Shown here: one piece after another, positions 1-64,000 of the stretch
Position numbering within the stretch: position 1 is the first letter of the stretch
Layout: each line of letters opens with the position of its first letter
Assembly: GCF_963675165.1 (NCBI RefSeq)
Contig: NC_087387.1
Coordinates: 2,655,501-2,719,500, forward strand
Length of the DNA stretch: 64,000 bases
Source of the DNA: Halichondria panicea
Taxonomy: Eukaryota; Porifera; Demospongiae; Suberitida; Halichondriidae
Direction of reading: 5' to 3'
Made by a program: the position numbers and the translations under genes
Notes under the pieces: generated by a model
Databases searched by the model: none
What the model saw: only the letters and a program-made list of their open reading frames with translations
What the model was told of the DNA's origin: nothing

Positions 1-587
1 AACGAGTCTTCATCCAATTCACTCCAAGTGTAGATGTTTTCTCTCGACTTCGTATGACCTTTTTGGGAATTGACAAGACATATGTGATATAGGCATAAGG
101 TGAAGGGTGCAATGTCATCAGCTGTATTGATGATATGGGCTCTGTAGTGGTACCTTTGTATTTTCTTCTTCTCATTGAATAGGCCTCTTTTCAATAGAAA
201 AGAATTGCAAATGTCATCTCTAGGGACAAAATTATCAATTAGTTGCTTTAAGATCACTTTACCTGGTGCAATAACAAGGATGGGTTTGTTCAAATCGATA
301 CCTTGAAGTTTCTTGCTAGAAACATACTTCCCAAAGTAGTACGGCAAGCAGCATATCACTCCTGTCTTTCCAGAGCCAGTGGGCATCGAGACAATAGCTG
401 TTTGGTTGGCTGTCGCAGGAGTAGAAAACCAGTTGATAACGCTTTCAAGAGCTTCAAGCTGGTGATCATAAAGTCTTCCTTTTTTCTCAAGACTTTTTAC
501 AATTTTTTGTCCATGCTTTTCAAGAAAAGGAGGTTCAGTTTCAGTTGAACTATCAGAATCAGTATTCTCATCAATTTTTGATGCCAT
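1..587 (-). CDS. SF2 helicase (DEAD/ResIII-type), N-terminal part, cut by window edge
   Basis: A single open frame of 195 codons runs from ATG at 587 to the window edge. After an acidic, serine-rich lead (about 35 residues) comes a Q-motif-like stretch (LYDHQLEALESVINWF), then a perfect Walker A/motif I (MPTGSGKTG, about residue 67) and a motif Ia-like strand (PILVIAPGKVILKQL). This order is that of superfamily 2 helicases of the ResIII/DEAD type: ATP-driven nucleic-acid remodelling. The DEAD/DEAH box and helicase C domain would lie beyond position 1. Serine/threonine/acidic residues before the core suggest a regulated eukaryotic protein. No intron is seen in the visible part. The exact subfamily cannot be told from this fragment. 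Confidence 0.85.
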   Translation of the reverse strand, partial: MASKIDENTDSDSSTETEPPFLEKHGQKIVKSLEKKGRLYDHQLEALESVINWFSTPATANQTAIVSMPTGSGKTGVICCLPYYFGKYVSSKKLQGIDLNKPILVIAPGKVILKQLIDNFVPRDDICNSFLLKRGLFNEKKKIQRYHYRAHIINTADDIAPFTLCLYHICLVNSQKGHTKSRENIYTWSELDEDS

Positions 588-1900
588 AATTATAATATTC
601 TTGCTGGCCACAAAATGTACAAAATGTACTCACTTTATATAACCAGGATAGCAGCATCACTATAGTAACCTACAACACTGGTACCACACGTCACATGACT
701 AGCCAAAAGGATATTAACTCGTGCATGAATATCATCAAGACTGTTAACTTTGATAGTGGATACATGCAGTCCTTTTAGTAACACTTCAGAGAACAGCTCC
801 ATATACGCCAATGAAACTCATTTGAAAATGGTGTATCAAAGTGTCCGGGGGTTCTCATTTCGAGATACATTGTATATAACACTACACCCATGCAACAGTG
901 ACGGCTTGCGAGTCTACTAATTCAGATACTTTGCAGTTAATGTGGCATACAGTAATTAATGCATGTTTGCTTCTCTTCCCCACTGGCCTACCACACTGAC
1001 ACCACCATGCACCCCCTGTGATGACACTTGTTTGTGTATAATTATAGGGAAACTGGCTAAATAATTATATTGGGTCAATTAAGCGGAATAATACACCATT
1101 CTCAACGGAGTTTCATTGGCATATAATTATATGGAGCTGTTTTCTGAGGCTGTGCTGAAGGTCATTCAATGTAGTGTACGTAGTGGCTCTGGGACCATAT
1201 CCGTGTATCTCTTCTAACTCCCGCAAAAGCCTGGGAAACTTATTGTGTCCAATGCATACATCTCAGAGCTACCCCCATTACTGAAATTCAGAATCACATG
1301 CCCTTTGATAGTAGGTATCGAATCTCGATTGTTGTGAAGTAGCTAGAGGTACACAGAGCGCTTTTTCATGCTTATATTCCTATAGTACCTACACAGCCAA
1401 AAATCCACGGGTCTGTTTCAGGCCGTTTGGTGAAAACGAGCGTATCAGGACGTAGCCCACCCACGTCCTGTGTACAAGCCGTTCTCACGGGGCTGTGTAA
1501 CTAAATAGTGTCCTGTGTCCCAAATGGCCACAAGTATGAGATGAAAGTTGATGTTTAGCAGAACTGCTCGTGGACTTCTTACAGAGAGCAAAACAATTCT
1601 CATGAATTATTCATGTTTAGCCCTCGTGTTAAAAAGTAAGCCTCGATTAAAACCGGGAGATACACGGATGGTACTTCGAGGGTACTCTTCCGTTTCCAAT
1701 CCCTCTTTACTCTATCTATGGTTAAATGTACTATTTTATGCATGCAGTCTATTAGCCTCCCTCACCATGCAGCCTTCAAGAGAAAATGCGGCCTGGGATC
1801 GAGGCTAGCTGTCTATGTAATAGCAGGAGCGCTCCTGGTAATGGTTGTACCATGGATATCAAGGATTTGTACTACCAGGGCACTGCCCTCAGTAGTACCA
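588..1900. other. Intergenic, no gene recognised
   Basis: No exon with splice borders or family similarity was found. The stretch holds short dispersed-repeat pieces, for example a segment near 893-930 that recurs near 38080-38110, and a GGGATCGAGGC motif near 1794-1806 that belongs to the hairpin family seen at 1980-2050. Probably the upstream region of the minus-strand helicase plus repeat debris. Confidence 0.5.
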
Positions 1901-1901
1901 A

Positions 1902-2136
1902 GAGGTCATCCTAATGAACTCTTGGTAGTACAATAACAATATACACAGCAGATATCCACGTACAGGTAGCTTGTACTATGAACACCTATAGAAGTAGCCT
2001 CGATCCCAGGCCTCTCTTCGAGGAAGAGCACCTGGGATCGAGGCTACTTCTATAGGTGTTCATAAGTACAAGCTACCTGTACATGGATATCTGCTGTGTA
2101 TTGTTATTGTACTACCAAGAGTTCATTAGGATGACC
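1902..2136. repeat. Fold-back (long inverted repeat) element, arms about 105-110 bp
   Basis: The left arm (about 1902-2012) and right arm (about 2031-2136) are near-perfect reverse complements around a spacer of about 18 bp at 2013-2030. They meet at the sequence AGCCTCGATCCCAGG and its complement. The transcript would form a long hairpin. No coding capacity. Best read as a non-autonomous fold-back transposon or MITE; the inner AGCCTCG...CCCAGG hairpin recurs at 34202-34288 and, more divergent, at 54900-54970. Confidence 0.85.
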
Positions 2137-2376
2137 TTATTGAGGCCTTGTGAAGGAGGCTACTATAGAAGCTGTTATCTCCAACCCATTTACAACTGAG
2201 TAGTAGTAAACACTCTTTGATCCCTGCCTGTGCACATTACATGTATGTGTGCTGTGTGCTTGCACTTGACAAACCACATTTACAACTTCAAGCACCAGCA
2301 CATTTTTTGCTTTCCACACATTTTTGTCTCATAAGTCTTTAAAAGAGAGGGTCCTTAAAGGGTAGAGGGTGGTAAA

Positions 2377-2494
2377 GACACTGTTTAGGAAGTTTCCTCA
2401 GGGCTTAGTAGAACCCTCACTACATTTGGGATATTAAAACCATGCAGCTTTGGGCTTCTAGATCACGTGCCGGGGAAACTTCCTAAACAGTGTC
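2377..2494. repeat. Short MITE with 21-bp perfect inverted ends
   Basis: GACACTGTTTAGGAAGTTTC at the left end is matched by its reverse complement at the right end, a 21-bp perfect pair (2377-2397 and 2474-2494) around 76 bp of unique sequence. Size and structure fit a small non-autonomous DNA transposon; no clear target duplication was identified. Confidence 0.7.
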
Positions 2495-3084
2495 TACAGT
2501 GCATCGAGTAGAATACCCACAAAATTAATGTGTGAGTAGTTGTACTAAATATCTTATGATTGGAACATTTCTAAGAAAATCTGCTGATACTGCTGTGTAG
2601 GTAAATGAATAAGCTACAACATATCTAAAAATGTTTCCATGACAACATAAGGTGCGTTTGTGATGATTAAAAAAAACAGTAAGTTATAGTGGGTAATCGG
2701 TTAGGGAGAGAAAAGGCCAACAGTTTCCGGCTAAGGTTTGGAACTTTGTCACAACATCAGTTCTATTAGCAATCTCATGAAAGGTTCGATGTTGCATATT
2801 TACACATCTTCCGTAGTGCTTAGTTTTTAGTGCTGTTTTAGTGAGGGAAAGATTTGAAGAAGATCTTATGGCTAAGGTCCAAAAATTACACTGAGTAAAG
2901 AGCTTGAATAAATTGTCTAACTTTTGATAAGAAATACTGTTCCGGAGATAATTGATGTTACACACATTTTTTTTACGATCACCCCCGTTTCCACCTTAAA
3001 AATGGCCTGGATTTCCCACATTTTTGAATTATGAATGTTGTAGCTTATTTATTCACCTACACAATGGTATCAGCACAATTTCTT

Positions 3085-3240
3085 AGAATGTTCCAATCTT
3101 GCGATACAATTAACGATCCTTGCCAGAATGCAATAGTTAGGGTCAAATTTTTTGCTGATTTGGCTCATTCGCAAAGGTTTTTCACTAGCAAAATATTTTA
3201 GTAATAGGGTACCGTAAGACCTCGATTTAAGGCGACACTT
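3085..3240. repeat. Partial copy of the CCGTATTACTAGAATG MITE family
   Basis: This stretch is closely similar to the right half of the element at 38734-38940: both share the run GCTGATTTGGCTCATTCGCA and the following AAAGGTTTTTCACT. It ends near GTAATAGGGTACCG. It is truncated or diverged at its left side. Confidence 0.65.
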
Positions 3241-3784
3241 TTTAATAATTACGTTTTGCGAAAGTAGAGTTTTAATGTACACAAAAAAATGAATTTATGT
3301 GGTGCTATATGGGCGAAATGTCCAAGTGTCGCATATTTAGAGGGGCTCAAAAATTACAGTGGGACATGAAAGAGACCATCACAATATCATGCACTTTCAT
3401 GTCTAATATTTTAGTGAGGAATGTGACCAGGTTTCCTGGCTCCCACTTATAATTGATAGCAAATTCCTCAGTTCTAGTAGAGGTTTTACGGTATGCCCTG
3501 AGTATACTACTGTACAATCTCATGTTCTGATTCGTGATGCATGTCAGACCTCCTCTGATAGTAACACTTGACAGATTGTTTGTCCAGGATGGTTTCATGG
3601 TGATTGTTATCTTGCAGCATCCATCACGTCTGATAGGGAATGTGTACATGTATGCATGTCTCTGCTGACAATGGTTCTCACACAGATCGAGGAGGTAGAC
3701 CAAGTGTACCCTAGGCTTGAATTGGTCACAAGAAAAAGTGAAAGTCATTATTGCATGTAACTTCAATTTAAGGTGCACCTTACA

Positions 3785-4432
3785 TACCGTATAGCGGGAA
3801 ATTTTCCCGTTTTTCGAGGACAGACAGTTAGCATGAAAATTAAAACTGGGATAAACTCCCATGCACGCACCAATGTGGGTGTGGTTTCCTGGCATTGAAC
3901 CACAAAACCAACGAAAATTTAGGCTGAAACTCGAGCAATGCACAAATATTCACACTTACTGTATAGTGCCAAATTTTTCGAGCAGTAAATATTTTACAGA
4001 TAAATTTAAAGTGACCACACCCCTACAAAAGTAACTTTACAACACTAGAGTAAACCTATGATTCCAATTTTTTGAGGACCATTATTAATTTACGAGGTTT
4101 CATCAATCCACGAAAATGTTGCACCTTGAAACCTACATACGCTATATACTATAAAGAGAAGAATGGATATCAAAAAATTGCCAGTATAAACCTGTATAAT
4201 TATTGTACATGTTGCATTTTGACCTCTGAGATCAAAGGAAACACTGTGCCAATATCTGCCATATGGCACAGTTCAGATGGTGACTGTGCCACTATCTGGA
4301 TACTGATAATAATAACGTGCTAAGATTAAAGGCGTAAGCAGTCAACCCACGAAATTTATTCAACGAAATGCTTTTAGAAGCCATTCCACGAAATTTAAGT
4401 GCCTCGAAAATTTCGCACTATACGATGGCATT
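3785..4432. repeat. Nested copies of the CCGTATAGCGCGAAATTTTC MITE family
   Basis: A left terminus (ACCGTATAGCGGGAAATTTT) lies at about 3786, a second diverged terminus (CTGTATAGTGCCAAATTTTT) near 3959, and an inverted terminus (CCTCGAAAATTTCGCACTAT) at about 4404-4426. The arrangement suggests one copy inserted in or next to another. The same family is intact at 49112-49345. Confidence 0.6.
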
Positions 4433-4809
4433 TCACTGGAAAAAGTTGGTTCCTTGGAAAGGGTGCAGCAGATAAAACAACAACTGTACATATTATTATT
4501 TTGCACAAAATAAAAAATTCCATTTACAACATAACAACGAAGACTATAATAATATTATGGTGCTAATAGCTACTAGTCCTTTATTTCTACTATAACTATT
4601 TCTCTCTCTTTTAAGTTTAATACATCATGGTCAGTTTTCAGGGGAAGCAGTTTACCGTCATTATTCTCCGTGTACATACCTGCATGGCAGGAACGAAGGT
4701 TTCAGTTAGGAGTGCATACAGACTGAGAGAATGCAACAATGGTAAGCAGTCTCTGTTGCACACGTACCGTATAATAGTGCATGTAGGTTAAACAGAATAT
4801 ACAAATAAT

Positions 4810-6045
4810 GGCATTACAGTATGGTGTGTAATCAATGACAAAATTATCCAGTGTAAATTTAGATAGGCCGTACCAAAACTGGACTCAAAAATGCTGACAG
4901 TGCAGAAAGTGACCCTCAGAAAAATTGATGCTCTCAAAAATACACAAAGAAACTCAGTATATACTAAAATCATATTCATGCGCACAAAGGGGAACTATTA
5001 TATTATACCTTCACCAATACAAGAGAACTTTGAAGCAGGAAACTATAGGAACTGACCCTCATACCCACACTAAACACTGTACCAACATTGAGCATTGAAT
5101 TTGTCATTGATTACACACCATACTACCACCATACTTGCATGGGTATGAGTATGATCCCTGTGTGCATGGGTATGATTTTCTGATATGATTATCATGGGTA
5201 TGATTTGCAGAGGGTATATAGTTTCCCTGGTATGATTTTCTGATAGGGATTATCATGTATTGCATGGTATGAGGGTATAGTTTCTCTGGTATGATTTTCT
5301 GATAGGATTATCATGTATTGCATGGGTTAGCCTTCACAAGGCCTCAAAAAGGAGGCCTGCTACTGACTGCTTTGCGTATGCGCAAAATTATTGGATAATT
5401 TCCCTATAATGTTTGAAATTTTACCAGAAAAATATCCTGAATAATAATTATATACAGACAAAAAATACTATTAAAGTCATACACAGAGCTGTACGTTTGG
5501 TTGCAGCAGCTATTTCTTTCTGATAGAGCCTACATGTAGACTTTCACCAAGGTTAGTGTCAGATGGGTGTGGCCTGTCCATATAGGCTATTGTCAGCCTT
5601 CCCTCTGTTTAGACGATTGTCATCCACACTGTTGCAGGCTATGAGTCTTTAGCAGGCTCAGGGTAGCTATTAGAATGCTATCACAAGGGCTAGAAACCTT
5701 CACAATCGCACTTTTATCCACTTTCTTCAATCCACTTCCTTTCGTTGTGACGTCATTGTTTTACTGAGCATTATATGTGAGTCCCCAGTTTCTGGGGATT
5801 ATGTGGCGCATGCGCAAAGAGTTGATACTAGGCCCATCTTTAGTGCGGCCTGGAGTCAAGGCTATGCATGGGTATGATTTGCTGAGGGTACAGTTTTCTT
5901 GTGTGGGCAGAAATTCTGAGGGTACCATTTTCTGTGGGTCACTTTCTGCACTGTCAGCATTTTTGGGTGCAGTTTTGCCACGGCCTATCTAATTTACACT
6001 GGTTAATTTTGTCGTTGATTACACACCATATTACGATACTCACCC
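4810..6045. repeat. Large fold-back element, about 1.2 kb, inverted arms over 100 bp
   Basis: The left arm (about 4815-4925, starting at the GTGTGTAATCAATGACAAAA side) is the reverse complement of the right arm (about 5925-6040, ending TCGTTGATTACACACCA), with some mismatches. A further copy of the arm end lies inside near 5096-5125. The middle carries an imperfect tandem array (5140-5335) and a segment like 38550-38710. Non-autonomous fold-back transposon is the most economical reading; no transposase frame is seen. Confidence 0.65.
5140..5335. repeat. Imperfect minisatellite
   Basis: About three diverged copies of a 50-60 bp unit containing GGTATGATTTTCTGATAGG, ATTATCATGTATTGCATG and GGGTATAGTTTC follow one another inside the fold-back element. 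Unit lengths vary, so it is an imperfect array. Confidence 0.6.
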
Positions 6046-7058
6046 AGAAATAAACAACCCCTCGTATTTAAGCACATACATGTACACGCCTCCAAAACAG
6101 TGTCTAACTATTGCATTTTCTAATCTCAAATACAATGTAATCTCCAACCCCATATACATGTACAAAATGTAAATATGGCCATAATGCATGTACATGTAGC
6201 TCAGAATATCTAAACACAGTTTTTTTTATCGTATTAGAGTGCAACTCGAATAAAAAGCACTAAGCCCCCCCCCCCCCAAATTATTTACTCCAATTGAGCG
6301 CGACTAAATTCTGGAATTATTATTTATTGGCGCACATGTAGATATAAATCATTACGCAGCCTATGAATGAAGTATGTACTAAATACAATAAAATATGTAC
6401 AATTTAACCTCGTGGAACGGCTACTATTACTTTACGTTTTAACGCTAAGCGCCAAACTTGTTCTACTCGAACGTTACTTTTTTTGGGGTCGTGTATTAGA
6501 AAAAAGGCGATAAGCTGGACGAGTGAACAACAGTTAGCTAACTAGAGATATACGGTACAGTTAGTGTTCCAATTCTATGTTGCGGAGACTGCAAGTTTAG
6601 TGCATCTTTATGATAATTTATAGATGTCTAAGAATGTTTCTTGGGACCAAACGATTGTGTGAGCAGTAAAGGAGCAGTAAAGGAGGGCGTATTTTCACTA
6701 CAGTTTTCAAATTTAAGCCCCCCCTCCCCATAATTTTGTACTGAGTACACACTCCTGCATGATAGTTGCAATAGTCAAGCTATATTAATTATTGACTTCT
6801 CAGCTACCACAAAATGCTCAACAAACAATAACAAGGTTGAGACAAAGACACACAAATCAAGTGTATGACTGTGTGGACAGGCCCACAGCAATTTTTATTA
6901 GTAATTATACCAGGAAAACCACTACTACAGTGTATACGTATACCCACTATGGGGATAGACCCTTGCTGGACTGTGCTGATCCTTAAAAGGAATTATTAAG
7001 CGCATATACGTAGAACTTCCCTTGGGTACAAACACAGCACAGTCATGGTGGTACAACT
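6046..7058. other. Intergenic, no firm gene
   Basis: Contains a C-run (about 6267-6280) and AT-rich DNA. A last exon of the minus-strand gene above (7258-9383) may lie near 6965-6985, where an acceptor CCTTTTAAG is followed by a short frame to a stop, but two acceptor choices give different proteins and neither is recognisable. Confidence 0.35.
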
Positions 7059-7192
7059 CAGAGGAGGTACGACAGGCGCGGTGCAGCTCAAGCAATTAGC
7101 CTTTGATTGAGCAATAATTGTCTGCCCATGTCGTATGTTTGTAATCAGAGGCTAATCGTTTGAGCTGCACTGCACCTGTTGGACCTCCTCTG
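7059..7192. mobile_element. Mutator-like MITE, 134 bp, 9-bp target duplication
   Basis: Termini are CAGAGGAGGTACGACAGG at the left and its inverted, slightly diverged copy at the right; inner parts (AGCAATTAGCC...) also pair. It is flanked on both sides by GGTACAACT (7050-7058 and 7193-7201), a perfect 9-bp direct duplication. A 9-bp duplication is typical of the Mutator-like superfamily. Sister copies lie at 26289-26423 and 55225-55367. Confidence 0.9.
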
Positions 7193-7257
7193 GGTACAAC
7201 TATTACACAGCTTTCAGGAGTGCACATACTCCTAGTACAATCATGTATATAACTCAC

Positions 7258-9383
7258 CAGTGATGTACTCTCCAGAACATCCCCACTTCCTAGTACTCCA
7301 GACAATGAGGGAGTTGAACAGATCGTAGTAGTTGGCTATCTGGATGTCGTCCTGCAGCAGAATAATAATACGATGAGCATACATACTCTATTTGGTTACC
7401 TCAATGAACTATGGATGGCCAATGAGCAATTTAAACACAGCTCCCCAAAAGCTTGTTTTACTTTTGAAATTGGATAATTCTCCAAACCGGAGTTAGGGAT
7501 AGTCACAAAGATAAAATCAACAGTATTGTAGGGACAGCCTCAATTGCATGCATGTGTTCTAATGGCAAATTAATGTTACTGCACTAATTCACCTCTTCTG
7601 GTGATCCCTTTAGCTTTATGCCAATGCGCTTTGGCCCTGGACTGCAGGTGGAAAATCGGAACTCTGCATTCTTGATATTAGCACTGTGTGTGCAGCTGGC
7701 CGTGGTCACTGCTCGTCCTACCAGGACTACACTGTACTTTGACCCAGGGTAGAGGGTGTTCTGAGGTATGAACTCCGCCCTCTGTTGGCGAGCATCGTAA
7801 CTGATCCTGCCCTTGACAGTACTGAGAGATGAGTCCACTGAATTACACGTCACCTAGGTGGAGAAAATCATCGTCATTTGTACATGTACACGTACTGTAT
7901 ATGAAGTGGTTTGGAAATGCAAAATGGGTTAAAATCTGATACAAGTGAGATAAGTACAGTGCAGTGGACGCATACCGTATTACTACAATGTTTGCTAGCA
8001 AAAAAACTTAGCCAATCAGCAGAAATGTTGACACTTTGAGATATAACTTTTTAGGATTATGATGGACGCATAAGCACTGGTCAAGTAGGTCTTATTTATG
8101 CGAGGCTATTAGTACTCGCAAATTTGTTGATGTTCGTAAAACATTGTAATAATACATACGATAGTGAGCAGTAAAAAGATTCAGTGGAGAAATGGTAAGG
8201 AGCATGTATGAGTAAAATGGTATTGAGATTATAGTTGTAAAACTGATGATCCCAAATACTAATACTGATTGTATATTGTAAATTGATGTGTTGTGTACCT
8301 TGAACTACACGTACATTGTATCTTTCAGATTAAACAAACTGTTATATTGCTGGCACCGTGCTAACTTGAACCCATAATCACCTAGCAAGGGAAACACCCA
8401 ACATACACTTCAGTATGGTAGGTTCACCACCGGTAGCAAGAGTATATGATAGAGAAGAGAGTATCGAACGTAGGCATACTGTACATCGGAGAGTAACGTG
8501 ACTTCCTGTATCTGTCACAAGCTTGGAATTTGCACACTGACCAATCCAAGTGTGGGTGATGTAATCTATCAAAGTAGATTACATCACCCACACTTGGATT
8601 GGTTTGATAGATTACATCACCACTCTTGCCGGTAGTTATGTAGAATGTAGACTTCAAACTAAACGAAACAGAATATTAGTAGTACAGTCCTACCTCAAAG
8701 AGTTTGTTAATATTGACAGTCTTCACATCACGATCAAAAAATATGGTGATTTTGGAGTCCAGTGAAATATCTGTGTCTTGGTTGCCAGGGGTGATCCTGG
8801 TGACATGGGCTGAGAGTTCATCAGACTCGTTGCCAGACGAGGAGGACAGCGGAGACATGTCACTAGTGGACTGACGACGATTCATAGACTGAGGGACGCG
8901 CTGGAAGAGGGGATTAAATATTGTGTGATGTGCGGGATACTGCGTGTGTAGTGTGGGGAGGGTTGTAAGTTTTCATGAGACATGGGCACAGAGACATGCT
9001 ACACAATTACTGTATACTGCGCATGTAAAGTTAACTGCCACTGATTCTGGCCTTCATATATTGTAGGCCTACACCATTGTATCTAGTCCTACAAGTGTAC
9101 AGCTTTTAATAGGATGGGTACTTACAGGAGATTCATGTCTTGACACCACAGTGTAGGACCTTCTGTCTAGACTTCTGGGTGGCAGGGGAGGACTGACACG
9201 AGACGAACCACCCGTACTAGCCGTGAATGACGGTGTACTGGTAGTCTGTGATGATGTAGAGTATCTTCTAGACACTGGGGCTGGGGGGAAGGACTGGTCA
9301 TACACGTTCTCGTCTCTTGAGGTTGGAGAATAAGCTCCTCCGGCCACCTCCACTCCAGGCTTGTTACTGGTGTTGTTACCCAT
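7258..9383 (-). CDS. Putative N-myristoylated, proline-rich protein with bacterial-type Ig-like (SbsA/Big_5-like) domain; 3' end open
   Basis: Exons 5'->3': 9383-9126, 8900-8694, 8651-about 8592 (end uncertain), 7853-7593, 7351-7258, all but the third joined in phase 0. ATG at 9383 is preceded in frame by a stop and begins MGNNTS, a textbook N-myristoylation start (Gly2, Ser6). Then follow a Ser/Thr/Pro-rich tail with PPLPPR (PxxPxR, class II SH3 ligand) at about residue 66. The second to fourth exons (VTRITPGNQDTDISLDSKIT, then FIPQNTLYPGSKYSVVLVG) match the pattern of SbsA-type Ig-like domains: P-G-x-x-x-I-x-L-D at the start, F-x-P-x-x-x-L-x-P-G-x-x-Y near the end. The fifth exon (DDIQIANYYDLFNS) resembles a beta-grasp segment. 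Membrane-tethered adaptor is inference. A terminal exon below 7258 is not resolved. Confidence 0.6.
7975..8155. mobile_element. MITE of the CCGTATTACTAGAATG family in an intron
   Basis: The left end CCGTATTACTACAATGTTTG pairs with the right end, which reads GTATTATTACAATGTTTTAC on the other strand. A TA lies just outside the left end, compatible with TA duplication (Tc1/mariner-like). It sits in the intron before the exon starting at 7853. Confidence 0.7.
8541..8602. repeat. Perfect 28-bp palindrome with 6-base loop
   Basis: CCAATCCAAGTGTGGGTGAT (8541 onward, 28 bp to 8568) is repeated exactly in reverse complement at 8575-8602, separated by TCAAAG. It overlaps the uncertain 3' border of the third exon of the Ig-like gene, so it could influence splicing of that exon or be a very small insertion. 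Confidence 0.85.
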
Positions 9384-9777
9384 TGGTTTCACAGACTGTT
9401 GATTTGGCTAGCTGTGATTCTTCTAGCGTCTTTGGCTAGCTGTTTATGCCAGAATTAAAATCTGATTTGGTCTACAATATTTCACTTTATACCAGTAATT
9501 AGAATCTGCAAACTCCAGCCCCACCCACGTCATAGTCTGCAGAACTGCAAACTGATAATTCTGTGCTTATCTATGGTACCATGCACCCTAGCCCTGTAGC
9601 TGTATCTTGTGACACTTGCCATTTTGTGCATGAAACAAACAATTTAAGTGATATAAGGTTGGGCCAGAAATAAGGTGCTGATATCTATCTGCATAATGTT
9701 AAAAACAGGCCTGCCCTGTCTAACTAAAAAAACATACATGACATACAATTATCATTGTATTAATTGCATTTGTGCTG

Positions 9778-12700
9778 TTATTTCACTCGGCTGCTAAGCA
9801 TATGCTCGTAATAATGAGTTTCCTCGGAATAAGTTACAGCAAATGATGACATGTCACCCATCATCATATTGCTGGTAGATGCTGTGTACGGTAGATCATT
9901 GTAAATTAAGTCATACTCTCCATTTGGTGCCTCTGGTGCCTCCTGGCTAAACAACCCTGTGTGCAGAGCCGAAAAGCCATTGCTATTGGTCACGTCCATT
10001 GCTGCATGATTGTTTTCAAGGTGATGAAGTGGTAGTGTTGCAAGAGGGTCAGAATTCGATTGTCCAAGGTTATCTGGTTGTATCTGGGAAAGAAATAAAT
10101 GAGTGTCACCATTCGGAATTGGTTGGGAAGATAAGAATTCCATCATTCCATGCTCATCTCCCATGGTCCCATTGCCACATTCCATGCCAGTGAATTCATT
10201 GTGCATCGAATCAGGAAGGGGAAGTGGGTGCATTTTCGAGAAGCTGTGTTTTCTTGCACTGGACGGTAAATTTTCCAGAAGGTCGTCACTAAGCTCACTC
10301 CCAGTAAATGAGTAACGAGAACTCTGAGAAGATTTCCAGGATCTTTCTGACCAGGTGTCACTGCTCTGTCTACGAGTGTAGGCTTCTCTGGGAGAAAATC
10401 CCTGCTTCATAGGAGGATATCTCGCATCATTTACTTGTGCATGAAGGGGCGTATTGACAAAATTGAATCTCGGAGACACTGGTGGATGTGGTCTCAACAC
10501 GTCACTTCGCCCACTGTTGCTACAAGGCGAAGATACTCGAGAGCTGTTTGAAGAGAATGTGGAGTACGAGTTTGTCATGTTGCTACTGCGAAGACTACCA
10601 CTTATTACAGAGCTGTCATCGCTGGGGGATTTTCTGTTTCCAGTGAATCCGTTTCTCCTTCCGTTAGGGTACGGATTCTGCTGAGTGTTACCCGTCAGAT
10701 TCGTCTGAATGTTGCTCATCGATTGGTTGCTGTGGGTAAGCTGGAATTGTGAGCACTTGGAATGGGTAGAAGACGGGTACGAATGCGAGGGGATATGTTG
10801 CAAATGGGAAGGGGGCGGGGTAGGATGTATGCCAGCCGGCAGTGTCAGTCTTCCGCCGTTTTGCCAGCTGGCTCTCACGTTTGGGTTAATACGATCTGTA
10901 GCATGGCCGCCAGTAGGGAGGTGTACAACATCATTCGAATCGCTTAGTCTTTGTTGTTGCAGAATGTGGGAAATTTCCTCGTCTCCTCGTAACTTGGGGT
11001 ATTCTGACTCACCCTCAGGCATTGAGTTGTAACTAAGCTGTGATGAATTGTAGCCTTGAGACCCACCAGAAAAGTAGCCATGATCTGACATGCCTCCACC
11101 AGAAAGCTGAGGGTGGACTGGAGGGAATGCACTTGCTGATGGTGCAGACGGAGGGGCATTCGTTTTTCTTTTGTCTGCCTTGCGTGTTTTGGATGGTTTT
11201 CTGGTCACTGGGGGTGGTTTTGGCTCCACAACATCATCTTCTCCACCAGATATGGTATCAGGATCTCCTGTTCGTGCCTGTAAAAGTTAAACGATTAAAT
11301 AATTATTGTGCATGCAATAATTATGTGTTAACAGCAGACAAGTCACTTACTCTTTTATTGACTTGACAATTTTTAACGTGTTTTCTTCTTGAGCTTGGAT
11401 CAGTGTACCTCTTGGTACAGCCAGGATTTGGACAGGCGTATGGTTTCTGTATAAAGACATACACACAATAAACATTACATACTGCACCTGTTTGTATCTC
11501 AGATAAAGTTATTCTCGGATGACTATTTTTAGAAAAGGACTTAGTTGAATGGAGTTGCACAATTTAATGGGTCATTAAGATGAAGTTTTGCAGAATGAGC
11601 ATAATGATAAGAATGAACAACGAATTAATAGCAAGAGGAATAGAAATGCAATACATCTTTTAAACCTTGGCAGAAAAATAGGATAGTTTATTTATCCTTT
11701 AAAGAGTGTTTGTAGTTCAAACAATCAACCTGCATTGCAGTCAATCTATTCATGCCGTCAGTCTAGTGCACTTGTTTAATTATAGGTCACAGCTGTTACA
11801 AATTATTCCGCAAGCTAACATAGGAAGTAGTGATTTCTCGAATTGGTAAAATAACGTACACCACATCGGGTTTCATATGCAACGTTATTTCGATTCTAAA
11901 TTGGTAAATTGTAATAGCAAGAGTGAGCATGCGCATGCAATGATGCTTTGCTGCAATTCGAAAAGCAGTCAAGCTTGTAGTGTCATTCACAATCAATTAA
12001 CCTCACATTCAAAACCTGATACGGTAATTACCGTGTGTACCTACCGTGTGTACCTAGACACACAGAACTTCATGTTCTTCAAGAGTAATATTTATCCACC
12101 AGGAAAATACTAACTTACTTCATCTGTGTGTGTCCTGTTCATGTGTTTTGCACAGTCAGAAGCATTTGAGAAGGCTTTGGAGCATCCTTCAAACTTGCAC
12201 GTATATGGCCTCTCTCCAGTGTGAGATCTGAGGTGAGTTTTGAGATTCTCCAGACGAGAGTACGCCTTATTGCATCCATCGTACTGCAAGGAGTGAAATG
12301 GATACAATAGATAAGCAATCCATGGATACAAACAATCAGGTGATACGTGCATATCAAATTACAGGTGGTGGTGATCGGTCGAAACTTAATCCGTGTTGCC
12401 CACCTCTATCATGCATGTGAATAGAAAACACAGGATTAATGCCTCTGGTGGTTTCCTGAACCAACATTTGGTAATTGAATTTTTATGGTGAAGTGATTAA
12501 TTAGGTCGGGAATGTATGGAACTCTATAAATGGAATTAGTAATTTACATCAAAGTTGTTGCAGACTAGTAGGTGTGCAAAAGTAGCGTATTCATGACCAA
12601 ACTAAAGGGCAATAGTATTCAAAACCTAATTTGTAGTGCGGTTAAACTCATTCACGATGTAACCTTAATCAGCACGTTTTCGTTTGGAGCATTATTATGT

Positions 12701-14720
12701 GTTTGCACAGTGTGCACTGCTACGAATACGATTAAATCTAGCTTTAGGGTGTAGTAGATGTCTGGATCAAATCAAGTGCATAGTTACCAGACATACATGT
12801 AGCTGCAACATACAGATCCAGTGAATGGGTTAATTACAATGCAACTACAATATTGGAAACGTCCGAAACTTGAATAAAAGTTTAATCCTTCTCGCCGGTT
12901 AAAATTACAGATGTTTACACAACCTTTTCTGTCCGGAAGCATGAGTACCAATTGAGACAGTAACATTGTATGGTTTAGTAGCTTTAGAGTATTGCTGCTC
13001 TGTTGATCATGTATTGTCTTTAATATAGTTAGCATACCAAGCTGTATTTCCTCATAGTAAGATCAATGCCCCATATCAAGGAGTGACCAACAAGTGTCAC
13101 AGTCACATGAACACTGACACACTTATATGCACGTACGTGGATACGAACATCATATTTAATATCATATTCGCTGAACAATTGTGACATGCAATAAAAAGGA
13201 AATACTCCCTCACGGTGGATATTTGAGTGAAACCAGATCTCTGAGTAACACATGTATCACTACCAAAACAGTTAGACATGTATGCACAGTATCACCCCTA
13301 ATCAGGTCACTCCTTTGTACCAAATACACGGTTGATACCGTAACACCATAATTATAAGATGCCTCGTACCTATATATAACCTACTCACCGTGCATTTGTG
13401 AGGTTTCTCCCCAGTGTGTCTTCTCATATGCACCAGCAGCATGTATTGTGCTTTGAAAGGCTTCTTTTCACGGACACAGCTACTCCAGAGGCACACATAC
13501 TCCTTTCGACTATCACGGTAAATATGCTCACTGTTGACGTGCTGAACGAGCAAATCTAACGTTTCACACTGGTGTGTACAATCGGCCCATTTGCACTGGT
13601 TGTTATGGGGGTCCTCCACACTGGGATAATTGTAGTACACTCTCTTGTTTTTGTCCAAAATTCCTTTCTTCGAGTCCATTTCTAAATCTGGATCAACCAA
13701 CGGATACTCGGCAATTTCCTCAGGATGACCTTCGTCATCAGAGTCGCCTAATCCTCCAACAGATTCTTCACGTACTGTTTCCAGAGTACTACCTTGATGT
13801 GAGGTAGTGTCTGTTAGCCGGTTAGGAGGTGAGCCCTGCTCTATTTTAACTCCCGGCATGTAATCTGCATGTAGTCCATTCTGGTGATCTGCTATTAACT
13901 CTTCGCTTTGCTCTTCTTTGATATTTGTTAGCATGTCCACGCTCTGATCAGACTTGCAATTTTGTTCCACTGAAGAATCGAGCTGACTTGGATGAGGATA
14001 CCCACTGTTTCTGAGGGACACTTGGAGGGGTCTAGCGTGAGGAGTCTGTAAACGAGTGGATTTGCTGAAAAAAGATGGACTTAAATGTCCCATTGATCCT
14101 GCAGAGCTGCTCCTGGAATTGGTGATGTAGTTCACAAGAGAAGTTGGAGATGTTCGGATGAGACTGTTGAGATCGATCGAGCTGCTTGAAAGTGGGGAGG
14201 GGGAGACAGACAACTGTCTTTTGCGACCCATTCTAGCAGAGGCTAATGGGCTGAACTGACCAGATCCAATTGGAGTATTGAAATCCAACCCCTCTAAAGC
14301 AAATAAAGCTGAAGTAGGTACATTAAAAAGATGAGATGAGGACACAGGAGTCTCCGTCCTGCTACGAAATTCAGGTGAGATTAGGCCACCTTGAGATGCC
14401 GCAAATCCTCTCAGGACCGCACCACCAGGTTGTTTGAATTCTCCAGCTGTCGCAGAGTTGGGCTTGTTGTTAAATCCTGCATCTTTTGTTTCGTTTTTTA
14501 GTTCAGATTGAGTTTGCGAGGAAGATTGATTTTGGTCGAGATGTTCGTTTGTATCCATGGCCTCACATGGGGAGATAGGATCATTTGAGCCATTACTTGT
14601 GGCTTCATTTTCAGCTCGAGAATTTTGCTCAAAGCTTTGCTGCAGGCAGCAAGACGGCTTCTTTTCAAGCTTGACCATCGGGGCGTTCTCACCATCATTT
14701 GGCTGATCAGAGTATTCCAT
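9778..14720 (-). CDS. Gli: GLI-family zinc-finger transcription factor (Hedgehog pathway effector class)
   Basis: Four coding exons: 14720-13389, 12283-12119, 11446-11351, 11277-9778, all joined in phase 0 with GT/AG borders, giving about 1,030 residues. The frame also opens from an acceptor at 14742, so a 5' non-coding exon lies upstream and ATG 14720 (MEYSDQ) is the chosen start. Five C2H2 fingers in GLI order: fingers 1-2 close exon 1 (CKWADC, CLWSSC), finger 3 ([20 protein letters not shown]) spans the junction, finger 4 ([14 protein letters not shown]) and finger 5 ([14 protein letters not shown]). Upstream, about residues 160-215, is the conserved GLI block [25 protein letters not shown] and GSMGHLS, the last aligning with the SUFU-binding SYGHLS motif but with Met for Tyr. 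The C-terminal half is Ser/Asn-rich and low in conservation. Sequence-specific DNA binding in the nucleus is known for the family. Confidence 0.95.
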
Positions 14721-14741
14721 TTTCACTGCATGAACTGTCAA

Positions 14742-15309
14742 CTGAAAAAAATACAGAATTTTATTGGCTACATACTCAGGTTCTAAAGAGACTTACCTAT
14801 TTGTGCATATCATGTGTACTTTGCAGTCCTGCTAAGCTACATCAGATCAATACAGCAACAACAAAAGAAGGCGTGTCTACAGACTGTAGTACAGTGGTAG
14901 AATAGCTAGTTATTGATGATACACACCGACAGGATTGGCTTTAAATCTTGTGCTCAAGAACGTCTTTCCTTTTCCTTTTGTATCTTAGACAAGGTTGTAC
15001 TACGTAGGAGAGCCCACAGGCTAAATAAACATTGCTATGAGCTGTATTGATTACAAGCTAGCTGGTAAGCCATACAAGTGCAAAGTACAAGCTCAAAGCA
15101 GGAGGAGGGAATTCTGACCGTATTTATCTAATCGCAGGAGTGCTCTAAATATCGGTATGGCTACGTTTTAGAAAAACTGAAAAGCAAAGAAAAGCAGAAC
15201 TCAATGTAAACACTTTGTGGGCTGTGGAAATACGTACATTTGTGGTTTCACTTAGGAGACTCTAATGTAGCTAGTCCTGTGAGTTCAGTATTCAGTTTTA
15301 TAGACCACA
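14742..15309. promoter_or_regulatory. Divergent promoter region between Gli and FBXL
   Basis: About 590 bp separates the start codons of the minus-strand Gli gene and the plus-strand FBXL gene. The segment must hold the 5' non-coding exon of Gli (an acceptor TTTTTTCAG borders 14741) and the FBXL upstream region, so it probably contains a shared or two back-to-back promoters. No TATA box or named factor site is claimed. Confidence 0.5.
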
Positions 15310-18300
15310 ATGGCCACACGGAATGGACACATCTCTAACGGTGCTTTTCAGGTGAGATTCATGTTTAATATGTGTAGGTACTAGGTTTGCATTGTTTTGT
15401 AGACTCTGGGATGTACATAGTAGACATACTAGAGTCTACTGTGTAGCTACTTCCATAATGAGGTATTAGCTTAATGGTATAGCACAAGTGAGGCCTAGTG
15501 GCTAGCCTACCTCTGCGTTTTTTCCAGTCTAAGTATCGCTGCACTGTGATGGCTTAACTTAGGGCTATAAATGGTGTTATAATTTTATGCTGTGCCAAAC
15601 AAGTAATCAGGTGATATGCTGTTTGCTCTTTGTAGTGTAACTAGGTGCCAATGTGCAGCTGACATTGTGGGGGTGTTTACAATGCTTCTAATAAAGGGAA
15701 TAAAGCTATGATCTTAGAAATATTGAATTGCTAGAAAGTAGCCAGTATTTTTGTAAGAAGAACACATATTAAAGAGGCAAGATGTTGTTGACAAACAGTC
15801 TTCAAATGAGGTCAATCAGCATTCATTAGAGCTACTATTCCATGGGTGTTATACTAAGCAGGATCTTAGTGCTAAGAGGCAGGAGAAGAGGCCATCACTC
15901 CTTGCCTGTGGTCGACTCCACCGACTCTGAGACTAGCTCATTGGCCTCCATACCTTGCTACGATGAGACCACTGAGCTAATAACACCTGATCATCTATTC
16001 TCTTACTCTGACCCTCAGGTCACGCAACACCGAGTGCACCCAATACAGAAACTGCCACAGGACCTCATATTGAAGTAAGTGCGTTATGCCAAATGTTGTC
16101 ACGGATTTATTGTGTACCTGCTTATTGATGCATGGTACTGGGTAGTGAAGATATATTCAAAGCATGTGCACTTGTAAGGAATGCATATTTGGTATATCCC
16201 ATTACAAGTGCGTGTATGTTTGAGGTTTGTTTACCAGTGAAGACCCAAAAGTTGTGGTTGTGGAATGGTTAGCGATCGCTGTGGTTGTGGGATGGTTAGC
16301 GATCGCTGTGGTTGTTTTAAGAAGTGTGCTGTGGCATTTTTGAAGATAAATGTTGACCACTACAGTTAGTGTACTGTAAGAAGGCAGAGTATTTTATTCA
16401 GTTTTTGCATGAATTACAATAGATGAATGGCTATTGACACAATGCATGTAACTGCCATTGTGTTCATTGTAAATCAAACATATGGAATGCTGTTGATGTT
16501 TATACACTGTACAGTCGCAACCCTTCAAAGGCATCCAGCTGAAGCTTTTGTTCATACAACCTCAATATGCGTTTACACATAATGCTCCCTGTGATTAAAC
16601 AGCATCTGTTTGTACAGAATCTTCTCCTTCCTTGATGTGATATCACTGTGTAGGTGTGCTCAAGTATCAAAGGTAAGTGTTGCATGTTGTGTTTGTTACT
16701 TCACAGTATAATGGTGCACTTTCACTCGCACACAAACACACCCCAGCTGTGGAGAGACTTAGCCCTGCATGGCAGCAACTGGCAACACATCAATCTCTTT
16801 GAGTTTCAAATTGCGATTGAGGTCTGTGCAAATCCAACTTGTATGATTGGTAGCATACACGTATATGTACTATATTTTGTAGGTATGCCGTATATGCTTG
16901 ATCAGAGGCCGCACTCAAATAGTAGCCTCCTTACAGCCTATCTTCAGTGCAATACCATATATATATAGCGGGTTATTTTCGAGGCACTAAATGTTCGTGG
17001 ATAGCACAAACTAAACATTTTGCAGATTTTATTTTCGAGGATTGGGGTTCAAATGATCACACCCCTACAGTAGAGAGATCTTTCAACCGGAAGTAAACCA
17101 ATTTTCGAGGCACAACATTTTTAAGGTTCTAAAAGTTAGTGCCTCAAACGGTAGAAGCCGCACTCAAATAGTAATCCAGTGAACTTTGAGGCTATGTCTT
17201 TGCATATTGATACTGGTATCTACGGTAGCACCTCTCTCAAACAGTGGCCTCTCTCAAATTGTATCCTCCTCTGCCAGCAAAATGAAACATTTAGTAGCCG
17301 CGGCCTCTGATCAAGCATATACGGCATAAGTGTCACTTGCGTGTCCAGTCCTTTAAAAGTTTTTTTTAATGGTCTTTCCTTCTCCCTTCCCTTGTCTAGG
17401 GCACGGTGGTTGAGCATATGTCAGCACGTTGTGGGGGCTTCCTCAGAACTCTCTCTCTCCAAGACTGTAAGATCGTTGAGGACCCAGCTCTCGAGTGAGT
17501 TACTAAGTCATGGTGTCACATGACATACTGTGTTTGTGATGTGTTATGGGTGTATTATCATGTTTGTAGGCTGCTGTGCGCACACATACGTCTCTGCATA
17601 GAGATCTTACATACAATGTAGTCCACAGCCACTTTAGCCTTGTTGATTCAAATCCCAGTGATTAATGGAAAGTGTATATATATACATGTATAGGGGCTAT
17701 TCATTTTAGTATTTGATTGAATACAGTACGTACACCTACATGTACATGCATACCTTCAAGGGTCGTACATGATAATTATAGTTTATGTAATGGAGTGCAG
17801 GTGACTATCCACAACAGCTGTTCCATTAGGATTATGTCATTGGATGAATACAGTAATCCATGCACACCTGTGTAAATCAACTGACACACTACTTGAATGC
17901 CCTATTTTATGCTTGAGAGGCCAGCTAAAGTCTTAAGTACTCGTACTGTTATGTCTCTACCCTAGCTGAAGCCGGTTCATTGAGAAACCAAATATGTAAA
18001 CTTTGTGATCTAGTGCTTTGCATGCCATGTGCGCTATTTTTGTTGGGTGGTTAAACACTAACATTATGTATCCCTAGAGATGGTTGCCCTTATTGGGTGG
18101 ATACAAAGCATAGAAGTTTATGCCCTACATGCATTCTTATGATACGCTGTATTATTCGCTCTCCCCCTCAGGACATTTGCTACTAATTGCCAGTACATAG
18201 AGACACTCATCTTGACCAAGTGCTTCAAGATCACAGACCAAACTGCCCACAGTCTGAGTAGACACTGCCCTAACCTCAAGATTCTGGATGTCTCCTCTTG

Positions 18301-21300
18301 TAGACAACTCACTGACCAAACTTGCATTCATCTCAGGTGAGCAGGAAAAGCATTTAAGGCTTGGAACTTGCAAGTTTGCTACACGTAAAGTATAACTTCC
18401 ACCTTCAGTGTATAATAGATTGCACCACATATTATACATTGTATGTACAACATGTGTGGGTGTCTTACAGTTTACAAATGTTTCTAAATATGCATGTCTG
18501 ATGAACACAGGTTTCTAGACTATTGTCTGATCGACACAGGTTTCTAGACTATTGACTGAGTGTTGTACTGCATGTGTATACAAGCATGTACAGAAATATT
18601 GAACCGGCAAAACGATCAGATTGAACCATTGATGTACATGTAGTTTTAATTGAATAGAATGAAGATCCTCTGATCTTTTCAGCGCAACATAATTGGTACA
18701 ATTCCTCTTAATATCTGGCCGGTAATCGATCCTGGGTGCATACATGTGCAGTCTTCCTACGCAAATACTCTTTGGTCTATATGTATGTTCACCTAATACC
18801 CACAGTGGAATTTTGGTTGTAAGATTTTAGATAAGCAGTGTTTACCTCTTTGTGCATCTATAAAGCCTACAAATACTGTATGTGGCTGCTTTACTTGTAG
18901 CCGGCCGTTCATCTAGCAAGAAAAGCTGATCATTCAATGTATGTATACAGTAACTCTCTAGCCATAACATTTTTGTCTCACAATTTCTTTTCATGCACAC
19001 TTACATAGTGAAGGATGTCTGAAGTTGGAGTATGTAGACCTCTCTTATTGTGCAATCACCAAAGAGGGCATCAAGGCGTTAACAACAAAATGCCTGAGGC
19101 TGAAACACATCCTGGCAAAGTATTGTCCGGAGGTAACCCGAGTGAAATTACTTAGTCTTGGAATATTATTTTGTAAAGCGATATTCATTCATTTCCCTCT
19201 AAATAGAAATATGGACACAAACACTATCTCCCTTTCTTTAGTAATTTGAGTACTGTAACCTCAGTCTGTTAAACTGTGGTTACATCACAGTAAATATAGC
19301 TGTTGCAAATTGTGAGAAAGAAGGCGTTCAAATTGAGCAATGTGTGCATCGTGATAACTTGATCACTCGTAATTTCACACCCTTCCTCTATTCCCAGGTG
19401 AATGACGATGCTTTGGGCCACATAGGAGACAATTGCAAACAGCTGGTCACTCTAAATATAGACGGCTGTAAGGTGACTAATTGCTCATTATAGAGCTCTA
19501 TTCATGCAATAGCGTCCCACACTTACTCTCTGCACTGTTGATGTATGCGTTAGCATATTTTGCAGTTACCAATTAATTTTGCACGGTCAACTGCCCATCT
19601 GAGGTGGAGACTGCCTGTTTTAGTATTATGTCTGTCTGTTGCTATCCCTACACACTGATCTCACACACATTACCATAATGGGCTACGTGTACAGAGTTAT
19701 ACAATGCGTAGTTACAATACATGTAACCAGACTACAGTAGAACTATAGCTTTGTATACGCTATACATGTAGTTTCTTTGCGATGGTGGTCCTTGGTTACT
19801 GGCCTGAGCATAATTATTGCAGGAAAATAGCACAATTATGTAGTGGTGCTTTGCCCCTAAGATAATGTTACAGTACTGGTACACACATACGTATACGTAC
19901 ATGATTGTATATGAATACATCGTGCACCCAATCAAACTACACAACACACCCTCACAGACGGTCACGGATGTCGGCTTAGGCTCGGTGTGTAAAAAATGCC
20001 CAGGGTTAGTAAAGCTGAGTGTGTCTGGTTGTGAATCGATCACCGACCTGTCTCTAAGAAAGCTGGGAGCCTCGTGCCCCGAGCTCAAGTTATTGGAAGC
20101 TACTGGTTGCTCCCACTTCACAGATGCTGGATTCAAGGCTCTAGCTACAGTGAGTGTGTCTGTGTCATTCCGTGCATATTTCACAGGCACTCCTCATAGC
20201 TTGCAGTTAGGGTGCAAACTGGGGACTGTCTGGGTGCATAATTGGAGTAATTGTGATAGTGTGTATTCATAGCCAACAGTGTAACATTTTGGTGAACCAT
20301 GCACTCAAGGAAAGAGGAAAATAATGTTATTGACTGCTTTATGCACATGTACACTGTACATATAAGCAGGAAGTTTCCATAATATGTTGTGTTCCAAGAA
20401 TCATACGATGATGGGGATTTTGTGTAGTCTGCCGTGTCTGTTTCCGATTATAAGGGATAGACAGTCCCTTGCTAATACAGTATACACTTGACACTTGTGT
20501 TTGTGTAATGGCTGTGCATAATTGATCTATTCCCACGTAGGGCTGTAACAAGCTGCAACGTTTGGACCTTGAAGAATGTGCTCTGGTGAGTCAATGTTCT
20601 CGATTAAGTGCCTGGGAAGTGTGGGGCTTCATAGCGGATATATGTGATAGGCATTTAAAAGTTGAAAAACTAAGAGGTATCAGGGTGTCATACAGGTGGG
20701 GGGGGGAGGGGGATATCTCCCTCTGGCTCCAACCCCCCCCCCCCCCTCCTAAAAATTGCATTCAAGTACTAGTTGTACGTATTACTGAGCGTCGATATAC
20801 ATGTATGTAGCTGGCAATGTGTTACATACAACATCAGGAGTGCACTCCTGACAGCATGTACTAACAGTGTATTGAAATAGCAGTTGATCTTTTTTTAGCA
20901 AAATGTTCTGGTTAATTTTCAAAAGCGCTTATTTCCCCCTCTACTTCAAAATCTTGTATGACACCCTGGGTATGTAATGCACTATTTTAATGTTCTTGTC
21001 AGTATAATTATAACTGTACTTATAACACACATGTGTTGCAGTAATTAGAGGTTCCACTAGTTTGTGAAACTTAAGTTGCTTGTAAAGAATACTGTCTACG
21101 ATCACGATTACATATGGCAGTTTAATTAATGGGTTATTTGCAGTTTGTCTGTGCGTGAAGGCTTTTCGTAGTAGCCGTACATATATAGGTACAAGCTTGT
21201 TCTGAGAAATGTATCGTAAAGTATCGAGAATTGGAGTTGTACGTACAAATTATGTGCTGTTCAAACAACGGAATTGATGAATAATTACGAACAAGAATTT

Positions 21301-24300
21301 AATTTATGCCCTCTATAAACCAAGCCTTTGATTTAACAGTGGCTACAACAGTATTTCATTGTGTTTGATGTAGTTATGTAAACTGGAATATCTTTGATCT
21401 CGCATGTATAGTACATAGGTTTGTTTGAAACTTCCTTCCATATAAATAATGTACTTTTCATCAAGCTCTTACGGTAAACCAACGCACCCTCACAAACCTG
21501 GAGATATCGAATTACGATTACAGATGTACGCACATGCATGTACACAACACACTGTAGACTAGTGCTGGCTGGTTATTCTTTTGTGTCCTAATCTAAATAC
21601 ACACCTGTTCAACTTGTGTACCGTTGCAAATGAGGGAATATTACATGAAATAGTAGCAGTGTTTGCAACGAGTGGGAGTGTGTGAAACTTATTCTGCCGA
21701 CAATGTAAGCTGACAGGCTGTCTGGAATGTGAACTCTTCATACAGTCAAATTGCCGGCAAAATAACAGCTGGCTACTATTGAGCCGATTGCGAGTGGGCT
21801 TGACAAATTGCTCACATTTTATGTGAAGCTGATGCCTAAGAACGGTGCCAGAAGGATAGACCTATGCGAGTAGAGATTGGTACAAAAAAATGTATCATGA
21901 GTATCGTATTATAGTTAGCGTGTATTGTACGTGTGTACAGTGTCATGTTGATGCGGCTGACAAAACAGCTTTCTTGAATTATACCCTATAGAGCTGCTTA
22001 ATTAGATTGGCTTAATTGTCATTTGTACGTAGATCTATTTTTAATGTAACCATCATTGATTGAAGTCTCTTATCAGTACGTGCTGTACTTTATTTAATAC
22101 TCAAAGCTCTGGTTACCATATTATTATAATGTTTTCCGCATGAAAAAGTTTTGTAAATGAGCTAAATCAACAGAAAATTTGACACTTTGCAATCTAACTT
22201 TTACGTTTTGGCAAGATTCGTGATGTCACGTATAAAAGTACCGTTACACGTTTTCGTTGCGAGTAACACTCCCAAAATTCGCATAATGTTTGATCCTCAC
22301 AAAACATACATGTAGCTCTGCTTTACTGCTCATGTATATATCAACTAATAATTTTGTAGCAGCGTGTAGAAGCTTTTTTCAGCCTATGAAAGTGTACGTA
22401 AATGTATGTATCTAATGGTCAATCACAGCTGGATCAGAACTAGAGCACTAAAGTGCAAACCCTCGACTGGTGACGTAACATGATTATAAAGAAACCAGAA
22501 GAGTTATATATAATGCAATGCATGTAGTGATGAATATCATGTATAACTTATTAAACTGTCTAGCACAGCAACTCAGGAGCTAAACCAGACTGGAGGCATG
22601 CTGAAACATTTTAGAACAGGGTTTTATATGCACTCTGGACTAGGATCACAGCAAAAAAGCCTGGAGTCTCATGCAGAGAAGTATGGAAGTATGGCTCCTG
22701 GAGTAGGATCCCAGAGTCAGCTAACAGAGACAACCAGACATAATTCTAGCTTTCTATTGTATCGACCCTTTCCCACAAACAATCAGTTTATGTTTCAAAT
22801 AATAGCCGCCTTTAGTAGTACGCAAAAAGCTTCTTGTTTAGCTTGCCTTTACTGCGAAACAAAGACTTCTTGCAAAATCTGCCAAATTTTAAGCCTTAGT
22901 TTTAATGCTACAAGTTTCCCTACGTATAAATTGTGATGCACCTAAATCACCAGGTAAGCCAAACTGAGCGACAGACACACACACGGACACACAGACAGAC
23001 TGATAGACTACTAGGCGGCCTCGGGTTAATAATAGTTTGATGTCAAGGTTACCAGTGTCAATGGTGGGCGTATGCTGTAATTTGAGATTTGGGATAATTA
23101 GTGCACCTGTGATAGGACTTCCGTATGTAATGACTGATAGCTGTTTATGTGTACCAAAACTTACTCTATAAGCGATGAAGTAGAGACAATGTAATTACTG
23201 TACAGGAAGTTTTCTGTTCACTCCTCGTCAATTGCATGCAAATCATGTGTACACTACTGTACATGTGCTGTTAACAGTTAAATGGAACAATTAATTATTA
23301 AAGGATTATTTGTTCCGGAATCTAACTACTTCGTACTGTGTTGACTATTTCCCATTCACGATTATGTTTTATTGCCCTCCATTAGTCACCTGACCCCTCC
23401 CCTGCAGCTCACGGACACCACTCTGGCCCACCTCTCCCTACATTGTCCCAACATCCTACGACTGGTGAGACTGATCCACCTTTGTTGTTATGATTAGTGT
23501 ATGTACTTATACGTACATGCACCTGCAGTTCTGTACTCCCAAATGTAACGGTTACCACCATCTAATAGGGTAATAGGGCATTGCGTATACATGTAGCTGT
23601 CGAATGATACTGACTGTTGAGGCTCAACATGTTTTGACACTGATTAATGTAATGTAGCCGATGCAGTGTGTGTACTTTTAAAGAGAGTTTAGCTCCATTG
23701 CCCTTGTACAATGCAACTATTGTACATATATGGTATTACATTGTACAGTGTAGGTAGGTGTCGGCATGTATTGGTACAGTGTATGTGTAGGACTTGGAGG
23801 CGTGGGTATACAATACTTAATTGGTCTCGTTTAATTAGCTCTCGTTACAGCAAACTAAACACCATAAAAATGTGATTATGATTATGGAATGGCTCAGAGT
23901 TATACCACTATCTCCCTGTTTTCTGTCGCAGGTATTTTCTCATTGTGAGCGAATCACTGACAGTGGCATTCGTCATTTGGTGAGTGGGGCCTGTTCTGAA
24001 ACCCTGCAAGTGCTAGAGCTGGACAATTGCCCCTTCATCACCGACCAAGCATTGGAGATGCTCAGGTGACAATTAAGACACGTACACTATTACATGTTGG
24101 GGTGTTTGACTGTGTGTTGTTGTGTAGTAGTGACTTTATATGGTTATACGTTTTTTTGATAGTCAAATGATACAACGTATGTTATAACACCAACAAGTTG
24201 ATACCCCCACTTCGTAAATACAATGTCATAATAGTAATGACTTCATTGAGTCCATATCTTATACGTTATCTGATAGTCAAATGATATTATGTTAACACAT

Positions 24301-25273
24301 ACCCCCATTTGTAAATGTGTCATGATAGTGCTGGATATAGAGTCTAATGATTCTCCCTACAGGGGATGCTCTATGTTGAGACGGTTAGAGATCTTTGACT
24401 GTCAAATGGTCTCCAGATCAGGGATTCACAGATTAGAGGTGAGGCTGGTTAGATTACAAACTGCATGTATTTATTAACCCCCCCCCCCCCACATTGGCAC
24501 ATGTACATGTAACTTAAACCCGGTAAATACTTCAGGTACATTATGTTTCCACTTTTGGCTTGTTGAAGTGAGCTTTGGTTTAAAGTTGATAAGACTGTAC
24601 TTACTCTCGATCTGCTCAGGTGATATAAATACTTTCACTAATGAGATGGTTACACAGCATGCAGTGACAGGTCATGCACACGCATGCAGTATCAGTTATG
24701 TATGCTCTTCGAACACTTGACAACAAGTGTAGGCCTTTCCTTTGTCTTAGTAATAGATTCTAGTCAAAGCAACCACCCACATGTATATAATTTCACTGTG
24801 CATTTGGACCCGATTGAGTGGGTGAATGGATGGTTTGAGCAACTTAGTCTAAAATCACAAACTTTTATTACTTTAATTACATAAAGGTAAAAGAACTGAC
24901 TGTATCCTGTAACATCATCCATTTGATTCAGCTCAGATGTACCACTGTACGTATTAAACCTTAGTAACCGTTCACTAGGCTTACACAGTGTGAGCCCGTG
25001 TTGTCTAAGCAACAGTGCCCTTGCTGTTGAGAAATGGTTTTACTAATCACACGCACAAGAAAAACGATGTGCAATTTAGAAAACTATAGCTTTCCTTTAG
25101 TGTTCGAAATCATAATTGCCCTACTATACGTTCCATGGATTACCCTCTCTCTCCATGCACTGCAGCGTTTGAAACCAGACCTGAAGGTCCACGCATTCTT
25201 CCCTCCCCACAACTCCCCACCCCCTGTCATAGCTCATCGGAGACGTGTGTGTCGTTGCTGTGCTCTAGTATGA
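15310..25273 (+). CDS. F-box and leucine-rich repeat protein of the FBXL2/FBXL20 group, CaaX-terminated
   Basis: Exons: 15310-15351 (start MATRNG, least certain), about 15860-16074, 16618-16672, 16747-16821, 17400-17494, 18172-18336, 19009-19132, 19398-19472, 19958-20149, 20541-20585, 23408-23464, 23932-24065, 24363-24438, 25166-25273; phases agree from the second exon on. The product, about 440-460 residues, is the substrate-receptor subunit of an SCF ubiquitin ligase. F-box: LPQDLILK, IFSFLDVISLCRCAQVSK, GSNWQHINLFEFQ. About eleven cysteine-containing LRRs follow (for example LKILDVSSCRQLTDQ, LKLLEATGCSHFTDAGFKAL). The C-terminus (LKPDLKVHAFFPPHNSPPP...CRCCALV) matches FBXL2/20, whose CaaX box is geranylgeranylated; here the box is CALV. 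The junction of the first two exons is not resolved: no phase-0 acceptor is visible. Confidence 0.93.
16960..17150. repeat. CCGTATAGC-family MITE copy in an FBXL intron
   Basis: Begins ATATAGCGGGTTATTTTCGA and contains TTCAAATGATCACACCCCTA, both shared (the latter in inverted orientation) with the copy at 26022-26209. It lies in the intron between 16821 and 17400. Confidence 0.55.
20681..20968. mobile_element. Small hAT-like element, 288 bp, in an FBXL intron
   Basis: Perfect 14-bp inverted ends CAGGGTGTCATACA / TGTATGACACCCTG. Just inside the left end is a G-run, then a C-run (about 20699-20746) that can pair with it. GGTAT flanks both ends (20676-20680 and 20969-20973). A CAGGG terminus is common in hAT elements, which usually make 8-bp duplications, so the superfamily call is tentative. 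No coding. Confidence 0.6.
22125..22315. repeat. Diverged MITE of the CCGTATTACTAGAATG family
   Basis: Left side TTATTATAATGTTTTCCGCA and right side CGCATAATGTTTGATCCTCA resemble family ends, and internal text (AAATCAACAGAAAATTTGACACT) recalls the copy at 7975-8155. It sits in the large FBXL intron 20586-23407, which otherwise shows no coding sequence. Confidence 0.45.
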
Positions 25274-25579
25274 CATCACCATTACTGAACATCACTCCAT
25301 TCATTTCTGTCTGATGCAGTCAATGCCAGACATTTTTCAACTCAGCACAATCACCTTCATGATCATCTTCACAATAGACTTTCATCGTAATAGTATTTAT
25401 ACTGGTACTGTACCGTTATAAACACTTAACCTTTGTATTCATTTTGATACAGTTTCACGTTTTCGACAATCATTATTATTATATTATTAAAAATCCTACA
25501 TTCTGACAAATTTAATGCACACAAAAATGGAGTGGGCCAAAAATATTTCAAGTCTGCTGTTATACTGTTACAATACCAA

Positions 25580-28500
25580 CTATTCAGTTTGTTCTGGTTT
25601 GTACAGTTCTGCCAATTTGAGGACTATCTGTTCCAGTTGGGGATTTCCCCCAAGCTTCTTGATTTCCCCTAGGGCACTTGCCTCCAGCTGCACTAGAGTC
25701 TGTTTGGTGTGGGCAAATGACCCGGCCTGCATGTAATTGCATGTGCGATGTGTGAGGGGAAGAGAGGTAATTAGTATAATATGGGCATGTGAAATTAAAA
25801 TTAGTGGAACCTCCATTAACGACCGCCTCCAAAGAGCAACCACACGCTATATAACGGCCAAGAGCTCAGGTCCGGATTTAAAATACAATGACTTCAATGT
25901 AAAGCAACGTACCTCTCAGGAGCGACCACCTCTCCACTCCATATACATAACGAACAGCCACACCCATAATTAACAGGAAATTATTGCTGAGCTAGCATAT
26001 TTTGCATAATCGTGAAATTACTGTATAGCTGGTTATTTTTGAGGTTTTCGAGGATTGACCTCGAAGAAAATTGGGTATTGAAACCTCTAACTGTACATAG
26101 GGGTATGGTCATTTGAACCTTGAACCTCTATCTTCCGAAAATAAAATCCGCTAGTTTAAGCAATCTGTGAAAATTTAGTGCCTCGAAAATAACTTCTTAT
26201 ATACAGTATTATAAACACCACCGACATAATTACGCCTACATGGGTGTCCTTTTGCGATTGAGGTCGTGGTACATGCATACATGTGTATCAGAGGAGGTAC
26301 GACAGGTGCAATGCGGCTCAAGCAATTAGCTTATGATAAAACTCAACAATAACACATGCAACACATATGGCGGATAAATAGGCAGAGACTAAATTGCTAA
26401 CTGCGCCTGTCGTACCTCCTCTGCAATGTGTATACTGCAGAATTATTATACGTAATTATATATAAGCAGGTGGATTTGTAAAAATAATGAGGGCCTAAAG
26501 CAGCTGGAATCGCCTACCATAGGCCAACATTTTGGCATAGAGTTTTACATACACCTTTGACAAGGCCAAAAATTGACCACACCTACTAACTAAAGGTGTC
26601 AATCTGCACTGTTTGTAGGACGCTTACGTGACACACACCTCTTCAAGACACTGTAGGAAGTACTTCTTAATATCATTGTCTGTTGTTCTTTGCTTCAAAA
26701 TGCCTGGCACGAGTCAAGGGTGTACCTTTGAATATCCCTAACTACGCCCACAATGAACTTTGGCAGTTTAGGTTAAAAATAAACTGCGTCAATAATGCAT
26801 GCACACCTACAGGGTACAGTGTATATACACACAGATGTGTCGTACTGTAAGTTTTAGTTCACATTGATCACACAATTACGGCTGCATTTTGTAAAGCCTG
26901 TACTTGTGCTATATACTACAAGGGTGAGACGTATACAAATACAATCGTGTACTTATATACGCCGGCCAGTACGTTAACTCAACATCATCATCCTTGTAAA
27001 CACATACCTGCTCAGGCAATGCCTACAAATAATTATTATACTGGTAAAGGAGCCACGTACTATTAATAGCCTAAAGCTTGAACTACATGTAGGATTGGTA
27101 CAGTAGACTTTTGTACAGTAACACTGACAGACAACAAGGAAGATCTTTATCCACTTTCAAAGTTATGCTGTACTTCATCACATAACTACGTACAGTGGTA
27201 TCATGCGTGCATGTATACATGTACATGTAACATAGTAATTAAGGATACTGATAAGTTTGGAGGAGTCCCTGTCGTGTTGGATGCCGTGAATGATGGGGAA
27301 AGAGAACTTTCCCTCTGTTAGATCCTCACAGAAGCTCTTGTTTTCGGTGTACTGGTGGGGATCGAATTAAGGATAAGGATAAGGATAAGGGCGTGACTGT
27401 TTAGGGCCACTACACAAGCAGTTATAATGATAATGATTAACAATCATTAGTCAACTTTCTAGTTAAATTTAAGGGAGAAGATTCACTAACATCTGTACAA
27501 CAGATAAGGTCGATGAAGGATAATGGTCTGCATACTGCAGATTACAAGTACTACTGCAACACTTATTTAAGTGCACAACTGAGTGTACAGGTCTACGTGT
27601 GTGTACCTCTTTTGAGACCAGGTTTGCATAGTCGTCTCTGATTTGGAAAAAGAGGCCGAGTGCATCCAGTAGTGCTGAGTAGTCTCTGTTAGAGAGAAAA
27701 ATGGACTCAACACAAATTCAAACTTAAAGTTGTGTAGCTACCATACCGGAGAAACTGGATTATTAGCATACTCGACTATAAGCATATCTTTATTTTAAGT
27801 GCGCTCAACTTGAGGTTTTTTTTGAATTGAAGTATTTTTCCAATTATGTGAGGATATTGATTCAGCTAATTTCGTTAGCTAGCTTGGTATAGATCCAGTT
27901 AGGGTTGCCACTTACCTAGCTTACTCACTTTATAACTAGATATCAAATCATCCCTTGTCACAGAGATATCCGGTTACTGGGTGGGGCTCGAAAAGGACTG
28001 CATTACAGGTTCATTCTCAAATATAAGCATATAGAGCTCTGCTATTGACCCCATGAGTGCATGTGCTAATAATCCAGCTCACGGCAATTATGTAGGAGTT
28101 AAATGGTTCTAGGAATACGTGTGTCTAGTTAAATGGGCTCACGCTTTGTTTTCACTGAACAGCTGCATAAGATCAACAGCCAGTTTAAACAGTCCGCCAG
28201 TCTCTGTATGTGGATGACATCACCAATAGCTAGTAATACAAATCCACATCAAAGCCAATAAATATAATTGTGTCTGCATGCACACCCAATTAGTCAAATC
28301 ACACTAACACAGCAGACTTACTCTGCTGGACCATTTCCATGTACTCGGCCTCCGTGGGGCAAATGTAGCAGTCCCTCCAGTAGATGTCTTTACCCTGTCC
28401 ACGATGAAGCTGTAGCAACTGAGCTGTGCAGGGGAGTACATACATTAAGCTTGTACAATACGAAACATGGACCGAATCAAGAAGCTCGTGGGAGATTCAT

Positions 28501-29993
28501 TAATTTGTGTGTACTTATAACTATAGTGATTTTCAATCTGTGCCATAGCTGTTTTTCATAGGGAGGTTGTCTGCTGATGGGAGGGTCCGTTATGGGAAGT
28601 TTCACTGTACAACATTGTGAGGCGAGCGTGCGTTTCCACTGTTTATTAGTTGTCCGCTCATCGGGAGACCCTGTTTGTATTTATCTATTTATCATAATTA
28701 ATTATACGCAGTAATTTTACACTAACTGTAAAAGACAACTATCTAAGCTGAGACGTGCCTGCCTGGCCTCAGGAGTGTCTGTGTCTCGTTTAAGCTTGGG
28801 GCTGCCATTTGCAATGATTTTAAGCACACAAGTACAATCCTAGAGATGAGTGCACTGCCTGCCTAACAGCTAGGTTTATCACAATACCATCATAATTATG
28901 GCAAGTCAGCTGCTGTGACCTGACCTGTATGACATCAGAAGTCCCTCTGAGCTGCTTTGACTGTCTCTGTATCTCATCAGAGCTGTATCAGCCATAACAA
29001 GAGTCCATAATAAGAGTATTGAAGGCGCTCAGATTGGACAGTTATACCAAGCAGAAAGTCACGTTACCGTCCAAATACATCTGATGCAAGGTAATGCTTC
29101 GTTCGATAATCTCTCTTTTATTATGGACTCTTGGCCATAGACATGTAGCAGCAGCTAGCTTATTGCATGTGCAATCTCACGTAGAAGAGTAGGTAAAGGA
29201 TCACGAGTCCCAAAAGCAAATATCGTGCCAGTCCATAACATACAAACAGATTTAACAAAATTGTGCAATGCTGAGTGCTAAATAGCTAGGGCTTGCTATG
29301 TATGCTCACCCCAATAAAATGTTGTGATAGCTATAGGCTTTGTTCAATGGAGAAGGTACAACAAACTAATGTTATGGGGAGGGTGTAAATATTATGTATA
29401 CAAGTACATTTTCAGCAGAGTAATAAATGTTCTGTGGGGACTTACTGGTGAAAATATTCACAGCGTTAGGGTGCCCCAGGGCCATGGTCTTTTCCAGAGC
29501 CAGGAAGTAGATGTAGTTAGCCGAATTGATTGTCTGTGCAACACCGAATATGCTGTGAGCCACAGGGATTCCCCTCCTTAGTTTGGAGTTATCTTCAATG
29601 TCGTCTATACTGTGGAGGGGAGGGAGGAAACGATAATCACAAAATAATACACACAATGTGGGTAAAGTTATAGGTGCAACCTATGTATGATATAACTATG
29701 CTAAGTACATGTATTGAGACATGGTCAGTGTGCCTCGATCATTAAGGGTACATGTACGAACAAGTTCTACAAATATGTACGTACAGACATGGAAGTTTGT
29801 CAAGATAAATCTAGGACTCATTGTTAATCAACTATCAACTGCCTGGCATTTTCTAGTGCCTTCGAGTACAACAGTTTGAAATAAGACAACAATAAAAATG
29901 AACTCACCACAGACTGGCATTGTGCAACATCTGTGTGACCAGCTGGATGGCCTCCTTTTTGTCGTCAGGGATATTCAACCAATAGCTGAATGC
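25580..29993 (-). CDS. GGPS1: Geranylgeranyl diphosphate synthase, first exon not found
   Basis: Eight exons 5'->3': 29993-29908, 29609-29446, 28423-28322, 28203-28143, 27685-27607, 27351-27249, 26703-26639, 25726-25580; every junction keeps phase, giving 268 residues plus stop. The enzyme condenses farnesyl diphosphate with isopentenyl diphosphate to make geranylgeranyl diphosphate in the isoprenoid pathway, used for prenylating proteins. Both Mg-binding aspartate motifs are present: DDIED (in [16 protein letters not shown]) and DDYAN (in [18 protein letters not shown]). Other family blocks: [51 protein letters not shown]. About 35 N-terminal residues (the PGKQVR region) should lie upstream of 29993 but no matching exon was seen; MITEs occupy that space. 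It converges with FBXL (3' ends 306 bp apart). Confidence 0.95.
26022..26209. mobile_element. MITE of the CCGTATAGC family in a GGPS1 intron
   Basis: Left end CTGTATAGCTGGTTATTTTT and right end CCTCGAAAATAACTTCTTAT...ATACAG are inverted relatives; inner GAGGATTGACCTCGAA forms a further small palindrome. Non-coding. Confidence 0.65.
26289..26423. mobile_element. Mutator-like MITE, second copy
   Basis: Starts CAGAGGAGGTACGACAGG and ends with its inverted copy CCTGTCGTACCTCCTCTG. Flanks share ATGTGTAT on both sides (a C is inserted on the right), consistent with a slightly decayed 9-bp duplication. Lies in the GGPS1 intron 25727-26638. Confidence 0.85.
27746..28084. mobile_element. MITE with GAAACTGGATTATTAGC ends in a GGPS1 intron
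   Basis: Left end CCGGAGAAACTGGATTATTA; right end on the other strand CCGTGAGCTGGATTATTAGC. A TA precedes the left end. The same family occurs at 61675-62187 with TA on both sides. Non-coding, between the exons at 27685 and 28143. Confidence 0.75.
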
Positions 29994-30013
29994 CTAGTAA
30001 TAGGGCAACAAGT

Positions 30014-30135
30014 ACCGTATAGCAGGTATATTTCGAGGGTATAAACTTTCGCATTTTTCGCTGAGTAAGTATGTACTTAGAACATAAAAATTAAACTAAC
30101 GGTATTTTTGCAGAAGTTTATCCTTGAAATAGTGG
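30014..30135. repeat. Truncated CCGTATAGC-family terminus
   Basis: ACCGTATAGCAGGTATATTT with the following TCGAGGG is a recognisable left end; no matching right end is seen. It lies directly upstream of the first visible GGPS1 exon and may have separated it from exon 1. Confidence 0.5.
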
Positions 30136-30136
30136 T

Positions 30137-30389
30137 CGTGGCCCGTCCACCCAAAATAAAGGAAGGACGGGTTTTAAGCCTATATCTGGATTTGTACTGC
30201 ACTAGCTATGAATATCGTTAGTAATTGGCCACGCCTCTAACCGCTGAGCTCTGCTGTAAAGCATTATGTAATGATTTGGCAATCTGATTGGTCCAGACTC
30301 TACAGCAAGATATTTGCAGTGAATACAAATCCATATAATTATAGGCTTAAAACTCGTCTTCCCTTCTTTTGGGAGGACGAGACACGCCC
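30137..30389. repeat. Inverted-repeat element between GGPS1 and RPL23
   Basis: The arm near 30143-30197 (GGAAGGACGGGTTTTAAGCC, then TATATCTGGATTTGTA) pairs imperfectly with the arm near 30325-30385 (TACAAATCCATATAATTATA, GGCTTAAAACTCGTCTTCCC). Probably another non-autonomous element; duplication at the ends not resolved. Confidence 0.6.
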
Positions 30390-30574
30390 ATCTACACAAC
30401 ATGTTCGAAACGGAGTACCGTACTTCCTAATAAGGCTAATCCTCTTCTAATAAGGCGCCACCTGGAGATTTCTTTCATAAGGCACCATATTCATTGGCTA
30501 TTTCTTGTTTTGCATACACTAGCCTCAAAAACGTATTATATAGCGACGGCTTATTTAGAAGAAGAGTACGGGTA

Positions 30575-30886
30575 ATGCACCTATCAATGTGTCGCCCCAC
30601 CCCCCCCCCCCCGGGAGGGGTCGGGCTTATATGGGGGATTTGACCTTACCTCAGGTCAAATTCCCCCTGATGGGGGAAGGATTCTGTGTTCAAATCCCCC
30701 AGTCAACAGAGGATTTTTGAGCCCCAAGCAGTTGCAGACATCATAACAGGTTATAAAAGCAGTCTTTACTACGCAAAGCCAGGTCAAATCCCCCAGTATG
30801 GGGCCAACATTTCAGGTCAAATTAGATCAAATTCCCCCGTATGTCCCGGGGGGGGGGGGGAGTGGGGCGACACATTGATAGGTGCA
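30575..30886. mobile_element. MITE with 24-bp perfect inverted ends and TA duplication
   Basis: Ends begin ATGCACCTATCAATGTGTCG and continue to GCCCC, a 24-bp perfect pair, with TA at 30573-30574 and 30887-30888. Just inside are a C-run (left) and a G-run (right). It lies immediately before the first recognised RPL23 coding exon, so in its first intron or promoter. Confidence 0.85.
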
Positions 30887-30915
30887 TTAGTGATGACTAT
30901 TACTGTACCTCTCAG

Positions 30916-32031
30916 GAAAGCAGGGAGCGTCAGGAGCCAAGTTCCGTGTGTCACTGGCTATGCCAGTGGGGGCAGTGATGAACTGTGCCGACAACACTGG
31001 GGCCAAGAACCTCTACGTTATTGCCGTAAAAGGTATTCGCGGCCGACTCAACAGACTACCCTCTGCAGCTGTGGGGGACCTGGTGCTGGCCACTGTCAAG
31101 AAAGGAAAGCCGGAGCTAAGGAAGAAGGGTAGGTTTTTTTACTGCACTTTTGTGTTACAGGTTATCAAGGGCGTATATAAAGCACAACTCATAAAAACCA
31201 CGGACAGTAATTCTATTTGTTAGAGCTAACCTCTAACTAAACATAGTTCCTTGTGAGTCACTGACTGTCTAAACTCAAGAGCACCAAAGAGTATAGAAAC
31301 AAGATATTTGTGTCCTTGCAAGGAGAGAAAAAGCTAACCAAAAAATATTCATGAGCAATCCCTACATCGTAGCCTTAATTCATGCGTGATTTTTCTCGTG
31401 TCTTTATTTTACTTCTTTCTTTGCAGTATTACTAGCAGTGATAGTTCGGCAACGGAAACCTTATCGACGCAAGGATGGAACCACTTTATACTTTGAAGGT
31501 GTGTTCTAAAGAAAGTTGTGTGTAGAATGCTCTTATCGAGAGTTTTTAAATGATTGATTTCACTTTTAGTTTTTGTTTCTGCAGATAGCGCTGGTGTGAT
31601 AGTGAATACCAAAGGAGAGATGAAAGGTACTAGAGTTTGTAGAATCTTCGCAACACACTAGTAAAAGCATAGAGCGTTACACATTCCTTATATGGAACAT
31701 GTGTACACACTGTAGTACTCAAGTGTACGAGCATTTCGCACGCACAGTGCTAACACTTTCATTCGTGTGAAATAATAATTGATACTTACATGTAGGCCTG
31801 TGCAAGCATTTGTAAGGTTGCTGAGGAAGCTTGTTTTTATTCCGAGCAGAGCTAGAACTTGTTAACAGACCATAAATTACCAGCTAAAGTCTATTACTAT
31901 ACATACCAATGCCCAAATGTTTGACAATAGATTTTTTCTGTCCCATAGGGAGCACAGTGACGGGTCCTGTGGCAAAAGAGTGTGCAGACTTGTGGCCTCG
32001 AATTGCCTCCAATGCACCTAGTATTGCTTAA
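30916..32031 (+). CDS. RPL23: Ribosomal protein L23 (uL14), first few codons not located
   Basis: Exons 30916-31128, 31427-31498, 31585-31626, 31949-32031, all joined in phase 1 with GT/AG borders and ending in TAA. The product, a 60S subunit protein near the GTPase/intersubunit face, reads [107 protein letters not shown]. This matches animal uL14 over about 135 residues. Only the initial MSKRGRG-like residues are missing; they would be in a tiny first exon upstream, in DNA filled by two inverted-repeat elements. Divergent from GGPS1. Its last exon has a copy at 54340-54435. Confidence 0.96.
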
Positions 32032-32112
32032 CAACTGTCTTTTTGATCTTACGTTAGGCATTGATATTCAATATTAATCTTTGCAAAGTGAAAAATTGCT
32101 AGAGAAAAAGTA

Positions 32113-32452
32113 CAGTAGACTCGTTAATCTGGTCACCCTTAGGACAATAATTATTAATGCCGCTTGACCGGAATAGCAAGGTGGCTGTATTTCAGAAAAT
32201 CCCTCACTTCAAATCTAATGACTAATTTACGGTTCTGTCTCCAAGGATAAGAACCATTCTGCTCTCTAGTAATCCAATTTTATCAGCCAAACTTCACCCA
32301 AAACGTTATCTGGCCGTACATTGAAAACAGTATGCGGAATGCGAGTGACCGCATTTCAGGCCGGGTGAGTTTTGTGCAGTAAGTGCCAAACCAAATGGCC
32401 GACATCAAAGTGGCCATATACTTCCAAGAGCTGGAATAGTGAGAGTCTACTG
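32113..32452. mobile_element. MITE with CAGTAGACTC ends and TA duplication
   Basis: CAGTAGACTC at the left and GAGTCTACTG at the right, each flanked by TA. Inner text (GTTAATCTGG, GACCGGAATAG) recurs near 54654-54780. Lies just downstream of the L23 stop, so the 3' UTR could include it. Confidence 0.75.
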
Positions 32453-33118
32453 TATACAATCCTATGTAAAACCTACTGGTTTTTACTACATTGTGACACT
32501 GTAAAAATAAAAGCACCGTGGGTGCTGATGCCTTGGTGGAGGTGCCGTAACATATAAAGCTACCATTTAGCCTACCTACCAATTGCTCATTATAATTAAC
32601 ATTTTTGCTATACATGCAACAGGCGGAACAATGCAAAAAGAGTGGGTAATAATCGAACCTGATTTTCGATTGATGCCAAAGTTATACTGGTAGTCTAAAA
32701 ACTTGGCTGCATCTTTTTACTCTTGCAGCTACCAATAGCTAGCTAACTACTAAGTGGAATAGCAATACTCAATGAACAAGTTTTGCTAAGTACTCTTCTG
32801 AAAAAGATGCAATGGCATTCCAAAACTCAAGGAACAAAGTGTTATTAATTTTTGAAAATCCACGAATTGAAAACATGACAAGAAGCCTATAGAAACTCTT
32901 ACTTGCACTTTATTGATCCTTGAGGAGCAGCTGTAGCAGTCTACACGCACAAACACACTACCGTATACCTCTCTTGCGCATGTGAATAAATTCGTCAAAA
33001 CACAACAAAAATGAAAGCCGCGGGTACCGATACCTCAATGGAATGTGTAAAAGGGGAAACTCGACTAGATCCTATTATGTTGGGAATAATTTTAACATAA
33101 AATATGTGTCTCTGGGAA
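32453..33118. other. Intergenic, nothing recognised
   Basis: AT-rich DNA downstream of RPL23. No exon-like frame with splice borders, no clear repeat. Confidence 0.5.
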
Positions 33119-33410
33119 TTACCGTATAGCGCGAAATTTTTGCACGAAAACTAAGTCCACAAAAATTGTTAGAATTATTTGCTATAACGTGCAAAGATTA
33201 AAGGTGTGGCTTCCGGTAAGCAGTGATTCCATGAACATTGTGCAACGAAATGCTTTTAGAGGCCATTCCACGAAATCAGAGGGGGGTACGCCAATGTCAA
33301 AAGGTCACTAATTAAAACACCATGTGGGCTTATGTAAAATTGAGTTTACCCTCGCGCCCCTGGGTTTATACACCAGTAACACCACCCACCATAGATAAAA
33401 GAGACAAATG

Positions 33411-34057
33411 CAGAGGAGGGAGGACACGATTAACCTTAGCTCTAATTAGCTAATTATCGCGACCTTTTAATTACATTCTTTGAACGATTCATCTTTTCTT
33501 TCTTTATAACCTCTATGTGGACATATTGGACACAAGAGCTAGAGCAAAGTAAGCCTTTTCTCCTACTGGAGGTACCCCTATGGCCAAGTTGTCAGGACCT
33601 GAAGGTAATAGGACCCCTATAAGAAGCACCTCAAGTACTCCCATCTCTAAGATCCCTGTGAGAAGCATCCCAGGCACTCTGATCTTGTCTCTGTGAGAAG
33701 CACTCTTGATCTTGGAGACAGGATCCCTATGAGGAGCACCCCAGGCACTCCTGTCTCCAAGATCCCTGTGAGAAGCACCCCAGGCACTCCTGTCTCTGTG
33801 ATAAAGTTGCAACATGGAATTGTTTAGTTCAGAGTGTCTCCAACATGAAGAACATCAATGACACCAACAGTCTCAGCTTCTAGCACCCCTTTATTTGTAT
33901 GGTTTGCTCTGTGCCTGCAAGAATTGCCTGTCACTCATACTACAGTACTGTTCTGTGTGTCCCAATATGTAGAGGTTATAAAAAAAGAAAAGATGAATCG
34001 TTCAATTAAAAGGTCGCGGTAATTAGTGCTAAGGTTAATCGTGTCCTCCCTCCTCTA
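33411..34057. mobile_element. Mutator-like non-autonomous element, 647 bp, long inverted ends, 9-bp duplication
   Basis: Begins CAGAGGAGGGAGGACACGAT and ends with the inverted copy; pairing extends about 90-100 bp (33411-33513 with 33972-34057). AGACAAATG occurs directly before (33402-33410) and after (34058-34066): a perfect 9-bp duplication. The centre (33560-33800) is an imperfect tandem array of units around GATCCCTGTGAGAAGCA; it gives a repetitive minus-strand frame that looks non-coding. It shares its terminal CAGAGGAGG with the three 134-143 bp MITEs. Confidence 0.9.
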
Positions 34058-34201
34058 AGACAAATGGATAGGAAACACTTAGCGCCTCGAAAACTATCCG
34101 CGTTTCCCCCGGGATTCATTCGAGGCCGCCTACTGTACATGGAAAAAAATGGCCAAAAACACAAAAAAGAGACAAAATTTAATGATTGTCTTACTGTCAG
34201 T

Positions 34202-34288
34202 TAGCCTCGGTCCCAGGCCGATATTTTTTAATAGAACGAAGTTGACCTAGCGTTCAATTGGAGACCGATCGGCCTGGGGTCGAGGCTA
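34202..34288. repeat. Short hairpin MITE of the TTAGCCTCG family
   Basis: TTAGCCTCGGTCCCAGGCCG at the left pairs with CGGCCTGGGGTCGAGGCTAA at the right around about 45 bp. Related text: the centre of the fold-back at 1980-2050 and a diverged copy at 54900-54970. Confidence 0.75.
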
Positions 34289-35191
34289 ACTGTCAGTCCC
34301 TGCTGCTGAACTTTTACTTCTGTTTAATACTTGAGGCTATATGACACACAGTACACTACTTATATAGGTTGTTCTAGCTGTATTATAGGTGTTATTGGTA
34401 CAAGAAACATCCTAAGTAGTGAAAGCAATGCCTCTAGCTACTTCTTAGCAATCCCAAAAAAGTTTCTGTTATTTCCAAATGATACGTAGTATAAAGGGAC
34501 ATTAAATTGAAGTGGTAGGGAGACTTGGAAGGTCTGAATTTTTCAAAACAGCCATAGAAGTAGTTTTCCTGGGGGTTTGGGAGCGAAACATGGCTGTATC
34601 TTAGTTCAGTGTATGTATTTTATATGCAGCTTATGGGATCACGTGATCCGTTTCCTATCCATTTCTCTCTTTTATCTGTGCACCCACTAGCTTTATCCTC
34701 TTGCATGCACATGTGCAGAAATCAGTTGAGCAACTATGAACACGTCGAAAATTTCGCGCTATTGATGTATTGTTTGGTAAAGATCATCATTAAGTTTTGT
34801 ATAATGATGTCCTCTGGGCAAAAATAGTCCCTCAAAATTACCCGCTACGGTAGTGCAGTGAGCCAGTTCAGCAACATTTTGTTGTGCGTAAGCTAGTGTG
34901 TCAACTTGCTAGCTAGCTAGCTAAGAATAACATTAATGATCAATCAAAGAACACAGTATTACAGATTAATCCAACCTTTCCGGAGAAAGCAAATTCCTAC
35001 CCATCTCTTTGAAGGGGAAAAATAACCTGTCCCAGCGGTTAGCTCAAGGCTACATATATATGAGAGGAGGTAAGCATAGATAATAGAGGAAGTTAAGTAT
35101 CTGGCTGTGCTTGGGTATGGGTATGGATCTAGCCACCATATAGACTGGACAGAAGTGGTTTAACACTAAAACGAAAGCCATGGGTTGGTTG

Positions 35192-35702
35192 GTAGATTCA
35201 TAGATTGAAGAGTTAGAGGGATAGGAAACGGTTGGTATCTCGAGTAACATCCGCGCTACGCTGCGGTTTAATCGAGGCCTTCACAACAATATCTATTTCT
35301 ACACTCAGTGCATAATAAACTACAAGTAACTGTGCTTAGTCCGTGCAACTCACTTACATTCAAGGTCTATACCTATTGTATACTAGTAGTCATAACCAGC
35401 ACGCTTACACGTTATATGTTCCGCCTTGGGAACATATAACTTTATTGGAAAGTCTCTTTTTACTGGGTGTGGTCAGTTATTAGCAAGTACTACACGTGGC
35501 TCATGGACTAGGCGTGTTATAAATTGCTGAAAGAGATGATGTCTCGAGGAAACACAGCTTTGGGAGTTACCCGGCAAAAATGTGCTTAATATAGCCTCGT
35601 AATGCGGATAATTTTCGAGGCTCCACTGCAAATTCAATGTAAAATCATCACGTGCACCACTCCGTTTCCTATCCCTCTAACTCTTCAGTCTATGGTAGAT
35701 TA
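35192..35702. mobile_element. Inverted-repeat element of the GGATAGGAAACGG family
   Basis: The left arm at about 35192-35232 and right arm at about 35662-35702 share a run of about 33 bp ending GAGGGATAGGAAACGG. A sister element surrounds the Mutator-like insertion at 33391-34680. The interior holds no coding sequence. Confidence 0.7.
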
Positions 35703-36784
35703 TAATTTTGAGGTGAGAATTATGCTGGCCTATTGTGGATAGTCTTGCGGACCCAGACCCTGTAAGAGAGTCTGGCCAATTTCACCCTACAGAGTTGTGT
35801 TGATGTGCCACAAATATAGTGGTGTTCTAAGTGGCTGATAAGTGTTTGTAATAAGCTGTAAAACTGCACAGCTTCATATGGGGCGCGTTTGTGCCAAAAT
35901 TAAGCGTTATTTTTTTCCTTTTATATAAACTAGTTATCATGCTAGTATATAGCTTTATTGCTTTTTAATAAGTGCTGACATCAGCGTTTTACATTCAAAT
36001 TGCACAGGAAGCGACTCATCACCGACTGTGCAGATATTTTTCCATATTGCACACCGGGAAGTATTATTGCACACTTGTTATTGCACACTAGGAAGTGATT
36101 CTTATTTGGAATAAAACGTTTTCAGCAGTGAGAGAACAAGAAAAACATAGTTTACACACTTATTATCATGCATTGCAATGTTTATCAGTCTCTTTTCTTG
36201 TTTTCTGATGCTCTGTATCACTTCTGTGCTCTTTTGCAGTGAAGCTGAGGGTCAGGAGGTTGTCAGTGTTCATATTTAATGCATCAAACAGGCATCAGTG
36301 TTGGGACCGGGAGTGGGTGCTTTGAGCGGAGTATTGCACATGTAGAAGTGTACTGCACCACCATATAAGCCTGTTCAGGCTTGTATAAAGTCGTTTTTTG
36401 GCTTCAAAAACGGTTGTCACACTTTTCTTCAGTTATAGCGGTGCATGTTTCCTCTTCTGATACACTGGAGCATGATAGAAAGCAAGCACATGCTGTTTAT
36501 CCTTCAGAACTATCCATTTTCAAAACGGGTTGCTGGTTGTCAACGTTTTTCTTGTCTTTTTTTCTTGTCTGTTCTCTATAAAATCTTTAAGTAGCCTTCT
36601 GCAAGCTCTCTTGGTGTTCTAGAGTCTTATTTCTTTGTCTTTCTAGCTGTTTTCTTTCTCTTAAACTTGTCTTCAACTGGGAGAACTCAATTTTGTTGCT
36701 ACGCATTCTTCTGGTTGATAAAGCAACCGCACGTTGCGCATGCGCAGATTCAACCTGCATTTTGGTTGCCAAGCAATAAATGCA
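35703..36784. other. Intergenic, nothing recognised
   Basis: No exon, no clear repeat. Short open frames here lack family similarity and splice context. Confidence 0.45.
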
Positions 36785-36905
36785 TTATCCCATGGATACT
36801 GATGATTATCACTCGTCCGTGCCTAGTAACTGTCACTCGTGCCTTGCAGGCACTCGTGCAGTTACTGGCACAGACTCGTGATAATCTTCAGTATCCATAG
36901 GATAA
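36785..36905. repeat. Inverted repeat bordering the AT satellite
   Basis: TTATCCCATGGATACTGATG at the left pairs with the right arm (CAGTATCCATAGGATAA); further pairing inward (GATTATCAC.../...GTGATAATC and TAACTG/CAGTTA). It directly abuts the tandem array that follows. Confidence 0.75.
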
Positions 36906-36910
36906 TATCA

Positions 36911-37185
36911 TAATATCATGCATACTATATATATATAATTATATCATGTACATACTATATATATCATGCATACTATAATTATATATCATGTACATACTAT
37001 ATATATCATGTACATACTATATATATCATGCATACTATATATATCATGTACATACTATATATATCATGCATACTATATATATCATGTACATACTATATAT
37101 ATCATGCATACTATATATATCATGTACATACTATATATATCATGCATACTATATATATCATGTACATACTATATATATATATATT
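36911..37185. repeat. AT-rich satellite, alternating 18/20-bp units
   Basis: About 7 copies of a higher-order unit of about 38 bp made of CATGCATACTATATATAT and CATGTACATACTATATATAT. Several frames stay open through it, giving repetitive Tyr/Ile-rich peptides that are by-products of the array and not proteins. Confidence 0.9.
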
Positions 37186-38171
37186 AATTTTGCGGCAATG
37201 CAGGCAGAATAGTCCTTTCCACACAACGGTATATATATAGAAGGAATTTTTCCAGCGGTCTGGGGGTAGACTAGCAAGCTGCACGGCGAACAGTAAACTG
37301 GTCAAACTACTCTAACGTTTGCCACGATATTTGTAGCAACTAAAGTGGCTAGACCGCATGCGGTTACCACGAGATCATTGATAGTGACGTAGCACTAGAA
37401 ATCACATGCAGTATTGGTCTCGCGAGCAGCCGTCAAAGGGGGAAGGACGTCTGGTTGAACCCGCCGCTTTTTTTTATTTTTATTTTTATTTTTTTATTAT
37501 GTGTATAAATGTCATTATTACTGTTCTCATAACACGTCACTATAATTGAAACACGTCATATTAAATATTAAGTAGAAAAACACAGTATTTTAATAGTCAG
37601 CAAAAGAGTATTATTCTCTACAAGAAGGGAGAATCCCACTACAGGACGCATAGTTCCCTCAAGAGCTGCTCCTAGACAAATACGTTTCTAGATCTACCAT
37701 TCACTCGCAAAACTTTTATATACAGCAAGCTTTTGATTGGGTTTAAGCTCCTTATAACCTAGCTCTATGGCAACAACACTGTCACGAATAGAAGCAGCTT
37801 AATTATTAGTGCAGAGTAATCCGGCTTCTATAGCGAACGCTTCCTTTCTACAGGTACGTAAAACCACACCCTTAATTATTAGTCCTGATGGTGCGACAAC
37901 GTTCCGAAACAGGCTCATGGAAAAGCGGCAGGTTCGACTAGACATCCTTCCCCCTTCGACAGCTGCTCGTGGCTGTATACTGAGGTCACAAAAACCACAG
38001 CCACTTAGAATTGTATGTAATATGCTGACTGTGCAACACGAGTCTCTACACGGAGTTTGACCAGTCTATTGTTTGCCGTGCAACAGTGACGGTTTACGAG
38101 TCTAGTCTGGGGAACGGAAGTGCTGCTGCCACGCTCATTTTTACAATCACATGCATGAAAATGATCACTTT
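37186..38171. other. Repeat-derived intergenic DNA with imperfect inverted arms
   Basis: Segments near 37255-37310 and 38045-38110 are imperfect reverse complements sharing GCACGGC and ACTGGTCAAACT, suggesting an old element of about 850 bp. A T-rich tract lies at 37469-37497. No gene is seen. Confidence 0.4.
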
Positions 38172-38181
38172 AGTTGCAACT

Positions 38182-38511
38182 CAGAGGAGGTAAGACATGC
38201 ATAATTATGTAATTGGCAATTTTTGCTGAGTCGGCAAATATGTTCAGCTACAGAAAACTCAGCGTTTGTAGAATCTATGGCTAATAAAACAATCACGTGC
38301 TACGATTTGTCGAGTTAGCAAATTATGTGTAGCTACGTTAATGCTCTATGCAGTGACCTTATATATAACAGGCTAGCTACATAGAAGTGATCTTGCAATT
38401 GCTGCCTGTTGATTTCTTTGGCTATAGGATTCTATAAATGCTATATCTAAACATTAGCAATTCAGCAAAATTGCTGATTACTTCCTAATTGCTCGTATAT
38501 ATGTCGTACCT
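38182..38511. mobile_element. Mutator-like element, diverged fourth short relative, about 330 bp
   Basis: Left end CAGAGGAGGTAAGACATG; right end ...GTCGTACCTC, i.e. GAGGTACGACATA on the other strand, missing the last few terminal bases. AGTTGCAACT flanks it on both sides (38172-38181 and 38512-38521), fitting a 9-10 bp duplication. Confidence 0.75.
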
Positions 38512-38733
38512 CAGTTGCAACTGCATTCTGTACTGCCATGTGCTTATGCAAGACTGGCCTGTCACTGACTGTTTGCGCATGCGCAAAATTATTGGCTATT
38601 TTTATTTTTTCTAAAAATCCTGACAAAGAATATGAAGTCATACACATATATAGCTAGCTAGCTAGAGACAGAGCTGTATGTTTTATTGCACAGCTATTTT
38701 ATTTCTGATAGAGTCAGTAAGTAGTATAGTATA

Positions 38734-38940
38734 CCGTATTACTAGAATGTTTTGCGAGCATCAAACATTTGCGAGGGTTGATCAATTCACAACAATTAAA
38801 TCAGCAAAACCTAAATTATTACTAGTAAATACACATGATCCTTTCCAGAACGCAATAGTTAGATCGCAAAGGGTCAAATTTTCTGCTGATTTGGCTCATT
38901 CGCAAAGGTTTTTCACTTGCAAAATATTCTATAGTAATTG
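38734..38940. mobile_element. MITE of the CCGTATTACTAGAATG family, fullest copy
   Basis: Left end CCGTATTACTAGAATGTTTT with GCGAGC; the right end on the other strand reads TACTATAGAATATTTTGCAAG. TA lies next to both ends. Partial or diverged copies: 3085-3240, 7975-8155, 22125-22315. Confidence 0.7.
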
Positions 38941-40349
38941 TAAGTCACACAAATAGGAAAGAAAAAGTATTTATACTTATAATATAAATACCATGTGCAC
39001 GATGATGAGCCAATTCCATCAGCAGGGTTACCTACACAGATCTTTAGAGAGTGGAATGTTTCAAGAAGCGTTTGAACTACAGAAACGTTTGTCAGGATAT
39101 CTCTGAGCATGGGGCACTTGCTCGGCTTTATCTGAGTCGACTACAAATTAACACGTAAATCTTTCTGAGCAGTATTAAACAGTTAACAGAACATCTGCTC
39201 TTGTACTGTTTCCCTGTGTTACTGTCCTAATTATGCAAAGGGTGAGAGAGGGGATCGAGATAACATTTTAAATTGGTAGGTGTAGATGATGGCAGCCGTT
39301 TGACAAGTGTTTTGAGCGATTCAACTTCAGAGTGAACGTAAGCAACCAATGGCACAGTGAGACTATCAACTGAGACACTTTTAAGAGCTCAGGTGAGATG
39401 GACAAAGTCATCGTAAGACGTCTCCTTGCTTCTCCCTTTTTTTCTCTGTTCTTCCTGCGGATTGCTAAACCACATTTTCTTCCATGCACATAAGATTAGC
39501 AAGCACCCTCACTGGCGGAAAAGATCACCCTCAATGTAGGAGCCTCAATGAAATTTTGACACTAATATCGCACTATATAAAAGTGCTGACTCAGGTTTGG
39601 GTCGGGTTGGAGTTCCTTCTATGGCTTCTGTGCATTTACTTAGGAGTTGGAGGTTAATTACAGTCGTACCCAACCTCCTCCGGTTAAACAAAAAACAACA
39701 ACTACATGTAGAGAAACTATAAACCCGGGGTGAACTCAGTTTTACATAAGTCCACGTAGTGTTTTAATTATGACCTTTTGACCCTAGTATTCCTCCTCTG
39801 TACACGAACACATTGGTAGTGCTGACTCGATCAGCGTTGGCTTTATGTTTGGTGAGGCATCAGTACCATGTCGCAAGATCTCACGATATAATAAGTGAAT
39901 TCTATATAGATTTTATAGGCAATGTCTTGAGCATAATGTATCAAGTCTATACACCACTGATTTTCTGCTATGTGCATGCATTTGGCAAGGTTAGATAATA
40001 GTGGTGTATGATAATACATGCACTGGGAGTAATTATAGGATGACAGCCGCAGAGAGTCAGTAAAAGAATCCTGGATAGGGCTCTCTACATGGGAATGTGT
40101 GCGCCTCGAATTAAATCTGTGTTTAGCTAGCTGGTACTCCAAGTTCAATAGCATTGAACTTGCTAACGAAACCTTTATGTCAAAATCTGCCACAAATATA
40201 AAGCTAATCACTTGTTATGTTGAGGCAGTGCGGTAAGCAGACTAGAATCACCAACAGACACACTGACCGACTCTATATAACCTGTGGCTACGCGCCTGTT
40301 TTAATTATAGCCTGCATTACTTGACTCTACCCTATCTATAGGTTCAGGC
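38941..40349. other. Intergenic / 5' region of the ankyrin-Roc-COR gene
   Basis: No coding exon recognised. An acceptor-like CCTATCTATAG stands just before the start codon at 40350, so a 5' non-coding exon is probable somewhere in this stretch. Confidence 0.45.
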
Positions 40350-43300
40350 ATGGCTAGTTATAGCCATGACACACCTCTACACATTGCTGCAAGCTGTGGA
40401 GATGAAGAAAAAGTGAGAAAGTTTTTAAAATCGCAGCAATATAAAGTAGATGTTGTGAACTCTGATAAACAAACCCCCCTTCACCTAGCATGTGCCAATG
40501 GGCATCTGGTTACCGTAGACTTGCTAGTCAATAACTTCAATGCCAGTATTGGAGCTCTTGACAATGAAGGGTTATCTCCATTACTTCATGCTGCAAAAAG
40601 CAATCATATACAAATAGTGATCATTTTGATTCTGTTGTCAATGTTTGGTAGACGTATCTCTAAAACTACCAGAATTCGAATTCCATACGAAGTATGTCAT
40701 GTTGAGCGTAGCCACACTGAGCTCCTGGAAGAAGTTGTCTTTGAGTACTTTAACAATCCTCAAGCTCAATTGATTACAGTTAAAATAATCAGAGAGTTAT
40801 TTGATGATGTTATTGATGATGTAGAGAACTGCGAATGCAAGTTTTTCCCATTATTTTTAGCATCGTCACTTGGACTCCAAAATTTGTTTGAGAAGTTGAT
40901 AGTAGAGAAGGGAACTAGCCTTGAAACTAAAGGCTTCTTTGGTTTGTCTCTTCTCCATTGTGCCTGCTTTGGGGGTCACACTCAACTCATTGAACATTTT
41001 GTAGATCATTACAAGTTGAACCTTAATGCTAGAAGCAGGAACGGTAGGACGATTATTCATTATGCATGTTTTGGTGATCACACAGAGCTTATAGAAAAGC
41101 TCATAATCAACTATCAACTTGATCCAGCTCTAACAGATGAAAAAGATAATACTGCTCTGCATATTGCAACTATGACAGGTCAAGTTGAAACAGTCAGGTA
41201 CCTTATCATTAAACACAAAGTTGTGATTGACTGCAGAAATAACCAAGATTTAACTCCCTTGTGTTTAGCCGCTCGAAATGGTCACCTGTATCTAGTAACT
41301 ATGTTGATTGACGAGTTTAAGTGCAGTTCACAAGTCGTAGGCTACCATGGGCGAACTCTTCTTCACAAAGCTTGTCAAGGGGGTAACGTGAAACTAATTG
41401 ACAAGCTTATTAAAGTATATGGACTTGATCCAATGGCTAGAGATGACAGTGGAAACACCCCTTTACACATAGCAGCCATAGATGGACAAGTTGAAATTGT
41501 AAAACATTTTGTCACTATGTATAAGCACAGTGTTGACATTGACAGCACTGATGACGAAGGCTCCACTCCATTATGTTTAACTGCTCAAAATGGTCACTTG
41601 AATCTGATAAGTATGTTTCTAAATGACTTTAAGTGCAGTTCCAAAGTCAAAGGCTGCAATCAGCAGAATCTTGTTCATTATGCCGCAAGAGGTGATCACA
41701 AAGAAGTGATTGATATGCTAGTTAAAGTGTATGAAGTCAATCCAAAAATGAAAGATAACAATGGGAACACCCCTCTCCATGTGGCAGCATTGAATGGAGG
41801 TGTCAAATCAGTGGAACACCTGATTAAAGAACACAATATTGAGAAGGAGAGCACCAATAATTGTCAATCCACTCCATTGTGCTTAGCTGCAAGCAGAGGT
41901 CAACTGAAAGTTGCTCATATGCTCCTTTATAACTTTAAATGCAGTGCTGCAGTCAAGGGCTACCGTGGACGTACACTCCTTCACTATGCATGTAAAGATA
42001 GCAACATAGAACTGATTAGGATGCTAAAATGTTTTGGTGTGGATCCAACAACACGAGATGACTATGGTGACACTCCTTTACATATAGCAGCTGTGTATGG
42101 ACAAGTTAAAACAGTTGAATATCTAATTACTGAATGTAGTGTTGAGAGAGACAGTACTAACTACCAAAAATCAACTCCACTGTGCTCAGCTGTTTCAAAA
42201 GGTCACGTGCATTTGGCACAAGTTTTAGTTAAAGACTTTAGATGTTGTCCACTTATCAAAGGCCACAACGGTCAAAGTCTCCTTCATTATGCATGCCAAT
42301 GTGGACATACAGAAATGTTCGATATGCTAATAACAGATCATAACCTTCAGATAGAAAAAGATCATGATGGAAACACACCTTTACATTTAGCAGTCATGAA
42401 TGGACACATTGATATGGTGCAACACCTTTTTAGTAAATACATTGATTGTTTCATCACTAATGCGGAAAAAGTATCTACATTAAGTTGTGCTGCTCGAATT
42501 AATTATGGGTGTGATGGGAATATCAAAGGTCAAACTCTTCTTCATTGTGCATGTCAAAATGGACATGTGAAACTGGTAGATATATTGGTTGAGGACTATA
42601 ACTTTGATTTAACAGCTAGAGATGTGGATGGAAATACACCTCTTCATGTGGCTGTCCTGAACTGTCAAGTTGAAACAGTGAAACACCTTGTTACACAACA
42701 CAAAGTTGATGTTCACTGTACCAACAATCATTGTGCCACTCCGTTGATGGTAGCAGCTCTACACGGTTACATAGATGTGATTGAGAATTTAGTTACTGGG
42801 TTCCATTGTGTTCCAGAAGTGAAAGACGTCTTTGGTAAAACTCTCCTCCACTATGCTTGTGAAGGTGGTCACACAAAACTGGTGGATAACCTAATATCAA
42901 AGTATAAGCTTGATATCTTTGGTAAAGACAATGATGGAAACACACCTCTACATATAGCTGCTCTGCATGGACAAGCCAAAACTGTTAAGTACTTAATTAA
43001 TAGGCACAAGGTTGTTAAAAGCAGCAAAAACAATATCGAATCCACTCCACTGTGGCTAGCAGCAAGGAATGGTCATCTAGAGGTTGTGAAAATACTGTAT
43101 TATAGCGAATGCAATGAGCGAAATCTTTTACATTTTGCATGTCGTGGGGATCACACAAAGCTGCTGGATGAAATAGTATCAGAACATCAGATTGATTTAA
43201 CACAGCCAGAAATAAATGATGATGATGGAAATACCCCTTTACATTTGGCAGCTATGGAGGGACATATTAAAACAGTGAAACATCTAATTATTAAGTACAA

Positions 43301-46300
43301 AGTTGAGGTTGATCTCACTAATAAGGACAACTCCTCTTCGTTATGTACAGCTGTTTCAAATGGCAAGGAGCACGTTATGAAAGTGCTTATAGAAGAGTTT
43401 GGATGTAATCCTGCTGTGAAAGCTTACAGAGGACGAACTCTCTTGCACTATGCGTGCAAATTTGGTAATATTGAGCTGTTAGACAAAATGGTTACTGAAT
43501 ATCATCTTGATGTTAATAGGAGAGATGATGATGGAAACACACTTCTACACATGGCTGCTTTGAGTGGACAAGTTGAAGTAGTTAATCACCTAATAATGAA
43601 GTATGATGCCGAGAAAGGAGACAAAAACAGTTACAATTCAACTCCTTTATGTGTTGCAGCTCGTAATAATCACCTAAATGTGATAAGACTGCTGGTTGAT
43701 GAGTTTCAATGTAATCCTGAGGCCACCGGCTACAATGGTCAAACTCTCCTTTACTACGCTTACCAAGGGGGTCATTTACAACTTGTTGACACGCTAAAAG
43801 AATTGTATGGTCTCAATGCTACGCTCAGAGATGATGATCACAACACTCCTGTTCATGTTGTGTGTCGAACTGGCAAAACAGAAATGTTAAAACCATTGCT
43901 TTCTGGTATTAACTCAATTTGGACAGTTTTTCAAAGTAATAAATTTGGCAATACCCCTCTGCATACTGCTGCTCTCTATAAGCATACTAGTTGTGTAAAA
44001 GTTTTGCTTAATGAATATAAAGCCCCACTTTTTGTGCGGAACAATGATGGGAAAACTGCTTCAGATTTACACAATGACAAAGTAATTGTTGAAGAACTCA
44101 AAAGTAACATTTCCCAGCAGATCCAATCCACGTATAAAGAGCTTGATGAACTAGCTAGGAAAGAGTTCAGTGGTGAGAAGCATCTTACAAGACTGTTTGT
44201 TGTTGGACACTCTGGTGCTGGAAAATCCACTCTTATTGACACGCTTAAGAAAGAGGGATTTTTCTACATTTTCAAGAGAACTATCATAGAGCCCCATACT
44301 GCAGGAATTATACCTACTACATTTAACAGTACTGACTATGGAAGAATGATTTTCTATGACTTCGCCGGTGATTCTGAGTATTATACCTCACATGCTGCAG
44401 TGTTGGAGTCCGTGGATACTTCAATGGGAATGAACATTTATCTGATATTGTGTGATTTGAGCCAAAGTAGGGAATTTATCACCAGAAAATTTAGCTACTG
44501 GTTTTCCTTCCTTTCTTGTAACATTAGGAGTATCTTTAATTCCATTATTCTCCCTGTTGGGAGTCGAGCTGATAAACTAAGCAGTGATAAAGAAATGCTT
44601 GGAGTAGTTGATAATCTTTCCCAAAATTTTTCTGCAGGTATGGATAATCTGCAAGTAAAAGAAAAAAGTGTTGTGTTAGATTGCCGTGATAAAGGAAATG
44701 TATTCAGTCGAATTAAAGATCTCGTGAAGAAATATTCCACGTCTGTACACCCTGTCCGACTAACCCTTGAGACAAGCACCCTCTTAGGCTTGCTAAGAAA
44801 AGATTTTGAGAATGTTACGGCTTGTGAAGTTCACCGCCTCATCTCCCACATAGTGATGACTAAAATTCCACTCCCAGTAAATCCTTCATTACTTTACCCT
44901 CTTGTTAGAGAGTTGCATAACTTTGGCTTTGTGTTGCTAATAGAAAAACAAGGTGATGCAATTGAGAACCACTTGATTATTTTGAACATTCCAATATTCA
45001 CATCTGATGTACATAGTAAGTTGTTTTCGAAGTCTGCTAAAAAGAATTTAGCTGAACACACTGATCCACTGAAATTGAGTGTGGGTATCATTCCAGAATC
45101 TCTGCTCAAAGTAGTGCTACCCAATTATGTAACAAAAGACTGCCTGCTAAAGCTCCAGTACTGTCAGGAAATTGAGAACTTGCATGTGGAAGAAGACCAC
45201 ACACTTCTTCAATCCCAGACAGCATCGCAAGAGCCACTGCTATTTTTTCCTGCTCTTTGTGAATTAAAAATTGATAAAATTCAGTGGACAACTGAAGTAA
45301 ATGAACACAACGTTACCCTGGGTTGGTATGTTAAATGTGATGGCAGATTTGACCACTTTCCCACTCGATTTCTTCATGTACTTATTGTTCGCTTGTCTCG
45401 AAGTTTTGCACTAAAACAGAGCCTTCCAGTAAGCCGTAGACCGTCTATTGTGTCTATTGACTCCGTATCGTCTATGCCAAACTCTCCTACTACGTTTGAT
45501 TTTAATCGTGAATCTATGCTAGAAGAGGTGTATGAATCCAATCATCGTTGTCATGTCTGGTCAACTGGTCTGCATTGGGTAATGAGGAATGGAGTAGAGG
45601 TGTTTGTTGACTTACCCAAAGATGCAGAAAACAAAGAGCTGGTTGTAGTCACGAGAAGCTGTGATGGATCCAGAGCTGAATGCGCTAACATTTTGCAAAA
45701 GGTTGTTCAGAAAGTTATTGAAGCGAAAGTTGAGTTTTGTCACAGTATCACACCTTCAGTCTATCTACTCGATTCATCTAGTCTTAAACGTAAGAAATTC
45801 ACTGATGCCAGAAAAGTACCACGCTTTACACTGCAAGAAGTTAACATAACATTGGCTGAAGGCAGTAAAAATGCTGTCAGTGTTGATGGGTCACATTGCT
45901 CTTCTCCTAGAGATCTGGCCAACCTCACTAGATGGACTATGTCCTATTGGAGTAAGTCTTAGAGTAATTTAAATTAGCGTGTAATTGTATGCAGTTATTT
46001 TTACAGTTTTTTATGGTGTCCATATTATACAGACCTACTTTTCCCTATGGACCCTGATGATGTAAAGAATGCTATCAAAGATCGAGTGGCTGGCAGCGAG
46101 TGGAAACAGCTAGGACGAAATCTTGGCATTCCTTATAGGGTACTAGAAGACATTGACGTTAGTTTCTCCCAAATGGTAGACAAAAAGTCGGAAATGATCC
46201 AAGCGTGGTTAACTGGCGAAAGCATGCCCACTTGGTTTCACATGGTTGAGGCACTACGTGAACCAAATCTGAAATTGTTTAAAGCTGCTGGTAAAATTTC

Positions 46301-46655
46301 AGAGAAACACAGTAAGTATAATCTTACAATTACTCTATGTTGCCATAATAACATCATTCCATAATTTATCCCAGATTGTACACAACAACAACAAATTCTT
46401 ACTTCTGAATCATCCCACCGTCCTGATTCAAACTTTCTCCAGTCGTTTGCTGCCATCATTGGCTTTCGATGGCAGTGTATAGTGTTTCCCCTCTCCCTCT
46501 CCTCAGAAGACGTTGTGAGCATCAAGAGACAGACAAGAGGAGCAGAACCCACTATACAAGCACTCCTTATGTTGCAGAAGTGGGCAGCCAACAAGACAGC
46601 AACTTATGGTCAGTTGAGAGAGATACTGTGTACACTCTCAGTTTTTAACATTTGA
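40350..46655 (+). CDS. Ankyrin-repeat ROCO protein with C-terminal death domain (DAPK1-like without kinase)
   Basis: Exons 40350-45952, 46033-46311, 46507-46655, joined in phase 1; about 2,010 residues. Residues 1-1,250: more than 30 ankyrin repeats (TPLHIAAxxGxxxxVxxLI pattern). About 1,280-1,450: Roc GTPase with P-loop GHSGAGKSTL, switch II DFAGD and a G4-like SRADKL. About 1,460-1,860: COR domain (for example LPVNPSLLYPLVRELHNFGF). The second exon encodes a death domain (AGSEWKQLGRNLGIP...AWLTGE...TWFHMVEALREPNLK). The last exon (GAEPTIQALLMLQKWAANKT, then ATYGQLREIL) resembles helices 4-6 of a second death domain. Roc-COR is a regulatory GTPase dimer module, ankyrins bind partners and DDs recruit DD proteins. 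DAPK1 has the same order plus an N-terminal kinase, absent here. Cytoplasmic signalling or innate-immune role is inference. Confidence 0.93.
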
Positions 46656-48599
46656 CTTGGTATGTACCATAATTATTGACCTGTAATTATATACAATAAA
46701 TTGACTTGCTGCTGAGTTTAGTCTGTACTGATATAAAAACACGTGTTATTATAATTATATAATTGCTGCTGTATTTAAAAAAAAGTTTAGTTCTGTATAA
46801 AAAACATGTGTTTTAATTGTGTTCTTGTGATCCCTTTATTTTATAATTTTGAATTGTGTTGTTCTTGTGATCATGATCCCCTTCGGTCCCCAATCCAATC
46901 ATTTATACATTTTTGTATATATACTGGTATCTATACCATAATTATTGACTTCTGCTGCTGTTTTTCAAGTTTAGTTCTGTATCAAATGAATTCACGTTCT
47001 TGTGATCCCCCTTTCTCATTTATACCATAAATATTTGGCTTCGGCTACTGTATATTTTCACGGGGATTACTATTTCTGCGAATAAGAGTAAAATATGGGT
47101 CACTCCAAGTGAGATCAATACACCTCACAACACACCAACACAAAATGCACACCCCCCCCCCCCCCCCTCAACTTGGTATATTCATAGTATAATATTTATC
47201 GAACCACAATGATATTTGGGGTCACTGGTGCCAAGTTGTGACTGTTATGCTAGCCTCCTTCGCAGCCTCTCCTTTTTCTGTTCTTTGTCACACGGTCAAT
47301 AAGATAAAATACAGTAAGAATTGGAGGTACAAAGAAAGAAAGAACGAACCGTCCAAAAAAAGGAGAGCCTGCCTCGCTAAGTCGCGTGACGGTGGCACAG
47401 TGGTGGCACAGTGAAAATGAGCGTGGGCTTTCAGTAGATGGGCGGAGCCTGACAGGCAACAAAGCCACAGGATGCCTACGCATTGCAGACTTACTTCATA
47501 TCTATGATAATATCTCCAGACGTACTTGCACGATGGCTTTTAATAATACCTAGCATAGAGAAGTCTGAAGACTAAAGGTCTATCTTTGAGCCTATCCTCA
47601 AGCCTCAAATTGAGGCTTGAGTTATTATTGAGCAGTAGTCTAGTCTAGAAACAGTGTATTTGAGAATGACATGACAATGTTGCAAGGTTGTGATCTCATG
47701 AGTACTGACAGAGTGAGACTAAACCATACTAATTTGTGTGCATGAGACAGTTTTCACAGGGGCACGAGCACCAATGTCGAATTTTCCCTTAGTTTAATAC
47801 ATGTACGTAATAGATGATCGATAGGGTCCCATAGTCGTGTAATCCTATTGTAGTCGTTTTAGAGGTTCTGCTCCTTTTTTGGAAACTTTCTGGCAGTAGA
47901 ACCAGCTCTATAGTGGATACGGAAATAATACCTGCAGATAAGCACTCAGGTCTACATTGTCTGCTGTAATTTGAAACACTCGACTAGGTCGAATGTGAGG
48001 TCTTGAGAGTGGGAGCACATTGAGTTTGATAAGGCGAGTCTTGTAGTCTGTAGTTCTGCTGTACGTAGTTCTATTGTAATTATCCGAGGATAAAATTGGT
48101 TGCCCTTGCCCTTCTAGTTTGGATAGTGTAATTGTGCCAGGGCAATCTTCTTCTTCTTTATTATGACTTGGACTAAAACATTCCTTCTGATGACATGAAG
48201 GGATCTGTAGGATTTTTCAATTTTGGCATGTCAGAAGTATTGCTGTGAGTTGTCCAGGATCTGGGATAGGTTCCTTCTTTGCCCAGGTCCTTTTGACAAG
48301 GGCTATTATCAGATACAGTAGTACTCTAGCCTTTCATGCTTCATCTTGTAGAGCTAACTTCTACATACTGTGTTCTGTAGCTTCACACACTGCTTTGCCT
48401 CTAGTTCTGGTAAATACTCTCCAAGTACTGTGTCACAGTGTGTGGGAGGACAGATATTGCGGTTTACTCTTGCCCACGCTCAATTAAATTCTATATACTT
48501 GGGGTGAAAGGTAATTGTCTGCTATAATAATTATTATTGTTATTAATACCATATAAATTAATGTTGACTATAGGTACTCTTCTTTAAAATGTACAAATT
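46656..48599. other. Intergenic, nothing recognised
   Basis: AT-rich DNA with a long C-run at about 47150-47167. No exon with family similarity. Some motifs (TTGTGATCCCCTT, CAGTTTAGTTCTGTAT) recur within 46720-47020, hinting at a local imperfect duplication. Confidence 0.45.
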
Positions 48600-48762
48600 T
48601 TGTTCTGGGACTGCCATATAGGTTTGGAAGATATGATAACTACAGTGATGGGCACTGATATTATAGTGCAGAAAGTTCCAAAACCAATGCTTCAAGCTGA
48701 TAAATTTGACGATGAAACTTCAGCTTTCAATTCTCTCAAGTTAGATCTAGAGTTTGGCATTG

Positions 48763-48834
48763 TATATTTGTGCCTCAGAAGAGTTATATATTTGTGCCTC
48801 AGAAGAGCTATATATTTGTACCTCAGAAGAGCTA
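48763..48834. repeat. Three tandem copies of a 24-bp unit
   Basis: TATATTTGTGCCTCAGAAGA followed by GTTA/GCTA is repeated three times head to tail with two or three substitutions. Being a multiple of three, it keeps a frame open on both strands. Confidence 0.9.
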
Positions 48835-49111
48835 TGCATGTTCTAGCATGAGGCATCTTATAGACAACTCTTGCATTCAAATATAAGTTTCGAGTTTAGA
48901 ATATAATTAAGTTTCGTAAAATTAAAACCACTGACTGTGTTGATGTTGATCAGAATTTTGGTCCTGTTGACAAAAGTAATTGTACCTATGTATGCTTCAA
49001 TTGATCGTGAATAGGATAACATACGTGTTGAACACCTGTCTCACATCATTGAGAGTTTAGCCAAAGCACTTGATGTCAGAAAACAGAATCTAAGATGGTT
49101 GTCTTGAGATA

Positions 49112-49345
49112 CCGTATAGCGCGAAATTTTCGAGGCACTTATATTTCGTGGATTGGCCTCTAAAAGCCATTTCGTTGCACAATGTTCGCGGAATGACTGC
49201 TTACCGGAAGCCACGCCTTTAAATATTTGCATGATAGCAGGTAATTCTTATTAAGGAACACTTTTCGTGGACTTAATTTTCGTGTAGAATTCCAACCCAC
49301 GAAATCCGCGAAAATTAAGCCCCTCGAAAATTTCGCGCTATACGG
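49112..49345. mobile_element. Intact reference copy of the CCGTATAGCGCGAAATTTTC MITE, 234 bp
   Basis: Ends CCGTATAGCGCGAAATTTTC and its inverted copy, with TA on each side (49110-49111, 49346-49347), as for Tc1/mariner-type MITEs. No coding. At least eight other full or partial termini occur in the window (near 3786, 3959, 4404, 16960, 26022, 30014, 33121, 61178). Confidence 0.85.
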
Positions 49346-49825
49346 TAGTTATAGCCATGCCTGTGCATTTGAAAAGGAACTTTTCCTCTTCAGACAATTG
49401 TTCACATTGCTTTGAAAGACATCGGAGTGCTGATGTGTAAGCCTCATAACTAAACGAGACGGATTTCAATGAAAGCACTATTGGAGTGAAAGGGGAATGG
49501 CCGATAATTAAACTGAGTCCGATTAGCCCTGATGAATTGAAGCCAATATCATTACGGCATCCAACTATACATGCACTTTATGAAAGGCAATCGTTTTCCT
49601 TATTAAGAAGATACTGTGAATATCCCATACCTACTTCGACTTAACCACGGACACACAGCTGCATTTAGATTTGCTGGTGCTGTTGTTGCTGTAGCATTTG
49701 AGTATAGATCTGCTTGGACAGCGCGCACATCTGGTCGAGTTGAGATGTTTGAAGTAGTGAATTCTAAAGCTGTAAGCAATGTTGGAATATTGGTCGGATG
49801 TGCAATGACTTACGCATTATTTTAG

Positions 49826-50650
49826 TAAGTGTTTTACTTGATGGATCTTTGCTTGCATATTTTTTTACAGTAACAAACTTTTATTTAGTGGCTAGTGAGT
49901 GCATGCATGTTAATTTCATGCCATAATTATTTATACTTTCTACAGCATTATCAAATTTATTTTATGGCTCATGTATCTACTTTGATAATCAATTAATTAT
50001 ATAAGTATTTAAGTTCAGTTGTGGATTCAATAATTAATATAAATTCGACAGACCCAATAATTATTAGTGACATGGACCGTCTGTGGCATGCACAAAAGCA
50101 GATTGTATAATTATAAAAGTGCTTGATTTGATTTGGAATAAAAATTATTATCATGAATGAAACTATGTAACACAAAACAGACACCTAGGATCAACATGTA
50201 TGGAGAATGAAGTAGATAAGTTGTTTACAAAACAAGTGGCAACATAATTATTACAGAATATTATTTTGGCAAGGTTAGTTTGACCGGTTGATGCATGATC
50301 AATGTGGTGTGCACGAATAGACCGTACATAAGTGCTCAATGTAATTGCAATTGAAAAAATTTGCTTAGTGAATGAAACAACTACATGTAGCTATAATTAT
50401 GAACAATTAAAGACAGCATTATATCCCTAATATGTTATTACCAGTATGCCAAAAGAGAAACAATGTATACACAAAACTCGGTTAAGGACACCCTTATAAG
50501 ACTGAAAACATGGTTGCAGGGATGACAACGAAAATCGACAAAACATACAATGATGAACTAATGCATCAATTTAACATTGAGAGCACCCTGTTTCAGCGTT
50601 TGGTACTTTAACAAATTCCTGTTGTGTGCTGAATCTCAGTGTTGGTGATA
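49826..50650. other. Intergenic, AT-rich, nothing recognised
   Basis: Downstream of the semaphorin stop on the minus strand; may include its 3' UTR. No repeat or exon is identified. Confidence 0.45.
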
Positions 50651-52969
50651 TCACAGGTAAAGTAGTTTTTTAGAGTACTTTGAATGTTTGGAGGCATCTA
50701 TTGATGGTGCTCTTGCTAGTATGTTGGGGTCGTAAGCAGTTCTTTGCCAATTGTTGATCGGCTCTTCTGCTCTTAAATTTGATTTTAGATTGGGGTCTGA
50801 TCTGACTTGTGGTGTAACCGAGCTGTAGCGTGGAGGATCACTTGGCGATTTGTCGAAAGAAAAAGTGCTGACTGTTTTCTTGTACGGAGGTGTGGGAGGG
50901 GGCACATGTACTGGAACAGGGCCAGCCACGTGACTGCCACTGGATTCGTGAATGGAGGGGTAGGTAGCAGAGAATTTGGAATCACATCCAGACGATGATT
51001 TTGACTGACGAACAGCTGTGTACTCACTCATTAGGACGAACATTGTTGTTCTTCATGTATTCATCGGGCTTCGGTATGCTGGCTGAAGAGACGCCACTGG
51101 TCTTACGGCTATCTCGGTTTGTATAGCCTATATAAAAGAGCACAGATATTGAACAATTAGATATATATTATCGTTGTAGACCACGAAAAATGAGTGCGTT
51201 ACATTTAACGATACAGGTAACCATACTCGTTAAACGGTATACTTTTAAACTATACATGTGTGTCAATATAATTTGTGATGGTACTGAAATGCATGCACCA
51301 GACAGAAATAGGGAGGATCGGTGTAATCAAAACACTTACTCTTTCTTTCGTTCCCATGATCCTCTAGATCGTGTCTCCTTCGTCTCTGCCTTCGAGCATT
51401 TTTGGAGTGACGGTGATCGTCGGAAGAAGAAAGCTGTGACGAGCATGCCCACAAATACTCCAATCACAAATCCAACAACAGCCCCCACAATTGTCCAAGT
51501 GTGGTCCTTCAGAGGTGTCGAGTTGGAGGTCTCTATTCCACCAATGCTCAGAGTATCTATGAGAATGGGAGAAAGGGCAGTTATGCTTATGCGTTCCATT
51601 GGGGTCCTTACGTTTGTGACAGAAAGGTAGTAATTATCATTGCATATTCACACAACATACCTGGTGCAGATGTAGAAGCGGATGTGGTAGAAGTGGACTC
51701 TGTAGTAGTGCTCTGTACACACCCAGCAGTGGTAGGCATCTGTGTGGAAGGCTGTGTTGTGACCACCTCCTCACAGGTACTTCGGCAGTATGTTGTGTTC
51801 CCAATAGTGATGTCTTGAATGGAGTCCATGCTAGCACCGAAAACGGACACACAAGTATCAGATGGCGTATCATAAGCACAGAACGGATCCCTAGCAGCCA
51901 CACACGAACAGTAGTCGATATAAGCACTGCAGTTGGCCACGGAGAGGCCATAGACACCGTTGTTAGTGGTGAGGTAGATGTGTCCCTCCTCACTCAGTTG
52001 CATCTCAGAGATGTGGGTGGGTCGGCCTAGCACCTCGGAATGGATCACATGATATTCTTGGCCTTGTGAGAGAGAGGCCTTCAAGACTACTAGCTCATCT
52101 GTATGAGCAAACATATCTGATTGGCAGTACTGTAGATGTGATTTTTATATGAGGCTGTATGATTGTACATGTAGAGTACATGGAGATTCATGTGTGCATG
52201 GCTGAGTATACTAACCTGATGAGTGAGCAGCAACAAATACGATGTCATAAGTCCTGTTGTCGAGAGCTGTGACTTGTGATACCACAATCTTGTCAAACAG
52301 GTACTTCTCACTGGCCAAGAGTGGGCGTGGTCCGTTAGACGAAGTGACCGTCTCTTTTATCAGCTGAATATCACGGGAATCTTCTAAGCTTCGGCTCCCA
52401 GGCTCACACTGTTGCATTAGAGAGTGTGTTGATAAGAGTGGTGTACATACACTACTGTACATAGTGACATGTGCAAGCAGCTTGGCAGTAGGTGCCCAAA
52501 GGAGGCACAATATTCTTTTGGATTGATGACATTCAAGTAATTTTGCTTGACCGATTGGTGAGAATTGCATTTAAATGCATGACTGTGATAGTTAGATAAG
52601 TAGATCTATACTCACGGTGAATGGCTGGTAGTTGCTTTCAGTCACCCATTGTTGAGAAACATGTTTGAGATAGTCTCCGTTGTACACAGTGGCTATGTTG
52701 TTGTTGTCCTCTTGGGTATTAAACGTGAACACACAGACAGCTGACCCTATGGGACCATTCCTGCATAATAGAGTAGGACAGCATTAATAATTATTTATGA
52801 GTAACCAGACTAAACATAGCAGTAAATATTTCACTGAGTCTAAACCTTGCTAAGTTGAACACAGCAAAGAGCTGCTCTTCTGATTCTACAACTCCTTCAG
52901 AGGAGCCACTTGGACCAAAGAATGTGTCTTGAATCTCATTGTAATGGAATGGAATATCACTCGATGTTC
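50651..52969 (-). CDS. Transmembrane semaphorin-like protein, N-terminal part not found; cytoplasmic frame ambiguous
   Basis: Exons 5'->3': 52969-52846, 52760-52616, 52408-52216, 52116-51661, 51556-51340, then a tail region 51127-50651. Phases agree through 51340. The first three encode the end of a Sema beta-propeller (EEQLFAVFNLARNGPIGSAV, CEPGSRSLEDSRD, DIVFVAAHSSDMF, EEGHIYLTTNNGVYGLSV). A PSI domain follows (CSAYIDYCSCVAARDPFCAY), then a Thr/Ser stalk, a transmembrane helix (about 26 residues, TWTIVGAVVG to VTAFFF, 51479-51402) and a cytoplasmic tail. Semaphorins are cell-surface guidance ligands or receptors that bind plexins. Only about 190 residues of a roughly 500-residue Sema domain are visible; another exon may lie at 53125-53225 ([20 protein letters not shown]). 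In the tail, AATGAGTGAGTAC gives a stop in one frame while the next frame stays open with Ser/Pro-rich sequence to 50651. Confidence 0.8.
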
Positions 52970-53225
52970 CTGCTCATAATTATAACTACAATCAGCTAAC
53001 CCTATCACTTTTACTGATCGTTACTACGTGTACTCAATGCACTACACAGTACTCACCTTGCAGACAAATAATTAAACACATATTAGACACATAATTACAC
53101 AGAGAACTAGAGAGAGTTTCACTGGTATTTAGTGTAAAGAGTCACTACAGCAGTCCCATGCAGGTTGTGCTGCAGTCCCACACTTGCTCCACTTACTTGC
53201 CTCTTGTCTGCCTCACCTCGTAACT

Positions 53226-54339
53226 GTAGGAGAGAAAAACACAGGCACTGTCATTCACACAGGAAGAAATTCTGGCTAATGTAAACATAATTATTGTTCA
53301 TGAATAATTATTGTGATAAATAAATTATGTATTGGAAGAGCTCGTGAATGGTGATATAATGATTAGTTCGATCGTCCCCTCAATTACTCAATCGGGTTGT
53401 TTTTCTAGTCTTTTAGAGCTACATGTATATCCGTGTTAATTCCGTATAACCGTATATTAGAAGACAGAAATCCGTATACGGAAAAACCGTATACTTGTGG
53501 ACTCAGCCTATAACTATTATTTAGAACTCGGATAAGAGCCGTTTACACGAACGCAGTTAGGGGATTAAAGGTGTGGTGTATCTCTGACCATCTACCACCC
53601 TTGGGCACTACAGTAACAGGGAGGCTCTGACTGATAATTATTTAATGAGATAATGCAATGGATAGTAATGTATGCTAGCTAAAAGTCCAGATTGATTTTG
53701 TTCACATTCACTTACCACTGGTTCAAACAGTTAGTCGGCTGTACCAGCAGAATCGGGCTCTGCACAGGCTAAGCACCTGCAAGTATTAAACAGCTGGTCG
53801 TTAACCCGCTTAGTCAACCACAACACCACAGCTCAACGGGCCAATAGAAAGGTGACCAATAAACGGATTTGCTGTTTTGCAATTGACCACGGTTAACCAA
53901 GAATCCTAACAACCATGCCAGTGGCAGATCTAGGAATGTTGAGAGGGAGGTTCCAAAACAGTTCATCACTTTTCCTAAGCAATGAGCATGCGCATTAGAG
54001 AGCCCTGCCCACATATCAATTTATGAAATCAGCCTTCATTCAAGCTGAGTTGCTAGCTTGGTAAGTTGATCTCCAGTGTGTTCTTGTGTGAAAGGGGGGT
54101 TCCATGGAACCCATGGAACCCATGGAACCTGTCTGGATCCGCCACTGCATGCATCATGCATCACATACCCTGAAAGGATGTGCCTGCTGACTTGCGCTAA
54201 TCCGACCAGTTGTTTCTGACTAGCTATTGTGCATACATGCATTCAGGCAATCATTCACAATCAGATCGACTCTGCATTCCTACGTACAACACCTGTTCTT
54301 AATTGCATGTTACTCTCATTATTGTAAAAGAGTTTTTTT
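53226..54339. other. Upstream of semaphorin, no exon resolved
   Basis: The missing 5' exons of the semaphorin would be expected here or further up, but no Sema-like frame is found. A short direct triplet of the unit CCATGGAAC lies near 54101-54128. Confidence 0.45.
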
Positions 54340-54435
54340 TCCTGTCCCATAGGGAGCACAGTGACGGGTCCTGTGGTAAAAGAGTGTGCAGACTTGTGGC
54401 CTCAAATTGCCTCTAATGCACCTAGTATTGCTTAA
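54340..54435 (+). pseudogene. Duplicated last exon of RPL23 with its intron acceptor
   Basis: This segment repeats the end of the last RPL23 intron (pyrimidine tract, CCTGTCCCATAG) and the whole last exon to the TAA stop, with a few substitutions (for example GCA to GTA and CGA to CAA codons, Ala to Val and Arg to Gln). Because the acceptor is included, it arose by DNA duplication and not from spliced RNA. Weak similarity continues a little past the stop. No other RPL23 exon is nearby, so it is a non-functional fragment unless captured by another transcript. Confidence 0.9.
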
Positions 54436-54653
54436 GAACTGTTTCTGATTTTGATTTACTTTGTGCATTCAGTCTTTATGGATTCCACCACTAGTAATGG
54501 CATGGAAGGAGTCTTTGTATAAGGAAAATTGTATCTAGAACAAGCTCCTACAAGTAGAACGTGTGTATGTAATCTCTGCAGTTATAATTAGCCTGAGATC
54601 TATATAATATATGTATGAGTGGGTGTGGTCTATCCATTGTGCTTCCTGTATAT

Positions 54654-54780
54654 ACAGTAGACCTCTCGTTAATCTGACCACTCTTGGGACTGCAGCTTGG
54701 CCGGAATAGTCACATTTCAGAAAATAGCCGCGGCTAAAAATCGACCCTAATGTAATGACTAATTTTTGTAATTTTAATTT
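54654..54780. repeat. Partial CAGTAGACTC-family MITE
   Basis: Starts TACAGTAGACCTCTCGTTAA and shares GGCCGGAATAG and ATTTCAGAAAAT with the element at 32113-32452. The right end is not seen. Confidence 0.6.
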
Positions 54781-54899
54781 TAATTAATCCCCCTAAAGTA
54801 CCTGCTATACAGTAGATCCAAATTGTTTATGAGAATGTTTTCATAATCATGTGTTCGATTCTTTGGAATTATACCACTGCGTAGTTTCACATGTGTTCC

Positions 54900-54970
54900 T
54901 AGCCTTGATTCTAGGCCGATTTAGAACGAATTAAGTTGGCGGCCTATAGCGTTTTTTTAGAGACAACAAG
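54900..54970. repeat. Diverged TTAGCCTCG hairpin MITE
   Basis: TAGCCTTGATTCTAGGCCGA to AACAAGGCTA; shares TTAGAACGAATTAAGTTG-like text with 34202-34288 (AATAGAACGAAGTTG). Confidence 0.5.
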
Positions 54971-55224
54971 GCTAATGTGTTCCATCTAATCTATGGTTCC
55001 ATGAGGTAACAGTTAGGCCCTGATAAATTCTTGAAAAATGTAAGGTTATTCCCAAAAAATGTGACATAAAATAAATTATCTATAATTTCTCTATAGAGAA
55101 ATTAAAGAAGTGAGACGTAGCCATAAACCAGCACACAACTGACACTAGGCATAATTAATTAAATTAATTATCATGATTCTCAGTTGCTGATGATTCACAG
55201 TTGCTGACTTGAACTGATCCATAA

Positions 55225-55367
55225 CAGAGGAGGTACAACAGGCGTGGTGCAGCTCAAGCAATTAGCCTTTGATTGAGCAATAATTATCTGCCCACGTCGT
55301 ACGTTTTTGCTGAGAGTAATCAAAGGCTAATTACTTGAGCTGCACCGCGCCTGTCGGACCTCCTCTG
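55225..55367. mobile_element. Mutator-like MITE, third copy, 143 bp
   Basis: CAGAGGAGGTACAACAGG to its inverted copy; GATCCATAA is duplicated exactly on both sides (55216-55224 and 55368-55376). The inner sequence is almost identical to the copy at 7059-7192, suggesting recent activity. Confidence 0.92.
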
Positions 55368-55884
55368 GATCCATAATGTTCACATCCAGCCATTCTTGCC
55401 ATGAGTTATTCAAAACTTAATTAATGTAATGATCTTTACCAAAATTAATATGGACATTGCATGGAGCATAATTTATCAGGGCTTTCAAACTCCTTTGAGC
55501 TACACCACAGGTAAGCAAAAAGTTCTCATGCAGACATTAATTTTGAGTTGAGGCATTCGACTAATATAAAAGTACAAGATGAAGACAAAAGGCAGTGGAG
55601 CAGAGGCTCCCATACACAAGAGAGCCGCCTGGAGCGGGTCCATATAGCTAGGCACAAAAGGAACAAAGAACAACTATACACTAATCAACAGAACTCATAC
55701 AATAGTATATGAACAGCACAAGGTAAAGTTAACCACAGGAAATAGTTAATCTAAGTGCAATCATGACATGACATTGTACAAAAAAATAAGGTGAACACTA
55801 TACAAATGGCACAACTCTCTACCATTTGATGCATGTATAATAATAGCTCTAATTAGAACAACTTGATTACGTGACTCTACAAAC

Positions 55885-58800
55885 TTAATTACTGTCACTA
55901 TACAACAATTCTTGATAGACATTTGAGTGTCCTCCAGCTCTAGCGATATCCAGTAAGCTCATACCGAGAATTCCTCTGGTTCTAGAAGGACTCAGTTTTT
56001 CATATTTGAGTAAAAGATGTCTAGCATTAACTATGTGTCCAAGGGCAACAGCATAGTGAATAGGTTGATTGTGAAATACATCTTCTGCCATTAAGTTGGA
56101 TCCAGCGTCCAGAAGAAATTGTAGGCACCTTTCATTCTTATAAGTCATTGCAGCATAGTGAAGCGGGGTTCTTCGTAATGAGTCTCTACAATTCGGATTG
56201 TACGACTCTTCCTTGAAAAAATAATCAAGGGCACTTACGTATCGCTTTTCAGCAGCCCTGTGTGCAAGCAATTTTTGCGTGCATATTCGTCCTTTTATTT
56301 TTGCAATATCAAGAAACATTTTAATCTTTTCCATATGTAAAGCAATTGCAAACGGCTGATTCTGCAAACAATATTCAACAATGAAATTTACATTATGTAT
56401 GAAACCTTGATAAGCCGCCAAGTAACATGGTATATTACCCTGACCATCCAAACGGAAGAAATGACCATGGTCAAATTGTTTATGTGCTACTAATATCTTG
56501 ATAATGTGCAGATGACCCTCTAAAGCAGCAGTATGAAGTGGCGTGTGGTGATTTATGCCCTGAATGTCCAATACTCCATCAAAGGAATTTAGAAATGTTA
56601 CTAGAGGTTTGTTTCCATTGGCACATGCTAGATGAAGGGGTGTTGTTCCAACGTAATTTTGTAAGAGTGGATCCACAGCATGGTCCAACATAATTGTCTC
56701 AGCAATGTTCGAATGGCCTTCAAATGCTGCTATGTGCAGAACTGTGTTTCCATGAATATCTTGTGAATGCACACTTCGAGGATTCTTGTTGATGAGGTAG
56801 TCAAATACTTCAGTATTATTAGCATGAACAGCACTGAATAGAGGGGTCTTATTAATTTCGTCAGTTATTTGAACAAAATCTTCATCAATCTCATTTAACA
56901 GATATTTGACAATTTTAACATTTTTTTGATAGCACGCTGAGTGCAAAATAGTAAGTCCTGTTTGACTGACCATGTCAACATTTAGAAGCTGTTTCCCTTG
57001 CAGTTTAAGTGCTGAAGCTAACATTACTGTACATTCAAAATTCCCGAGATCGACAGCGAGTTGCAAAGCAGTAAAACCATTAAAGGACTTGCATAATAGA
57101 TCACAGTTAGGTATAGCTGTCAACAATTTAAGTATTTTAGCGTGACCTCCTTGAGCAGCAATATGCAGACCTGTCATACCTTTCACTCGGCTTCTCATAA
57201 ACATATCACAAGTAGGGAGGTCAATGAAATATCTTACTAATTTTTCATTGTCATTAAAACACGCAATATGCAGTGGAGTGAAGCCCAATATATTGTTCGT
57301 ACAAATATTAGGATCTAGTGACAAGCCTGAGAAAAACCACTGAACAATTTCTAAATGGCCCAATTGTGTGGCTAAGTGAAATGGAGTATTTCCAGTAAGA
57401 TCGAAACAATAGGGATTATGTGATTTGTCCAGCACTAGCATTTTAACCGCATCTAAATGCCCACCTTTAACAGCATAATGTAGTGGTGAAAGCCTGTTTT
57501 GATCAACTACTTCAGAAATTGTTCTTCTACGTAGATTTGCAGATAGAAATTCTATAATATTTAAGTGACTACATTCGCAAGCAATGTGAAGAGGTGTTAC
57601 ACAAGCGTCATTACAAATAAACATTTTCATTTGAGACACTGAAGAAAGAAATTTCAGAGTATCAAAATCACCGTTTTGTGCCACAAGATGTAATACATTG
57701 CTCCCATCTTTTCTTGGAATTGCTGGATCACATTTCAGCTCATGAATCAAGTACTTTAATTTAGTGTGACCAAGTTTAAAAGCTTTAAGAATATGCCACA
57801 GTGGAGTTTCCCCATTAAAATCTTGAACATTTGGGTCACACTTCAACTCTTTGACCAAAAAATCACATATTTTCAAGTTTCCACTCTTCATTGCAAAGTG
57901 TAGGGGAGTAGCACCACTCTTGTCACAGCAAAGAGGATTGCAGTTCATAGTTTTAGTTAAAAATTTCACTATTCTCAGATAACCAGCACGAGCAGCTTCA
58001 TGTAATGAAGTAATTTGATCGTCATCGGAGGCTAATACATCAACATTGACATTCACAAAAGCAGATGCAAGAAATTTAAAAACTTCTAGATTACCCATTT
58101 GAGCAGCGATGTGCAGAGCACTTTTCCCTAAAACACCACTAATTGTTGGATCACATTTAAGTTCATTCACAAAACACCAAACAGTGCTCAATACAGAACT
58201 CGGATTGTGAACATAGGACATTAAAGGAGTACTACCAGCATAGTCTAGAATATTTGGGTCACAATTCAGATCCTTTACAAAATATTTTGATAGTTCTACC
58301 CTGCCTCGTGCAATTGCAACATGTAGAGGTGTATGACCATGTTTGTTCACAGTTAAACGGTCCCAGTGCAAATCATTGATCAAAAACTCTATCACGTTGA
58401 TCTGACCAGCAGCAGCTGCCCCATGTAGTAGGGTCACGCCATCACTCGCAGGCTGGGTAGAACATTTGCAACCAAGAATTAGAAATTTTACAATTTCTAA
58501 GTGTCCACGATAGCAAGCAATATGAATAGGGGACAAATTATTTTGGTTAGTAGCAGAAACAAGTGGAGAGTCCTTTCCGAGAATTGATGTAAGAACCTTG
58601 AAAACTTCAAAATTTCCTGCTTGGGCTGCAAAATGCAATATGTTATTCCCATCTCTCAAAATAATCGTTGGATCACATTTCAGTACATTGATGAAGTACT
58701 TCATAACATTTTCATTGTATTTTGAAGAGTAAAAAAGATAGCAAATAATAGGCGTGTATCCTTGCTTGTCCAAAAGATTTGGATCAAACTTCAAATCTTT

Positions 58801-61093
58801 AATGAAAAACTTTGCTACTTCTGTCTGCTCACATGTGATTGCAGAATGTAGAGGCGTAGCACCACTATCGTCAACACAGTAAGGATCACAACGTAATTCA
58901 TATATTAAAAACGTCACTAGGTTGAGATGACCAGCGACGGCAGCTTCATGGAGAGGAGCCACACCGCTGTTATCAGATTGTAAGGAACATTTACAGTCAA
59001 TGGTTAGATATTTAACAACATCTTCATGACCAGAATAGCAGGCAGCTGATAAAGCCGTTTTACCTACATAACCTTTAATATTTAAATCAATTAGTTGTTC
59101 AGAGATGATGTATTTTACAATATCAAGGTGCCCATTCTGAGCAGCAACATGTAACATGTTATTGTCATTATGATCTTTCATTAATAGGTCGCATCTTTTG
59201 GTTTTAACCATCAAATCGACAGCTTTTAGATGCCCATTATGAACTGCTAACATTAAAGGTGGATTCTTATTGATGTTTCGAGAAGAGAGATCACAATCCT
59301 TATTCTCTATGAAAAATTGAATGATTTTTGTATCTCCATTTAAACATGCACAATGAAGTGGGGTAAATCCTATGTAATCCGAAACGTTTGGACTTACATT
59401 CAGCTCATTAACAAAGTACTGGACAACATTCAATTTTCCAGCTGATACTGCAGAATGTAAAGGAGTACCTACCCCTTTCAATCCACTGTAAAGGTCAGCT
59501 TTATATTCAATTAGACAACGAACCACATCACACTGACCCGAACAAGCAGCATAATGAAGTGGTGACATCCCTTGCTGGTCAATTTGAGTAAGATCTGCAC
59601 CATGTTCCTCAATCAAGAATTCAACAATGTGTTTGTGTCCACTGTAGCAAGCAAGGTGAAGAGGAAAGACTACTTCTTTAGGATGATACAAATTATCTGT
59701 CTCTGAAATCAGAAAACGCACAACATTTAAGTGACCAGATGTAATAGCAAAGTTTAGAAGAGATATCTTCTCATGAAAAAGATTGGAACATTCCCAATGG
59801 CATTCAATAGCGAGATATTCTAAAATGTGCAAGTGCCCTCTCTGAACAGCTGTAATAAGTAACTAGGTTTGACGATATCCTGTGTGCTTTTCCGTCCACA
59901 CTTGCCGAAGTACAAGCTGTTCTTCCACAGGTAAATGGCCACGATCCACAGCCTTAAACAGTAACTTTTCACCTAGTCTGTCAGGTGAATTTAGTACACA
60001 ACCAAGTGAGTCTAGATAATATTCCACTACCTTGGTTTTACCAGTTTGAACTGCTAAATGCAATGGAGATACTTGGCTGATGTTTTTTAGTAATGGCTCA
60101 ACATTCATTTTGTTTACAAAGTAGTCTACCACTTCCAAATTTCCTTCCATTGCTGCCATGTGCAATGGTGTTTTTCTTTTCTTTGAAACACACAAAGGGT
60201 CACACTTACAATCTTCGATAAAGAACCTAACAATAGCAATTGAGCCACCTTGAGCAGCTATATGCAAGGATGTACAACCAGCACTATCCTTGATATTGGG
60301 GTTAAGTCGTTTAACATTGGTAACTAGGAATTTAACAATACCTAAGTGTCCTTTCCTGGAGGCAATATGAAGAGCATTTTGCCCAGCATTGCGAGTTTTA
60401 ATGCTTATAGAACAACTGCTCAAACTAGTCAAATACTGAACAACATTAAGATGTCCTTCCTGGGCAGCTATTAGAAGAGCAGTTGCTCCAAATTGACCAG
60501 GAGCATTGGGATCAACTTTGAGATCAGAGACGAGGTGTTCCACAAGTTGACAATTACAGAAACTGCAGCAAAGTGTAGTATTGTTGTTTCCATTTTTGTT
60601 TTATCAAGCAATCTAACGGGCATATAATGTTGTTTAATAGCTTGATCAATTAAATATTTAACAACTTCGATGTTACCATTTCGACAAGCATTGTGAAGTG
60701 GTGTTTTTTTCTGACTGTCGACAGGTAATGGATCAACCATCGCTTCTTCTACGAGAAATTTTACCATTGGAAGATTTCCATTGAGTGCAGCTATGTGAAG
60801 TACAGTTACATTCAGAGGGGAAACTATGGAATTTTGCTTTTCATCTTCAACATACCTCCTTATGTAGTTCAACACATTTAGTTTCCCACCATCAGCTGCT
60901 GCGGTAAGTGCTGTTTTGTCATTGCTATCATGTTGGAGAGGATCACAATGAAGAACTTCTAAGCAATATCTAACTTTGAGTAATTAGCCATTGTAAGCTG
61001 CTGTTACTAAACAATTTGAATTGACCAGTGAGTCAGACTTATAGTCATCGATTAGAGGCTGCTCAGTCTCGCTGGGTTTCCCTGTAGAGTCCT
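55885..61093 (-). pseudogene. Large ankyrin-repeat gene with two in-frame stops and one frameshift
   Basis: Reading from an acceptor-like CTTTCAG at 61094 down to the TAA-type end at 55885, nearly continuous ankyrin repeats of about 33 residues (typical: GVTLLHGAAAAGQINVIEFL, TPLHLACANGNKPLVTFL) cover about 1,700 residues with no other domain recognised. The frame is broken three times: TAA at 60984-60986 (in AAYNG-stop-LLKVRYCLE); loss of one base near 60556, after LHFAAVS, where restoring one G would resume the repeat; and TAG at 59863-59865. The 3' part, 59862-55885, is open for over 1,320 codons. Either a young pseudogene, sequencing errors, or use of only the 3' part from a downstream ATG (59832). 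An intron ending at the acceptor-like TTATTACAG near 59849 could skip the TAG but does not fit the repeat frame well. Ankyrin repeats are protein-binding; partner unknown. Confidence 0.75.
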
Positions 61094-61674
61094 GAAAGTC
61101 ATAATTATTTAAATACTGCATGCATGCAGAAAGATAATAATTTATACTTGAACTACACAATCCTTACTTTCATATACTGTATAGCTGGTAATTTTCGGAG
61201 GGTAAAATATTCGAGGTTACCCGAGGTGCGTGGGCGGCCACGAGTATAGTAGTCGGTTGGTTTGTCTGTCCGTTTGTGATTTTGAGCCTGCTCACTAGGA
61301 TGCCATAGCAGTGCGTTTACAGCATGGATAGCCTTCACACAACAAGATACTAGTTTTAATATGGCAGATTTTGATTTTAAAGTTTCGTTATCGAATAAAC
61401 GCGAGCAAAAGCTAAGAAGTGCTTGAACTTGTACATTGGCCAGCTAGATATACGCGGCTTTAATTCGAGGCACTATTACAGCCACGTGGATACATAATTA
61501 TTTGTTTTCTGGGAAGAGACTCCAGGCTTCTTTGCTGGCTACTGTGAGCCTACTCCGGTCCCACTGCATGTCAGCTTGGTATCCTACTTTTAACACTCCA
61601 AACATGCAGAACCGCCTGCTCTTCTGTGATCCAAATAACGGTCTAGAGTGCATGCCATGTACCTTATTTGTATA
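61094..61674. other. Intergenic with a CCGTATAGC-family terminus
   Basis: A diverged left end (CTGTATAGCTGGTAATTTTC) lies at about 61178. An upstream exon of the ankyrin gene could be here but none was recognised. Confidence 0.4.
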
Positions 61675-62187
61675 CCGTAGAAACTGGATTATTAGGCGCA
61701 TGCGCTTTTGGGGTCAATAGCAGAGCTCTATACGCTTATATTCAAGAATGCACGTCCCCACCCAGCAACCGGATGTCTCTGTGATGAGAGCTGACTCGCA
61801 AGCTGGCTAGAAAGTGAGCAAGCAGGCAACCCTAACTGGATCTATTATGTTACAGTTCATTTACATTCAAAAACATTCATATTGACCAGGAACTTGGAAT
61901 AAAAGGACCTCATCCATGTCCCACATTCTCTCAGCATGATCAGACAAGGTAACAGCACGCTCAGAGAGTTCTTCCAGATGGATATCACCAGCTATATAGC
62001 TATCATGCACTGTACAAACTAACTAGCTCATAGATAAAGCTGAATTAATTCTAACATTTCACTAATAACCTTCGCATTATTGGAAAAAAGCGCTTCAATT
62101 TGAGTATAAAAAACCTGCAGTTGAGCATGCGCTTAAAATAAAGATACGCTTATAGTCGAGTAAGTGCTAACAATCCAGTTTCTATGG
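61675..62187. mobile_element. Element with GAAACTGGATTATTAG ends, 513 bp, TA duplication
   Basis: CCGTAGAAACTGGATTATTA at the left; on the other strand the right end reads CCATAGAAACTGGATTGTTA. TA flanks both sides (61673-61674, 62188-62189). Sister copy at 27746-28084. Confidence 0.75.
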
Positions 62188-63405
62188 TAACATTTTAGGC
62201 TTCTTTCTGCTGACTCTGCTGTGATCCTATAGTCCTACTGTTTTCAAAGCCTTGTCATACTGTTCAAATAGTTTAGGTAGTTACCGCTATAGGCTCTTCC
62301 ATGTTCATGTACATACGTACCGTATCATTACCTGCTTGGTTGTGATATGTAAAACAGCCGAGGGTTAGCACTTCAGCAGTGCTCTAGTTTTCGTGGTTGA
62401 AGCTCTGACCACGAATATTTTACCCTCGAATGAAGTGACCTTGCCACCTTGTGCAAGCAGCAACCACGAAAACATTATCCACGAATTGACTAAATATTGC
62501 TCAACCACAAATGTTTTGCCCCCCAAAATTACCCGCTATATGGTTGTTTCACATGTAAAAATTGGTGTGCAAAGATGCATGTGTGTGTCTGCTTATTGAA
62601 CGAGTGGTGCGAGCTGTGCTGTGCTAATGCCTCTCGAGTCTAAAAAAATGAGAAGAAAGTGTATATAATTATCTAGTATATTGCTATCTATTGTTCTATT
62701 GTATCGTATCATTGTAGTGTTTTGTGGCTTACCAGGCCCTAAAGAAAAAGAAGTAAATTGATTCTGCCAGGATCTAGGGTTCAAAATGGATTCTCTCACA
62801 CGTGAGGATGAACATTCACAGGAATAAGGGGTTGTCTGCAAGAGGTCAAGTTCACAAAATGGCTACTACAGTATAATTATATAGCTAGCTTAACAGCTCT
62901 TTTCTGACTCTTGTAGCTAGCGCTTTAGTGCAAGGCTAACTTATAAGTTGAACAGAAACTTTGTGCGAACAGATGATGCTACAAAATATTCTGAAGAGAC
63001 TGCAGCAGCCCCAATTGCCCAAGCTTAAATAAGCTGTTAGTTTTCGTCGCATTGCAACCGTTGAGCAGTTACAGCTGGAAAAGACAGACAAACACACACA
63101 CACAGCCAGCTTTACCGTATCCCTCGTGCGGTTAGGCCTCGAGACATAATCACAAGTTACATTGTGCCACTCAACTTAAACACTATTAATCCTTATTACA
63201 ACCCCTAAAGGCGAGTGCAAAGAAAAACATTATTTACTGATTCAGTCCGCATCCTAGGTGATTTCCTGTGAATATGAGCCATATTTTACTTCCCCCAGGG
63301 AAGTATGGAATATGGCTATATTTTTACTTCCTATAAGCACTATTCAACTTTTAAATCATATCTTGACAATTCGTATACAGCAAAATAGCAATACAGACGC
63401 AAAAA
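62188..63405. other. Intergenic, repeat debris
   Basis: Pieces around 62385-62545 (TTTCGTGGTTGAAG, AAATTACCCGCTATATGG) look like decayed CCGTATAGC-family DNA. A short CA-repeat lies near 63091-63103. No gene is recognised. Confidence 0.4.
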
Positions 63406-63836
63406 CAGGGTTTCATCTAGAATTTTAAGTTTGGGGGGGGAAGTTTGGGGGGGAAGTTTGAAATGGAACTGCGTGAAAATTTGAGGCCACTCCCACTTCT
63501 GGTTACCCCCCCCTATATTGTTTGTTGTTGGTGCTTAGCAATGTCAACTCTTGGTAACTATGCTGGTTTGTAATTGTCCATATAATGTATAGTGTGTATA
63601 TAGAACACTAGAAACCACATGTTCTAATTATATACAAAAGCAATGGATAGATTTGTGGTAAGACTAGATGATATGATGACCAATCATCCTCTAGCAAAGC
63701 TACATGTAGCAAAAGACCGTGTCGATCTAGATAATGTTGGGTATAGTACTCCCTCTCTCCCCCTCTCTCCCTTCCTATTTTCCCCTCTCTTTTGGGGGGG
63801 AAGCTTCCCCCCGCCCACCCACTAGATGAAACCCTG
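63406..63836. mobile_element. hAT-like non-autonomous element, 431 bp
   Basis: Perfect 15-bp inverted ends CAGGGTTTCATCTAG / CTAGATGAAACCCTG, with G-runs just inside the left end (63434-63455) and GGGGGG/CCCCCC blocks near the right. A plus-strand frame from 63643 begins MDRFVVRLDD, reminiscent of the start of some hAT transposases or their zinc-finger relatives; it stays open only 60 codons. No 8-bp duplication is evident. Confidence 0.6.
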
Positions 63837-64000
63837 AAAAGTTTTTGTAGACTTTGTTTGTGCTATTGTCATATTGACCTGAGCTAGCTAGCAGTCTAAG
63901 CTACTTATTACATGTTCATGCATGAGGCCTGAAACACTGCAACTCAATTCTTGCTCTGTGTTTCTAGTCAAGGCTGTGGCTCAGAGGTAAAGGAGTACAA
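63837..64000. other. Window end, nothing recognised
   Basis: No exon or repeat is identified in the last 164 bases. Confidence 0.4.

Follow-up and report, generated by a model that had tools for sequence, protein, structure and literature searches.

Features of the locus

The window (the whole 64,000-nucleotide stretch of Halichondria panicea DNA analysed here) contains two very long ankyrin-repeat reading frames, at 40314–45959 and 55888–59862. The first of these also gives a Roc-type GTPase match below the Pfam cut-off, and the ORF that follows it (45978–46361) gives a Death-domain match that narrowly misses this cut-off. ORFs of the window also match GLI-type zinc fingers, Sema and Death domains, and together with the ankyrin repeats and the weak Roc match these domains indicate an animal host. 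An open frame at the window edge (3–629) has Pfam matches to ResIII/DEAD helicases; no match to this frame was found in solved structures at 1e-5.

The window also holds five inverted-repeat elements, here termed E1 to E5, none of which is assigned to a strand. These are genuine non-autonomous, non-coding DNA transposons of an animal genome. The original prediction had listed five copies sharing a terminus and, when checked base by base, all five proved to be present with inverted ends of the CAGAGGAGG type. The set has the features of MITEs, being short and non-coding with inverted ends and a target duplication, and three short copies lie in the window.

E1 (7059–7192) is a 134-bp non-coding foldback with arms of ∼ 50 bp that contain 7 mismatches, and its ends read CAGAGGAGGTACGACAGG and CAGAGGAGGTCCAACAGG. 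It is flanked by a perfect 9-bp target duplication, GGTACAACT, at 7050–7058 and 7193–7201. E5 (55225–55367) is a 143-bp element with 50-bp arms containing 4 mismatches, and its perfect 9-bp duplication, GATCCATAA, occupies 55216–55224 and 55368–55376. The third short copy, E2 (26289–26423; 135 bp), belongs to the E1/E5 subfamily over one arm, and its two ends match each other at 21 of 22 bp. The hairpins of all three are far stronger than those of shuffled sequences (z-scores of −12.2 for E1, −7.05 for E2 and −14.0 for E5).

E3 (33411–34057) is a longer foldback element of 647 bp rather than a MITE, and its right end reads TAGAGG. Its flanks carry the perfect 9-bp target duplication AGACAAATG (33402–33410 and 34058–34066). 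A gapped alignment of the two E3 arms covers 124 columns at 78%, with 2 mismatches in the outer 37 bp. Arm length is 22–50 bp in E1, E2 and E5 and ∼ 100–120 bp, with gaps, in E3. The interior of E3 contains a duplicated stretch of 90 bp (81%) and a 39-bp tandem repeat of 1.9 copies (33722–33796). E4 (38182 to ∼ 38513) is a diverged 332-bp element that has lost the outermost 4–5 bases of its right end; the end originally predicted, 38511, was slightly short of this position.

Thus, the three perfect 9-bp duplications that had been claimed are borne out, for E1, E3 and E5. In addition, duplications were recognized at the two elements for which none had been given. E2 lies between CATGTGTAT at 26280–26288 and CAATGTGTAT at 26424–26433, a 9-bp duplication whose right copy contains an additional A. 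E4 is flanked by GTTGCAACT at 38173–38181 and 38514–38522, a duplication of 9 bp, or of 10 bp (AGTTGCAACT) if the preceding A is counted.

A shared bipartite terminus

The terminus common to these elements is longer than originally described and reads CAGAGGAGG-N3-RACA, with RACA at positions 13–16. The RACA block is present at 11 of 11 element ends, compared with 1 of the 14 other sites that lie within one mismatch of CAGAGGAGG; the element ends in this count are both ends of E1, E2, E3 and E5, the left end of E4 and, by choice of the analyst, the E4 right end re-registered after its truncation and an orphan terminus at 3557. Nine places in the window give the full score for a motif derived from the element ends, CAGAGGAGGKMNRACANG, and 30 simulated windows contain no such place; the non-element site at 9183 scores 14 of 16 on this motif. 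Nine of the ten complete ends begin with CA and the other with TA. Sites within one mismatch of CAGAGGAGG are themselves in excess, with 24 in the window (13 on the plus strand, 11 on the minus strand) against 8.3 expected, and none of 100 shuffles contained as many.

Beyond position ∼ 18 the elements diverge. The arms of E1, E2 and E5 are common to the three, whereas E3 and E4 each have arms of their own, which BLAST does not match to the arms of the short elements. The description of the set as one family is therefore a loose one, which holds for the outer 16–18 bp and fails for the arms of E3 and E4. From this pattern we infer that a recognition end of 16–18 bp may be combined with free interiors.

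The orphan terminus (3540–3557, minus strand) is a full match to the motif (CAGAGGAGGTCTGACATG), and an element belonging to it would extend leftwards; no motif-bearing partner end was found to its left in the window. The helicase-like frame at 3–629 lies on the side towards which this element would extend. Two copies of an 11-base repeat delimit 776–3569, where TAGTAACACTT directly precedes CAGAGAACAG at 787 and recurs, at 3559, one base past the CAGAGGAGG end of the orphan. A sixth element of 2.77 kb, bounded by the orphan end and this 11-base repeat at 776 and 3559, was considered. The TAGTAACACTT repeat together with CAGAG is expected by chance at only ∼ 3e-6 on base composition, but neither the duplication length nor the left end fits, and the candidate was rejected because its left end shares little beyond CAGAG with the motif and an extra base is present on the right. 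The same region contains an inverted repeat at 787–1147, CAGAGAACAGCTCCATAT...ATATGGAGCTGTTTTCTG, with arms of ∼ 50 bp and no duplication by eye.

Duplication length and an empty site for E3

When the boundaries of E1, E3 and E5 are set at CAG...CTG (or CTA), a duplication of 9 bp fits and lengths of 7, 8 and 10–14 bp do not. A perfect 9-bp duplication flanks 3 of the 13 convergent pairs of CAGAGGAGG sites within 4 kb of one another, and duplications of 7, 8, 10 or 11 bp flank none of the 13.

The window was also scanned without reference to the motif, for elements of 60–4000 bp that end in an inverted repeat of 14 bp (at most 3 mismatches) and are directly flanked by 9-bp direct repeats. It holds five such cases, whereas 20 windows simulated with a Markov model averaged 0.05, and three of the five are E1, E3 and E5. 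At 8, 10 and 12 bp all matches of the same scan lie inside an AT-rich tandem repeat (36926–37168), and at 11 bp there is none in the window. At 7 bp, a length that was run without simulation, nine cases were returned, and three of these are E1, E3 and E5 displaced by a single position.

The other two cases from the 9-bp scan, at 1995–2162 and 34202–34288, represent a second inverted-repeat family that begins TAGCCTCG. The copy at 34202–34288 (87 bp) is flanked by the perfect 9-bp repeat ACTGTCAGT, and that at 1995–2162 by CTATAGAAG. The latter overlaps a hairpin of ∼ 235 bp (1903–2137) that is 93% complementary along its whole length and has TAGCCTCG...CGAGGCTA (1995–2046) at the centre.

A paralogous repeat copy on the minus strand, at 34650–34680, serves as the empty site of E3 and contains the 9-mer once, as AGAGAAATG, with one base different. 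Joining the flanks of E3, with one 9-mer retained, gives a junction sequence identical to this copy at 29 of 31 positions; of 40 random pseudo-junctions, none scored above 22 of 31. More diverged copies spanning the E3 junction lie at 35199–35278 (69%) and 35664–35696 (79%). As several copies span the joined junction, it follows that E3 inserted into a repeat. A repeat containing CCGTTTCCTATCC is present several times at 34648–35694, and E3 is inserted into another copy of it. The search of the window gave no empty site for E1, E2, E4 or E5; other spanning matches were weak (E ≥ 0.045) or came from the element's own flank.

Common termini, 9-bp duplications and one empty site are thus directly visible at this locus, and the part of the original prediction that spoke of inverted-repeat elements transposed with 9-bp duplications is supported, the E3 empty site included.

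Divergence between E1 and E5

E1 and E5 had been described as nearly identical and so as products of recent movement. Over 134 aligned bases 122 are identical (91%) and the copies also differ by a 9-base indel; BLASTN, with the gap counted, gives 85.3%. All 12 substitutions are transitions. If CpG positions are defined as those where E1, E5 or both have a CpG, 9 of the 12 fall in this class and only 3 of 114 bases differ outside it; since the class is set partly by the differences themselves, the small P value obtained is too favourable. The claim of near identity is not sustained by these values, while the few differences at non-CpG positions do agree with some recency. E1 and E5 look to be moderately young copies affected by CpG decay. 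Across the window the CpG observed/expected ratio is 0.52 and that of TpG is 1.29, and low CpG with raised TpG suggests that the genome may be methylated.

Searches for a transposase and for relatives

Of the 174 window ORFs of 66–999 aa on the list, 135 were searched against Pfam; they matched 21 families (E ≤ 0.01), no transposase among them. The remaining 39 ORFs overlapped larger frames or the AT-rich repeat, or were themselves large gene frames. A second scan, likewise without a transposase, covered eight ORFs, of which four had been included in the 135, two came from the 39 and two exceeded 999 aa. The ORFs scanned were of at least 66 aa, and a transposase gene broken up into short exons could have escaped notice. 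There were no Rfam matches in the window.

Relatives were sought in other collections by exact-pattern scanning, and none was recognized in viral contigs or in one scan of genome contigs. The 20-bp terminus gave no match in viral contigs. The genome contigs contained 5 stretches that matched it, but their alignments to the elements did not exceed 35 bp, and by our estimate this number is close to the chance level for this pattern. A two-ended pattern with a gap of 100–130 bp matched 11 stretches in viral contigs; none of these has a duplication of 4–12 bp, and their arms beyond CAGAGGAGG differ at 18–27 of 31 positions. The 18-bp motif matched 29 stretches in viral contigs. Among 45 loci that were fetched, pairs of ends (at most 3 mismatches per end, 60–8000 bp apart) numbered 8 in 4 loci, none with a duplication of 7–12 bp. 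In the literature, no transposon title was among the matches listed for CAGAGGAGG, and no paper on these elements was among those listed for sponge or Amphimedon MITEs and MULEs, Repbase and Dfam lying outside this search. The main text of one sponge genome paper (PMC12465263) contains neither ‘mutator’ nor ‘transposable element’.

Discussion

Inverted repeats are abundant in this window, with 181 pairs of at least 16 bp within 3 kb, and in principle the elements could be chance inverted repeats or segmental copies rather than transposons. This reading is barely credible. Chance accounts for 0.05 instances of 9-bp repeats flanking inverted repeats where five were seen, similarity between copies stops at the element ends or within 3 bases of them, and E3 has an empty site; for E1, E3 and E5 the reading is already refuted. 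The CAGAG start, and the CAG...CTG termini as a whole, recall those of hAT elements, which have ends with a CAG-type start and whose MITEs are likewise small hairpins. The hAT target duplication is 8 bp, however, as against 9 bp here, where exactly 9 bp was found at 3 of 13 convergent pairs and 8 bp at none. Furthermore, the base immediately outside CAG on one side of an element is not complementary to that outside CTG on the other, and the boundary therefore cannot be shifted to give 8 bp. Mobilization by a hAT transposase is accordingly quite improbable.

Since no transposase was seen, any enzyme that yields 9-bp duplications would fit, and the elements might be mobilized by that of a P element, of Rehavkus or of an undescribed superfamily, a group of possibilities that we regard as unlikely. 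P elements make 8-bp target duplications, compared with 9 bp for the elements of this window. Rehavkus has 9-bp duplications, inverted repeats of 26–400 bp and a minisatellite (PMC6446971); a 9-bp duplication is present here, and E3 holds a short tandem repeat. Its transposase has a PHD finger, and no transposase of any kind was seen in the scanned window ORFs. The tandem repeat of E3, however, amounts to just 1.9 copies of 39 bp. In addition, the same source records Rehavkus solely from arthropods and annelids and places the minisatellite before the 3′ inverted repeat. Merlin (IS1016-like) elements resemble the present set in having duplications of 8 or 9 bp and inverted repeats of 24–462 bp (PMC8101967). 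Their termini begin with GG by that account, whereas none of the 10 complete ends here does so and CA is the usual start, which makes a Merlin origin very improbable.

The elements are most likely Mutator-like (MULEs), an assignment reached by elimination. According to PMC6446971, MULE target duplications are 8–11 bp and usually 9, the value that its Table 1 gives most frequently for those MULE groups whose duplication length is stated, and MULE terminal inverted repeats are often long, with 14–500 bp reported. In the window the duplication is a perfect 9 bp at three of five elements, 9 bp with an indel at one and 9–10 bp at one, and the arms fall within the reported range. MULE-derived genes (FHY3) have been reported in animals including a demosponge (PMC10027918) and Mutator elements in placozoans (PMC12221973), and the superfamily therefore occurs in early animals. 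Several points count against the assignment. The scanned window ORFs gave no transposase and the scanned contigs no relative. For MULEs, the 22–50 bp arms of E1, E2 and E5 are short. Five insertions make a small sample from which to fix a duplication length, only three of them being free of indel or truncation, and the CAG start resembles hAT ends. The original label ‘Mutator-like’ thus keeps the 9-bp duplications and the best fit by elimination in its favour, while MULE membership is not proved, no transposase having been seen on an element with such ends.

Among described systems, Tm1, a set of Phantom-type MULEs of root-knot nematodes (PMC3169594), may be regarded as a close analogue. There too, short foldbacks have 9-bp duplications, no two copies are identical, and long and short forms have common ends; 45 of 53 elements have duplications of 8–10 bp, most commonly 9. 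The Tm1 ends are asymmetric (CGGTTAA / CCTACCC plus GGA), whereas those described here are symmetric, and Tm1 has tandem motifs that are mostly of 14 bp and a predicted MULE transposase, in contrast to the scanned ORFs of this window. The derivatives of Muta1, a MULE of Aedes aegypti, are similarly non-autonomous with common termini and varied interiors, and they have duplications of 8 or 9 bp (PMC5225508), compared with 9 bp here and 9–10 bp for E4. Muta1 differs in its 145-bp inverted repeats, which are made of 12-bp tandem repeats, and in a transposase that works in yeast.

On the Mutator-like reading, a transposase encoded elsewhere in the genome would act in trans on these elements. This enzyme, presumably a MULE transposase, would recognize the bipartite terminus, first CAGAGGAGG and then RACA at positions 13–16. 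Movement would be by cut-and-paste, with excision followed by insertion at a staggered cut that gives rise to the 9-bp target duplications, and the inserted copies would then decay largely by CpG transitions, as expected of methylated repeats. A bolder proposal, which we consider distinctly doubtful, is that the CAGAGGAGG-N3-RACA end belongs to a transposase lineage outside the named superfamilies, or to an undescribed MULE clade of an early-branching animal, which would mobilize several arm families with unrelated interiors (those of E1/E2/E5, E3, E4 and the orphan at 3557) by way of one end of 16–18 bp.

Overall, the elements represent new, local families within a known type of transposon, and their description is otherwise routine repeat annotation. 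It adds to an animal genome a well-delimited set of MITEs that duplicate 9 bp, with exact ends and an empty site in the same window, and the bipartite terminus of 18 bp offers a convenient probe with which to seek the autonomous element and hence the superfamily.
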